Shown here: one piece after another, positions 1 through 47,137 of the stretch
Numbering within the stretch: position 1 is the stretch's first letter
How the letters are laid out: the number at the start of each line of letters is the position of its first letter
DNA from: Pseudomonadota bacterium
Lineage (GTDB): Bacteria > Pseudomonadota > Alphaproteobacteria > Acetobacterales > Acetobacteraceae
NCBI GenBank assembly: GCA_021798575.1
Contig: JAJZGI010000011.1
Span: 1-47,137, forward strand
Direction of reading: 5' to 3'
DNA length: 47,137 nt
The notes under the pieces: generated by a model
Seen by the model: only the letters and a program-made list of their open reading frames with translations
Databases searched by the model: none
Told to the model about the DNA's origin: nothing
Program-made: the position numbers and the translations under genes

Positions 1-128
1 TAGGATAATTGCGTCCAAAGCATGGAAAAATAGAAAACTTTGCCAAAAACTAAGTAAAAACATGAAGAAAAGCCGATGTATCTCAAAATAGGCCTGATCC
101 AATCAGACTACGCAGAGGTTCCCTAACC
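1..128. other. AT-rich non-coding edge with a small inverted repeat
   Basis: No gene is visible. The first ~75 bases are much richer in A and T than the rest of the window. At 92-108 there is a short inverted repeat (GCCTGAT, 3-nt loop, ATCAGAC), just downstream of the stop of the minus-strand CBS gene. Its arms resemble the arms of the larger palindrome at 3934-3998, so it may be a degenerate member of the same repeat family. No T-run follows on the minus strand, so terminator function is not evident. Confidence 0.4.
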
Positions 129-560
129 CTACCCGCCCACCACATAGGTGCGCAGGCTGTCCACCTCCTGCTGGCTCTGGTCGATCTTGGCCTTCACCAC
201 GTCCCCGATGCTCACCAGCCCGGTCAGCCGCCCGGCCTCCAGAATCGGCAGATGCCGGAAATGCCCCTCGGTCATGGTCTCCATCGCCTCGCCCACCGTG
301 GTGTTCGGCGTCGCGGTGACCGGATGCGCCGTCATCAGCTGGTTGGCGGTCATCTCCAGCGTGCCGGCGGCGGCACTCGCCAGGCTCCGCACGATATCGC
401 GCTCGCTCAAAATACCAACCAGACGCCCCTCGTCATCCACCACCAGCACGGCGCCGATCCGCCTGGCCGCCAGCACGGCGATAACCTCACGCACCGAGGC
501 GGAGGGCATAACGGAAACGAACCCGGCTGGCTTGCCCTTCAGAATAGCTTTTAATGTCAT
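129..560 (-). CDS. Twin CBS-domain protein
   Basis: A 143-residue protein made of two CBS domains and little else. The first (about residues 15-60) contains VREVIAVLAARRIGAVLVV and GRLVGILSERDIVR; the second (about 75-130) has GHFRHLPILEAGRLTGLVS followed by IGDVV. Paired CBS domains form a Bateman module that typically binds adenosine nucleotides; stand-alone versions often act as energy or redox sensors, but no partner is identifiable here. I chose the ATG at 558-560 over the upstream GTG at 611 because a purine-rich AAGGGGG stretch precedes it. It lies 78 bp downstream of the nitrilase-fold gene on the same strand and may be transcribed with it or alone. Confidence 0.85.
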   Translation of the reverse strand: MTLKAILKGKPAGFVSVMPSASVREVIAVLAARRIGAVLVVDDEGRLVGILSERDIVRSLASAAAGTLEMTANQLMTAHPVTATPNTTVGEAMETMTEGHFRHLPILEAGRLTGLVSIGDVVKAKIDQSQQEVDSLRTYVVGG

Positions 561-638
561 GGCGCGATCCCCCTTTTGCCTGAGTATGGGGATGTTGCCG
601 TTGACGATCAATTATATTTTACAGCCTGGCTCAAGAGA

Positions 639-1427
639 TCACGATGCCAGTGGCCCATACAGCTCCGGTCGCCGGTCGGCCAGCAGCGGGTCGGCGAGCC
701 GCACCGCGCGGTGGTGCGGCTTTTCCGCCGTGGCGTAGAGCATCTCCTCACCCGCACCGGCGGCCGCGAGCACCGCGCCGTCCGGCCCGCAGATGCTGGA
801 GAGCCCGATATAATCGAGCCCGTCATCCCGTCCGCTATGGTTGGCATAGGCGAGGTACACCTGGTTCTCATAGGCGCGGGCGGGAATCACGAGGCGCGCC
901 ACCTGCGTATAGGGCACCATCTGCGCGGTCGGCACCAGGATGATATCCGCCCCCCCGAGCGCCAGCAGCCGCGCGGGCTCGGGGAACTCGATATCATAAC
1001 AGATGAGCAACCCGATATTCCATCCACCCAGGCTGACGACCGGAAACTCCGAGCCGAGTGCCTTGAACATGGCGCGGTCGAGTGCGCCGAACAGATGCGA
1101 CTTGCGGTAGTTGAGGAGGATATCGCCCGCCGGGCCGATGAGCACCGCCGAATTGGCGACCTGCTCGGAGAGCCGCTCCGGATAGCCGAACACCAGCGCG
1201 ATGCGGTGCGCCGCCGCGATCTCCCGCGCCGGGGCCAGCCCATCCTGGCCAAAGGCGTATCTCAGCGCGTTCTCCGGCCCGATATTATAGCCCGAGAGAT
1301 ACATCTCCGGCATCACCAGTATATCCGCGCCCATCGCGGCGGCCTCCGCGGCCTTTCGCGCCATTAGGGCGAAGCCCGCTGCAGGGTCATTGATACGCCC
1401 CGGCCCCTGATAGAGCGCGATCTTCAT
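639..1427 (-). CDS. Carbon-nitrogen hydrolase (nitrilase superfamily)
   Basis: A 262-residue nitrilase-fold amidase. The Glu-Lys-Cys triad is visible: Glu41 in VMPEMYLSGYN, Lys109 in NYRKSHLFG and Cys143 in LICYDIEFPE. Family members hydrolyse non-peptide C-N bonds (amides, nitriles, carbamoyl groups) through a cysteine thioester; the substrate cannot be read from the sequence. The DIEFPE after the Cys and the compact length suit an aliphatic-amidase or omega-amidase-like branch rather than a true nitrilase. The ATG at 1425-1427 gives the canonical family N-terminus MKIALYQ; a longer reading frame upstream adds a Cys-rich stretch that does not look native. It begins 19 bp after ychF and probably shares its transcript. 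Confidence 0.85.
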   Translation of the reverse strand: MKIALYQGPGRINDPAAGFALMARKAAEAAAMGADILVMPEMYLSGYNIGPENALRYAFGQDGLAPAREIAAAHRIALVFGYPERLSEQVANSAVLIGPAGDILLNYRKSHLFGALDRAMFKALGSEFPVVSLGGWNIGLLICYDIEFPEPARLLALGGADIILVPTAQMVPYTQVARLVIPARAYENQVYLAYANHSGRDDGLDYIGLSSICGPDGAVLAAAGAGEEMLYATAEKPHHRAVRLADPLLADRRPELYGPLAS

Positions 1428-1446
1428 GGCACGTCCCCCGCTAGTG

Positions 1447-2541
1447 TCAGACATTGAACCGGAACAGCAGCACGTCGCCATCCGCTACCACATAATCCCG
1501 GCCCTCGATACGCAGCCGCCCGGCCTCGCGCGCGCCGGCCTCACCTTTGTAGGCGACATAATCCTCATAGGCGGTGGTCTCGCAGGCGATAAACCCGCGC
1601 TCGAAATCGCCGTGGATCACGCCCGCCGCACCCGGTGCCCTGGTGCCTTTGCGGATGGTCCAGGCCCGGGTCTCTTTCGGCCCAACGGTAAAATAGGTGA
1701 TCAGTCCGAGCAGCGCGTAGCCCGCGCGGATCACGCGGTCCAGCCCGCTATCCGTGAGGCCGAGGTCGGCCAGAAAGCCGGGCCGATCCGCCTCGGGCAA
1801 CTGGCTCACCTCTGCCTCGATGGCAGCGGAGACGATCACATGCGCCGCACCGACTAAACCGGCCATGGCGGCGACCCGCGCGCTCTGCGCATTGCCGGTC
1901 GCAGCGGCGGCCTCCTCGACATTGCATACATACAGCACCGGCTTGGCTGTCAGCAGGTTGAGCTGCGCGGCGGCCTGCGCATCGCGCGGCGCAATCGCGG
2001 TGCGGGCGGGCCTGCCAGCCTCCAGCGCCGCCAGAATCGGCTCGATCAGCGCCACATCCGCCGCCGCGTTCTTGTCATTGCCCTTGGCTTTTTTCTGTAA
2101 AGCGGGCAGGCGCCTGGCCAGGCTCTCCAAATCCGCCAGCATCAGCTCCGTCTCCACGGTCTCGGCATCGCGGATAGGGTCCACGCTGCCCTCCACATGC
2201 GTCACATCGTCATCCTCGAAACAGCGCAGCACATGGACGATGGCATCCACCTCGCGGATATTCGCGAGAAACTGATTGCCCAGCCCCTCACCTTTCGATG
2301 CGCCGCGCACCAGCCCGGCGATATCCACAAACTCCAGGCTGGTCGGCACGATCTTCGCCGATTTGCCGATGACCGCCAGCGCCTCCATGCGCGCATCCGG
2401 CACCGCGACACGGCCGACATTGGGCTCGATGGTGCAGAACGGATAGTTGGCGGCCTGCGCCGCAACCGTGGCGGTCAGCGCATTGAACAGGGTCGATTTG
2501 CCGACATTCGGCAGGCCGACGATCCCACAGTTAAACCCCAT
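1447..2541 (-). CDS. ychF: Redox-regulated ATPase YchF (Obg-like ATPase)
   Basis: A 364-residue TRAFAC-class P-loop NTPase matching YchF/OLA1 over its full length. Visible elements are G1 GLPNVGKST at 9-17, the switch region [12 protein letters not shown] at 32-43, G3 [16 protein letters not shown] at 73-88, and an NVEE (NxxE) motif at 207-210 in place of the NKxD of Ras-like GTPases, which is why the family prefers ATP. A TGS domain fills the C-terminus (about 280-363, ending in [11 protein letters not shown]). YchF associates with ribosomes and has been linked to oxidative stress responses. It overlaps pth by 11 bp, the classical pth-ychF arrangement. Confidence 0.97.
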
Positions 2542-3115
2542 TTTTCGGCTCCATGTATGACGCCACGCGCGTCATGAATTCTTCGGGCCTCTGCGTCGCC
2601 AGCAGCGCCGCCGCATCGGCCACGCCGTCCAGGCAGGGCAGCAGCCAGTCCAGCTCCGCCTTGGCAAAATCCCCCAACACATAGCCGGTCACGCGGTCCT
2701 TGTGCCCCGGATGGCCGATGCCCAGGCGCACCCGCCAATAGTCCGGGCTGGCCAGGCAGGCATCGATGCTGCGCAACCCATTATGGCCCGCCGCACCGCC
2801 GCCCTTTTTAACCCGGACTTTGCCAGGTGCGAGGTCGAGCTCGTCGTGGAACACGATGACACCATCCAGCGGGATTTTGTAGAATGCCACGGCGGCCTGC
2901 ACCGCCTCGCCCGACAGGTTCATATAGGTCATCGGTCGCAGCGCCAGAATTTTCAAACCGTCGATGCTGCCCTCGGCGCACAACCCTTTGAACCGCTGCC
3001 GCCAGGGCGAGAATCCATGGCGGCGGGCGATCACATCGAGCGCCATGAAGCCGATATTATGCCGGTTCCGCGCCATGCCGGGCTCCGGGTTGCCGAGGCC
3101 GACCCAAAGATACAT
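2531..3115 (-). CDS. pth: Peptidyl-tRNA hydrolase
   Basis: A 194-residue protein matching bacterial Pth in length and motifs. It hydrolyses the ester bond of peptidyl-tRNAs released by ribosome drop-off and so recycles tRNA. Catalytic and binding residues are visible: Asn9 in VGLGNPEPG, His19 in RNRHNIGF, Asn66 in MTYMNLSGE, Asp91 in FHDELDL and the HNGLRS segment at 111-116. It lies 14 bp after rplY and overlaps ychF by 11 bp, so the order rplY-pth-ychF is one translation-linked operon on the minus strand. Confidence 0.97.
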
Positions 3116-3129
3116 GGCGCGGAGTTAAC

Positions 3130-3840
3130 CTACTTCTTTTTGGCGGCGGGCTTGGCGGCGGGAGCAGCGGCGGCGGGCGCCTTGGCGGGTGCCGCCTTGC
3201 CGCCCTTGCCCTTGGCCGGCGCGGCGGCAGCCGCGGCAGCCGCGGCAGCATCCTCAGCCAAAGCCTCGGCCGAGACAGTCGGCGGTGCCACGGTCGCGAT
3301 CACGAAGTCACGGTCGGAGATCACGGGCCGGGCGTCACCCACGCCGGTGAGGTTATGCCAGCGGATATTGTCGTTGATCTCCAGGGTGGCGAGGTCGGCC
3401 TCGAACCGCTCGGGGATATTGTCCGGGTCGCAGGCAACCTCGACCGTGTGGCGCACCACGTTCAGCACGCCGCCACGCTTGATCCCGGGGCAGATGGTGT
3501 CGTTCAGGAACACCACGGCGACCGCCACGCGCACGCGCTCGCCCGAGGCGAGGCGCTGGAAATCCACATGCTCCGGCTGGTCGGATACGGGGTGGAACTG
3601 CACATCGCGCATCAGCGCGCGGGTGCGCTGCCCATCCAGTGAAATCTCATACAGGCGCGAGCGCCAGCCGCCGCGTTTGAGCTCGCGCAGCACCACGCGC
3701 GGGTCCAGCGCGATCAGCGAGGGTTCCTGCTTCGCGCCATAGATCACGGCGGGGACCATCCCCGCACGCCTCGTCGCCCGCGCCACCCCCTTGCCGGCAC
3801 GCGAACGCGACTCTGCTTCGATCAGTTCGAAATTGGCCAT
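3130..3840 (-). CDS. rplY: 50S ribosomal protein L25/Ctc
   Basis: A 236-residue L25 of the long Ctc type. It has the N-terminal 5S rRNA-binding L25 domain (about 1-95; [31 protein letters not shown]) and the beta-rich TL5/CTC domain (about 100-195). The last ~40 residues are a low-complexity Ala/Lys/Pro tail, as is common in GC-rich alphaproteobacteria. The start is supported by TAGGAG just upstream (minus strand, 3845-3851). Several palindromes lie between this gene and purB and could shape its 5' leader or end the purB transcript. Confidence 0.96.
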
Positions 3841-3870
3841 GTACCGCTCCTACAAAAAATAGGGTGCGAT

Positions 3871-3910
3871 CCATCTGAGCTGAAGCATGCTTTTGCTTCA
3901 GTTCAGATGG
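3871..3910. repeat. Hairpin-forming inverted repeat upstream of rplY
   Basis: Arms of 17 bases (3871-3887, CCATCTGAGCTGAAGCA; and 3894-3910) pair with one mismatch around a 6-nt loop. In the minus direction it lies 31 bases before the rplY start, and a short T-run (minus strand of 3854-3860) follows about a dozen bases after the stem. It could be an attenuator, a terminator for purB read-through or a dispersed palindromic element. The GAAGCA/TGCTTC core is also found in the repeat at 5499-5552. Confidence 0.7.
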
Positions 3911-3933
3911 TGAATCGCCCCCTAACTTATTAA

Positions 3934-3998
3934 TAGGGTCTGATTCACGAGCATCATTTAATCGCCGGGGCGATTCACTGATGGTCGATCAGACCCTA
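3934..3998. repeat. 65-bp imperfect palindrome between purB and rplY
   Basis: The outer arms TAGGGTCTGAT (3934-3944) and ATCAGACCCTA (3988-3998) match perfectly over 11 bases. The inner arms AATCGCC and GGCGATT (3960-3966 and 3969-3975) flank a 2-nt centre, and intervening bases such as GAGCATCA against TGATGGTC also largely pair. The sequence GGGCGATTCAC in its right half recurs at 4086-4096, and in inverted orientation within 3910-3921. This structure looks like a miniature palindromic repeat element rather than an operator. No coding potential is seen. Confidence 0.7.
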
Positions 3999-4102
3999 GT
4001 CGGCCTCCAGGGGTGCCGACTGCGCGCGCTTTACCCGACACGGGTAAAAAACTCAACCAGCCCGGTAGGAAGACTATTTTTCCGAGGGCGATTCACGCTT
4101 TC

Positions 4103-4124
4103 GGTTCGCTCAGGTGAGCGAACC
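4103..4124. repeat. Hairpin abutting the purB stop codon
   Basis: GGTTCGCTC (4103-4111), a 4-nt loop and GAGCGAACC (4116-4124) form a perfect 9-bp stem that touches the purB stop codon (4125-4127). Its position suits transcript-end formation or 3'-end protection of purB mRNA. It lacks the U-tract of a standard intrinsic terminator on the minus strand, so termination is only a possibility. Confidence 0.55.
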
Positions 4125-5471
4125 TCAAACGATCGCGCTCGGGCCAAACACCCGGGCAAAAATCGCATCCACCTGCGCCAGATGCGCCTCGGCACGCATC
4201 GCGGCATCGATCGCCTCCGTCGGGATACGCCCGGCCACCTCCGGGTCCGCCAGCAAGTTCGCGCGGAAATCCCGTCCACCCGCGCCACCCAGTTGCTCCC
4301 AGGTCGCCATCGCGTTGCGCTGGACGATGGCATAGGCTGCCTCGCGGGAAATTCCCGCCCTGGTCAGCGCCAGCAGCACCTCGCCCGAATGCACCACGCC
4401 GCCCAGGCTCTCCAGGTTCTCGCGCATCCGCTCCGGATAGATGGTGAGCTTTTCCATCATCCCGGCGAGCCGATGCAGTGCGAAGTCCAGAGTCACGGTC
4501 GCATCCGGGCCGATGCCGCGCTCCACGGAGGAATGGCTGATGTCGCGCTCGTGCCACAGCGTCACATTCTCCAGCGCGGGCACCACGGCGGCGCGCACCA
4601 GCCGCGCCAGGCCGCAGAGATTCTCCGACAGCACCGGGTTGCGCTTGTGCGGCATGGCCGACGAGCCTTTCTGCCCGGCATGGAAGAACTCCTCCGCCTC
4701 ACGCACCTCGGAGCGTTGCAAATGCCGTACCTCGGTCGCCAGGCGTTCGACCCCGGCGGCGATCACCCCGAGTGTCGCGAAATACGCCGCATGGCGGTCA
4801 CGCGGGATCACCTGGGTGGAGACCGGCTCCGCCACCAGCCCGAGTTCTTCGGCGACATACGCCTCCACGCGCGGATCCACATGCGCGAACGTGCCGACAG
4901 CGCCCGAGATCGCGCAGGTCGCGATCTCGGCCCGGGCGGCCAGCAGGCGGGTTTTGTTGCGGGCGAACTCGGCATGATGCCCGGCGAGCTTCAGCCCGAA
5001 GCTCGTCGGCTCGGCATGGATGCCATGGCTCCGCCCGATGGTCAGCGTGTGCTTGTGCTCCATCGCCCTGGTTTTCAGCGCCGCCAGCACGGCGTCGATA
5101 TCCGCCAGCAGCAGGTCCGCCGCCTGGGTGAGCTGCACGGCGAGGCAGGTGTCCAGCACATCGCTCGAGGTCAGCCCCTGATGCACGAAGCGGCTCTCCG
5201 GGCCGATCGCCTCCGCCAGCCAGGTCAAAAACGCGATGACATCATGGCGCGTCTCCCGCTCGATCGCATCGATGCGCTCGACATCCGCCGGGCCGATCAA
5301 AGCCAGTTTGGCATCACCTCGGGTACGGATGGTAACGGCGGCCTGAGCGGGAATAGCGCCGACCCCCGCCATCGCCTCGCAGGCCAGCGCCTCGATCTCG
5401 AACCAGATGCGGTACTTGTTTTCCTGGCTCCAGATGTCGGCCATCTGCGGGCGGCTATAGCGGGGGATCAT
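4125..5471 (-). CDS. purB: Adenylosuccinate lyase
   Basis: A 448-residue member of the fumarase/aspartase superfamily that closely matches bacterial PurB. It catalyses two purine steps: SAICAR to AICAR plus fumarate, and adenylosuccinate to AMP plus fumarate. Visible are TSSDVLDT at 101-108, the GRSHGIHAEP segment with His149, and the superfamily signature GSSAMPHKRNP at 269-279 on the flexible catalytic loop. I used the ATG at 5469-5471 because AGGAG lies 7-11 bases upstream and MIPRYSRPQM is the usual PurB N-terminus. The frame stays open further upstream but only through repeat DNA. It is monocistronic, flanked on both sides by palindromic repeats. Confidence 0.96.
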   Translation of the reverse strand: MIPRYSRPQMADIWSQENKYRIWFEIEALACEAMAGVGAIPAQAAVTIRTRGDAKLALIGPADVERIDAIERETRHDVIAFLTWLAEAIGPESRFVHQGLTSSDVLDTCLAVQLTQAADLLLADIDAVLAALKTRAMEHKHTLTIGRSHGIHAEPTSFGLKLAGHHAEFARNKTRLLAARAEIATCAISGAVGTFAHVDPRVEAYVAEELGLVAEPVSTQVIPRDRHAAYFATLGVIAAGVERLATEVRHLQRSEVREAEEFFHAGQKGSSAMPHKRNPVLSENLCGLARLVRAAVVPALENVTLWHERDISHSSVERGIGPDATVTLDFALHRLAGMMEKLTIYPERMRENLESLGGVVHSGEVLLALTRAGISREAAYAIVQRNAMATWEQLGGAGGRDFRANLLADPEVAGRIPTEAIDAAMRAEAHLAQVDAIFARVFGPSAIV

Positions 5472-5498
5472 GGTGCGGCTCCTGGAGCGGGGATTTAG

Positions 5499-5552
5499 AG
5501 CAAGGTAGCTTTTGGTTGAATCATTGCTTCGACCAAAAGCGGCCAACTTGCT
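5499..5552. repeat. Imperfect hairpin repeat upstream of purB
   Basis: The inner arms GCTTTTGGTTGAA (5508-5520) and TTCGACCAAAAGC (5528-5540) pair over 13 bases with one G-T type mismatch. The outer bases AGCAAG (5499-5504) and CTTGCT (5547-5552) extend the stem across a bulge. Both this element and the next begin with TAGAGCA, a core I associate with palindromic intergenic repeats of alphaproteobacteria. It lies in the divergent region between purB and the TerC-like gene. Confidence 0.7.
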
Positions 5553-5566
5553 CGCCAGACAAAGAG

Positions 5567-5600
5567 TAGAGCATGATTGATGGTAAGCAATCATGCTCTA
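5567..5600. repeat. Perfect 13-bp-arm inverted repeat (TAGAGCATGATTG)
   Basis: TAGAGCATGATTG (5567-5579) and CAATCATGCTCTA (5588-5600) are perfect complements around an 8-nt loop. It sits 14 bases after the preceding hairpin, so the two form a tandem. The TAGAGCATGAT end resembles palindromic elements widely dispersed in alphaproteobacterial genomes (recalled, not searched). It could also influence the divergent promoters of purB and the gene at 5662. Confidence 0.7.
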
Positions 5601-5661
5601 ACCCCGCGTAGCGCCAGGCTCCGGCGTTGACAAGCAGCGCGCGGCCACGCCACTGGGCAAC

Positions 5662-6255
5662 GTGGAAAGCGTCCTCACCCTCGGTCCCATCCTGCTCCAG
5701 GTTCTGCTGATCGACCTCGTGCTGGCGGGCGACAATGCCATCGTGATCGGTCTTGCGGTAAACGGGCTGGCGCCGGAGCAGCGCCGCCGCGCCATTCTGG
5801 CGGGCGTAATCGGCGCGACCCTCATCCGCATCGGCTTCGCGCTGGTGGCGCTCAAAATGCTGGCGATCATCGGCCTCACCCTGGCCGGGGGTATTTTGCT
5901 CCTCTGGGTGGCGTGGAAATCGGCCCGCGAACTGCGCGGGGCAGCGCACGAGACCTCAAGCAGACCTTCCCCCAGCCTACGCCAGGCGATCTGGCGGATC
6001 ATGCTGGCGGACCTGTCCATGAGCCTGGACAATGTGCTGGCGGTCGCGGGCGCCGCGCGCGCCCACCCGCTCGTGCTGGCCATTGGTCTGTTGGTTTCCG
6101 TGGCGCTTATGGGGCTGGCGGCCAGCCTGGTTGCAAAAATTCTGCGCCGCCTGCCTGGCTTGGCCTGGGTTGGGCTCGCCATCGTCCTATATGTAGCGCT
6201 CACGATGATCTATGAGGGCAGTGGCCAGGTGTTGCAGCAGATGCATCCTTCATGA
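5662..6255 (+). CDS. TerC/YjbE-family membrane protein, putative metal transport
   Basis: A 197-residue polytopic membrane protein with about six or seven hydrophobic segments. Two internally related motifs mark the TerC/YjbE superfamily: IDLVLAGDNAIVIGLA at 17-32 and ADLSMSLDNVLAVAGAA at 116-132, each with conserved acidic residues (Asp18, Asp24, Asp117, Asp123) inside a membrane segment. Family members have been tied to manganese or other metal efflux and, for TerC itself, tellurite resistance; the substrate here is unknown. The start is a GTG at 5662 with no strong ribosome-binding site, so the N-terminus is uncertain. It overlaps the next gene by 4 bp. Confidence 0.8.
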   Translation: MESVLTLGPILLQVLLIDLVLAGDNAIVIGLAVNGLAPEQRRRAILAGVIGATLIRIGFALVALKMLAIIGLTLAGGILLLWVAWKSARELRGAAHETSSRPSPSLRQAIWRIMLADLSMSLDNVLAVAGAARAHPLVLAIGLLVSVALMGLAASLVAKILRRLPGLAWVGLAIVLYVALTMIYEGSGQVLQQMHPS

Positions 6256-7325
6256 AGGCCAATCTCCGCGCCGAGGGGGATCACATCGCCCTGGCCGGCC
6301 CGCTCACGGCGCTGGGCATCGGCGGGTTGTGGCGAGACGCCCTGGCCGCCGCCCGCGCGCGGCGCGGCCAGCCGCTCACGCTCGATGTCTCGGACGCGCA
6401 AGGCCTGGACAGCACCGGCGCCGCCCTGCTCCTGGCCATGGAGCGTCAGCACGGTGGCCAAATCCTGATAACCGGCGCGGACGCCCGCGCCCTGCACCTG
6501 CTGGACCAGCTCCGCGACGCCGCGCGCGATGCACCGCCGCCCGTCAGAGCCGACCGCCGCCGCCGCCGTGGCATCACCGAGACGACCAGAATCCGTGTCG
6601 CGTTTTTTGGCGAGACGGTGCTGGCGGTGGTCGGCATCCCCGCCAAGCTGCGCTTCCTGCGCGGCGCGGATTTTTTCCGCCTCGCCGACCGCGCCGGCCT
6701 CCAGGCGCTGCCCCTGGTGCTCATGCTGGGCTTCCTCATCGGCATGATCCTGGCCTTCCAATCCGCGATTCCGATGCGCCAGTACGGTGCGGACCTCTAT
6801 GTGGCCAACCTCGTGGCGCTCTCGCTGTTCCGCGAGCTGGGGCCCCTGCTGGTCGCGGTGATCCTGGCCGGGCGCACTGGATCGGCCTTCGCGGCGGAGC
6901 TCGGCACCATGCAGGTGAACGAGGAGATCGCCGCACTCACCACCATGGGGATCGATGTCGAGACCATGCTGGTGCTGCCGCGCATGGCCGCCGCCATGCT
7001 GGTGATGCCGGGTCTGGTGGTGGCCATGGATATCGCGGGCCTGCTCGGCATGGCTTTTGTGTTGATGCTGCTGGGTTTTCCGTTCTCCGTCATCGCGCAC
7101 CAGGTCGCGGCCAACAGCGCCGCGTCGGACTTTCTGCTCGGCCTGTTCAAGGGCATGCTTTTTGCCGCCGCCATCGCGCTCATCGGCTGCCGCGCGGGCC
7201 TCACCGCGGGCAACGGCCCGCAAGCGGTGGGCGAGGCCGCGACCTCCGCCGTCGTCGGCGGAATCGTGGTGACGATCCTGCTGGATGGCCTGTTCGCCGT
7301 ACTGTTCTACCGGCTGGGGATGTGA
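6252..7325 (+). CDS. mlaE: MlaE-family lipid ABC transporter permease with N-terminal STAS domain
   Basis: A 357-residue protein with two parts. Residues 1-95 look like a STAS domain (LTLDVSDAQGLDSTGAALLLAM), as in stand-alone MlaB. Residues ~110-357 are an MlaE permease (RELGPLLVAVILAGRTGSAFAAELGTMQVNEEI is diagnostic, spanning about 195-230). MlaE works in the inner membrane in ABC systems that move phospholipids between inner and outer membrane. The STAS-permease fusion replaces the separate MlaB of enterobacteria. The gene overlaps its upstream neighbour by 4 bp and its downstream neighbour by 3 bp (TGATG). Confidence 0.93.
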   Translation: MKANLRAEGDHIALAGPLTALGIGGLWRDALAAARARRGQPLTLDVSDAQGLDSTGAALLLAMERQHGGQILITGADARALHLLDQLRDAARDAPPPVRADRRRRRGITETTRIRVAFFGETVLAVVGIPAKLRFLRGADFFRLADRAGLQALPLVLMLGFLIGMILAFQSAIPMRQYGADLYVANLVALSLFRELGPLLVAVILAGRTGSAFAAELGTMQVNEEIAALTTMGIDVETMLVLPRMAAAMLVMPGLVVAMDIAGLLGMAFVLMLLGFPFSVIAHQVAANSAASDFLLGLFKGMLFAAAIALIGCRAGLTAGNGPQAVGEAATSAVVGGIVVTILLDGLFAVLFYRLGM

Positions 7326-8056
7326 TGCCCATCATCACGGTCGAGGACAGCGCGCAGAAGTTCGGGGACCGTGTGGTCTTCGAGCATGTCAGCTTCACCA
7401 TCGAGCCCGGCGAGGTCTTTGTCGTCCTGGGTGGCTCCGGCTCGGGCAAATCGACGCTCCTGAAGCAGATGATCGGCCTCCTGCGGCCGACCGCCGGCCG
7501 CATCACGGTGGCGGGCCATTGCGTGAATGAGGACGTGACCGAGGTCCGCCGCAGCATCGGCGTGATGTTCCAATCCGGCGCGCTGTTCGGCTCGATGACG
7601 CTGCTGGACAACATCACGCTCCCGCTGGCGGTCTTCACGGACCTTCCAGCCTCGGCCAGGGTCGAGGTCGCGCGCATGAAGCTGGCGCTGGTGGGGCTGA
7701 GCGATGCCGCCCAGCGCCTGCCCGCCGAGCTCTCGGGCGGCATGATCAAGCGCGCCGCCATTGCCCGCGCCCTGGCGCTGGACCCGCCGATCTTGTTCCT
7801 CGATGAACCCGGTGCCGGGCTGGACCCGATCACCTCCGCCGAGCTGGATCATCTGATCCTGCAACTGCGCGATTCTCTCGGCGCCACCTTCGTCGTGGTG
7901 ACACACGAGCTCGCCTCGATTCTGGCGATCGGCGACCGCTGCGTCATGCTGGGCGGCGAGGCCAAAGGCGTCATCGCGCAAGGCCCGCCGAAAACGCTGC
8001 AAGCCGAATCGCGCGAGCCCATGGTGCGGGCGTTCTTTCACCGGGAGATATTGTAG
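7325..8056 (+). CDS. mlaF: MlaF-type ABC transporter ATP-binding protein
   Basis: A 243-residue ABC ATPase. Walker A GGSGSGKST is at 36-44, the signature LSGGMIKRAAIARAL is in the middle third, Walker B ILFLDEPGAGLDP follows, and the H-loop is in VVVTHEL. The signature continues MIKR instead of the common QQQR, which is typical of MlaF-like ATPases. It powers the MCE-type lipid transporter formed with the adjacent permease and MCE protein. The ATG at 7325 overlaps the permease stop (TGATG). The frame runs open far upstream through mlaE, but that part is a shadow. Confidence 0.93.
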   Translation: MPIITVEDSAQKFGDRVVFEHVSFTIEPGEVFVVLGGSGSGKSTLLKQMIGLLRPTAGRITVAGHCVNEDVTEVRRSIGVMFQSGALFGSMTLLDNITLPLAVFTDLPASARVEVARMKLALVGLSDAAQRLPAELSGGMIKRAAIARALALDPPILFLDEPGAGLDPITSAELDHLILQLRDSLGATFVVVTHELASILAIGDRCVMLGGEAKGVIAQGPPKTLQAESREPMVRAFFHREIL

Positions 8057-9046
8057 ATGGAACCCAACCGCTCAGGCCTGCGGGTCGGCATGTTCGTGCT
8101 GGCCGGGATCATCGCGCTGCTCGCCGTCATCTTCTTCCTGTCCGGCGCGCAGTTGCATCCGGGCCTGCAGGAGGAGACCTACTTCCAGGAATCCGTGCAG
8201 GGGCTGAATGTCGGAACCTCGGTGAAATTCCGTGGTGTCACCATCGGCCAGGTGACCGATGTCGGGCTGGTCGCAGCGGAATATCCGCCACCCACCGCGG
8301 CCGACGAGGATAAAAAAGTCTATCAGCAGATCGTCGTGCGCTTCCGCGTGAACCCGAAAAAACTTGGCCGCACGGATGACCTCGCCAGCTTGATCGCGCA
8401 TGGGCTGCGGGTGCAGATCGAACCGCAGGGCATCACCGGCCTCGCCTATCTCGACCTCAGCTTCGTCAACCCGTCGCAATATCCGGTAACATCCGTGCCC
8501 TGGACACCGGACTCCCCCGTCGTGCCCTCGATCCCCAGCACGCTGACCCAGATCCAGGACGCGGTGCAGCAGGTCATGTCCTCGCTGAGCCACGTCGATC
8601 TGCCGAAAATGGTCGGCGACGTCAGCGCGCTCACCAATACCCTCACGGAGGAGTTCACGACCGGGGACGCCAACCACGCCATCGCCAACGCCGACCGGCT
8701 GCTCGCCAACCTGAACACGCAGGTCGCCCAGAGCAGGCTACCCGCGACAACGGCGGCGGTGCGCAACCTCGCCGCCGGCCCGCAAACCCTCCAGATCATC
8801 GCCCAGCTCAACCAGGCCACCGCGCAGATGGCGCGCCTCAGCGGCCAGCTGCCCGCGCTCGTCGCCGCCTCGCAGGCGGCCATCAATCAGGCTGATGAGA
8901 CGACAGCAGACGTGCAGTCCCAGCTCATGCCGATCCTGCAGGACATGAAAGCCGCCACCGCCAATCTCCGCACGCTCTCGGCCGAGCTCAAAGCCAATCC
9001 CGCGCAGGCGATTCTCGGCGCGCCACCACCGCCAGGAGGAAACTGA
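8057..9046 (+). CDS. mlaD: MCE-domain (MlaD-like) periplasmic lipid-binding protein
   Basis: A 329-residue protein with one N-terminal transmembrane anchor (about 8-28, VGMFVLAGIIALLAVIFFLSG) followed by an MCE domain (about 38-130; VQGLNVGTSVKFRGVTIGQV, LRVQIEPQGITGLAYLDLSF). The rest is largely helical and Ala/Gln-rich. MCE proteins form hexameric rings that carry lipids across the periplasm as the substrate-binding part of Mla-type ABC systems. It is longer than E. coli MlaD (about 180 residues) because of the helical C-terminal region, as in many alphaproteobacterial homologues. It starts directly after the mlaF stop. Confidence 0.92.
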   Translation: MEPNRSGLRVGMFVLAGIIALLAVIFFLSGAQLHPGLQEETYFQESVQGLNVGTSVKFRGVTIGQVTDVGLVAAEYPPPTAADEDKKVYQQIVVRFRVNPKKLGRTDDLASLIAHGLRVQIEPQGITGLAYLDLSFVNPSQYPVTSVPWTPDSPVVPSIPSTLTQIQDAVQQVMSSLSHVDLPKMVGDVSALTNTLTEEFTTGDANHAIANADRLLANLNTQVAQSRLPATTAAVRNLAAGPQTLQIIAQLNQATAQMARLSGQLPALVAASQAAINQADETTADVQSQLMPILQDMKAATANLRTLSAELKANPAQAILGAPPPPGGN

Positions 9047-9654
9047 TGCACCGCCGCCTCGTATTGCTCGCACCGCTCGCCCTGGCGGGCTGCGGCCCGC
9101 TCCTGCCACAGCAAAAATATATTCCGCGCATCAACTGGCCACTGGCACCACAGCCGCCCGCGCAGAACGCGGATAATCCGGCGGGCCCGGTGCTGCTGGT
9201 GCGCGCCATCGCCGCAGCACCTGGGCTGGACCAGCAGGGGCTACAGGTTCTGCAGCCGGATGGCAGCCTGGTCGTGGATTATTACAATCTCTGGGCCGCC
9301 AGCCCGGCGGATGCGGTGACGCAGGCGCTGCTCGCCTGGGCGCAGGCCAGCGGGGGCTTCAGCGCGGTGATCTCGCCCGGCTCACGCCTCAACCCGGTGT
9401 TCATCCTGGAGGGCGAGTTGACCGAGCTGCTGGCCGACATCGCCGCCGGGCGGGCGCGCTGCGTCGTCACCCTGGTATTGATGAAAAACAATCCCGGATT
9501 GGATGCGGGCGCCGTGCCGCTGGCGCAGGTGCGGCTGGTCGGCAGCGCGCCATTGCGGGGCGCGACACCGGCGGCCCAGGTGCAGGCCCAGCGCGCCGCG
9601 CTGGCCGGCGTGCTCAACCAGGCGGTGGCATTGCTGGGTCGCTATACCGGCTAA
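9046..9654 (+). CDS. ABC-type transport auxiliary lipoprotein (PqiC/DUF330-like)
   Basis: A 202-residue lipoprotein with a short signal peptide ending in the lipobox LAGC (Cys at residue 16). The body resembles the ABC_trans_aux family (ABC-type transport auxiliary component, PqiC-like). It is typically anchored in the outer membrane and pairs with MCE transporters. A strong AGGAGGAAA site precedes the ATG, which overlaps the mlaD stop (TGATG). It closes the operon, so this system has an outer-membrane lipoprotein, but no MlaC-like shuttle or MlaA is encoded next to it. It ends flush against the convergent uvrA stop with no spacer. Confidence 0.8.
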   Translation: MHRRLVLLAPLALAGCGPLLPQQKYIPRINWPLAPQPPAQNADNPAGPVLLVRAIAAAPGLDQQGLQVLQPDGSLVVDYYNLWAASPADAVTQALLAWAQASGGFSAVISPGSRLNPVFILEGELTELLADIAAGRARCVVTLVLMKNNPGLDAGAVPLAQVRLVGSAPLRGATPAAQVQAQRAALAGVLNQAVALLGRYTG

Positions 9655-12528
<2,874 letters not shown>

Positions 12529-12541
12529 TTGTGCCCCAGAT

Positions 12542-12556
12542 GTTCATATAATGTTC
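12542..12556. promoter_or_regulatory. LexA (SOS) box between uvrA and ssb
   Basis: GTTC-ATATAAT-GTTC at 12542-12556 fits the alphaproteobacterial LexA consensus GTTC-N7-GTTC exactly. On the minus strand it ends 13 bases before the uvrA start codon. On the plus strand it contains TATAAT and lies 176 bp before ssb, in the shared divergent region. It most likely represses uvrA in the absence of DNA damage; control of ssb is possible but less certain because of the distance. Confidence 0.85.
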
Positions 12557-12732
12557 CAGCCCAGAATATGGGGTGCGAGGCGGGAATGCAAACCGATTAA
12601 CCTCCGCCGCGCCGCGTATGGCCGATAGCGGATATGGACTCACCGTCCAAGGCTCGCTAGGGTTGCAAATGCTCTGAAGACGGGCTGGGCGCAGGCAAAT
12701 CGCCAGGCAATCATTGGCAAAAGGAGGTCCGC

Positions 12733-13212
12733 GTGGCCGGTAGTGTGAACAAGGTTATTCTGGTCGGGAACCTGGGCAAAGACCCGGAGGTGCGCAACGC
12801 GCAATCGGGCATGAAGATCGTCAATCTGGCGCTGGCCACCTCGGACTCCTGGAACGACAAGGCCAGCGGCGAACGCAAGGAGCAGACCGAGTGGCACCGT
12901 GTCGTCATCATGAACGACAAGTTGGGCGAAGTGGCCGAGAAATACCTGCGCAAGGGCTCCAAGGTCTATATCGAGGGCAAACTGCAAACGAGAAAATGGA
13001 CCGACCAGTCCGGCCAGGATAAATACACGACCGAGGTGCTGATCGGCCGCTTCGGCGGCGAGCTGCAACTGCTGGACCGCAATCCCAACGCATCCTCCGG
13101 CGGCGGCGATGATTACGCGCCGCGCGCAGCTCCGGCCAAGGCACCGGCGCGCGCGGTCGGCGGGTGGGACACCCCGCCCGCCGCTGACCTGGACGACGAA
13201 ATCCCGTTCTGA
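12733..13212 (+). CDS. ssb: Single-stranded DNA-binding protein
   Basis: A 159-residue SSB. The OB-fold occupies about 1-110 ([32 protein letters not shown]). A Gly/Ala/Pro-rich linker leads to the acidic tip DLDDEIPF, which recruits repair and replication proteins. It protects single-stranded DNA in replication, recombination and repair. The start is a GTG at 12733 preceded by the near-perfect AAGGAGGT at 12721-12728. Its placement opposite uvrA around a LexA box repeats a known bacterial arrangement. Confidence 0.97.
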
Positions 13213-13229
13213 GAGGCCGTTTCCGCGCG

Positions 13230-13892
13230 ATGACGGCGATGAGTCTTTTTGACTCCCTCCGGGCTGACGCAGGGCCGGTCTGGGATTCTTATATCCGCCA
13301 TCCCTTCGTCCTGGCGCTGGGTGACGGCTCACTCCGCACGGAGCGGTTCCAGAAGTTCCTGATCCAGGACTATCTGTTCCTCGAGCAATATGCGCGCGCC
13401 TACCTGCTGCTCGCCTACAAGCTCGATACCCCGGCGGACAGGCGCGCCGCGATGGCGACCGCCAGCGTCCTGCTGGATAGTGAAATGCCGTTACACGTCG
13501 GCTATTGCGCGGGCTGGAACATCACGGAAGCGCAGATGTCCGCCGCGCCGGCCAGCCTGGAGCTCATGGCCTATACCCGATACGTGCTGGAGCTTGGCCT
13601 GGCCGGCGATACTCTGGACCTGATGGTCGCGCTGGCGCCCTGCATCGCCGGATACGCTGAGATCGGTGCCTCGCTGGCGCCGACGATGACGCAAGGCAAC
13701 CCCTACCGGGAGTGGGTCCTGGCCTATAGCGGGGCGGAATACCGTGCATCCGTGGAGGTTGCGCTGGCGATGCTGGAGCGTCTCTGGGCGGGGCGGGGCA
13801 GTGCGGCGCGCTACCCAAAACTCCGCGAAATTTTTATCCTTGCGACGCAATGCGAGGCCGCATTCTGGCAGACCGGCTGGGCCGCACCCTAA
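13230..13892 (+). CDS. tenA: TenA-family thiaminase II-like protein
   Basis: A 220-residue helical protein of the TenA/thiaminase II family. It contains FQKFLIQDYLFLEQYARAY (40-58) and LVALAPCIAGYAEIG, with Cys138 in the place of the catalytic cysteine of TenA. Near the C-terminus, EAAFWQTGW holds the conserved Glu/Trp region. TenA salvages thiamin by hydrolysing aminopyrimidine degradation products. No other thiamin gene is adjacent, so a salvage role rests on family membership. The start may be 13230 or the in-frame ATG at 13239. It ends 4 bp before the convergent DUF3297 gene. Confidence 0.88.
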   Translation: MTAMSLFDSLRADAGPVWDSYIRHPFVLALGDGSLRTERFQKFLIQDYLFLEQYARAYLLLAYKLDTPADRRAAMATASVLLDSEMPLHVGYCAGWNITEAQMSAAPASLELMAYTRYVLELGLAGDTLDLMVALAPCIAGYAEIGASLAPTMTQGNPYREWVLAYSGAEYRASVEVALAMLERLWAGRGSAARYPKLREIFILATQCEAAFWQTGWAAP

Positions 13893-13896
13893 ACGA

Positions 13897-14148
13897 TCAG
13901 GCTCTATCCGCCGCATTTTTGAAATACGGCTCGACCCTGCCCTTCAACTTCATCGTCAGCGGCTGGCCGTGGCGGTCCACGGTCTTGCCCACGCTAACCC
14001 GCACCCACCCCTCGGAGACGCAATACTCCTCGATATTGGTCTTCTCCGCACCGTTGAAGCGGATGCCGATACCGCGCTCCATCGCCGCCTCGTCAAAAAA
14101 CGGCGACTTCGGGTCGTTGCACAGATGGTCCGGCGGGGTGTCGCTCAC
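13897..14148 (-). CDS. DUF3297 family protein
   Basis: An 83-residue protein matching DUF3297 from end to end as I recall it (MSDTPPDHLCNDPKSPFF, GIGIRFNGAEKTNIEEYCVS, VDRHGQPLTMKLKGRVEP). The family is common in proteobacteria and has no established function. There is no signal peptide or membrane segment, so it should be cytoplasmic. Its start overlaps the stop of the D,D-carboxypeptidase gene by 4 bp (ATGA), which indicates translational coupling. Confidence 0.82.
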   Translation of the reverse strand: MSDTPPDHLCNDPKSPFFDEAAMERGIGIRFNGAEKTNIEEYCVSEGWVRVSVGKTVDRHGQPLTMKLKGRVEPYFKNAADRA

Positions 14149-15380
14149 AGCATCGCGCCGAGCTTGCGCTTCAGCTTCGTGCTCCAGGTCACGGGCGCGG
14201 AATCCGCCAGCGCGATCAGCGGGCTGGTGGCCAGCGTCTTGCCCTCCGCCGTGTAGGTCACGCTGCCTATGGTCTCGCCCTTGGTCACGCCCGGCGTCAG
14301 GTCCGTGGTCACGCTGATCTGATGTGTTACCTTGGCGACGGCGTCATCCGGCAAGGTCACGGTGATGCTGGCGGGCACGCCGACGGCCACGTTTCCGCTC
14401 TCCAGCGCCTGGCTGGTGATCGTGGCGATCGGCGCCTTGGCGGTGGCGATCCTGGCTTCAGTGAAGAACCGCTGACCATAGTCGAGCAGGGACTCGACCG
14501 CCGCCGTGCTGGCGGTCCAGGTCGGGCCGCCGGTCACCACGGCGATCAGCCGGATGCCGTTGCGCACGCCCGTCGCGTCGATACAGTGCCCGCTCTCCTT
14601 GGTCAGTCCGGTCTTCAAGCCGTCCACCGTAGGGTCGTGCGGCAGCACCGGGTTCCAGCTCGCCTGCGTGATATGGTCGTAGGTGTAGCTCTGCTCCTTC
14701 GAGATATTCAGAATCTGTGGCTCGTCCTGCAATATCACGCGGGTCAGAACCGCGACATCCATGGCGGAGGTGTGCAACGCCGGGTTCGGCAGGCCGGTGA
14801 CGTTGGTATAATGCGTGTTGGTCAGGCCGAGTTTGGCGGCCTCCTTGTTCATCATCTGCACAAACGCGCCCTGGCTGCCCGCGACCTCCTGCGCCAGGGC
14901 GACCGCGGCGTCATTGCCCGAATCGATGATCAGCCCGTGCAGCAGCTGGTCCACCGTGACCACCGAGGCGGGGGAGATGAACATGCGCGAGCCACCGGCG
15001 TGCCAGGCCGCAGTCGTCACCGGCACAATCTGGTTCATCTTGAGGCTGCCATCTTCCAGCGCCTGATAAACCAGGTGCGCGGTCATCAATTTGGTCAGGC
15101 TGGCCGGTGGCAGTTGCAGGTTGGGCGCGGCCTGGGCCAGCACGGCGCCCGTTTTAGCGTCCATCAGCACATAGGCGGTCATGTTCGGCAGCACGGGCGG
15201 GGTGGGGGTGTTCTTGTCCGCGGTCGGGCTGGTCGGCACCGGCGCCGGGCCGGTGGGCATCGGCGTGGCACTATCCGGCCCCTGCGCGCCCGAGGAGCCG
15301 GTGATGGCCCCCTGCGCGGCGGCGCTGCCGCCCATGATGAGGGTGAACGCCAAGGGAAGCAGAAAGGGGGATTTGGTCAT
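14145..15380 (-). CDS. D-alanyl-D-alanine carboxypeptidase (DacC/PBP5-type)
   Basis: A 411-residue class C low-molecular-mass penicillin-binding protein. It has a signal peptide (1-22, ending AAAQG), then a Pro/Thr/Ala-rich linker (about 25-64) and the peptidase S11 domain. The three active-site motifs are clear: SLTK at 94-97, SGN at 154-156 and KTG at 256-258. The C-terminal PBP5_C beta domain follows (about 310-385), with an amphipathic tail (WSTKLKRKLGAML) likely to bind the membrane. It trims the terminal D-Ala of peptidoglycan pentapeptides. The Pro-rich insert before the catalytic domain is longer than in E. coli PBP5. Confidence 0.95.
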   Translation of the reverse strand: MTKSPFLLPLAFTLIMGGSAAAQGAITGSSGAQGPDSATPMPTGPAPVPTSPTADKNTPTPPVLPNMTAYVLMDAKTGAVLAQAAPNLQLPPASLTKLMTAHLVYQALEDGSLKMNQIVPVTTAAWHAGGSRMFISPASVVTVDQLLHGLIIDSGNDAAVALAQEVAGSQGAFVQMMNKEAAKLGLTNTHYTNVTGLPNPALHTSAMDVAVLTRVILQDEPQILNISKEQSYTYDHITQASWNPVLPHDPTVDGLKTGLTKESGHCIDATGVRNGIRLIAVVTGGPTWTASTAAVESLLDYGQRFFTEARIATAKAPIATITSQALESGNVAVGVPASITVTLPDDAVAKVTHQISVTTDLTPGVTKGETIGSVTYTAEGKTLATSPLIALADSAPVTWSTKLKRKLGAML

Positions 15381-15437
15381 GGCAACGCATCTTCCTTAAG
15401 ATCGGGTGGGCGGGCGGTGTGTCTTTGCACCGATTTC

Positions 15438-15443
15438 TTGACA
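15438..15443 (+). promoter_or_regulatory. Candidate -35 element upstream of lepB
   Basis: A perfect TTGACA lies at 15438-15443, about 50 bases before the lepB start, in the divergent region with the carboxypeptidase gene. The hexamer about 17 bases downstream (near TTGATG) is a poor -10, so this is only a candidate promoter half. Confidence 0.3.
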
Positions 15444-15492
15444 AGCCGCAAGCGGCAGGCTTGATGCCGCATCCTCCACGATAGGCTTGCAA

Positions 15493-16245
15493 ATGGCGCT
15501 CAGAACACAAAAATCCCACCCGGTCGTCGAGTTTTTCAAGACGATCCTCTACGCCGGGCTCATCGCCGTCGGCATCCACACTTTTTTATTCGAGCCGTTT
15601 TTCATCCCATCCGGCAGCATGGTGCCCACCCTGCTGGTGGGGGACTATCTGTTCGTCAACAAATTCGCCTACGGCTATTCGCACTATTCGTTCCCCTTCT
15701 CGCCGGATTTCTTCTCCGGCCGAATTTTCGGGAGCCTGCCAAAACGCGGCGCCGTGGTGGTGTTCCGCCCGCCCGGGGACCCGTCCGAGGATTTCATCAA
15801 GCGCGTGATCGGCCTGCCGGGGGATACCGTGCAGATGGTCAAGGGCCAGTTGCTGATCAACGGCAAACAGGTGCCGCGCACCTTCATCGGCAACTATACC
15901 GACGACAGCGACCCCAATGACGGCCCGGTGGTGGCCCGCGAATATATCGAGACCCTGCCCGGCGGCGTGCGCCATAAAATCCTCAAGCGCGACTCCTACG
16001 GCTTCGCCAATAACACGCCGGTCTTCACCGTCCCGGCGGGGGACCTGTTCATGATGGGCGATAACCGGGACGATTCCGAGGATTCGCGCTTCATGGACGG
16101 CCCGGTCGGCTACGTGCCGGTCGCCAACCTCATCGGCCCGGCGGATGTCATCTTCTTTTCCATCGACCTGAAATACCCGTTTTACGAGTTCTGGGAATGG
16201 CCGTTTGAGATCCGGTGGAACCGGATGCTCCACACCATCTCGTGA
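15493..16245 (+). CDS. lepB: Signal peptidase I
   Basis: A 250-residue type I signal peptidase that cleaves signal peptides from exported proteins at the periplasmic face of the inner membrane. One N-terminal transmembrane segment (about 17-36) precedes box B PSGSMVPTLL with nucleophile Ser42, box D KRGAVVVF, the general-base Lys103 in FIKRVIGLPGD and box E GDNRDDSEDSR. The ATG at 15493 is preferred over a TTG two codons upstream. It overlaps rnc by 4 bp (GTGA), giving the conserved lepB-rnc-era operon. Confidence 0.97.
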   Translation: MALRTQKSHPVVEFFKTILYAGLIAVGIHTFLFEPFFIPSGSMVPTLLVGDYLFVNKFAYGYSHYSFPFSPDFFSGRIFGSLPKRGAVVVFRPPGDPSEDFIKRVIGLPGDTVQMVKGQLLINGKQVPRTFIGNYTDDSDPNDGPVVAREYIETLPGGVRHKILKRDSYGFANNTPVFTVPAGDLFMMGDNRDDSEDSRFMDGPVGYVPVANLIGPADVIFFSIDLKYPFYEFWEWPFEIRWNRMLHTIS

Positions 16246-16913
16246 GCAGGCTGGAGGCCGCGCAGCGCCTGCTCGGGCACCGGTTCACCCGGCCCGGGCT
16301 GCTGGCCGAGGCGCTGACCCACCGCTCCGCCGCTGGCGCCCAGGGTATCGGCTCGAACGAGCGGCTGGAGTTCATCGGGGACCGCGTGCTGGGGTTGGTG
16401 GTCGCGGAATGGCTGATCGAGCGCTTCCCCCACGAGCAGGAGGGTAAATTAGGCCCTCGCCTGGCGGCCCTGGTCTCGAAACCAGCGCTGGCCGCCATCG
16501 CCGAGGATAACGCCCTGGCAGAAGTGCTGAATGTGGCGCGCGGCGAGGCCAAACGCGGTGTTTTAACCCAGGCCACCGTGCTGGCCGATGCGCTGGAGGC
16601 GATCATCGGCGCGCTCTATCTCGATGCCGGGCTGCCCGCCGCGCAGGCGTTCATCCGCCGCGTCATGGGCACGGTGATGGAACAGCAATCCATCCCGCCC
16701 AAAGACCCCAAAACCGCATTGCAGGAATGGGTGCTGAAACGCGCGCTGCCGCTGCCCGAATATGTGCTGGAGACAACCTCCGGCCCGTCCCATGCGCCGA
16801 ATTTCATCATCAGCGTGCGCGTGGCGGATGCGCTGGGGCGCGGCGAAGCGGGCTCCAAACGCGCCGCCGAGCAGGGCGCGGCGCGGGCCCTGCTCAACAT
16901 GCTGCCGCCATGA
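16242..16913 (+). CDS. rnc: Ribonuclease III
   Basis: A 223-residue double-strand-specific endoribonuclease that processes rRNA precursors and structured RNAs. The catalytic signature NERLEFIGDRVL is at 39-50, with metal-binding Glu/Asp residues repeated near 110-120 (DALEAIIGALYLD). A dsRNA-binding domain fills about 150-223 (PKTALQEWVLKRALPLPEY, GSKRAAEQGAARALL). I used the GTG at 16242 that overlaps the lepB stop; an upstream in-frame GTG at 16215 would add nine residues inside lepB. It overlaps era by 4 bp. Confidence 0.96.
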   Translation: MSRLEAAQRLLGHRFTRPGLLAEALTHRSAAGAQGIGSNERLEFIGDRVLGLVVAEWLIERFPHEQEGKLGPRLAALVSKPALAAIAEDNALAEVLNVARGEAKRGVLTQATVLADALEAIIGALYLDAGLPAAQAFIRRVMGTVMEQQSIPPKDPKTALQEWVLKRALPLPEYVLETTSGPSHAPNFIISVRVADALGRGEAGSKRAAEQGAARALLNMLPP

Positions 16914-17803
16914 CAAAATGCGGTTTCATCGCGCTCATCGGCGCGCCGAATGCGGGCAAGTCCACCCTGCTCAACCGGCTCACCGGGGCCAAACTCTCGA
17001 TCGTGACGCCCAAGGCGCAGACGACCCGCGCCCGCGTCCTGGGCATCCTCGTGCGTGGCCCGGCGCAGATTATCTTCATCGATACGCCGGGCATCTTCAA
17101 GCCCAAACGCCGGCTGGACCGCGCCATGGTCGCCGCCGCATGGGACGGTGCGGCCGAGGCCGATCTGGCGCTGCTGCTCGTGGACGCCAAAGCCGGGCTG
17201 AGCGAGGCGGTGCGCGACATCGTAGTCAGGCTCGCCACCACCGGGCGGAAGATGGCGCTGGTGCTGAACAAGGTGGACCTGCTCGACCGCCACCGGCTGC
17301 TGCCATTAACCCAGGACCTCGCCGCCCTGGCAGAGTTCGAGCAGGTGTTCATGGTGAGCGCCCAGACCGGCGATGGGCTGGAGGTGCTGCTGGACTATTG
17401 CGCCGCCAAACTGCCCGAAAGCCCCTTTTTATACCCGGAGGATGAGCTGACCGACCTGCCGGACCGGCTGCTCGCCGCCGAGGTCGTGCGGGAGCAGATC
17501 TTCCTGCAAACCCGTGACGAGGTTCCCTACGGCGCCACCGTCGAGACCGAGAATTTTCGGGTGAAAAAAACCGGGGCCACCCGCATCGATGCGGTGATCT
17601 ACGTCACCAAGGCAAGCCACAAGGCGATTCTCATCGGCGCCAAAGGCGCGCGGATCAAGGAGATCGGCATGCGCGCCCGCCGGGAGCTGGGCAGCCTGCT
17701 GGAGTGCGAGGTCGAGCTGTTTCTGCGCGTGAACGAGCGCCCGGGCTGGGACGAGGAAGCCGCGCGGATCCGTGCCACCGGGCTGAGCGACCCCAAAAAA
17801 TAA
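16910..17803 (+). CDS. era: GTPase Era
   Basis: A 297-residue Era GTPase, a 30S-subunit assembly factor that binds the 3' end of 16S rRNA. G1 GAPNAGKST is at 11-19, the switch I region includes TPKAQTTRARVLG, G3 is DTPG, and G4 is NKVD. The C-terminal KH domain carries HKAILIGAKGARIKEIG. Length and order are typical. The ATG at 16910 overlaps the rnc stop, continuing lepB-rnc-era. Confidence 0.97.
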   Translation: MTKCGFIALIGAPNAGKSTLLNRLTGAKLSIVTPKAQTTRARVLGILVRGPAQIIFIDTPGIFKPKRRLDRAMVAAAWDGAAEADLALLLVDAKAGLSEAVRDIVVRLATTGRKMALVLNKVDLLDRHRLLPLTQDLAALAEFEQVFMVSAQTGDGLEVLLDYCAAKLPESPFLYPEDELTDLPDRLLAAEVVREQIFLQTRDEVPYGATVETENFRVKKTGATRIDAVIYVTKASHKAILIGAKGARIKEIGMRARRELGSLLECEVELFLRVNERPGWDEEAARIRATGLSDPKK

Positions 17804-17817
17804 AATAGGAGCGGCGA

Positions 17818-19158
17818 TTGGCGCGAGGGGAGATATTGCACCGGGCCTGGCTCTGGCGGTTCTGCCCCAGCCTGGCCGGGCTTTTGCTGTATCTGCTGTT
17901 TGTGGCGCTGTGGCGCGCCGCTCCCCATGCCTATGCGGCGCTGCTCTGGGCGGCTGACGCCATGCCCCAGCTGCCGATGCCGTTCAACGACCTGGGCGCG
18001 GTCCTGCAGGCCGACGCCTGCTGGCGGCACGGCGTCAATGTCTACGCGCCGAGCCCGTGCATGCACGGCGGCGTCTATAATTACTCGCCCTTCCTGCTGC
18101 ACCTCGCGCGGGTGGCACCCAGCTCGCGGGCGCTGATGCGCGGCGGCGTCGCGCTGGGAGTGGTCTTCCTCATCGCGCTCTCCGCCCTGCCGGCGCCCCG
18201 CACTCGCGCCGAGCTCGCGCTTCGGCTCATCAGCACCTGCTCGGGCAGCGTCATCTTCGCGCTGGAGCGCGCCAATATCGATGTCGCGATGTTTCTGCTC
18301 ACCCTGCTGGGCATATCGCTCCTGCGCGCCCGGTCCTGGGTATCGCTGCTGGGCTACGCGGTGTTTGCCTTCGCTGCGGCCTGCAAATTCTACCCCGCCG
18401 TGCTGCTCGCCTTGGCGGCGCGCGAGCGCCGGGTGCGGCTGCTCAGCGTCGCAGTATGCGTCATCTGTCTCGGTCTCCTGTATCTGCTGGTGTTCGCCCA
18501 TGGCACGCTCACGGCGATCGATATTTTGCCCGTCGGCCTGCCGTTTGCGGGCATCTTCGGCGCCATGGACATCCCCTTTGGCCTCGTCCTGCTGCATAGC
18601 ATGCGGGAGTGGACGCTCCAGCCGGACGCCGCGCAATATCTCGCCGCCATGGCGCACCCCGGCGCCATCCCCATCATCAAGCTGGCGCAATGGGCGCTCA
18701 TTCTGGCCGGGCTGGCCGCCGGGATAAAAACCGCGCCGCGCTATGCATATTGCCTGGATCAACTCGATGAAGCCCGCCGCCTGCCGCTGCTGGGCGGCGC
18801 GTTGGTCATGGTCTTCTGTTTCTACGCCACCCAGAACATCCCCTACCGCGCGATTTTTTTCCTGCTCACACTGCCCGGCCTCGCCGCCATGGCGGCAACG
18901 GCCCAGGGCCGAACCCGACGTATTATTTTGTCGATATCCTACGGCATCGGGTTCCTGTTATGGCAGGACGCGCTGCGTAACCTCGTCGCGACAATCGCCC
19001 GCTGGCTGCTGCCCCCGCGCATGGTGTTCTATCCGGAGTTCATCTTCTGGCTCAGTTTTGAATGTCTGTGGTGGTGGGTGATCGTCCAGTTCACCGGCGT
19101 GCTGGTGTGTTTTCTGCGCGCGGCGATGGACGGACTACGATGGTACGCTCATGAATAA
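17818..19158 (+). CDS. GT87-like (DUF2029) membrane glycosyltransferase
   Basis: A 446-residue protein with roughly ten hydrophobic segments. The fragments FALERANIDVAMFLL (about 143-157) and AAACKFYPAVLLALAA (about 185-200) match the glycosyltransferase family 87/DUF2029 pattern. Members are polyprenyl-phosphate-sugar dependent GT-C mannosyltransferases or relatives; donor and acceptor here are unknown. The start is a TTG at 17818 with AGGAG 6 bases upstream. It begins 14 bp after era and overlaps the next gene by 8 bp, so it opens a four-gene glycosylation block. Confidence 0.72.
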   Translation: MARGEILHRAWLWRFCPSLAGLLLYLLFVALWRAAPHAYAALLWAADAMPQLPMPFNDLGAVLQADACWRHGVNVYAPSPCMHGGVYNYSPFLLHLARVAPSSRALMRGGVALGVVFLIALSALPAPRTRAELALRLISTCSGSVIFALERANIDVAMFLLTLLGISLLRARSWVSLLGYAVFAFAAACKFYPAVLLALAARERRVRLLSVAVCVICLGLLYLLVFAHGTLTAIDILPVGLPFAGIFGAMDIPFGLVLLHSMREWTLQPDAAQYLAAMAHPGAIPIIKLAQWALILAGLAAGIKTAPRYAYCLDQLDEARRLPLLGGALVMVFCFYATQNIPYRAIFFLLTLPGLAAMAATAQGRTRRIILSISYGIGFLLWQDALRNLVATIARWLLPPRMVFYPEFIFWLSFECLWWWVIVQFTGVLVCFLRAAMDGLRWYAHE

Positions 19159-20800
19159 CGCCCGTTGGCCCTGGCTTCTGGCCGCGCTGGCGGGCTACGC
19201 GCTGGTCTCCGTGCTGTGCATCGGCCACGGCGCGTCGCTCACCACCGGGCTGTTCGGCGCGGGGAGCGACCCGTCGCAGTTCGTCTGGTTCTTCTCCTGG
19301 TTTCCCTGGGCCATCGCGCATCACCACTCGCTGTTTTTCACGCATCTGATGTGGCAGCCGCTCGGCGTGCCGCTGCTCTGGGTCAGCTCCGTGCCGCTGG
19401 TCAGCCTCCTGCTCATGCCGCTCACCCATCTGCTGGGCCCGGTCGTGGTCTATAACCTGCTCATCCTGGCTGCACCCGTGGCGAGCGCCCTGTGCGCCTA
19501 TGCGCTGTGCCTCGCCGTCTGCCGCAACGGGGCCGCCGCCCTGCTGGGCGGCTATGTGTTCGGTTTTTCCTCCTATGAGATGGCCGCCGACCTCGCGACG
19601 CCCAATCTCAGCCTCACCTTTCTTCTGCCCTGCCTGGCATTGCTGGTCTGGCGGCGCGCGGCGGGTCAGAGCGGGCGCAAAGCCACCGTGCCGCTGGCGA
19701 CGCTCATGCTCGTCGCGCAGTTTTTCATCTCCATCGAAGTTTTCGCCACCACGCTCTTTTTCGGTTTTTTATCCTGGCTGCTGGCCTATGCACTGCTGGT
19801 GGCCACCAGACCGCGCCTGCGCGCCATGCTGGGGGATGCCGCACTGGCCTGCGTCCTCACCTTCCTTCTGCTCTCACCGTTTCTGGTCGAGATGGCGCGG
19901 CATCTCCACTACGTGAACCTGCCCGCCATCTGGCCCTATTATTTTGTCGCGGATCTCGCGAATTTCATCATCCCGACGCGCCTGACCCTGCCTGGTGGAA
20001 ATCTGGCATGGCCGGTCTCAAAACATTTTCCGGGTATTCTGCAGGAGCAGGGCACCTATATCGGCCTGCCTTTGTTGTTCATCCTGCTCGGCTTCGCGCG
20101 CGCGCGGCGCGGTGAAAAACCGGCGCGATTCCTGCTCGCGCTCTGGCTGCTCTTTGGCCTCGCCAGCCTGGGGCCACGGCTTTGGGCGGGCGGGCGTTTC
20201 ATCGGCATTCTGCTGCCCTGGTCGGCCTTTCTGCATCTGCCCTTCATCTCGCAGGGACTCCCCGTCCGCTTCGCGCTGTTCGTCTCGCTCGCCTCGGCGC
20301 TGATCCTGGCGCTCTGGGTCGCGGATGCGCGAAACCCGAAACTCCGCCTCGCGGCCGGACTGCTGGCCTGCCTCGCTTTGCTGCCCGCACCACATGCCTG
20401 GATGCCCTTGCCGGTCTCAAAATTTTTCGCACCCCATGAGGTGCAGGCCCAACTCGGCGCAAACGCCCGCCTGCTCGTGTTACCCTTCGGCCCCAACGGT
20501 GCCTCCACCTACTGGCAGGCGGAGAATCATTTTGGCTTCTCCGAGACCGGCGGCTATCTCGGCTTTCCACCGGCTGCCATGCAGCATTTCAAGGCCGTCG
20601 GCGCGCTGTTCGGCCATTATCAGGGGGCGGATTTCGTGGCCGAGCTGAAAAATCTTTGTCTGGCCACGCGCACGCAATATATCGTGGCAGGTCCCGGCAC
20701 CTCGGCTGCATTGTGGCGGGTGCTGGCCGCGCTGGGCTGGCCTGCGCGGCAGGTGGATGACGTGACCATCTTCACCGTTCCCGACACCAAGCATGGCTGA
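19151..20800 (+). CDS. Polytopic GT-C-like membrane protein, copy 1
   Basis: A 549-residue protein with about ten membrane segments and a soluble C-terminal part. Early in the sequence GAGSDPSQFVWFFSWFPWAI has the acidic loop position of GT-C glycosyltransferases, and the C-terminus carries TYWQAENHFGFSETGGYLGF. It is clearly paralogous to its neighbour at 20793, sharing HGASLT, GSDPS, WPWA and the WQAENHFGF block. The likely role is transfer of a sugar from a polyprenyl-phosphate donor made by the adjacent GT2. No catalytic activity is proven by the sequence. It overlaps both neighbours by 8 bp. Confidence 0.7.
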   Translation: MNNARWPWLLAALAGYALVSVLCIGHGASLTTGLFGAGSDPSQFVWFFSWFPWAIAHHHSLFFTHLMWQPLGVPLLWVSSVPLVSLLLMPLTHLLGPVVVYNLLILAAPVASALCAYALCLAVCRNGAAALLGGYVFGFSSYEMAADLATPNLSLTFLLPCLALLVWRRAAGQSGRKATVPLATLMLVAQFFISIEVFATTLFFGFLSWLLAYALLVATRPRLRAMLGDAALACVLTFLLLSPFLVEMARHLHYVNLPAIWPYYFVADLANFIIPTRLTLPGGNLAWPVSKHFPGILQEQGTYIGLPLLFILLGFARARRGEKPARFLLALWLLFGLASLGPRLWAGGRFIGILLPWSAFLHLPFISQGLPVRFALFVSLASALILALWVADARNPKLRLAAGLLACLALLPAPHAWMPLPVSKFFAPHEVQAQLGANARLLVLPFGPNGASTYWQAENHFGFSETGGYLGFPPAAMQHFKAVGALFGHYQGADFVAELKNLCLATRTQYIVAGPGTSAALWRVLAALGWPARQVDDVTIFTVPDTKHG

Positions 20801-22421
20801 GCGCCGCAACCTCTGGCAATGGCATCTGGTCTCTCTGGCGCTTTACGCCCTGGAATCCTGGTGGTTTCTCGACCATGGCGCCAGCCTCACCGGGCATGTC
20901 CTGGGCTCGGGCTCAGACCCTTCGCTCATCATGTGGTTCCTCGCCTGGTGGCCCTGGGCGGTGGCGCATCACGCGGTCGCGCTGCACACCCATCTGCTCT
21001 GGCAGCCCGCCGGGTTGAACCTCGCCTGGACCACCTGCGTGCCCCTGCTCGCGCTGCTGGGTCTGCCCGCCACGCTGCTCAGCGGCCCCATTCTTTCCTT
21101 CAACCTGCTCACCCTGGCCGCACCCGCGCTGGCCGCCTATGGCGCGTTTCTGCTGTGCCTGGAGCTGTTCGCCACGCCGGTAGCGGCCATCATCGGCGGC
21201 TGGCTGTTCGGCTTTTCGCCTTATGAATCCGCGCAGAGTTTCGACCATCTGAACCTGGATTTCACTTTGCTCATTCCGCTCATGCTGCTGGTGGTCGTGC
21301 GGCGGCTGCGGGGCAAAAGCAGCCGGACGCACACCGCACTCTGGCTGGCCGTTCTGCTGGCGGGCGAGTTCTATATCTCCGATGAGATCCTGGCGACGCT
21401 GGTCACGTTCAGCGCGCTGGCGCTCATCCTGGGCTTCGCGCTGCTGCCCGGCTGGCGCGCTCGCCTGCGCAGGCTGGCGGTTGATCTCTCACTCAGCGCC
21501 CCGCTGGCCCTGCTGCTCATCTCCCCGCTGCTCATCCCCATGCTCACCGGCAGGTTCGATGTCGCGCACCCCGCCAGGTGGCCGTTTATTTTCTCGACCG
21601 ATCTGCTGAACTTCATCCTGCCCACACCGGCCACTTCGTTCTTTGGCGCAGATCGGCATTTCACCGGCGGGTTCGATGAACAGACGGGCTATCTCGGCCT
21701 GCCCGCCATCGTCATCCTGCTGCTCGCAGCGTATGAATTCCGGCGGAATCCGCCCTATCGGCTGGCTTTCATCCTGCTTGGCCTGGTGCTGCTGGCCAGC
21801 CTGGGGCCGGTTCTGCATATCGGCGGCCATGTCACCAACATTGTGCTGCCCTGGGCGCTGCTGCTGCACCTGCCGCTGCTGGGCAACGCCCTGCCAGCCC
21901 GCTGCATGCTATACGCGGCACTGCTGGCCGCCATCCTCGTCGCCGGCTGGGTTTCCGCAGCACCCACGCGCCTGCGTGTGCTGGCGGCGCTGCTGGCCTG
22001 CGCCTCCCTGCTGCCAGCACCCCACCCGGTCGCCACATCTCCAGCCTCGCCGTTCTTCGCGCCAGGCCGGTTGGAGGCCACGCTCGGAGCGCATCCACGC
22101 CTCCTCATCCTGCCCTTTGGCATCAACGGGCCATCCTCATACTGGCAGGCGGAGAATCATTTCGGCTTCACCCAGGTTGGCGGCTATCTCGGCTTCCCGC
22201 CGGTTGAAATGCAGAAATACCCCGCCGTGCCCCAGATGTTCTTCACCAAATTTACATCGCATTTCCCCGCGGACCTCGCGAAATTCGCCCACGCCACCGG
22301 CACGCAATATGTCATCGCCGGGCCCGGCACCCCACCCGGCGAATGGGCAGCGCTGCGAACCCTTGACTGGGTGCCCAAAAAAATTGACGACATCACAATG
22401 TTCACCGTCCCATCCGCATGA
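20793..22421 (+). CDS. Polytopic GT-C-like membrane protein, copy 2
   Basis: A 542-residue paralogue of the preceding gene, the product of a tandem duplication. Shared landmarks are HGASLTGHVLGSGSDPS near the N-terminus, WWPWAVAHH, THLLWQPAG, and SSYWQAENHFGFTQVGGYLGF near the C-terminus. Both end in a similar DDVTIFTVP/DDITMFTVP motif. Divergence in the loops suggests different acceptors or sugars. It overlaps the GT2 gene by 4 bp, so synthesis of a lipid-linked sugar and its transfer are probably coupled. Confidence 0.7.
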   Translation: MAERRNLWQWHLVSLALYALESWWFLDHGASLTGHVLGSGSDPSLIMWFLAWWPWAVAHHAVALHTHLLWQPAGLNLAWTTCVPLLALLGLPATLLSGPILSFNLLTLAAPALAAYGAFLLCLELFATPVAAIIGGWLFGFSPYESAQSFDHLNLDFTLLIPLMLLVVVRRLRGKSSRTHTALWLAVLLAGEFYISDEILATLVTFSALALILGFALLPGWRARLRRLAVDLSLSAPLALLLISPLLIPMLTGRFDVAHPARWPFIFSTDLLNFILPTPATSFFGADRHFTGGFDEQTGYLGLPAIVILLLAAYEFRRNPPYRLAFILLGLVLLASLGPVLHIGGHVTNIVLPWALLLHLPLLGNALPARCMLYAALLAAILVAGWVSAAPTRLRVLAALLACASLLPAPHPVATSPASPFFAPGRLEATLGAHPRLLILPFGINGPSSYWQAENHFGFTQVGGYLGFPPVEMQKYPAVPQMFFTKFTSHFPADLAKFAHATGTQYVIAGPGTPPGEWAALRTLDWVPKKIDDITMFTVPSA

Positions 22422-23356
22422 GCCGCCTGCTCTCCCTCATCGTCCCGTTCTACAACGAGGCCGAGGCGATCGACCGGTTCTGCGAGGCGGTTCTGCCCGT
22501 GCTGGACCAAATCCCCGGCACGCGATGGGAGATCATCTGCGTGGATGACGGCAGCACGGATACCACCCTGCTGCACCTCATCGCGCTCAGCCAGCGGGAC
22601 CCGCGCTTTTGCATCATCGAGTTCTCCCGCAATTTCGGCAAGGAGGCAGCCCTCACCGCCGGGATCAACGCGGCGCGCGGCGACGCGCTCATCCCCATCG
22701 ACGCCGACCTGCAAGACCCACCGGCGCTCATCGCCGACATGGTCGCGGCTTGGCAACAGGGCGCGGAGGTCGTGCTGGCCCGCCGGACCGATCGCGCCAG
22801 CGACGGCGTGCTCAAGCGCCAGAGCGCCGCCTGGTTCTACCGGCTGCACAACCGCGTTTCAAAGACCAAGATCCCGGAAAACGTCGGGGATTTCCGCCTC
22901 ATGGACCGCTGCGTGGCCGACGCGCTGAAGCAACTGCCCGAGCGCCAGCGTTTCATGAAAGGCCTGTTCGCCTGGGTCGGCTTCCGCACCGTCACGCTGG
23001 ACTACGCGCGCGCGCCCCGTGCCGCCGGTGCCACCAAATTCTCCGGTCTGGCGCTGTGGAACTTCGCGCTGGAGGGCATCACCAGCTTCTCCACCCTGCC
23101 GCTGAAAATATGGACCTATCTCGGCGCGGTCGGCGCGCTGGGGAGCATGCTCTACGCGCTGTTCATCATCCTGCGCACGCTGCTGTCGGGCTCTGTCGTG
23201 CCGGGCTACGCCTCCACCTTCGTCGCGGTGCTGTTCTTCGGCAGCGTCCAGCTCATGAGCATCGGTCTGCTGGGGGAATATATCGGGCGCATCTACCTCG
23301 AGACCAAACAGCGCCCCACCTACCTCATTCGCAAAATCCATGGCGATGTTGGATAA
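22418..23356 (+). CDS. GT2 polyprenyl-phosphate glycosyltransferase (GtrB/DPM1-like)
   Basis: A 312-residue family 2 glycosyltransferase. The GT-A domain has VPFYNEAE at 9-16, VDDGSTD at 42-48, FSRNFGKEAAL at 69-79 and DADLQDPP at 95-102 (metal and nucleotide-sugar binding). Two transmembrane helices follow (about 232-255 and 267-290). This layout fits enzymes that transfer a hexose from a nucleotide sugar to undecaprenyl phosphate at the cytoplasmic face. It would supply the donor for the GT-C-like proteins encoded directly upstream. Confidence 0.87.
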   Translation: MSRLLSLIVPFYNEAEAIDRFCEAVLPVLDQIPGTRWEIICVDDGSTDTTLLHLIALSQRDPRFCIIEFSRNFGKEAALTAGINAARGDALIPIDADLQDPPALIADMVAAWQQGAEVVLARRTDRASDGVLKRQSAAWFYRLHNRVSKTKIPENVGDFRLMDRCVADALKQLPERQRFMKGLFAWVGFRTVTLDYARAPRAAGATKFSGLALWNFALEGITSFSTLPLKIWTYLGAVGALGSMLYALFIILRTLLSGSVVPGYASTFVAVLFFGSVQLMSIGLLGEYIGRIYLETKQRPTYLIRKIHGDVG

Positions 23357-23399
23357 ACCGGCATCCGGCTCTAGAATGAAAATCTTCAGGGGAAGATAG

Positions 23400-24230
23400 A
23401 TGCGGGTCAGCGTTATCCAGATGTCACCGGGGGCGGACAAGGGCGCCAACATCGCCCAGGCCCGCAGCCTGGTCGAGGCGGCGTTGGCGTCTGAGAGACC
23501 AGACCTCATCGCGCTGCCGGAGATGTGGACCTGCCTGGGGGGCGAGCGCGCGGGGAAGATCAACGCGGGCGAGCCATTGCCCAACCCGGGTGAGGCAGGC
23601 GGCGAGGCCTATGAGTTTCTGCGCGGAATAGCGGTAGCGCACGGCATCCATATCCACGGCGGCTCCATCGGCGAGCGCGCCGGAGACAAATTATTCAACA
23701 CCAGCCTGGTGTTCAGCCCGGTTGGGGTGGAGCTCGCGCGCTATCGCAAAATCCATCTGTTCGATATCACGACGCCGGATGGCCAGGGCTACCGCGAGAG
23801 CGCGCTCTATGGCGGCGGGGATGAGGTCGTCACCTGCCATATCGGCGGCACCCATGTCGGCCTCGCCATCTGTTACGACCTCCGTTTTTCGGAACTCTTC
23901 CTGGCGCTGCAACGCCGGCATGTGGACCTCATCATCCTGCCCGCCGCCTTCACGCTGGCCACCGGCCGGGACCATTGGGAGGTTCTGCTGCGCGCCCGGG
24001 CGATCGAGACGCAGACCTGGTTCGCCGCCCCGGCCTGCTGCGGCACACATCTTGAGGGCAAGGGCGAGCCCCGCCAGACCTATGGCCATTCCATGATCAT
24101 CGACCCCTGGGGCCAGGTCGTCGCCTGCGCCTCGGATGGCCCCGGCTGGGCCACCGCCCGGCTGGATAAGGCGCTCACCGCCCGCCTGCGTGCCAACATG
24201 CCGGTGCTGGAGCACCGCAGGCTCGCATGA
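23400..24230 (+). CDS. Carbon-nitrogen hydrolase (Nit2/omega-amidase-like)
   Basis: A 276-residue nitrilase-superfamily enzyme with Glu41 in [13 protein letters not shown], Lys117 in [10 protein letters not shown] and Cys158 in [12 protein letters not shown]. The FDI following the catalytic Lys, the [19 protein letters not shown] block and YDLRFSELF resemble Nit1/Nit2-type amidases that act on 2-oxoglutaramate or deaminated glutathione; the substrate assignment is inference. AGGGGAAG precedes the ATG. It overlaps nadK by 4 bp. It is only a distant paralogue of the hydrolase at 639. Confidence 0.85.
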
Positions 24231-24985
24231 ATATCTGCTTCGTCACGGCGCGAACGGAATTTGCCGAGGCTGCCCGGGCGCGGCTCGTGAACCTGTACGG
24301 GGACTGCGAGGTCCGGGATGCGGTGGTCGTCGTCGCCCTGGGCGGCGACGGGCTGATGCTGGAATCCCTGCACAAGGTACTGGGCTCAGACCTTCCCGTC
24401 TACGGCATGAACTGCGGCTCCGTCGGCTTCATGATGAACGAGTTCGCCGAGGCCGATTTGCCCGCCCGCATCGCCGCCGCGCACCCCAGCATCTTCCACC
24501 CGCTGCGCATGCACGCTGTCACGGCGGCCGGCGTGGTGGAGGAGGCGATGGCGATCAACGAGGTCTCGCTGCTGCGCCAGCTCCGCCAGGCCGCAAAAAT
24601 CCGCATCACGGTCGATCACCGCGAGCGTCTGGCGGAGCTGATCTGCGATGGCGTGCTGATCGCGACGCCCGCCGGCTCCTCGGCCTATAATCTCTCCGCG
24701 CACGGGCCGATCGTCCCGCTGGGCGCCAATCTGCTCCCGCTCACCCCCATCTCGGCCTTCCGCCCGCGGCGCTGGCGCGGCGCGCTGCTGCCCGCCAGCG
24801 CGGAGGTGCTGTTCGAGGTGCTGGAGCCGGAAAAACGCCCCGTCGCCGCCGTGGCCGATTTCACCGAGGTGCGCAACGTCGTCTCGGTCGCGGTGAGCGA
24901 GGACCGCAGCATCGGCGCCACCGTCCTGTTCGACCCCGACCGGCTGCTGAGCGAGCGCGTCATCACCGAGCAGTTCACGGTATAG
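24227..24985 (+). CDS. nadK: NAD kinase
   Basis: A 252-residue NAD kinase that phosphorylates NAD to NADP. The diagnostic GGDG at 39-42 (catalytic Asp41), the NE pair at 111-112 and [17 protein letters not shown] from 146 are all present. It is short, without the N-terminal extension of some homologues, as is usual in alphaproteobacteria. It is coupled to the upstream hydrolase by ATGA. The pigment operon begins after a ~120-bp gap, so nadK probably belongs to the upstream transcript. Confidence 0.95.
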
Positions 24986-25043
24986 ATTGCTACTGATTGA
25001 AACTCCATCCTACCTGCTCATATCCAAATCTGAGACAGGTCAG

Positions 25044-25070
25044 GTCCCCGTTTTCTTGCAAACGAGGGAC
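25044..25070. repeat. Small inverted repeat between nadK and the pigment operon
   Basis: GTCCCCGTTT (25044-25053) pairs with AAACGAGGGAC (25060-25070) with a one-base bulge around a 6-nt loop. No U-tract follows on the plus strand. It may help end the nadK transcript or fold in the leader of the ACP operon. Confidence 0.4.
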
Positions 25071-25108
25071 AAGTCAGTAAATTGTTCAAAATATTGGAAG
25101 GACGAAGC

Positions 25109-25180
25109 GTGAAAGCCTCTGCTGCTGCCGTTCTGGAGTTCACGACGCCATCTGCCCCACGCATGAAGGTGCCCGCGTGA
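25109..25180 (+). CDS. Possible 23-residue leader peptide ahead of the ACP gene
   Basis: A GTG at 25109 follows GGAAGGA at 25096-25102 with good spacing and opens a frame of 24 codons that ends at 25178-25180. Its TGA overlaps the GTG start of the ACP gene (GTGA), the same coupling used throughout the operon. The product would be Ala/Pro-rich with no recognisable domain. The ACP start itself lacks a good ribosome-binding site, which makes re-initiation from this small ORF plausible. It could instead be the 3' remnant of a lost gene or pure chance. Confidence 0.35.
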   Translation: MKASAAAVLEFTTPSAPRMKVPA

Positions 25181-25455
25181 CCACCGACGCCACGACCCAG
25201 ACCCAGCCTGAGGCCGAGCTGGCGCAGCTCATCGTCGAGACGCTGAACCTCGACCAGTCCCCGGCGGGGATCAACCCGGAGGCGCCACTCTACGGCGAGG
25301 GGCTGGGTCTGGATTCGATCGACATGCTGGAGATCGCGCTCGCGGTATCGCAGCGCTTTGCCGTCAACCTGCGGGCGGACCAGGAGGACAACGCCGAAAT
25401 CTTCAAATCCCTGCGCGCCTTGAACGCATATATCCAGGCGCATCGCGAGCCATAA
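25177..25455 (+). CDS. Acyl carrier protein of the aryl-polyene operon
   Basis: A 92-residue ACP. The phosphopantetheine attachment serine is Ser47 in GLGLDSIDMLEIA. It should carry the aryl starter and the growing polyene. APE systems I know of usually encode two ACPs; only one is visible here. The start is a GTG at 25177, overlapping a possible leader peptide. It is the first recognisable gene of a run of twelve contiguous or overlapping plus-strand genes reaching 35744. Confidence 0.92.
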   Translation: MTTDATTQTQPEAELAQLIVETLNLDQSPAGINPEAPLYGEGLGLDSIDMLEIALAVSQRFAVNLRADQEDNAEIFKSLRALNAYIQAHREP

Positions 25456-26016
25456 ATGCGGCCCGCCCGTTCCCCGCTCTGGGCACTCCTGCCGATCATC
25501 ATCGTGCCAGTCTTCTTTCACGTCATGATCCTGGCGCTGCGCCATGTCCGCCTCAGCCTGCATCCCGGCATTCCGGGCATGTTCAAGCTCGGCTTCGTCA
25601 CCATCTCGGCGCTCACCCATTGGAGCATCTACACCAGCCTGCTCGCCTGCTTCGCCCTCACGCTGCGGCCAGGCCATGAGCCGCTCATCACCACCATGGC
25701 GCGCCGGATGAACGGCGAACCCTCGGGCGAGCTGGCTCGCTACACCCGCCGGGTCACCATCGCCTGGTCCCTGTTCTTCGCAACACAGCTCTGCCTGTCG
25801 GTTCTGCTGTTCTGCTTCGCGCCGCTCACGGTCTGGTCGTTTTTCGTCAATATACTGGACATCCCGCTGGTCGCCATGATGTTCGCCGCGGAATATGCGG
25901 TGCGGCTGCGCTGCCTGAATGACCCTCCCCGGCACTCGTTCGCCATGATCTTTGAGATGATGACGGAGGCCGCCTCAGCCCGGCATAAGCGGGTCATGAC
26001 AGAACCGGAGCGCTGA
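25456..26016 (+). CDS. COG4648-like inner-membrane protein of the aryl-polyene operon
   Basis: A 186-residue membrane protein with four to five hydrophobic segments (about 8-27, 44-70, 95-117, 122-142). It resembles the small COG4648-type membrane proteins found beside the ACP and ligase genes in aryl-polyene clusters. Function is unknown; location suggests a membrane scaffold for the biosynthetic complex. It starts immediately after the ACP stop and ends 4 bases before the ligase start. Confidence 0.7.
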   Translation: MRPARSPLWALLPIIIVPVFFHVMILALRHVRLSLHPGIPGMFKLGFVTISALTHWSIYTSLLACFALTLRPGHEPLITTMARRMNGEPSGELARYTRRVTIAWSLFFATQLCLSVLLFCFAPLTVWSFFVNILDIPLVAMMFAAEYAVRLRCLNDPPRHSFAMIFEMMTEAASARHKRVMTEPER

Positions 26017-26020
26017 TGCC

Positions 26021-27313
26021 ATGACCAACCGCCGCGTGGCCACGCAGATGGGCCAGCCGGTTCAGGCGCCGGAGTTCTGGCGCGACGCTATGGCCCTGGC
26101 CGCCCGGCTGCCCGGCCACGCCCATGTCGTCAACCTCTGCACCCATCGCTACCGCTTCATGGTCGGGCTGGCCGCTGCACTCGTCCGCCGCCAGCTCACC
26201 CTGCTGCCGATGGCCAATGTCCCGGGTGACCTCGCCGCCCTGGCGCAGGACTACCCAAACCTCTACGCGCTGACGGACGGCGCGGAGCCAGGCCTGCCGT
26301 CCATGGCCTATCCGGATGATCTCAAAGGTCCGCTCCCATCCTCAAACCCCCTGCCGTCGGATGACCAGCCAGCGGTCGTCCTGTTCACCTCGGGCTCCAC
26401 CGGGCGGCCGAAACCGGCGCAAAAATCCTGGTCCACGCTCCGCCACAGTGTGCAGGCGGCGGGCGTGCGGCTCGGCATCGCCGAGTTCAGCAGCGCCACG
26501 ATCATCGGCACGGTGCCGCACCACCATAGCTACGGGCTGGAATCGGTCATCCTGCTCGGGCTGTTGCACGGTATCACCATCGATACCGGCTGGCCGCTCT
26601 ACCCGGCGGACATCCGCTCCGCCCTGGCCCGGGCAATGGGCCCGCGCATTCTGGTCACCACCCCCCTGCATCTGCGCGCCCTCCTGGCGGAACCGCAGGA
26701 CATGCCCAGGGCCGACCTCATCCTCTCGGCGACCGCCCCCCTGTCGCCCGAGCTCGCGGCGCAGGCGGAGGTCAGCTTCGGCGCGCGGCTGATCGAGATC
26801 TACGGCTGTACCGAGGCCGGGCAGATCGCCACCCGGCGCACGGCGCGCGAGCGCCAATGGCACTGCCTGGACGGCGTTGCTTTGCACCTGGACGAAGCCG
26901 GCACATGGGCCAGCGGCCCGGCGGTCGCGGGCCCAAAAACATTGCTGCACGACTCCATCGAGCTCACCGGCCCCGCGACATTCCACCTCGGCGAGCGGAC
27001 GGTCGACATGATCGATATCGCGGGCAAGCGGAACTCGCTCGCCTACCTCAACCACCAGCTCCTTGGCATCCCAGGCGTCGAGGACGGTGTATTCGTCATG
27101 GGGCAGGCGGGCCGCAATGTGGCGCGGCTGGCCGCGCTGGCGGTCGCACCTGGGCTCAGCTCGGCGCAAATCATGGCGGCGCTGCGGGAGCGGATCGACG
27201 CGGCGTTCCTGCCCCGCCCCCTGGTCTTGGTAAATCAACTGCCACGGAACATATTGGGTAAATTATCGCGGGAAGAATTGCTGCGGCTTATACCAACCGC
27301 GGAGATCCGGTGA
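26021..27313 (+). CDS. Acyl/aryl-ACP ligase (ANL adenylation enzyme, ApeH/XanA2-like)
   Basis: A 430-residue adenylate-forming enzyme, shorter than typical acyl-CoA synthetases. The phosphate-binding loop LFTSGSTGRPKPAQKS is at 121-136, the adenine-binding EIYGCTEAGQ lies in the middle, and the catalytic C-terminal lysine is Lys414 in NILGKLSRE. By analogy with XanA2/ApeH it should activate 3- or 4-hydroxybenzoate as an acyl-AMP and load it onto the ACP encoded upstream. The chorismatase at 41125 is the probable source of that acid. Substrate specificity is inferred from context. Confidence 0.85.
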   Translation: MTNRRVATQMGQPVQAPEFWRDAMALAARLPGHAHVVNLCTHRYRFMVGLAAALVRRQLTLLPMANVPGDLAALAQDYPNLYALTDGAEPGLPSMAYPDDLKGPLPSSNPLPSDDQPAVVLFTSGSTGRPKPAQKSWSTLRHSVQAAGVRLGIAEFSSATIIGTVPHHHSYGLESVILLGLLHGITIDTGWPLYPADIRSALARAMGPRILVTTPLHLRALLAEPQDMPRADLILSATAPLSPELAAQAEVSFGARLIEIYGCTEAGQIATRRTARERQWHCLDGVALHLDEAGTWASGPAVAGPKTLLHDSIELTGPATFHLGERTVDMIDIAGKRNSLAYLNHQLLGIPGVEDGVFVMGQAGRNVARLAALAVAPGLSSAQIMAALRERIDAAFLPRPLVLVNQLPRNILGKLSREELLRLIPTAEIR

Positions 27314-27603
27314 TGTGGCACACACGGGAGGTTTTTATCCCCACAAATCACGCCTGCGCCGCCGGGCACTTCCCGGATAACCCCGTCGTGCCGGGCGCGC
27401 TGCTGCTGGATTCGGTATTGGCTTCCATCACCGGGGTGCAGGGTGAGGTCACCCTCCGTACCGTAAAATTCCTCCACATCGTCCGCTATGGCACGGTGCT
27501 ACAGCTGCGCTGGCAGAACACCGGCGGGCAGTGCAGTTTTGAATGCCACGCGCCGGGCGATGGTCTGGTAATGTCGGGCAGGCTCCAAGCGGTGAGCCCA
27601 TGA
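27313..27603 (+). CDS. Hotdog-fold 3-hydroxyacyl-ACP dehydratase (ApeI-like)
   Basis: A 96-residue single hotdog domain. HACAAGHFPDNPVVPGALLLDSV holds the FabZ-like catalytic His in GHFPDNPVVPG. It should remove water from the 3-hydroxyacyl-ACP intermediate to create each conjugated double bond. Aryl-polyene systems use two such dehydratases; the second is at 34591. The ATG at 27313 overlaps the ligase stop (TGATG); a GTG directly before it is an alternative. It overlaps the acyltransferase by 4 bp. Confidence 0.82.
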   Translation: MWHTREVFIPTNHACAAGHFPDNPVVPGALLLDSVLASITGVQGEVTLRTVKFLHIVRYGTVLQLRWQNTGGQCSFECHAPGDGLVMSGRLQAVSP

Positions 27604-28496
27604 CCGCCTCCCGCGCGCAGGAGTGGGTCACGCGCGCCGAGCGCGGCTCCCTGCCGCTCATCCGGCTGGGCGTGTGGACAACGCGCATCCTGGGGCGGCG
27701 CGTGGCGCGGCTGCTGCTCTACCCGCTCTGCCTCTATTTCCTGGCCTCGTCACCCTCGGCGCTACGCCATTCGGGGGCCTATCTGCGCCGCGTCCTGGGT
27801 CGCAGGCCGCGCCTCAAGGATTATTTCCGGCATTTTTTAACCTTCGCCCGCTGCCTGCTGGACCGGGTGTTTCTGCTCGGCGAGCAGACGGATGCTTTCG
27901 AGATCACCGTGCACGGCGAGGAGATTCTGCACGATATCGAGCAGCAGGGCGGCGGCTGCCTCCTGTTCGGCGCGCATTTCGGCAGTTTCGAGGTGGCGCG
28001 GGCGGTCGGCCGCCGCCGTGGGGACCTGCCGATCAGCTTGCTGATGTACGAGGAGAATGCGCAAAAAATCCGCGCCGCGCTGGCGGCGATCAATCCGCGC
28101 CTCGCCGCCGAGGTCATCGGCCTGGGGCGGCTGGATTCGCTCATCCTGGTGGCGGAGCGCCTGCAACGCGGGCATTTCATCGGCGTGCTGGCGGATCGCA
28201 ATGTCGCGGGCACCGATCTGGTCCGCTACGATTTCCTGGGCAAACCGGCGGCGTTCCCGCAGGGGCCATTCCGCATGGCCATGCTGCTGCGCCGCCCGCT
28301 GGTGATGATGGTGGGGGTCTATCGTGGCGGTCGCCGCTACGAGGTACATTTCGAGCTTCTGGCGGAGCCCATGGCGCGTCCGCAGGATGGCCAGGCCTGG
28401 ATCGACGACGCGATGCGGGCCTACGCCGCGCGGCTGGAGCACTATTGCCGCGCGGCGCCTTACAACTGGTTTAATTTCTATGATTTCTGGGCCTGA
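27600..28496 (+). CDS. LpxL/HtrB-like acyltransferase of the aryl-polyene operon
   Basis: A 298-residue lysophospholipid/lipid A acyltransferase family protein. The HxxxxE motif is His126-Glu131 in GAHFGSFE, and DRNVAGTD plus FPQGPFRMAML follow as in the family. A hydrophobic N-terminal stretch (about 36-52) would hold it at the cytoplasmic face of the inner membrane. In aryl-polyene clusters such enzymes are thought to attach the polyene or an accompanying acyl chain to a lipid or sugar carrier. It overlaps the LolA-like gene by 17 bp. Confidence 0.85.
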   Translation: MTASRAQEWVTRAERGSLPLIRLGVWTTRILGRRVARLLLYPLCLYFLASSPSALRHSGAYLRRVLGRRPRLKDYFRHFLTFARCLLDRVFLLGEQTDAFEITVHGEEILHDIEQQGGGCLLFGAHFGSFEVARAVGRRRGDLPISLLMYEENAQKIRAALAAINPRLAAEVIGLGRLDSLILVAERLQRGHFIGVLADRNVAGTDLVRYDFLGKPAAFPQGPFRMAMLLRRPLVMMVGVYRGGRRYEVHFELLAEPMARPQDGQAWIDDAMRAYAARLEHYCRAAPYNWFNFYDFWA

Positions 28497-29073
28497 GATT
28501 CGCCGTCTCGCGCTGCTGATGTTGCTGCTCGCCGCGCCTTTGGGCCCGGCGCGGAGTGCCCAGCCTGCCTGGGGCCTGCCGCAGCTGATGCGTTCGTTGG
28601 CTTCGGTGCGCACCGCCTCCGCCCATTTCACCGAGTGCGAGACCGCGCCAGTGCTGAGCGCCCCACTCATGAGCATAGGCACACTCACCTACCGAGCGCC
28701 GGACTATCTGAGCAAGGTCACCACCGCGCCCAACGCACAGCGTTTCGTGCTCGAGCATAACCGCGTCACCCTCACCGCCAACGGCCAGGTGCACGTCTTT
28801 GCGCTCAGCCAGGACCCGCGCATCGCCGGGCTGGTCGAGGGCATTCAGGGCACGCTGGCGGGCGATCTCCCTTCATTGCAACAATTCTACACCGTCAGCC
28901 TCACGGGCAATGCGGCGGCCTGGCAACTGCGCCTGCTGCCGAAGGATAGGTCGCTGCGGCGCATCGTGCGGGGGCTCATCATCCGCGGCAGCGGGAGCCA
29001 GATCACCACGATCGACACCGTCAGCAACGACGGCGGTGATTCGCTCATGCGTATTGAGCCCGATGCGCCGTAG
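28480..29073 (+). CDS. LolA-like outer-membrane lipoprotein carrier homologue
   Basis: A 197-residue secreted protein with a signal peptide (about 8-27, LALLMLLLAAPLGPARSA). The mature part (LPQLMRSLASVRTASAHFTECE, GTLTYRAPDYLSKVT) resembles the LolA fold that shelters hydrophobic acyl chains in the periplasm. In aryl-polyene clusters this homologue is believed to carry the finished product to the outer membrane. The ATG at 28480 lies inside the acyltransferase end; it overlaps the MMPL gene by 11 bp. Confidence 0.8.
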   Translation: MISGPEIRRLALLMLLLAAPLGPARSAQPAWGLPQLMRSLASVRTASAHFTECETAPVLSAPLMSIGTLTYRAPDYLSKVTTAPNAQRFVLEHNRVTLTANGQVHVFALSQDPRIAGLVEGIQGTLAGDLPSLQQFYTVSLTGNAAAWQLRLLPKDRSLRRIVRGLIIRGSGSQITTIDTVSNDGGDSLMRIEPDAP

Positions 29074-31390
29074 GGGCTGGGTCCCGCTGGTCTGGCTGGT
29101 GTCGCTCGTCGCCTGCGCCATCATCGCGGCGCGCACGCGCTACCCGACCAACATGGGTGATTTCCTGCCGCACTCGGCCTCCATGGCGCAGCAGGTACTG
29201 GCCGGGCAGGTGAACGGCGCCGCCGCCTCGCATATCGTCATGCTGGACATCAAAGGCGCGCCCGCGCCGGTCCTGGCGCGGCTCAGCCAGGCTCTGGCCG
29301 CGCAACTACGCCCGCAGCCGGACTTCATCAATGTCATGAACGGCGATGCAAAATCATTCGCCGGCGTGCAAAACTATGTATGGCGCAACCGCTACCTCTT
29401 AAGCCCCGGCGTGACCGCGCAACGATTCTCAACCGCCGGGCTGCACGCCGCGCTGCAAAACGACCTCTCCCTGCTCAGCTCGGAGCTCGGGACGGTGATG
29501 GGGGAAAGCCTGCGGGCGGACCCGACGGGCGAGACTCTGGGTCTGCTGAGCCAATTCGGCAACGGCGGCGGCCCGGCGATGCAAAACGGCGCATGGATGA
29601 CCGCCAACGGAAACGCAGCGTTACTGCTGGTGGACACGGCGGCCCCCGGGTTCGACCTGGATGCGCAACAACGCGCGCTGGCGCGGATCAAATCCCGTTT
29701 CAGCCATGCCCGCGCCGCCATCCCGGCGGCAGCCGGGGCCTATCTGCAAATGAGCGGGCCGGGCGTGTTCGCCGTGCATATCCGCAATACCACCAAAAGC
29801 GACGTCACCCGCCTCTCGATCCTGGCCCTGTCCGGCGCCGCCACGCTGCTGATCTTCGCCTATCGCTCGCCGCTCGTGCTGCTGCTCGGCCTGCTGCCCA
29901 TCGCCGCGGGCGCGCTCGCGGCCATCGCCGCCGTCTCGCTGGCGTTCGGCTTCGTGCACGGCATCACGCTCGGCTTCGGCGTGACCCTGATCGGCGAATC
30001 GCTCGACTACGCGATCTATCTTTTCACCCAGACCGCCCGTGGCGAGCCGGCGGACGCGGCGCTGGCCCGCATCTGGCCCACATTGCGCCTGGGCGCGCTC
30101 ACCTCCATCGTCGGCTTCAGCGCCATGCTGGCGTCCAGCTTCACCGGCTTCGCCCAGCTCGGCCTGTTCTCTATCGCCGGGCTGGCCGCCGCCCTGGGGA
30201 CAACGCGCTTCGTCCTGCCGCTCCTGGTGCCCCAAAGCTTCTTCGCCGCCGGGGCGGAGCCGCTGGGCCGGCCGGTACAGGCGCTCATCGCGCATCGGCG
30301 CGCCGGGCGCGGCGTGGTGGCACTGGGCGTGGCCGCCGCGTTCATCGCGCTGCTGGCGCACCAAAGCGGCATGTGGGATCAAAACCTGCTGAACCTGAGC
30401 CCGATCCCGCAGGCCGCGCAACAACTCAACCAGAATTTGCAGCGCGAGCTCGGCGTCCCGAACCTGCGCTTCTTCGCGGTGTTCAAGGCCAGCAGTGCGC
30501 AGCGCGCCTTGCAACAAAGCGAGGCGCTGGCGCCGGTGCTGGTCAGGCTGGTGGCGGCGCAGGAGCTCGGCGGCTTCAACCTGCCGAGCAACATTCTGCC
30601 CAGCGATGCCACCCAGCGCCAGCGCCAGGCGGACCTGCCCGACATTGCGACGCTTAAAAAGCGCTTCAGCCAGGCGGCCCGGGGCCTGCCATTCAAAATC
30701 TCCGCATTTACGCCATTTTTCAGCGCCGTGGCGGCTGCCCGAACTGCCCCGCTGCTCACGCCCTCCAGCCTGCCACCCGCACTCCGGCTCCAGTTCGGCT
30801 CCATGCTGGTGCGCCATGGCGCTGCCTGGGTGGTCGTGGCGCCGCTGCACGATGTCACCCACCCGGCGGCCGTCACGCGCGCCCTCACCGCCGGCGGAGC
30901 GCATTTCGTCGACCTCAACCAGGCGTCAACCCGCCTGCTGCACACCTTCCAGAACCAGGCGGTGACGCTCGCGGTCGTCGGCAGCGTCGCCATCTTCCTG
31001 CTCCTGCTGGTCGGGCTGCGCTCGCTACGTCGCGCGGTCGCCGTGGCCGCCCCGCTGGCCGCCGCGGTCGCCATGACCTCCGCCCTGCTCACCCTTCGCG
31101 GCGGCAAACTCTCCATCTTCATGGTCGCCGGGTTTCTCCTCATCATCGCCATCGGCTCCAACTACTGCCTGTTCTTCGAGCGGAGCACCCCGGGCTCGCC
31201 CGGCTGGCCGCGCGCGGTGGCCTCCATCGTGCTGGCCAATCTCTGCACCGTCGCGGCCTACGGGCTGCTGTCCTTCTCGCGCATCCCGGTGCTGCACGAC
31301 ATCGGCGAAACGGTGGCCATCGGCACCTTCCTCAGCCTGGTCTGCGGCGCGGTGCTGAGCACGCCCTCCAACGCCGCCCCAACGCCATGA
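29063..31390 (+). CDS. MMPL/RND-family exporter of the aryl-polyene operon
   Basis: A 775-residue RND-superfamily transporter of the MMPL type. An N-terminal TM (about 7-26) and a periplasmic domain precede a bundle of TMs (about 255-390), then a second periplasmic domain (about 430-630) and a second bundle (about 635-770). The motif GVTLIGESLDYAIYLF in the first bundle is the counterpart of the GxxxDY motif of MMPL proton relays. It should extract the lipid-linked polyene from the inner membrane and pass it to the LolA-like carrier. It overlaps neighbours on both sides (11 bp and 4 bp). Confidence 0.88.
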   Translation: MRRRGWVPLVWLVSLVACAIIAARTRYPTNMGDFLPHSASMAQQVLAGQVNGAAASHIVMLDIKGAPAPVLARLSQALAAQLRPQPDFINVMNGDAKSFAGVQNYVWRNRYLLSPGVTAQRFSTAGLHAALQNDLSLLSSELGTVMGESLRADPTGETLGLLSQFGNGGGPAMQNGAWMTANGNAALLLVDTAAPGFDLDAQQRALARIKSRFSHARAAIPAAAGAYLQMSGPGVFAVHIRNTTKSDVTRLSILALSGAATLLIFAYRSPLVLLLGLLPIAAGALAAIAAVSLAFGFVHGITLGFGVTLIGESLDYAIYLFTQTARGEPADAALARIWPTLRLGALTSIVGFSAMLASSFTGFAQLGLFSIAGLAAALGTTRFVLPLLVPQSFFAAGAEPLGRPVQALIAHRRAGRGVVALGVAAAFIALLAHQSGMWDQNLLNLSPIPQAAQQLNQNLQRELGVPNLRFFAVFKASSAQRALQQSEALAPVLVRLVAAQELGGFNLPSNILPSDATQRQRQADLPDIATLKKRFSQAARGLPFKISAFTPFFSAVAAARTAPLLTPSSLPPALRLQFGSMLVRHGAAWVVVAPLHDVTHPAAVTRALTAGGAHFVDLNQASTRLLHTFQNQAVTLAVVGSVAIFLLLLVGLRSLRRAVAVAAPLAAAVAMTSALLTLRGGKLSIFMVAGFLLIIAIGSNYCLFFERSTPGSPGWPRAVASIVLANLCTVAAYGLLSFSRIPVLHDIGETVAIGTFLSLVCGAVLSTPSNAAPTP

Positions 31391-32595
31391 ACCGTCCATT
31401 CCCCTGGGGCATCGACCCCATCACGCATCTCGCCGATCCCACCCATCGCTACGCGGATTTCTATCCCTATCACGCGGAACTATGCGCTCTGTCCGAGCTG
31501 CGTAAAAAGCCCGGCTTTGGCGTACCGCTGCGCAGCGGCATCGGCGGCCACTCCTTGCTCTATCTCAACGGCGTGCGGCTGGACCGTACAGCGCACTACC
31601 CGGTACTTCGCCTCTGCACACCAGATGAACCGCCAGCGGACCACGGTGTCGGCATCAGCGTGAACTCGCACTACGGCAACGCCAACTGGGTCGGCGTCGA
31701 GGGGCGGGATTTCCAGCGGCGCGGCGCGCTCGCCCCGGGTCAGCGCCTGACGCACGAGGCCTACGCGCACACGCAGGCAACCGCCAAGGCGGCGGGCTTT
31801 CTGGACGGCGTGGAATTCCACAAATCACTCTTCCAGGACAAGCCAGCAGGCATGAGCGCGCGCGACTATATGTACGAGATCTCGGTCGCGACGGACTACG
31901 GCGCGCAGTTCGGCCGCAACATCTACTCGGCCCGCGTGCCGCTCAACCGCGCCCGGATGACCGCCATCATCGACTATCTCAACGCGCTGAACGCGCCCTA
32001 CCGGGAGGGAAACCGCCTCTATCGCTGGCGCGTGCTCAACAACAACTGCGCCCATGTCGCGCACAACGCGCTGGCCGCGGCGGGCGTCTGGTCGCCATGG
32101 CCGACCGGCCAGTTCTTTGCCTTCGCCGCCTTCAAATTCCCCGTACCCAAGAACGAGCTGGTCGACCTCATGCTGCGCGCCAACGACCTGCCGATCGAGG
32201 ACCCTGACACCTTGTACGATGACCTCGCCGCAAGAACCTCGCTTCTCGCATCGGGTACGCTGCCCACGGCGCCCGGCGCGCTGGCTGGCGCTGCCCCCGC
32301 GATCGCCGATAACGACGTCTACGACGTCGCGCGCCTCAGGTTGATCTTCTTCGACAACCCTTTCTGGGGCCCCTACAGCCCACGCTTCCGGCGCATCTTC
32401 GCCACGCCCCGCTATCACAACCTCGAGGCAAATCTACGCCACTTCGCGGCCCGATACGCGGCCGCACAGGCGCGCAGCGCTACTTCGCGGCATTCAGGCG
32501 AGCGCGCGCTGTTCCAGAGCCGCTATCATGACTATATCGCCCGCATGGCAGAGCAACTCCGCGCGCAACTCGCACAATTCGGAGAAACGCCATGA
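31387..32595 (+). CDS. Papain-like (permuted NlpC/P60 or LRAT-like) protein in the pigment operon
   Basis: A 402-residue protein I do not recognise by name. Two features suggest a circularly permuted papain fold: GIGGHSLLYLNG with His55, and later NNNCAHVAHNALAAAG with Cys221. In LRAT- and DUF4105-type enzymes the His likewise precedes the Cys, and the Cys lies in an NC-x-H-type helix motif. Such enzymes are acyltransferases, thioesterases, peptidases or phospholipases. No signal peptide is obvious. Position between the exporter and the ketosynthase, with ATGA overlaps on both sides, ties it to the pathway. It might replace the missing thioesterase or attach the polyene to its carrier; both are inference. 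Confidence 0.6.
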   Translation: MNRPFPWGIDPITHLADPTHRYADFYPYHAELCALSELRKKPGFGVPLRSGIGGHSLLYLNGVRLDRTAHYPVLRLCTPDEPPADHGVGISVNSHYGNANWVGVEGRDFQRRGALAPGQRLTHEAYAHTQATAKAAGFLDGVEFHKSLFQDKPAGMSARDYMYEISVATDYGAQFGRNIYSARVPLNRARMTAIIDYLNALNAPYREGNRLYRWRVLNNNCAHVAHNALAAAGVWSPWPTGQFFAFAAFKFPVPKNELVDLMLRANDLPIEDPDTLYDDLAARTSLLASGTLPTAPGALAGAAPAIADNDVYDVARLRLIFFDNPFWGPYSPRFRRIFATPRYHNLEANLRHFAARYAAAQARSATSRHSGERALFQSRYHDYIARMAEQLRAQLAQFGETP

Positions 32596-33782
32596 CCGTT
32601 TTGGGCTTAAGCGACTTTTCCCTCGTCACCTGCCTCGGCTCCGGCCGCGCGAACACGATGTCGGCGTTGCGCGGGGGCCGCAGCGGGCTGCTGCCCTGCC
32701 GTTTCGATACGCTGCCGCTCGCCGCCTATGTGGGCGAGGTCCCCGGGCTCGACGCCACACAACTCACCGGCGAGTGGGCGCCGTTCGACTGTCGTAACAA
32801 CCGCCTGGCAGCACTCGCCCTGGCGCAGGACGAATTTCTTCGCACCGTGGCCCAGGCCCGCGCGCGCTATGGCGCCGCGCGCATCGGTGTCTTCCTGGGC
32901 ACCAGCACCTCGGGCATATTGCAGACGGAGACAGCGTATCGCCATCGCGATTCATCGGGCGCCCTGCCGCCCGGCTTCAACTACGCGCGCACCCACAACA
33001 CCTACGCGCTGGGCCACTTCGTGCGGGACTATCTCCGGCTCTCAGGCCCGGCCTTCGTGGTCTCCACCGCCTGCGCCGCCACCTCCAAGGTCTTCGTCAG
33101 CGCCGCCCGGATGATCGAAGCCGGCCTGTGCGACGCCGCGATCGTCGGCGGCGCCGACTCCCTCTGCGCCACCACTTTGTTCGGCTTTCATTCACTGGGC
33201 GTAGTGGCGGAGGGCCCATGTCGCCCGTTCGATGCCGCGCGCAACGGCATCTCCATCGGCGAGGCGGCGGGTTTTGCGCTGCTGGAAAAACCGGGGGACC
33301 AGCACGGGCCGGACTCCGTGCTGCTGCTGGGCGCGGGTGAGAGCTCGGATGCCTATCATATGTCCTCACCGGACCCTGATGGCAAAGGTGCCGCGCGCGC
33401 GATGCAGCTGGCGCTGCAAGCAGCCGGGCTGGCGCCCTCGGAGATCGACTATATCAACCTGCACGGCACGGCGACCCTCGCGGGGGACGCCTCGGAGGAC
33501 CGCGCGGTTTCGCATTTGTTCGGCAACAAAATCCCGTGCAGCTCCACCAAGGGCTTCACCGGCCATACGCTCGGCGCCTCGGGCATCGTGGCCGCCATTA
33601 TCAGCGCGCTCGCCATCCAGGGCGGGTTCCTGCCGGGCAGCCCGCACACGAATCACGTGGACCCCGAATTTTCCAGCGCCTATGCGCTGCGCGGGCGCAC
33701 GGCGCGCCTCCAGCGCGTGCTCAGCAACGCATTCGGCTTCGGCGGCGTGAATTGCAGCCTCGTCCTGGGCCGGGCCGCATGA
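32592..33782 (+). CDS. Beta-ketoacyl-ACP synthase (ApeO-like KS)
   Basis: A 396-residue condensing enzyme with a complete active site: Cys161 in VSTACAATS, His291 in NLHGTATLAGD, Lys320 in SSTKGFTGH and His325 in the same motif. It performs decarboxylative chain extension with malonyl-ACP. In aryl-polyene synthases a KS like this pairs with a KS-like partner lacking the cysteine, here the next gene. It overlaps both neighbours by 4 bp. Confidence 0.92.
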   Translation: MTVLGLSDFSLVTCLGSGRANTMSALRGGRSGLLPCRFDTLPLAAYVGEVPGLDATQLTGEWAPFDCRNNRLAALALAQDEFLRTVAQARARYGAARIGVFLGTSTSGILQTETAYRHRDSSGALPPGFNYARTHNTYALGHFVRDYLRLSGPAFVVSTACAATSKVFVSAARMIEAGLCDAAIVGGADSLCATTLFGFHSLGVVAEGPCRPFDAARNGISIGEAAGFALLEKPGDQHGPDSVLLLGAGESSDAYHMSSPDPDGKGAARAMQLALQAAGLAPSEIDYINLHGTATLAGDASEDRAVSHLFGNKIPCSSTKGFTGHTLGASGIVAAIISALAIQGGFLPGSPHTNHVDPEFSSAYALRGRTARLQRVLSNAFGFGGVNCSLVLGRAA

Positions 33783-34594
33783 CCCACTTATACATTGAGG
33801 GCATCGGCCTGCGCGGCCTGGGGCTCAACGGCTGGGCGCAAAGCGCGCCGGTGCTGGCTGGCCTGGCGGACTACGCGGCGGCGCCGGTGGAGGTGCCGCT
33901 CTGCCCCCTGCTGCCCGCCAATGAGCGTCGGCGCGCGCCCAAAACGGTCAACCTCGCCCTGGCCGTCGCGGCGGAGGCGTTCAGCGCCTCCGGCCGCAGC
34001 CCGCTGACAACGCCGGTAGTGTTCAGCTCCTCCGGCGGGGAGGGCGAGACGATCCACGGCATATTGAGCACGCTGGCCTCACCCCAGCGTGAACTCTCGC
34101 CGACCAGGTTCCACAACTCGGTCCATAACGCCGCGGCGGGCTATTGGAGCATCGGCACCGGCGCGACCTCAGCCTCCACCAGCCTGTGCGCCTATGATGA
34201 CAGTTTCGCCGCCGCACTCATCGAGGCCGCCGCGCAGGTCGCCGCCAACCAGCCCGTCGCGATGATCGTCTACGATGTCCCCTATCCCGCGCCGCTGTGC
34301 CTGGTCCGCCCCATCGGTGCCGCGTTTGGCATGGCGCTGGTGCTCTCGCCCCAACCCTCGGCTGCCTCCCTGGCGCGGCTCGATCTCACGCTGCGGCCCG
34401 GCGCCTGCGCGGCGCCCACCGCAGCCCCGCTCACGCTGGATTATTTGCGCCAGTCCACGCCGGCGGCGCGCAGCCTGCCGCTGCTGGCCGCCCTGGCCGC
34501 CAATATGGCCTCGGTCGTCTCGTTGGATTATCTGACCGATATGACGCTCACGCTCCAAATCACCCCACGTCCCGCTCCCGGCTGGCAGGCATGA
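33779..34594 (+). CDS. KS-like chain-length-factor partner (ApeC-like)
   Basis: A 271-residue protein of the short ketoacyl-synthase N-terminal type (Ketoacyl-synt_2). FHNSVHNAAAGYWSIGTGATSAST at about 111-134 aligns with the KS active-site region but carries Ala/Ser in place of the nucleophilic Cys, and the C-terminal His motifs are absent. It should be catalytically silent and form a heterodimer with the KS at 32592, limiting polyene length. It overlaps neighbours by 4 bp each. Confidence 0.82.
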   Translation: MTHLYIEGIGLRGLGLNGWAQSAPVLAGLADYAAAPVEVPLCPLLPANERRRAPKTVNLALAVAAEAFSASGRSPLTTPVVFSSSGGEGETIHGILSTLASPQRELSPTRFHNSVHNAAAGYWSIGTGATSASTSLCAYDDSFAAALIEAAAQVAANQPVAMIVYDVPYPAPLCLVRPIGAAFGMALVLSPQPSAASLARLDLTLRPGACAAPTAAPLTLDYLRQSTPAARSLPLLAALAANMASVVSLDYLTDMTLTLQITPRPAPGWQA

Positions 34595-35028
34595 AAACAC
34601 TGGCTCGTGAGCAGATCATGGCGATGATCCCGCATGATGGCGCCATGTGCCTGCTGGATGAGGTGCTGGAGTGGGACGCGAGCGCGCTGCACGGCCTGTC
34701 CCACCGGTTTTGTAACGCGGACAACCCGATGCGTCGGCCCGATGGCGTGCTGGGTGCTGCCTGTCTGGTCGAACTCGCGGCGCAGGCCATGGCCGTCCAC
34801 GCAAGTCTGGTCGCCGGGCCCAATCACGCCCCCACGCCCGGCTATCTGGTCGCCCTGCGGGAGGTGCGGCTGGCCAGGGCGACTCTGGATGCGGCGATGG
34901 CGCCGCTTGGCATCAACGCCACGCGCCTGATGATGAGCGGGCAGGGCGCGTCCTACTCCTTCGTGGTCAGCAGCCATCATGCGGAAATCGTGCGTGGCCG
35001 CGCGGTTTTGCTTTTGGGGAACACGTGA
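34591..35028 (+). CDS. Second hotdog dehydratase (ApeP-like)
   Basis: A 145-residue hotdog protein. MIPHDGAMCLLDEVLEWD at about 12-29 and LVELAAQAMAVHASL match the ApeP/FabZ-like pattern, with His15 the likely catalytic base. In the characterised aryl-polyene system two dehydratases work together; this one is the longer partner of that at 27313. Coupled by ATGA upstream and GTGA downstream. Confidence 0.8.
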   Translation: MKTLAREQIMAMIPHDGAMCLLDEVLEWDASALHGLSHRFCNADNPMRRPDGVLGAACLVELAAQAMAVHASLVAGPNHAPTPGYLVALREVRLARATLDAAMAPLGINATRLMMSGQGASYSFVVSSHHAEIVRGRAVLLLGNT

Positions 35029-35744
35029 GTAGGGCTCTCATCACGGGCGGTAGCGGAGTCATCGGTGCCGCCATCGCGCATCTGCTCGCCCAGGCTGGCC
35101 ATCATATCTATGTCCACGCCCACGCAAACCTGCCGCAGGCGGAGCGCGTCGCGGCGGAAATCATAGCCAAGGGTGGCGCCGCCCAGGCCGTGTGTTTCGA
35201 TATCACCGATCACGCGCAAACCGCCCAGGCGCTGGCGCAGATCCTCAAAGCCGGGCCGATCCAGATCCTGGTCAACAACGCCGGCATCCACGACGACGCG
35301 GTGCTGCCGGGCATGCGCCAGGAGCAATGGGCGCGCGTCATCGACGTCTCGCTCAACGGGTTCTTCAACGTCACGCAGCCGCTGCTGCTGCCGATGCTCC
35401 GCACGCGTTTCGGGCGCATCATCAACATCTCCTCGGTGGCGGCGCTCATGGGCAATCGCGGCCAGGCCAACTACGCGGCGGCCAAGGCCGGGCTGCACGG
35501 GGCCACGCGCGCGCTGGCGCTGGAGCTCGCCAGCCGGGGCATCACGGTGAACACGGTGGCACCGGGGATCATCGCCTCGCCCACCGCCGAAAAATCCTTC
35601 CCGCCGGAGGTCATCAAAAAGCTGGTGCCGATGCAGCGGGCGGGCCAGCCCGAGGAGGTGGCCGAGCTGGTGGCTTTTCTCGCCTCCGAGCGCGCTTCTT
35701 ATATCTCAGGTCAGCTGATCTCGATCAACGGCGCGATGGCCTGA
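35025..35744 (+). CDS. 3-ketoacyl-ACP reductase (FabG/ApeQ-like)
   Basis: A 239-residue short-chain dehydrogenase. The nucleotide-binding TGGSGVIG is at 7-14, NNAG at 84-87, and the Ser137-Tyr150-Lys154 triad lies in ISSVAALMGNRG and NYAAAK. It reduces 3-ketoacyl-ACP to the 3-hydroxy form with NADPH in each cycle. The GTG start overlaps the dehydratase stop. It closes the contiguous operon; two direct repeats follow. Confidence 0.92.
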   Translation: MSRALITGGSGVIGAAIAHLLAQAGHHIYVHAHANLPQAERVAAEIIAKGGAAQAVCFDITDHAQTAQALAQILKAGPIQILVNNAGIHDDAVLPGMRQEQWARVIDVSLNGFFNVTQPLLLPMLRTRFGRIINISSVAALMGNRGQANYAAAKAGLHGATRALALELASRGITVNTVAPGIIASPTAEKSFPPEVIKKLVPMQRAGQPEEVAELVAFLASERASYISGQLISINGAMA

Positions 35745-35752
35745 TCAAACCC

Positions 35753-35805
35753 GTTCCCCTCGACATTCACGCCGTCATCTGTTCCCCTCGATCTTCACCC
35801 CGTCA
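35753..35805. repeat. Two tandem ~25-bp direct repeats
   Basis: 35753-35777 and 35781-35805 match at 22 of 25 positions and both begin GTTCCCCTCGA and end CCGTCA, with a 28-bp period. They lie just after the ketoreductase stop. No hairpin or coding frame is evident. They run directly into the palindromic repeat downstream. Confidence 0.6.
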
Positions 35806-35878
35806 ATCGCGAGAATTATGCGCAGCCTGCCTTACCATCGGTCATCGCGAGTCATGCGCAGCATGACGAAGCGATCCA
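35806..35878. repeat. Degenerate double copy of a GTCATCGCGAG...GCGATCCA palindromic repeat
   Basis: The complete copy at 35841-35878 folds as two nested stems: ATCGC (35844-35848) with GCGAT (35871-35875), and GTCATGC (35851-35857) with GCATGAC (35861-35867) around GCA. A decayed copy (ATCGCGAG to GCGCAGCCTG) covers 35806-35829. This resembles the CATTGCGAG...AAGCAATCC intergenic repeat seen in many bacteria, with C replacing T in the stem (recalled similarity). Confidence 0.55.
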
Positions 35879-35914
35879 TCCGTCAAAACCACCCAAAAAC
35901 ACCCCAAATTCCCC

Positions 35915-35943
35915 TTGACTCCCCCGCCAAATGTCACTATAAC
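35915..35943 (+). promoter_or_regulatory. Strong sigma70-type promoter, probably giving a leaderless mRNA
   Basis: TTGACT (35915-35920), a 17-bp spacer and TATAAC (35938-35943) are close to the housekeeping consensus. Transcription is expected about 7 bases beyond the -10, at 35950-35951, which is exactly the ATG of the next gene at 35951. No ribosome-binding site precedes that ATG, so a leaderless transcript is the simplest reading. Confidence 0.7.
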
Positions 35944-35950
35944 TAACGTC

Positions 35951-36541
35951 ATGTCCGGTGAGCCCATCAACACGCGCCTCTACCACATCGTCATGTACCT
36001 GGTGCAGTCGCTGGGCAACGGTGCGCGTCGCGTCAACATGCCGCACTCGCTCTGCCAACTCCTCACAAACCGCCTGATCCGCCTGACCCACCGTCTGCGC
36101 ATCCTCATCGAGCGCGGGCCGCTCCCCGCGCGCCCACCCCGCACCACGCCGCGTCAAACACCGGCAAACCCAAAACCCAGCACGATTGAATACTACCCGC
36201 CGACCAATTTCGCCTGGTTGCTGCACCTGTTTCCCAACTCCGGGGTCGCCGTCGCCCACTTCCAGCTCAAAACATTGCTGGACGAGCCCGAGACCCAATC
36301 CCTCATCGCCACCCACCCGACTCTCGCCCGCAGCCTCCGGCCCTTGTGTCGCTTGGTCGGCCTCAAACCCCCAGCCTGCCTCAAGCTGCCCAGAAAACCG
36401 CGCACCAAACGCGCCCCCCAACCCACGCCACAACCACCGCGCCGAATCTGGCACCCAGCGCCACCACCCAGGCCGATGACCCCCGCCGAGGCCCAACTCG
36501 CCGCCCGCCAATTCTTCAACCCCCGCGATTTTTATCTCTGA
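35951..36541 (+). CDS. Hypothetical Pro/Arg-rich protein (Acetobacteraceae-type family)
   Basis: A 196-residue basic protein of unknown function. The helical N-terminus (GNGARRVNMPHSLCQLLTNR) is followed by a Pro-rich linker, a middle domain (FAWLLHLFPNSGVAVAHFQ, ETQSLIATHPTLARSLRPLCRLVGL) and a basic, Pro-rich C-terminus. I recall many paralogues of this pattern in Acetobacteraceae genomes, often scattered singly; that memory was not checked. There are no catalytic motifs or membrane segments. It is the only gene between the core pigment operon and the tailoring genes, and has its own promoter. Confidence 0.7.
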   Translation: MSGEPINTRLYHIVMYLVQSLGNGARRVNMPHSLCQLLTNRLIRLTHRLRILIERGPLPARPPRTTPRQTPANPKPSTIEYYPPTNFAWLLHLFPNSGVAVAHFQLKTLLDEPETQSLIATHPTLARSLRPLCRLVGLKPPACLKLPRKPRTKRAPQPTPQPPRRIWHPAPPPRPMTPAEAQLAARQFFNPRDFYL

Positions 36542-36563
36542 ACCCACCCATGCCTTTCCGCGC

Positions 36564-36593
36564 CTATATTATTACGATATCGTAACAATATAG
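36564..36593. promoter_or_regulatory. 30-bp near-perfect palindrome between convergent genes
   Basis: The segment from CTATATT to AATATAG is its own reverse complement except for one symmetrical mispair. Its core TTACGATATCGTAA is a perfect 14-bp palindrome. It sits 22 bp after the hypothetical gene and 1 bp beyond the stop of the convergent GT2 gene, so a bidirectional terminator is one reading. The AT-rich stem with a central GATATC also looks like a TetR-type operator. Confidence 0.6.
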
Positions 36594-36594
36594 C

Positions 36595-37299
36595 CTACCG
36601 GCACAAAGCCCCGCAGATAAGCCGCAGATGCATCGCAGCCAACAACAAATTATCCCGCCCGTAGCGGAAGTGCGAGACCCCACCCTCGGCAACGCTAAAA
36701 TATCGCACGGCGGCCGGAACATTCACCACGGGCACGCCCTCCCAGCACAGCCGCACGACCGCCTCGGTATCGAAATCATAGCGCCGCATGTGCCGGCTCG
36801 CCTCCATCACCATGAGCAGGCGCCGCAGCGGATACACACGGAACCCGAAAAGCGCGTCGCCGATGCCCCGGCGCGCCTCCAGCCGTGCCAGTACATTGGA
36901 GATCCGCCGCCCCAGCACGCGCACGCGCGGCGCGCTGGCGTCGAATATCGGCACACCCAGGATCATGCTGCTCGGGTTCCGCATCGAGATTTCGATAAAC
37001 CGGCCTATCTCAGCGGCCGGGTGCTGGCCGTCGGCATCCATCACCAGCGCATGGGTAAAACCCTCAAGCACTGCGGCGCGCACACCCTCCAGCACCGCAG
37101 CGCCCTTGCCGCCATTTCTCGCGCGGCGGATCACCCGCAGCCCATCCTGCGATTCTACCCCGCTATCATCATCGCCACCGTCGATCACGAGCCACACATG
37201 CGGCCAGCGGCAAAGCGCATCCGCAACCGTCCCCGCCAGCCTGGCGCCGGGTTCATAGCTGGGGATCAGAACAAGGTAGGTGTCAGGCCCGGCTGCCAC
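36595..37299 (-). CDS. GT2 glycosyltransferase of the pigment locus (ApeJ-like)
   Basis: A 234-residue family 2 glycosyltransferase with VLIPSYEPG at 10-18, a GDDDSG loop and the metal-binding MDADGQHP at 87-94. The C-terminal VSHFRYGRDNLLLAAMHLRL resembles the glycosyltransferases encoded in aryl-polyene clusters. It lacks C-terminal membrane helices. It may glycosylate the polyene or its carrier lipid. The start is a GTG at 37299, overlapping the halogenase end by 17 bp, so the two are co-transcribed away from the methyltransferase. Confidence 0.82.
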   Translation of the reverse strand: MAAGPDTYLVLIPSYEPGARLAGTVADALCRWPHVWLVIDGGDDDSGVESQDGLRVIRRARNGGKGAAVLEGVRAAVLEGFTHALVMDADGQHPAAEIGRFIEISMRNPSSMILGVPIFDASAPRVRVLGRRISNVLARLEARRGIGDALFGFRVYPLRRLLMVMEASRHMRRYDFDTEAVVRLCWEGVPVVNVPAAVRYFSVAEGGVSHFRYGRDNLLLAAMHLRLICGALCR

Positions 37300-38587
37300 G
37301 CGCCCCGCCGGAGAAACGGAACCGCAGATGCGAAAATTTTGTTACGTAATAGATGCACCGGAACAGATACAGCCGCAGGGTTATCCGCCAGTCCGCCGCA
37401 ATGCCACCCGCAAGCAGCGAGAGCACGGCCTCCTCCATCCGGAACATGTTTCGTGGCGACATGAACAAATTGCGCATCGCGGGCTCGCGGATACGGTAGA
37501 TGAACCAGGTGAACGCGCCCAGAGCCCCGCGCGTCTGCGTATCGTAGCGGCGGAGAATGCGAGGCGCACGGTTCGGCCGGTTCAGGCAGGCGTCCACGGC
37601 GTCAGCCGCCCAGAAACCCGTCTGCATCGCGATATACACGCCGGTGGAAAAAACCGGGTCGATAAAGGTGCAGGCATCCCCAGCCATGATAAAGTTCCGC
37701 CCGCTCAAAATTTTCGAGGCATAGGAGTAGTTGCCGGTGGCGGAAACATTGCCCACCAGCGTCGCGTCCCGCAGCCGGTCGGCGATCTCGGGGCTGGAGG
37801 CGATGAGTCCCATAAAAAAACTGTTGAGGTCGGTCCCACGATTTTTGAAAAACGCCGCGGGGCAGACCGCGCCGATGCTGGTCGCCCCATCGGAGAGCGG
37901 AATGAACCAGAACCAGCCATTGTCAAACCAGACGATGGAGATATTTCCCGCCGCCTGGCCGGGCAGGCGCCGTGCGTTGGTGAAGTGGCCGAATATCGCG
38001 GCGCTGTCGTTGCGCGCATCGCGCGCCTTGGCACCCATCTGCGTGGCCAGCAACGTGTCGCGGCCCGACGCATCCACGATGAATCCGGCGCGCCATTCGC
38101 GCGTCGTTCCGTCCTGGTTCACGGCGCTAACGCGGGGGCAATCATCGTCGGCAAACGCAACCCCGGTGACACGACACTCCTCGATCACCTCCGCCCCTTT
38201 CGTGGCGGCATTCCGGAGCAGAATATGATCAAAGCTGGAGCGCCGGACCTGGAAGGCGTAGGGGAAACGCTTGTCCCAGGCATTGGCAAATTCATAGCGG
38301 ACGCTCTTGCCGTGGAACGGCGAGACAAATTCGATCCCATGCTTGTGCTGGGCGCTGGTCTCGACCCGCGCCCGCACGCCGAGACGGTCCAGCAGCGGCA
38401 AATTATAGGGAAGCAGCGATTCACCGATATGGAAGCGCGGGTGCTTTTCCTTCTCAAGCAGCACGACCCGCCGACCGCGCTCGGCCAGCAGCGCCGCGAC
38501 GCTGGAGCCCGCCGGCCCGCCGCCGATCACCAGTACGTCGCAATCCGGCGGCGCGGGGCTGACTGCAAGCTGCGCAACTGATGCCAC
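37283..38587 (-). CDS. Flavin-dependent halogenase
   Basis: A 434-residue FAD enzyme. The dinucleotide motif GGGPAGSS is at 22-29 and GESLLP at 55-60. Two halogenase hallmarks are present: Lys82 in KHGIEF at the position of the catalytic lysine, and GWFWFIP at 224-230, matching GWxWxIP. The C-terminal FAD motif GDACTFIDPVFSTGV at 303-317 matches phenol/pyrrole-type halogenases. Such enzymes make hypohalous acid from FADH2, O2 and halide and halogenate aromatic rings. Xanthomonadins are brominated, so this may brominate or chlorinate the polyene head group. I chose the GTG at 38587 because of AAGGGAG upstream; a longer frame to 38686 would overlap the divergent methyltransferase. Confidence 0.82.
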   Translation of the reverse strand: MASVAQLAVSPAPPDCDVLVIGGGPAGSSVAALLAERGRRVVLLEKEKHPRFHIGESLLPYNLPLLDRLGVRARVETSAQHKHGIEFVSPFHGKSVRYEFANAWDKRFPYAFQVRRSSFDHILLRNAATKGAEVIEECRVTGVAFADDDCPRVSAVNQDGTTREWRAGFIVDASGRDTLLATQMGAKARDARNDSAAIFGHFTNARRLPGQAAGNISIVWFDNGWFWFIPLSDGATSIGAVCPAAFFKNRGTDLNSFFMGLIASSPEIADRLRDATLVGNVSATGNYSYASKILSGRNFIMAGDACTFIDPVFSTGVYIAMQTGFWAADAVDACLNRPNRAPRILRRYDTQTRGALGAFTWFIYRIREPAMRNLFMSPRNMFRMEEAVLSLLAGGIAADWRITLRLYLFRCIYYVTKFSHLRFRFSGGARGSRA

Positions 38588-38678
38588 GCCAAGACTCCCT
38601 TGAACAAACGAGACGTTGACCGGAACGGCGTATCCGGTGAAGAATGGCAGGAGCGCAATAAGCCACAGGTTCGCCGTC

Positions 38679-39452
38679 ATGTCCAACGCGGAAGATGATA
38701 ATGACGCCCTGCGCTCCCACGCGCTTGTGGATGAATACTACAGCAACCCGGCGCAGCGCCGGTCTTCCATGCGCGCGCTATTCAACCGGTCAGCCCAACA
38801 TTACGACAAGGTTAACAAAATTTTCTCGCTGGGCTCCGGCGCGTGGTACCGCCGCTTTTCCCTGCGTCGTGCGGGCGTGCGGCCGGGTGCGCTCGTGGTC
38901 GATATCGCCGTCGGCACCGGCCTGTTGGCGCGCGAGGCACTGGCGCTCAACGGTGATCCCGCCCTGGTCATCGGCGTCGATCTCAGCGAGGCGATGCTGC
39001 AAATCGCCCAGCGCAATCTCGCCATTCCACTCATCCAGGCCGCGGCGGAGGCGCTGCCGCTGGCGCCCGATATCGCGGATTTCGTGACGATGGGTTTCGC
39101 GCTGCGCCATGTCGCGGATCTGAAGGCGATGTTCCATGAGGCCATGCGCGTGCTCCGCCCGGGTGGGGCCATCATCCTGCTGGAGATCAGCGCGCCGCGT
39201 AACCTTCTCTGTCGCGCGCTGGCAGCCGCCGTCATCGGTTTCATGGTGCCGTTGGTTTCGCTGCTGATGACGCGCGATGCCCGTGCCCGCACCTTGATGC
39301 AGTATCATTGGCGGACGATCCTGCACTGCATACCTCCCGATGTGGTGCTGCGCGTCCTGGCCGAATGCGGCTTTGCCAACGCAGCCTGCTCGAGCGAATT
39401 CGATCTGTTCCGTTGCTACAAAGCCATCAAGCCGACGAGCACGGCGGGATGA
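38679..39452 (+). CDS. UbiE-like class I SAM-dependent methyltransferase
   Basis: A 257-residue methyltransferase. Motif I is VVDIAVGTGLLAREAL (73-88), GVDLSEAMLQIA follows, and GFALRHVADL matches the UbiE/MenG signature region. VLRPGGAIILLEIS is the usual post-motif. UbiE relatives methylate quinones, but the neighbours here suggest O- or C-methylation of the aryl polyene head; xanthomonadin I has a methoxyphenyl group. The first ATG of the frame lies within the halogenase promoter region; the ATG at 38679 is more plausible. It overlaps the antiporter by 4 bp. Confidence 0.82.
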   Translation: MSNAEDDNDALRSHALVDEYYSNPAQRRSSMRALFNRSAQHYDKVNKIFSLGSGAWYRRFSLRRAGVRPGALVVDIAVGTGLLAREALALNGDPALVIGVDLSEAMLQIAQRNLAIPLIQAAAEALPLAPDIADFVTMGFALRHVADLKAMFHEAMRVLRPGGAIILLEISAPRNLLCRALAAAVIGFMVPLVSLLMTRDARARTLMQYHWRTILHCIPPDVVLRVLAECGFANAACSSEFDLFRCYKAIKPTSTAG

Positions 39453-40732
39453 AGATCATGGTTGCGCAACAGAGCGAAGCGCTGCTCATCTCGGTGCTGT
39501 TGCAGCTGGTCATCATGGTCGGCGCGGCACGCGCACTCAACCTGTTGTTCCGCCGCTGGGGCCAACCGGGGGTAATCGGGGAGATCGTGGCGGGCCTGCT
39601 GCTGGGCCCCTCGCTGTTCGGGCATTTTTTTCCTGGCGTCTCCGCCGAGGTTTTCGGGCTGCAACCGGCCCCTTCGATCATGATCCTGTCGCAGATCGGC
39701 CTCATCCTGCTGATGTTCCAGATCGGCATGGGTTTTGAATTCAGCCGGCTCCGTGAGCCCAGGGCACGCCGCGCGCTCCTGCCGGTGGCGGCTGTCTCGG
39801 TGGTCGTGCCGTTGGGCTTAGGTGTCTGGCTCGGGTATCTCTCCGCGCCATATTTCGCGGGAGAAATTCCCGTGCGGATCTACGCGCTTTTCTGTGGCGT
39901 GGCGATGGCGATCACGGCGGTGCCGGTGCTGGGCCGCATCCTCGCGGGCTACGGCATGCTGCGCCAGGAGCTGGGCGTTCTCGCGATCTCCGCCGCGGCG
40001 ATCAACGATATCGCCGGCTGGCTCCTGCTGGCCGTGGTGGGTGCGCTCGCGGCCGCAAAATTTTCGGTCGGGCGAGAGGTACTGCATCTGGCTTTGGTAT
40101 TCGGCTTCGTCCTGCTCTGCATCTTCATGCTCCGTCCCGCGACAAACTTTCTGTTGAAGACATTTCCCGTGCGCGAAGGTGAAGTCCCGCCCACGCTGAT
40201 GTCCATCATACTCATCGCGGTGTTCATGCTCGGCATGGTCACGTTCAAGCTCGGGCTGTTCGGGATCTTTGGTGGCTTTGTCGGCGGGTTATTGGTACAT
40301 GAGCATCAGGAGTTCTGCACGGCATGGCGCCGCCAGGTCGGCGGCTTTGTGCTGGTTTTCTTCCTGCCCATATTTTTCACCTATACCGGCCTGCATACCA
40401 ACCTGCTGGGCCTGACGACCCGCACGGATTTTCTATGGCTGCTGACATTCCTCATGGTATCGATCGCGGGAAAAATCGTTCCGGTGACACTGGCAGCAAA
40501 ATGGGCGGGCTACCAAACCCACGCCGCATTGCTGCTCGGCGTCCTCATGAACACAAGGGCGCTGATGGAGTTGATCGTGCTCAATATCGGCCTCCAAACG
40601 GGTTTTCTGCCGCCAAAAATGTTCACCATTCTCGTCACCATGGCCGTGGTGACAACGGTGATGGTCGGCCCGGCGCTGAAATTTCTCACACCGAAACTGG
40701 GGCTCACGACGTCGATCGATATCGAGGCTTAA
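39449..40732 (+). CDS. Kef/CPA2-type cation:proton antiporter
   Basis: A 427-residue membrane protein with about 12 TMs of the Na+/H+ exchanger (CPA2, Kef-like) family: RRWGQPGVIGEIVAGLLLGPS near the N-terminus and AAAINDIAGWLLLAVVGAL with a conserved Asp in the middle. It has no C-terminal TrkA-N regulatory domain. It exchanges K+ or Na+ for protons and may aid pH homeostasis in an acidophile. Co-transcription with the methyltransferase is indicated by ATGA coupling. Any link to the pigment is unknown. Confidence 0.88.
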   Translation: MKIMVAQQSEALLISVLLQLVIMVGAARALNLLFRRWGQPGVIGEIVAGLLLGPSLFGHFFPGVSAEVFGLQPAPSIMILSQIGLILLMFQIGMGFEFSRLREPRARRALLPVAAVSVVVPLGLGVWLGYLSAPYFAGEIPVRIYALFCGVAMAITAVPVLGRILAGYGMLRQELGVLAISAAAINDIAGWLLLAVVGALAAAKFSVGREVLHLALVFGFVLLCIFMLRPATNFLLKTFPVREGEVPPTLMSIILIAVFMLGMVTFKLGLFGIFGGFVGGLLVHEHQEFCTAWRRQVGGFVLVFFLPIFFTYTGLHTNLLGLTTRTDFLWLLTFLMVSIAGKIVPVTLAAKWAGYQTHAALLLGVLMNTRALMELIVLNIGLQTGFLPPKMFTILVTMAVVTTVMVGPALKFLTPKLGLTTSIDIEA

Positions 40733-40998
40733 GGTGCTGGGCTCTGCGTCCCGTTGAACCGACCGGCAAATGCATCGGCGCCGTCGCGGACCGCCTGCCA
40801 GGTCATGATCGCACCGTTTTTGATTCCCTCGCCGATCTGCGAGGCGCCCTGGCCGACAGAGTCCGCGCCGGAGCTGAACTGCTGTGCAACATTCCCGGAG
40901 TTCGGGGACGGCGCGGATTGCGCAAACGCCGGTACCGCGATGAGCATCGCCACGGCTGCAAAAAAGAGCATGGGTATTGGGTATCGCCGGACCATCAT
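40729..40998 (-). CDS. Small secreted hypothetical protein
   Basis: An 89-residue protein with a clear signal peptide (1-26, ending VPAFAQ). The mature part is short, Ser/Gly-rich and helical (QQFSSGADSVGQGASQIGEG, WQAVRDGADAFAGRF). I do not recognise the family. GAGGTTG precedes the double ATG start. It converges with the antiporter and overlaps its end by 4 bp. Confidence 0.68.
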   Translation of the reverse strand: MMVRRYPIPMLFFAAVAMLIAVPAFAQSAPSPNSGNVAQQFSSGADSVGQGASQIGEGIKNGAIMTWQAVRDGADAFAGRFNGTQSPAP

Positions 40999-41021
40999 AT
41001 CAACCTCGCTTCCGTGACTCT

Positions 41022-41050
41022 AGAATAGCCTACGCCGGCACAACCGTAAA
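41022..41050 (-). promoter_or_regulatory. Candidate promoter of the small secreted protein
   Basis: On the minus strand TTTACG (41045-41050), a 17-bp spacer and TATTCT (41022-41027) match four of six bases each in the -35 and -10 consensus. Transcription would begin near 41015, 17 bases before the ATG at 40998. Confidence 0.45.
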
Positions 41051-41110
41051 TGTGGAGAAATCTCGCTTGATTAATCGGCTGAACACCTGTTTTCGGGGCC
41101 TTGGGCAACC

Positions 41111-41116
41111 TATAAT
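41111..41116 (+). promoter_or_regulatory. Perfect TATAAT -10 element directly upstream of the chorismatase
   Basis: TATAAT at 41111-41116 ends 8 bases before the ATG at 41125, so transcription would begin within a base or two of the start codon. The -35 region (near TGTTTT, 41088-41093) is poor. No ribosome-binding site is visible, so a leaderless mRNA is likely. Confidence 0.6.
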
Positions 41117-41124
41117 GTTACACG

Positions 41125-42105
41125 ATGGCATTTTCTGCTTTAACCCTCCGTTACGCTGACCAATCTTCGGTCGGCGTGCATTTGGCGCGCGCCGACCATC
41201 TGCTGGGTATCGTCGGGTTCGGTGCGCAGCCGCCGAAGAAACTTCTACAATCCTGCCCGTTCGTGCGCGCGCCGTTGATGCCCCTGGCCAAGTGTCCGGC
41301 GTTCGAGATCTGGACCGCCGCATCGCCCACGCGACGTTGCGAGGTCGGCCCGGTCGTGGGCGCCTGTAGCGCCGAGTTGGCGTTTGGTGTCGTCCCGCTA
41401 CCGGAGGATGCCGCGATCGAGGGTATCGTGGAACGCGCATATGGCGATATTTTCCGGTTTCTCGACCAGACCGGTTTCAACCAACCCATCCGGTTCTGGA
41501 ATTATCTGACGCGCATCACGGAAGACGAGCAGGGAATGGAGCGCTACCGGCATTTCAACATCGGCCGGCATCATGCGTTCATGGCGCATCTGCGCCAATC
41601 CGTGCCGCCGGCGGCCAGCTGCCTGGGCGCGCATGATGGCGAGTCCATCATCTATTTTCTGGCCGCACGGGAGGCGGCGACGCCGATTGAAAATCCCCGG
41701 CAGGTCAGCGCCTACGCCTATCCGGAAATCTACGGCCCGCGCAGCCCAAGTTTTTCCCGCGCGGCACTCTACGGCGGGGATGCGCTGTTCATCTCGGGGA
41801 CGGCGAGCATCGTCGGCCATGAAACACGCCATCCGGGCGATCTACCCGGCCAGATTCATGAGACGATCGAAAATCTCAAAATCCTCATGGCGAACGCGCG
41901 GCAAAACCTATCCTCGGTAAGGCCTGAGGATCTGGCATTGAAAATCTATCTGCGGCACGCGGATTATCATGCGCCGGTGGAGGCCGCGCTCAACGCGGCG
42001 TTCGGTATGCGCAACCAGCGTCTGTATCTGCTGGCGGAGATCTGTCGGAGAGAGCTGCTGGTTGAAATCGAGGCCTTCCATCAGGCAGAGCGCGATCATG
42101 GGTAA
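41125..42105 (+). CDS. xanB2: Chorismatase, 3-hydroxybenzoate-type (XanB2/Hyg5-like)
   Basis: A 326-residue protein of the FkbO/Hyg5/XanB2 chorismatase family. Landmarks are RFWNYLTRITEDEQGMERY (123-141), ENPRQVSAYAYPEIYGPRSP (189-208), FISGTASIVGHE (222-233) and ELLVEIEAF (310-318). The family splits chorismate to pyruvate plus a dihydroxycyclohexadiene acid, 3-hydroxybenzoate or 4-hydroxybenzoate. As I recall, 3-HBA-forming members carry Gly and Cys at two active-site positions; Gly225 in SGTAS and Cys307 in EICRRELL could be these. It would supply the aryl starter for the ligase at 26021. It ends flush against the convergent TPR-glycosyltransferase. Confidence 0.9.
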   Translation: MAFSALTLRYADQSSVGVHLARADHLLGIVGFGAQPPKKLLQSCPFVRAPLMPLAKCPAFEIWTAASPTRRCEVGPVVGACSAELAFGVVPLPEDAAIEGIVERAYGDIFRFLDQTGFNQPIRFWNYLTRITEDEQGMERYRHFNIGRHHAFMAHLRQSVPPAASCLGAHDGESIIYFLAAREAATPIENPRQVSAYAYPEIYGPRSPSFSRAALYGGDALFISGTASIVGHETRHPGDLPGQIHETIENLKILMANARQNLSSVRPEDLALKIYLRHADYHAPVEAALNAAFGMRNQRLYLLAEICRRELLVEIEAFHQAERDHG

Positions 42106-43470
42106 TCAGATACTCTCACACACCCGTTCGATCACACCGGACCAGTCATAGGCCACCTGCTGGCGGAACAGCCGGACGGTCGGGTACCATGGCGTGTCCT
42201 CGCGCTCCAGCAGCCAGCGCCAGTCCGGCGCATAGGGCAGCACCAGCGCCGTCGGCACGCCGATCGCGCCCGCAACATGCACCACCGAAGTGTCGATACT
42301 CACCAGCCGCTCGACATGGCGCAGAATCGCCATGGTGTCGGCAAAATCGCCGATCTCCGCGCCGAGGTTGATCAGCGGCGCGCGGCCATAATAGCCTCCC
42401 ACCTGGCCGGTCTGCTCGCCCTTCTGCACGCTCAAAATCGCCAAATCGTCCCGCGCGAACAAAGGCGCGAACTGCGCCAGCCGGAGCGTGCGCTTGCGGT
42501 CGTTTTTATGCGTGGGTCTTCCGGCCCACACGAGCGCCACGCGGCGCTTGCCAGCGGGCACCAGCGCATCCAGTTTCTCGCCCCAATGCGCCACCAATGC
42601 GGGGTCCGGCGCAAAATAGCGCTCCTGGGGCACGTTCTCAGGGGTCAACCCCGCCAGGCGTGGCAGGCCCGAGAGCGGAATATAGGCGTCATATTCGCCG
42701 GTATCCTCCCACCGCGTGACAATCCGCCCAACGCCCGGGATCTGCCGCAGCAGGCCGGTCAGCTCGCCCGAGCAGGCCAGCACGGGTTCCGGGCATAGCT
42801 GCGCCGCCCACGGAATAAGCCGGGAGAATTGGATGCAATCGCCAAACCCCTGGTCGCCGATGATCAGCAGTCGGCCAGGCGGCAACGGCGCCCCATCCCA
42901 TTGGGGTTTTTCGGTCTTGGGCAGCATTCCCTCGGCCTGCTTGAGCTTGAATCGCCATTCATAGCTCTCCCAGCCCGCCGCCAGCCGCCCGGCGAGCAGC
43001 AGGGCTTCCGCCTTCTCAAAATGCGCCTCGGCGAACTCCGGGTCGATCGCCAGCGCCTGGTCGGAGACCCGTATCGCCTCATCCAGCTCCAGCCGCTCAT
43101 AATGGATCAGCGCCAGGTTGAAATAGGCGCGCGCATCTTGCGGAGCGAGCGCCACGGCCCGGTGCCCGGCGGCCAATGCATCCTCCAGCCGGCCCGCGCT
43201 ACGGTATATCTCGCACATGTTGCGCGGATAGAGTGCTACCTCCGGCGCCAACGCGGCGGATTTCTCCATCCGCTCTAGCGCCTGCGCGGTGCGGCCATTG
43301 CGATGCGCGACAATGCCGGCTAGGTGCAGAATGTGCGGATGTTCGGGCATCGCCGCCAGCATCCGGTCGGCCAGATCATCCGCTTCCGTGAGCTTGTTCT
43401 CTTGCTCCAGCGTGGCGAGCCTAGCCACCGCCTCGGAGAGCGGGATCACCTCTTTGCCCTGGCCGCTCAC
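42106..43470 (-). CDS. TPR-repeat protein with GT9-like glycosyltransferase domain
   Basis: A 454-residue protein. Residues 10-170 contain about four TPR repeats (for example YPRNMCEIYRSAGRLEDALA and ARAYFNLALIHYERLELDEA). The C-terminal half resembles heptosyltransferase/GT9-type GT-B enzymes: LIIGDQGFGDCIQFSRLIPW (202-221) and SIDTSVVHVAGAIGVPTALV near residue 400. TPR-GT fusions often glycosylate proteins or cell-surface polymers. The start is a GTG at 43470, overlapping the sulfotransferase stop (GTGA), so both were one transcription unit. Confidence 0.82.
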   Translation of the reverse strand: MSGQGKEVIPLSEAVARLATLEQENKLTEADDLADRMLAAMPEHPHILHLAGIVAHRNGRTAQALERMEKSAALAPEVALYPRNMCEIYRSAGRLEDALAAGHRAVALAPQDARAYFNLALIHYERLELDEAIRVSDQALAIDPEFAEAHFEKAEALLLAGRLAAGWESYEWRFKLKQAEGMLPKTEKPQWDGAPLPPGRLLIIGDQGFGDCIQFSRLIPWAAQLCPEPVLACSGELTGLLRQIPGVGRIVTRWEDTGEYDAYIPLSGLPRLAGLTPENVPQERYFAPDPALVAHWGEKLDALVPAGKRRVALVWAGRPTHKNDRKRTLRLAQFAPLFARDDLAILSVQKGEQTGQVGGYYGRAPLINLGAEIGDFADTMAILRHVERLVSIDTSVVHVAGAIGVPTALVLPYAPDWRWLLEREDTPWYPTVRLFRQQVAYDWSGVIERVCESI

Positions 43471-44096
43471 GGCGCGTCCCCATAGCCGAGTTCGTCGATC
43501 CAAGGCTGTAGAATCTCTTGCACCTCGGCGAACAGATCGGGCAGTCGCGCGCGATACTCCAGGTGCCGGTAGCGCCCGCGCGCGTGCAGCGGCTCGCGGA
43601 CCGCATAATGCCCGGGCGTGGGGTCACGGCGCGGCGCGGCATTGGTGCGCAATGCCGCTTCATCGGTCAGGCGGGCATCCTCCACGCCGATGAACTCCAA
43701 TACCCGCCGCAGCGTGGGCAGCGGCTCCGCCACCAAGTCTTCATAGCGCACCGGCATATAGCGCAGGGTGAGCTGGCCACGGTAGTGTTTCACCATCTCC
43801 ATGGTAAGCGCATAGTGCCGCGCTGCGGCGGCCATGGAGGCATGGGCATTGGCCTCCATCCTGCGGTCCTGGCTGAAAACGGAGAGCATGATATCGAGCG
43901 GATGGCGGATGACGTGCAGAACCGGCGCGTGGGGGAATAACAATTTAATGAGCCCCAGGTGCCAGAAATTGCCGCTGGCCCGGTTTGTGACATAGCGCAC
44001 ATCCGGCACACTCAGCCCCAGCCGGGCGTGGGTCTGCGCGTAGCGGCCCCGCAGCACAGCGGGGATATCGGCCCCGTTGAAGCGCGCCACCAAAAA
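43467..44096 (-). pseudogene. Sulfotransferase missing its N-terminal P-loop
   Basis: The C-terminal ~209 residues of a sulfotransferase-3-like protein. ASGNFWHLGLIKLLFPHA and HVIRHPLDIMLSVFSQ hold the 3'-phosphate-binding Arg/Ser region for PAPS. The usual N-terminal 5'-phosphosulfate loop (a PRSGTT-like motif) is absent, and the frame is closed by a stop at 44097-44099 with only a TTG available as start. Homologues are normally longer and often TPR-fused. The break coincides with an AT-rich stretch and the phage-like module, so the gene was probably cut by an insertion or recombination. If translated it should be inactive. Confidence 0.72.
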
Positions 44097-44212
44097 TTAG
44101 CATTCCTGACACCAATAATTAGAAAATCGCATTTCTCACTTCCGCACTAACACTAGAAACGCCCAACAGCTAACATCGCGGCCAAAAGGAGGGTGGCATG
44201 GTCTCCCGGAAG

Positions 44213-45013
44213 CTACCCCGAGATCAGCAATTCCGTCACCCGCTTCCCACCACCCCGCCCAGCCGTGTAAATAGTCCCCACCAGCTCAATCTCGAACCGC
44301 CGGAATATCCTCTGCACCTCATCAGAGGCGTCTAAAGACATAATAAACCGCCCTTTAAGACGCTTTAAGAGGATCGCCATCCGCTCAAAATCCGCCCGCT
44401 CAAACACCCCATCGCCATAGTCCCGCTCGCAGCCAAAGTATGGCGGGTCGAGGTAGAACAACGTCCCAGGCCCATCATACCGCGGCAATAACGCCCCCCA
44501 GTCCAGCCGTTCGATCACCACACCCGAGAGCCGCTGATGGATCTGCTCCAGCATCGGCCCAAGCGTCGCCACGTCGAATCGCGCCGGCCTGTCTTTTGAC
44601 ACTCCAAAATTCGGTGACCGCACCCTCCCACCGAAAGACACCCGCTGCACATACAAAAACCTGACCGCCCGCTCCAAATCCGTCAGCGCCTCACCATTGG
44701 TCGCCACCAGGCGCTCAAACTCATCCCGCGAGGTAATCTGCCAGCGCAGCATATCCATCAGCGCCAAGTAATGCCGCTGCAGCACGCGGAACAGCGTCGT
44801 CACATCGCCATTTATGTCGTTTATCACCTCAGCCTTGGCCTTAAACGGCCGCCGCAGAAACACCCCGCCCATCCCGACGAACGGCTCCACATAGGTATGG
44901 TGCGGCACTGCGGCGAGCCGATCGATGATGCGCCCCGCCAGATATCGCTTGCCACCAAGGTAGGGTGCTGGCGGCACCACCGGTTCCACCGGCACGAGTA
45001 TAGATTTGGTCAT
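44213..45013 (-). CDS. Phage-type DNA adenine methylase (D12 class)
   Basis: A 266-residue N6-adenine DNA methyltransferase. The SAM-binding YVEPFVGMGGVF (about 40-51) precedes the catalytic DPPY motif in FYLDPPYFGCERDYG. The N-terminal PYLGGKRYLA matches the D12 class. It probably methylates an adenine in a short target; phage-borne members protect DNA from host restriction. No cognate endonuclease is adjacent. It is the last gene of the phage-like minus-strand block, 123 bp after the gene at 45137. Confidence 0.9.
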   Translation of the reverse strand: MTKSILVPVEPVVPPAPYLGGKRYLAGRIIDRLAAVPHHTYVEPFVGMGGVFLRRPFKAKAEVINDINGDVTTLFRVLQRHYLALMDMLRWQITSRDEFERLVATNGEALTDLERAVRFLYVQRVSFGGRVRSPNFGVSKDRPARFDVATLGPMLEQIHQRLSGVVIERLDWGALLPRYDGPGTLFYLDPPYFGCERDYGDGVFERADFERMAILLKRLKGRFIMSLDASDEVQRIFRRFEIELVGTIYTAGRGGGKRVTELLISG

Positions 45014-45034
45014 TACAATCTCTCATAGTGCCCA

Positions 45035-45050
45035 CTCACCGGCCGGTGAG
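45035..45050. repeat. Perfect 16-bp palindrome ahead of the DNA methylase
   Basis: CTCACCGGCCGGTGAG at 45035-45050 is perfectly self-complementary and lies 21 bp upstream of the methylase start. It could be an operator or part of a transcript-end structure. Methylases often regulate themselves, but there is no direct evidence here. Confidence 0.5.
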
Positions 45051-45136
45051 GCGGGGCGGTTTAACCGTGCGAGGAGAGAGACTCGCGGCTTCGGCTGTTT
45101 GCAGCAGCCAAGCCCCCGCTGAATGCGGAGGATACT

Positions 45137-45880
45137 CTACGTCACGGCAATCGCCCCAGAAACAGCGGTCAGTGCCGTCACGGTATCATTCGCCCACACG
45201 TAATAGGTCCCAGCCGAGCCCGGCGTCAGGCTCCCACTCAGCACCCCGCCAGTGCTCGCCGCCGCCACATAACCCGTGGTCGGCGCCACCGTGGCGGACG
45301 TCCCAAGCGCGATCTGCACCGCATCCGATATCGGCCATACGGAACCCGCGACCGCGAGCGCGGTGCCGCTGGCGCCGGTGCTGGGCGCAGTGATCGTCAG
45401 CGAGTTGCCGGTCACGATGAAGCTGTTGGAAATCGCCACGACCTGCGGCGCATCGAGCGGCCGCACCTGGATCGTATACTGCCCAGCCGGAAGCCCCGCG
45501 CCGATCACAAAGCTGAACGCCCCACCACCCACCGTCACACCACTCGCCGGCAGCCAGGTCACGCCGCCATCCAGGCTGTAATCGAACGCCGTCGGCGAAT
45601 CGTTGAAATACGCTCCGCTCACTGTCAGCGGCATGTCCGCCGCCAGGCCGTTAATCGCCGCCACGGTAAGCGCCGGCGCAACCGGTATCGTGGCCTGCTG
45701 CCAGCTCAACGCACCACCCACCCAGGTCAGGTACCACACCTGCGTCGGGTCGGTGGCCAGCGGATACGGCGGAATCCCAGGCGGCGGCGGTACAACAGTG
45801 CCTGCCACCACAGTCACGGGTATGCTGAGCCCGAGCTGCGTGCGCGTGATGCTGACTGGCGCGGCGATAGTAGCGCTCAT
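45137..45880 (-). CDS. Phage structural protein, Ser/Thr/Ala-rich beta repeats
   Basis: A 247-residue protein with no signal peptide and strong beta-rich composition. Two segments look like Ig- or IPT-like modules (INGLAADMPLTVSGAYFNDS; TGNSLTITAPSTGASGTALA). Phage tail and baseplate proteins often have this character, and the neighbours support that. I do not recognise a specific family. The upstream gene overlaps it by 4 bp (ATGA). Confidence 0.6.
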   Translation of the reverse strand: MSATIAAPVSITRTQLGLSIPVTVVAGTVVPPPPGIPPYPLATDPTQVWYLTWVGGALSWQQATIPVAPALTVAAINGLAADMPLTVSGAYFNDSPTAFDYSLDGGVTWLPASGVTVGGGAFSFVIGAGLPAGQYTIQVRPLDAPQVVAISNSFIVTGNSLTITAPSTGASGTALAVAGSVWPISDAVQIALGTSATVAPTTGYVAAASTGGVLSGSLTPGSAGTYYVWANDTVTALTAVSGAIAVT

Positions 45881-46257
45881 GATCCAAACCCTGGATAATA
45901 GGAGAGCCCATCTGTAACAGGGTCCGGCGCCGGCGCATCCGGCATGGTGATCGAGACAGCCCGATCCACGTAAACCGGCGTCGTCTCGCTATAAACCACA
46001 TTCCCGGAAGCGATGCTGAGAAACGCGATATCGACCTTATGCATCCCCTCAGGCCAAAGCGTCGTGCTGAGGCACACCGCCTGATAGCTTCCCGGCACAC
46101 CCAACGTGAACGTCAGCATCCCCAGCAGATTATCCCGCGAATCGCGCACCATCCCCGCCAGCGTCACCTGCGTCAGGTCAAATGCGGTTCCATCAGCATT
46201 GGCGCACACATCCGTGAAAATCAGCGCCTGCCCCCGCTTAATCCGAATATCCGTCAC
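45877..46257 (-). CDS. Phage-like hypothetical protein
   Basis: A 126-residue protein beginning MTDIRIKRGQALIFTDVCAN. The arrangement of a short beta-sandwich domain (DLTQVTLAGMVRDSRDN, GSYQAVCLSTTLWPEGMHKV) resembles BppU-like or other tail-associated N-terminal domains. No enzyme motifs are seen. It is coupled by 4-bp overlaps to both neighbours in the phage-type operon. Confidence 0.62.
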   Translation of the reverse strand: MTDIRIKRGQALIFTDVCANADGTAFDLTQVTLAGMVRDSRDNLLGMLTFTLGVPGSYQAVCLSTTLWPEGMHKVDIAFLSIASGNVVYSETTPVYVDRAVSITMPDAPAPDPVTDGLSYYPGFGS

Positions 46258-46694
46258 GGCAGCAGCCCCAGCACGGTCGAGAGCCCGAGATCGCGCGGCG
46301 TGACCCGATCGCCATGCCGCGTCACGAGCACCAGCCGCCCAGACCGATCAAAACAGAAATTCACATATTCCGAGCAATCCCAGAAACCCCACCGCGCCAG
46401 TGGCAGCCGCAGGATCAATCCCGCAATCGCCCGCCAGTCATACGGTCGCCCGATCTCGCCGCGCGCCGCCTGCCAAAACAGCGCCTCCTCGGCCGCCGTC
46501 ATCTCCACGCCGCGAATCTCCTGCGCGACCGGCCTGCAGTAATCATAGGGCCGCACCATCACACCGCCCGTGAACCGCGCGCCGAGCCACCCGTCCCCGT
46601 TGTCGATCTCCACGTGGCTCCACTGCCCCCACGTCCACCAGCAAATGGCGGCCGAGATTATTCCCGGGTCGCGGATGAGCCGGATGCGGATCAC
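46254..46694 (-). CDS. NlpC/P60-like (YiiX-type) papain-fold phage protein
   Basis: A 146-residue protein. The His in WSHVEIDNGDGWLGAR (about residue 26) precedes a Cys in FWDCSEYVNFCF (about residue 112), the order seen in circularly permuted NlpC/P60 enzymes. IGRPYDWRAIAG between them is also typical. Phage versions may cut peptidoglycan peptides or act in tail assembly. The GTG at 46694 overlaps the upstream stop (GTGA); a longer frame to 46754 lies within the neighbouring gene and is unlikely. Confidence 0.66.
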   Translation of the reverse strand: MIRIRLIRDPGIISAAICWWTWGQWSHVEIDNGDGWLGARFTGGVMVRPYDYCRPVAQEIRGVEMTAAEEALFWQAARGEIGRPYDWRAIAGLILRLPLARWGFWDCSEYVNFCFDRSGRLVLVTRHGDRVTPRDLGLSTVLGLLP

Positions 46695-47026
46695 GGGATC
46701 GTCGCCGTAGCCGGTGGCAGCGTGCCGGTGCCAGCATCGACGATCAACTGGCACTCCATCACAAAATCCAGCCCGGCGGTAAAGAGCGCCATGAACTCCG
46801 TCACGGTGGGGAACATGTGCGCCACGCCCGCCGTGTCATACCATTTCAACGAACTCGCATTGCCGGGGAATTTCGCATTCGTATTAATGTAGCTCACGAT
46901 ACCAAGCATGTTCACATCCGCCGCCGCGTTGCACGCATACACGCCGTCGAGCGCGGGCGTGCCGGTGCTGGTAATCGTAATCCCACCCGCGATCAGCGCC
47001 GACGCTTGCTCAGCTAGTGGATAAAA
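46691..47026 (-). pseudogene. Phage tail-associated gene, 5' end broken
   Basis: The open frame covers 111 residues with no start before a stop at 47027-47029. The first residues (LAEQASALIAGGITITSTG, TPALDGVYACN) and the body (YINTNAKFPGNASSLKWYDT, PTVTEFMALFTAGLDFV) resemble the DUF4376-like end of tail fibre or assembly proteins, so the N-terminal part is missing. A partial IS630-like element starts just beyond, and its insertion is the probable cause. A shorter GTG-started product (46691-46942) could still be made. Confidence 0.55.
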
Positions 47027-47137
47027 TCATACATTTGAGTCCAATTTAGGATTCCCATTTTGCGTCTGAGATGCGATTCTGGGGCATGCTCGATGGTATT
47101 CAAGTTAAAGTCACTGCCAAGGACCGTGCCAAGCTGG
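47027..47137 (+). mobile_element. Left end of a probable IS630-family insertion sequence (partial)
   Basis: Beyond the break at ~47027 the sequence changes character. From an ATG at 47086 (or in-frame ATG at 47071) the plus strand reads MLDGIQVKVTAKDRAKL up to the window end. This resembles the N-terminus of IS630-type transposases, which typically start with a short beta strand followed by an ADRxxLE-like helix. IS630 elements insert at TA dinucleotides, and TA occurs at 47022-47023 and 47030-47031. The terminal inverted repeat cannot be confirmed without the right end. Confidence 0.5.

Follow-up and report, generated by a model that had tools for sequence, protein, structure and literature searches.

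The stretch analysed here (henceforth the window) comprises 47,137 nucleotides of contig JAJZGI010000011.1 from an alphaproteobacterium of the family Acetobacteraceae. Reading of its open reading frames together with Pfam and NCBIfam scans identified an aryl-polyene operon of 12 tandem ORFs on the plus strand (25177-35744; Table 1), and the frames and profile matches thereby confirm the run of aryl-polyene functions put forward in the original prediction. Downstream (3') of this run lie genes for a glycosyltransferase of family 2 (GT2), a halogenase, a methyltransferase, a Na+/H+ antiporter and a chorismatase; hence all four genes that had been predicted to follow the run are present, although GT2 and the halogenase lie on the minus strand and the antiporter had been omitted. 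The acyl carrier protein (ACP), AMP-forming ligase, ketoreductase, two dehydratases, acyltransferase, LolA-like carrier and MMPL-type exporter all occur in this one locus. The putative membrane protein gave no Pfam or NCBIfam match, but has relatives in loci L080, L083, L155, L157, L158 and others, including one at 53% in an Azospirillum locus (tblastn). The second dehydratase, scanned in a longer frame (34297-35028), also gave no Pfam match. The Lnb-N-like gene recurs in the loci of L003, G053, G010, G018, G037, G429, G549 and G642, and GT2 shares loci with the halogenase in many relatives. No gene was recognised between 35745 and 36594, where neither of two frames has a Pfam match (this gap was also read by eye).

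Table 1. Genes of the aryl-polyene locus, with their positions in the window and the basis of each assignment.
Gene product	Position	Strand	Basis
Acyl carrier protein	25177..25455	+	Pfam PP-binding PF00550 1.6e-7; Ser46 in LDS motif
Putative membrane protein, no named family	25456..26016	+	Read by eye
AMP-forming ligase, taken as aryl-ACP ligase	26021..27313	+	AMP-binding 3.5e-25
FabA-like hotdog dehydratase (first)	27310..27603	+	FabA 1.4e-4, 22 bits, cut-off 23; position conserved in relatives
Lipid A-type acyltransferase	27603..28496	+	PF03279 6.6e-14, scanned in longer frame from 27543
LolA-like carrier	28483..29073	+	LolA_3 6.6e-19 (longer frame from 28324); LolA2_flexi 5.5e-12, below cut-off
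MMPL-type exporter	29066..31390	+	MMPL 7e-11, scanned in longer frame from 28799
Lnb-N-like protein, no role given	31387..32595	+	Lnb_N 0.0013, below cut-off
Ketosynthase (KS), aryl-polyene kind	32592..33782	+	NF006618; C161, H291, H325; ketoacyl-synthase C domain 5.9e-29
Chain-length-factor (CLF)-like half ketosynthase	33776..34594	+	Ketoacyl-synt_2 9.8e-29, longer frame from 33536
Hotdog dehydratase (second)	34591..35028	+	Position and 38% identity to Azospirillum ramasamyi annotated hydroxymyristoyl-ACP dehydratase
Ketoreductase, SDR, FabG-like	35025..35744	+	SDR 6e-52
Glycosyltransferase family 2 (GT2)	36595..37299	-	GT2 match 1.9e-9
FAD-dependent halogenase, WFWFIP and K82	37283..38587	-	Trp_halogenase 3.2e-31
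UbiE-type methyltransferase	38682..39452	+	PF01209 3.2e-28
Na+/H+ antiporter	39449..40732	+	PF00999 3e-47
Chorismatase, Hyg5/XanB2 kind	41125..42105	+	PF21168 1.2e-31; G225, C307, E314

The locus has an ApeO-type KS with a truncated CLF-like partner adjoining it. The KS scored 510 bits against NF006618 (cut-off 407) and did not pass fabF; its nearest solved structure is 6qsp_A (9.7e-69, 235 bits), which we take to be ApeO, followed by 7f28 (216 bits) and, from the third match onward, by scores of at most 168 bits. KS and ligase both come from large superfamilies and 7f28 is labelled 3-oxoacyl-ACP synthase FabV, which would allow the locus to be read as one for fatty-acid or unrelated type II polyketide synthesis and not for an aryl polyene. 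However, the NF006618 pass, the fabF failure and 6qsp as best structure rule out a fatty-acid synthase origin of the KS; clustering of the KS with fatty-acid or unrelated polyketide enzymes, named beforehand as the result that would speak against the original prediction, was looked for and not found; and the CLF-like partner, LolA, MMPL and acyltransferase genes match published aryl-polyene clusters as these are described in PMC3691225 and PMC3949708. We therefore regard a fatty-acid or unrelated polyketide locus as highly improbable.

Published aryl-polyene clusters resemble the locus to different degrees. The arcuflavin genes of Azoarcus sp. BH72 (arcA-arcX), likened here by the published gene table alone (Table 1 of PMC3949708), include halogenase, chorismatase, glycosyltransferase, antiporter, KS, CLF-like, two dehydratase, reductase, methyltransferase, exporter, LolA, acyltransferase, ligase and ACP genes, but are divided between two loci, and Azoarcus also possesses dialkylresorcinol genes. 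The Lysobacter enzymogenes cluster, likened by its description in PMC3691225, has KS and CLF-like, ACP, ketoreductase, two dehydratase, acyltransferase, carrier and exporter genes, a XanB2 homologue and a DPM-synthase-like ORF15, whereas by that description it lacks a halogenase gene and has no identified methyltransferase; two Xanthomonas (xan/pig) clusters, compared by the same description, carry a halogenase. Because such clusters are already in print for Azoarcus, Dechloromonas, Variovorax and Sideroxydans (PMC3949708) and for Acetobacteraceae (PMC8776678, with a ‘probable halogenase’ and no chorismatase mentioned in the account of these clusters), the occurrence of the pathway outside Xanthomonadaceae, presented as new in the original prediction, is not news. 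A search of the open-licence literature found no description of an alphaproteobacterium that has a chorismatase in an aryl-polyene locus. An Azospirillum ramasamyi plasmid (NZ_CP029832, 47870-77051) carries, in the same order as the window, ACP, hypothetical, ligase, dehydratase, acyltransferase, LolA, MMPL, KS, CLF, dehydratase and ketoreductase genes and then GT2, an FAD oxidoreductase and a methyltransferase; the last two share 60% and 50% identity with the window's halogenase and methyltransferase, respectively. It differs in that the locus has no Lnb-like or antiporter match, a search of the plasmid found no chorismatase, and deacetylase, methyltransferase, acyltransferase and MipA genes are additionally present.

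Residues Gly225, Cys307 and Glu314 of the chorismatase are those of 3-hydroxybenzoate (3-HBA) formers and, together with linkage, predict that an enzyme of the 3-HBA kind adjoins the aryl-polyene genes in the window. As regards the XanB2 (CH-III) subfamily, whose enzymes form 3-HBA as well as 4-hydroxybenzoate (4-HBA), its score against TIGR04444 is 208 bits, under the cut-off of 325, and a further position has Cys where G150, G208, G272, G331 and G402 have Ala. To place the genes in context we use a survey of 120 genomes of the family (source genome included), 49 of which contain the KS. Chorismatase matches at E ≤ 1e-3 numbered 15 in this survey, from which nine (≤34 bits, partial) were excluded and six strong ones, each in a different genome, were kept. 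The KS occurs in four of these six genomes compared to 45 of the 114 without a strong chorismatase (p = 0.19), and the chorismatase, with no statistical tie to the KS within the family, is the loosest part of the set; consequently, 45 of the 49 KS genomes need a starter from elsewhere or a more distant enzyme. It is conceivable that the chorismatase serves ubiquinone (through 4-HBA), its place next to the pigment genes being a coincidence or a means of sharing precursor supply: UbiC was not found in the genome (96% complete), XanB2 is reported in PMC3949708 to serve both pathways in Xanthomonas, and of the 15 further strong chorismatases across all samples, five are located apart from aryl-polyene genes, two of these (G032 and G081) in genomes with no KS match at 1e-60. 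However, 118 of the 120 family genomes gave no UbiC, and a strong chorismatase is likewise missing from 112 of them, so that the family's ubiquinone is seemingly independent of this enzyme; moreover, the remaining 10 of the 15 adjoin aryl-polyene genes, and L003 keeps the same gene order (in L002 the contig stops 0.2 kb beyond the chorismatase). Overall, we consider a ubiquinone function unlikely, and the case for a role in ubiquinone alone is weak.

The WxWxIP and lysine columns of the halogenase are intact in all 34 homologues aligned, which represent the loci of the best 30 matches plus retrieved stretches and not all copies; for the motif counts and trees, identical or contained sequences were removed and coverage was at least 80% (KS, halogenase) or at least 60% (chorismatase). 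Among solved structures the halogenase matched 3e1t_A, named ‘Halogenase’ (3e-56), and of the six top-ranked solved relatives five bear the name halogenase, the sixth being ChlB4 or CmlS-type. A halogenase with intact catalytic motifs is conserved with the locus among relatives, and in the family the KS is present in 44 of the 46 genomes with a halogenase: 27 of these pairs are within 15 kb, 14 are on separate contigs and three share a contig but are separated by at least 15 kb (G106, 15 kb; G062, 852 kb; G100, 2.7 Mb in a linear reading). The predicted co-occurrence with the operon holds in the family for the halogenase and lacks statistical support there for the chorismatase. Set against the invariant motif, the names of the solved relatives and the association with the KS, the protein scored below every NCBIfam cut-off, the first match, halogenase CmlS, lying far under it (199 of 900 bits) and the second being the flavin monooxygenase family QhpG (166 of 240 bits). 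In addition, Azoarcus arcA is annotated as a halogenase, yet the arcuflavin pigment is described as nonbrominated (PMC3949708), and a halogenase gene therefore does not imply a halogenated product. That the pathway runs as proposed but yields an unhalogenated pigment, the halogenase-like protein being a ring hydroxylase or idle, is in our view a serious possibility with somewhat less than an even chance.

The locus methyltransferase scored 122 bits against NF001244 (cut-off 216), and a stronger UbiE (272 bits), separate from it on contig C9, rules out that it is the housekeeping UbiE. UbiE-like methyltransferases are a class known for C-methylation, and this counts against the proposed pathway. 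Within the family, the KS is present in 20 of the 21 genomes with the methyltransferase (14 within 15 kb); at the threshold used, the methyltransferase is missing from the L003 locus and from 29 of the 49 KS genomes. The antiporter and methyltransferase genes overlap at start and stop, respectively (39449 vs 39452), an antiporter of 34% identity is found in the G150 locus, and a Na+/H+ antiporter is also listed in the Azoarcus arc gene table (PMC3949708). As a regular part of the locus in the family it was rejected, being found at E ≤ 1e-45 in only three of 120 genomes including its own, and in G086 and G006 antiporter and KS are on different contigs; its membership of the pathway is uncertain.

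With gene content, motifs and linkage observed and the chemistry, export and shielding inferred by analogy with the named relatives, we are confident that the locus encodes a xanthomonadin-type aryl-polyene pathway. The chorismatase would convert chorismate to 3-HBA, perhaps also to 4-HBA (in PMC3949708 the Azoarcus chorismatase made both, and 3-HBA was an in vitro substrate of the ligase), and the ligase would load 3-HBA onto the ACP. KS/CLF and ketoreductase, with the two dehydratases, would then build a conjugated polyene by repeated addition of malonyl units. The methyltransferase would place a methyl on the ring hydroxyl, the halogenase might brominate or chlorinate ring or chain, the acyltransferase and GT2 would join the polyene acid to a lipid head, and LolA and MMPL would carry the product to the outer membrane, as a putative shield against light and oxidants. 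The pigment, predicted to be a yellow aryl polyene resembling that of Xanthomonas, is probably methylated and possibly halogenated. The original prediction had every xanthomonadin step supplied, and it is supported in part: the chorismatase residues, ligase, elongation set, methyltransferase and intact halogenase motifs speak for a xanthomonadin-type locus with a nearly complete gene set, but, given the nonbrominated Azoarcus pigment, this support does not stretch to a halogenated product. The set is real, and comparable clusters had been described in other bacteria before: a known pathway is extended and the concept is unchanged. The window brings together, at a single alphaproteobacterial locus, the whole xanthomonadin parts list including the chorismatase, and a second alphaproteobacterial family has a nearly complete copy (G429, a single run with the full set except the antiporter); large parts of the set also occur together with a chorismatase in G549, G642 and L003. 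Such single-locus candidates could allow testing of whether the ‘halogenase’ accompanying most aryl-polyene synthases of the family truly halogenates. In the genus-mate G068, neither KS nor halogenase nor chorismatase is present at the thresholds applied; KS and chorismatase are on different plasmids in Caballeronia NK8, and the KS of Variovorax VAI-C has no aryl-polyene neighbours within the stretch read.

The halogenase is accompanied by the KS in more than one third of the family genomes sampled and also in family f83, and by the chorismatase in family f108, and one alphaproteobacterial KS clade spans several families. Halogenated, methoxylated xanthomonadin-type polyenes as an old and widely kept alphaproteobacterial trait are a tentative reading that we hold to be rather doubtful; if true, alphaproteobacteria would be overlooked producers of organohalogen pigments. 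In trees (midpoint roots only), KS and halogenase cluster with Acidocella sp. MAG 20 and G053, other alphaproteobacteria, and recent transfer from xanthomonad-like genomes was not seen. A KS tree lacking f83 and Azospirillum would have suggested simple inheritance within the family; when extra alphaproteobacteria were included (21 hand-picked loci), the family's KS sequences divided into two sets. The window's KS belongs to a ten-member set (98/97) that also includes f83 and Azospirillum and stands apart from G150, G208 and Variovorax. Because this set is common to other families and the family itself has two, the KS may have been transferred among alphaproteobacteria.

Contig C72, which constitutes the window (47,137 bases), belongs to a genome of 2.37 Mb in 95 contigs that is 96% complete. 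The original prediction suggested a complete xanthomonadin-like halogenated aryl-polyene pathway here, and this finding is real and for the most part correctly interpreted: the 12-gene run and the four genes named after it (GT2, halogenase, methyltransferase and chorismatase) were all confirmed at their predicted positions, and we found a fifth downstream gene, absent from that prediction, which encodes a Na/H antiporter. GT2 and halogenase are minus-strand genes. No Pfam match was obtained for the second dehydratase, which was assigned by its homology to the gene of an annotated relative. Two proteins of the run without a confident family, a membrane protein and an Lnb_N-like protein, recur, with their order kept, in several genomes whose aryl-polyene loci are of the window type.

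Features of the locus and its flanks
Feature	Coordinates	Strand	Comment
Adjacent large membrane proteins, alike by eye	19151-20800 and 20793-22421		then a GT2; weak YfhO match for the latter
12-gene run	25177-35744	+	
Membrane protein (by eye)	25456-26016		within run
Lnb_N-like protein	31387-32595		match below cut-off
Na/H antiporter	39449-40732		between methyltransferase and chorismatase
Chorismatase	41125-42105		
TPR protein and sulfotransferase-like protein	42106-44093	-	after chorismatase, opposite strand
Frames resembling (by eye) adenine-specific DNA methylase and phage-type proteins	44213-46754	-	

The ketosynthase (KS) passes the NCBIfam profile NF006618 (510 bits versus a cut-off of 407), fails fabF (223 bits versus 494) and carries C161, H291 and H325, the last in a GHTLG motif. 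Its best solved relative is 6qsp_A (235 bits), annotated as beta-ketoacyl synthase, which we take to be ApeO of a Xenorhabdus aryl-polyene system; the second is 7f28 (called FabV, 216 bits), and matches from the third onward score at most 168 bits. The locus is a xanthomonadin-type aryl-polyene locus, of a kind already known, to which the window adds another example. Azospirillum ramasamyi has a similar plasmid-borne operon, and the arcuflavin table of Azoarcus, in the portion of the paper available, holds the same parts, antiporter too (PMC3949708). That portion reports that the Azoarcus chorismatase produced 3- and 4-hydroxybenzoate (HBA), that the ligase accepted 3-HBA in vitro, and that the pigment, described as nonbrominated, has a methyl derived from methionine (PMC3949708). 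According to an extract on Lysobacter, pigment was abolished on deleting the KS, its CLF-like partner, the ACP or the ketoreductase, and was down by about 90% without the chorismatase homologue, a loss rescued by 3-HBA (PMC3691225). For Acetobacteraceae, aryl-polyene clusters are reported in 19/43 acidophilic and 28/96 acetous members, with a probable halogenase among the genes linked to them (PMC8776678, in part).

Co-occurrence was assessed in a family sample of 120 genomes, the window's own among them, with statistics that ignore shared ancestry. The KS was found in 49 genomes (E<=1e-60), the halogenase in 46 (E<=1e-40), the methyltransferase in 21 (E<=1e-25) and a strong chorismatase in 6 (E<=1e-30). 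The KS was present in 44/46 halogenase genomes (Fisher p about 1e-24), 20/21 methyltransferase genomes (p about 1e-8) and 4/6 strong-chorismatase genomes (p=0.19). Thirty of the 44 halogenase-KS pairs share a contig (27 within 15 kb, three farther) and 14 are on different contigs; for the 20 methyltransferase-KS pairs, 14 share a contig, all within 15 kb, and 6 do not. For 13 of the other 48 KS genomes, picked by hand and not at random, the stretches around the KS were fetched; as far as these extend, the KS is surrounded by ligase, ACP, dehydratases, LolA and MMPL. KS, halogenase and chorismatase were all unmatched at these thresholds in the sole genus-mate sampled (G068), and presence of the locus may therefore vary among members of the genus.

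The three top solved matches of the halogenase are 3e1t and 8zop (each Halogenase) and 7fco (ChlB4). Each of 34 non-identical homologues taken from fetched loci (34/34) keeps the lysine that lines up with its counterpart in the solved halogenases, together with all four fixed residues (W, W, I, P) of the WxWxIP motif; both features are marks of flavin halogenases. The protein reached no NCBIfam cut-off (CmlS, 199 of 900 bits; the monooxygenase QhpG, 166 of 240), so it may hydroxylate. Judged by its intact motifs, what the family's aryl-polyene loci retain is a candidate halogenase.

Chorismatases were found in 6/299 phylum-sample and 6/385 class-sample genomes (E<=1e-20, own included in each). 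Aryl-polyene genes adjoin 10 of the 15 other strong chorismatases (5 each from family, phylum and class; G086, G118, G150, G208, G272, G331, G429, G454, G549 and G642), and the remaining five (G032, G081, G100, G402 and G518) have no such neighbours within the stretches read. Within family f83, G429 has the whole window set minus the antiporter in a single run; G642 has the full set apart from methyltransferase and antiporter, its ACP and chorismatase being truncated by the stretch ends; and G549 has ACP through Lnb-like protein, methyltransferase, halogenase, chorismatase and GT2 on a contig that terminates ahead of any KS. The 10 kb contig of G454 (family f108) holds chorismatase, halogenase and GT2 only. 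The named-genome relatives retrieved with the chorismatase (57-58% identity) belong to MAGs labelled Acidocella sp. and 'Proteobacteria bacterium', so the window probably comes from an Acidocella-like alphaproteobacterium. Linkage is seen in L003, one of the two named loci, where the genes run KS-CLF-DH-KR-GT2-halogenase-chorismatase with neither methyltransferase nor antiporter; in the other, L002, the contig stops too early to judge. We compared the window chorismatase with 5ag3, which we take to be Hyg5, and 4bps (FkbO). It shares with 5ag3 the Gly in SGTAS and the Cys in EICRRE, where FkbO has Ala at both, and has the Glu of VEIE. Hyg5-subfamily residues are given as two Gly and one Cys, with the Glu essential (PMC7170507, in part). 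At the remaining Gly position, in a tentative alignment, the window protein has Cys and the chorismatases of G150, G208, G272, G331 and G402 have Ala, so any subfamily assignment is tentative; alignment alone is reportedly no accurate predictor of the reaction (PMC3949708, in part).

Once f83, Azospirillum and Variovorax are included, the KS tree (22 rows) joins the window KS with L003 and G053 (100/100). This trio lies inside a set of ten (98/97) together with four further genomes of the family, Azospirillum and f83; a second set holds nine other family KSs and a third G150, G208 and Variovorax. Aryl-polyene KSs of the family seem to form two sets, of which Azospirillum and f83 share one but not the other. 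The same trio recurs in the halogenase tree (38 rows), where a set of 12 (100/99) includes f83, f108, G150 and G272 loci and is separate from most family copies. G053, G010, G018 and G105 fall in this set yet lack a chorismatase match, and its tie to the chorismatase is therefore partial. Family chorismatases spread over several separate lineages. Roots are midpoints, so these trees give no direction.

UbiC was found in 2/120 family genomes, with no match in the window's genome; with strong chorismatases in 6, neither explains the 4-hydroxybenzoate source in most family genomes sampled. Contig C9 of the window's genome holds a stronger UbiE, and the window methyltransferase is therefore an additional one.
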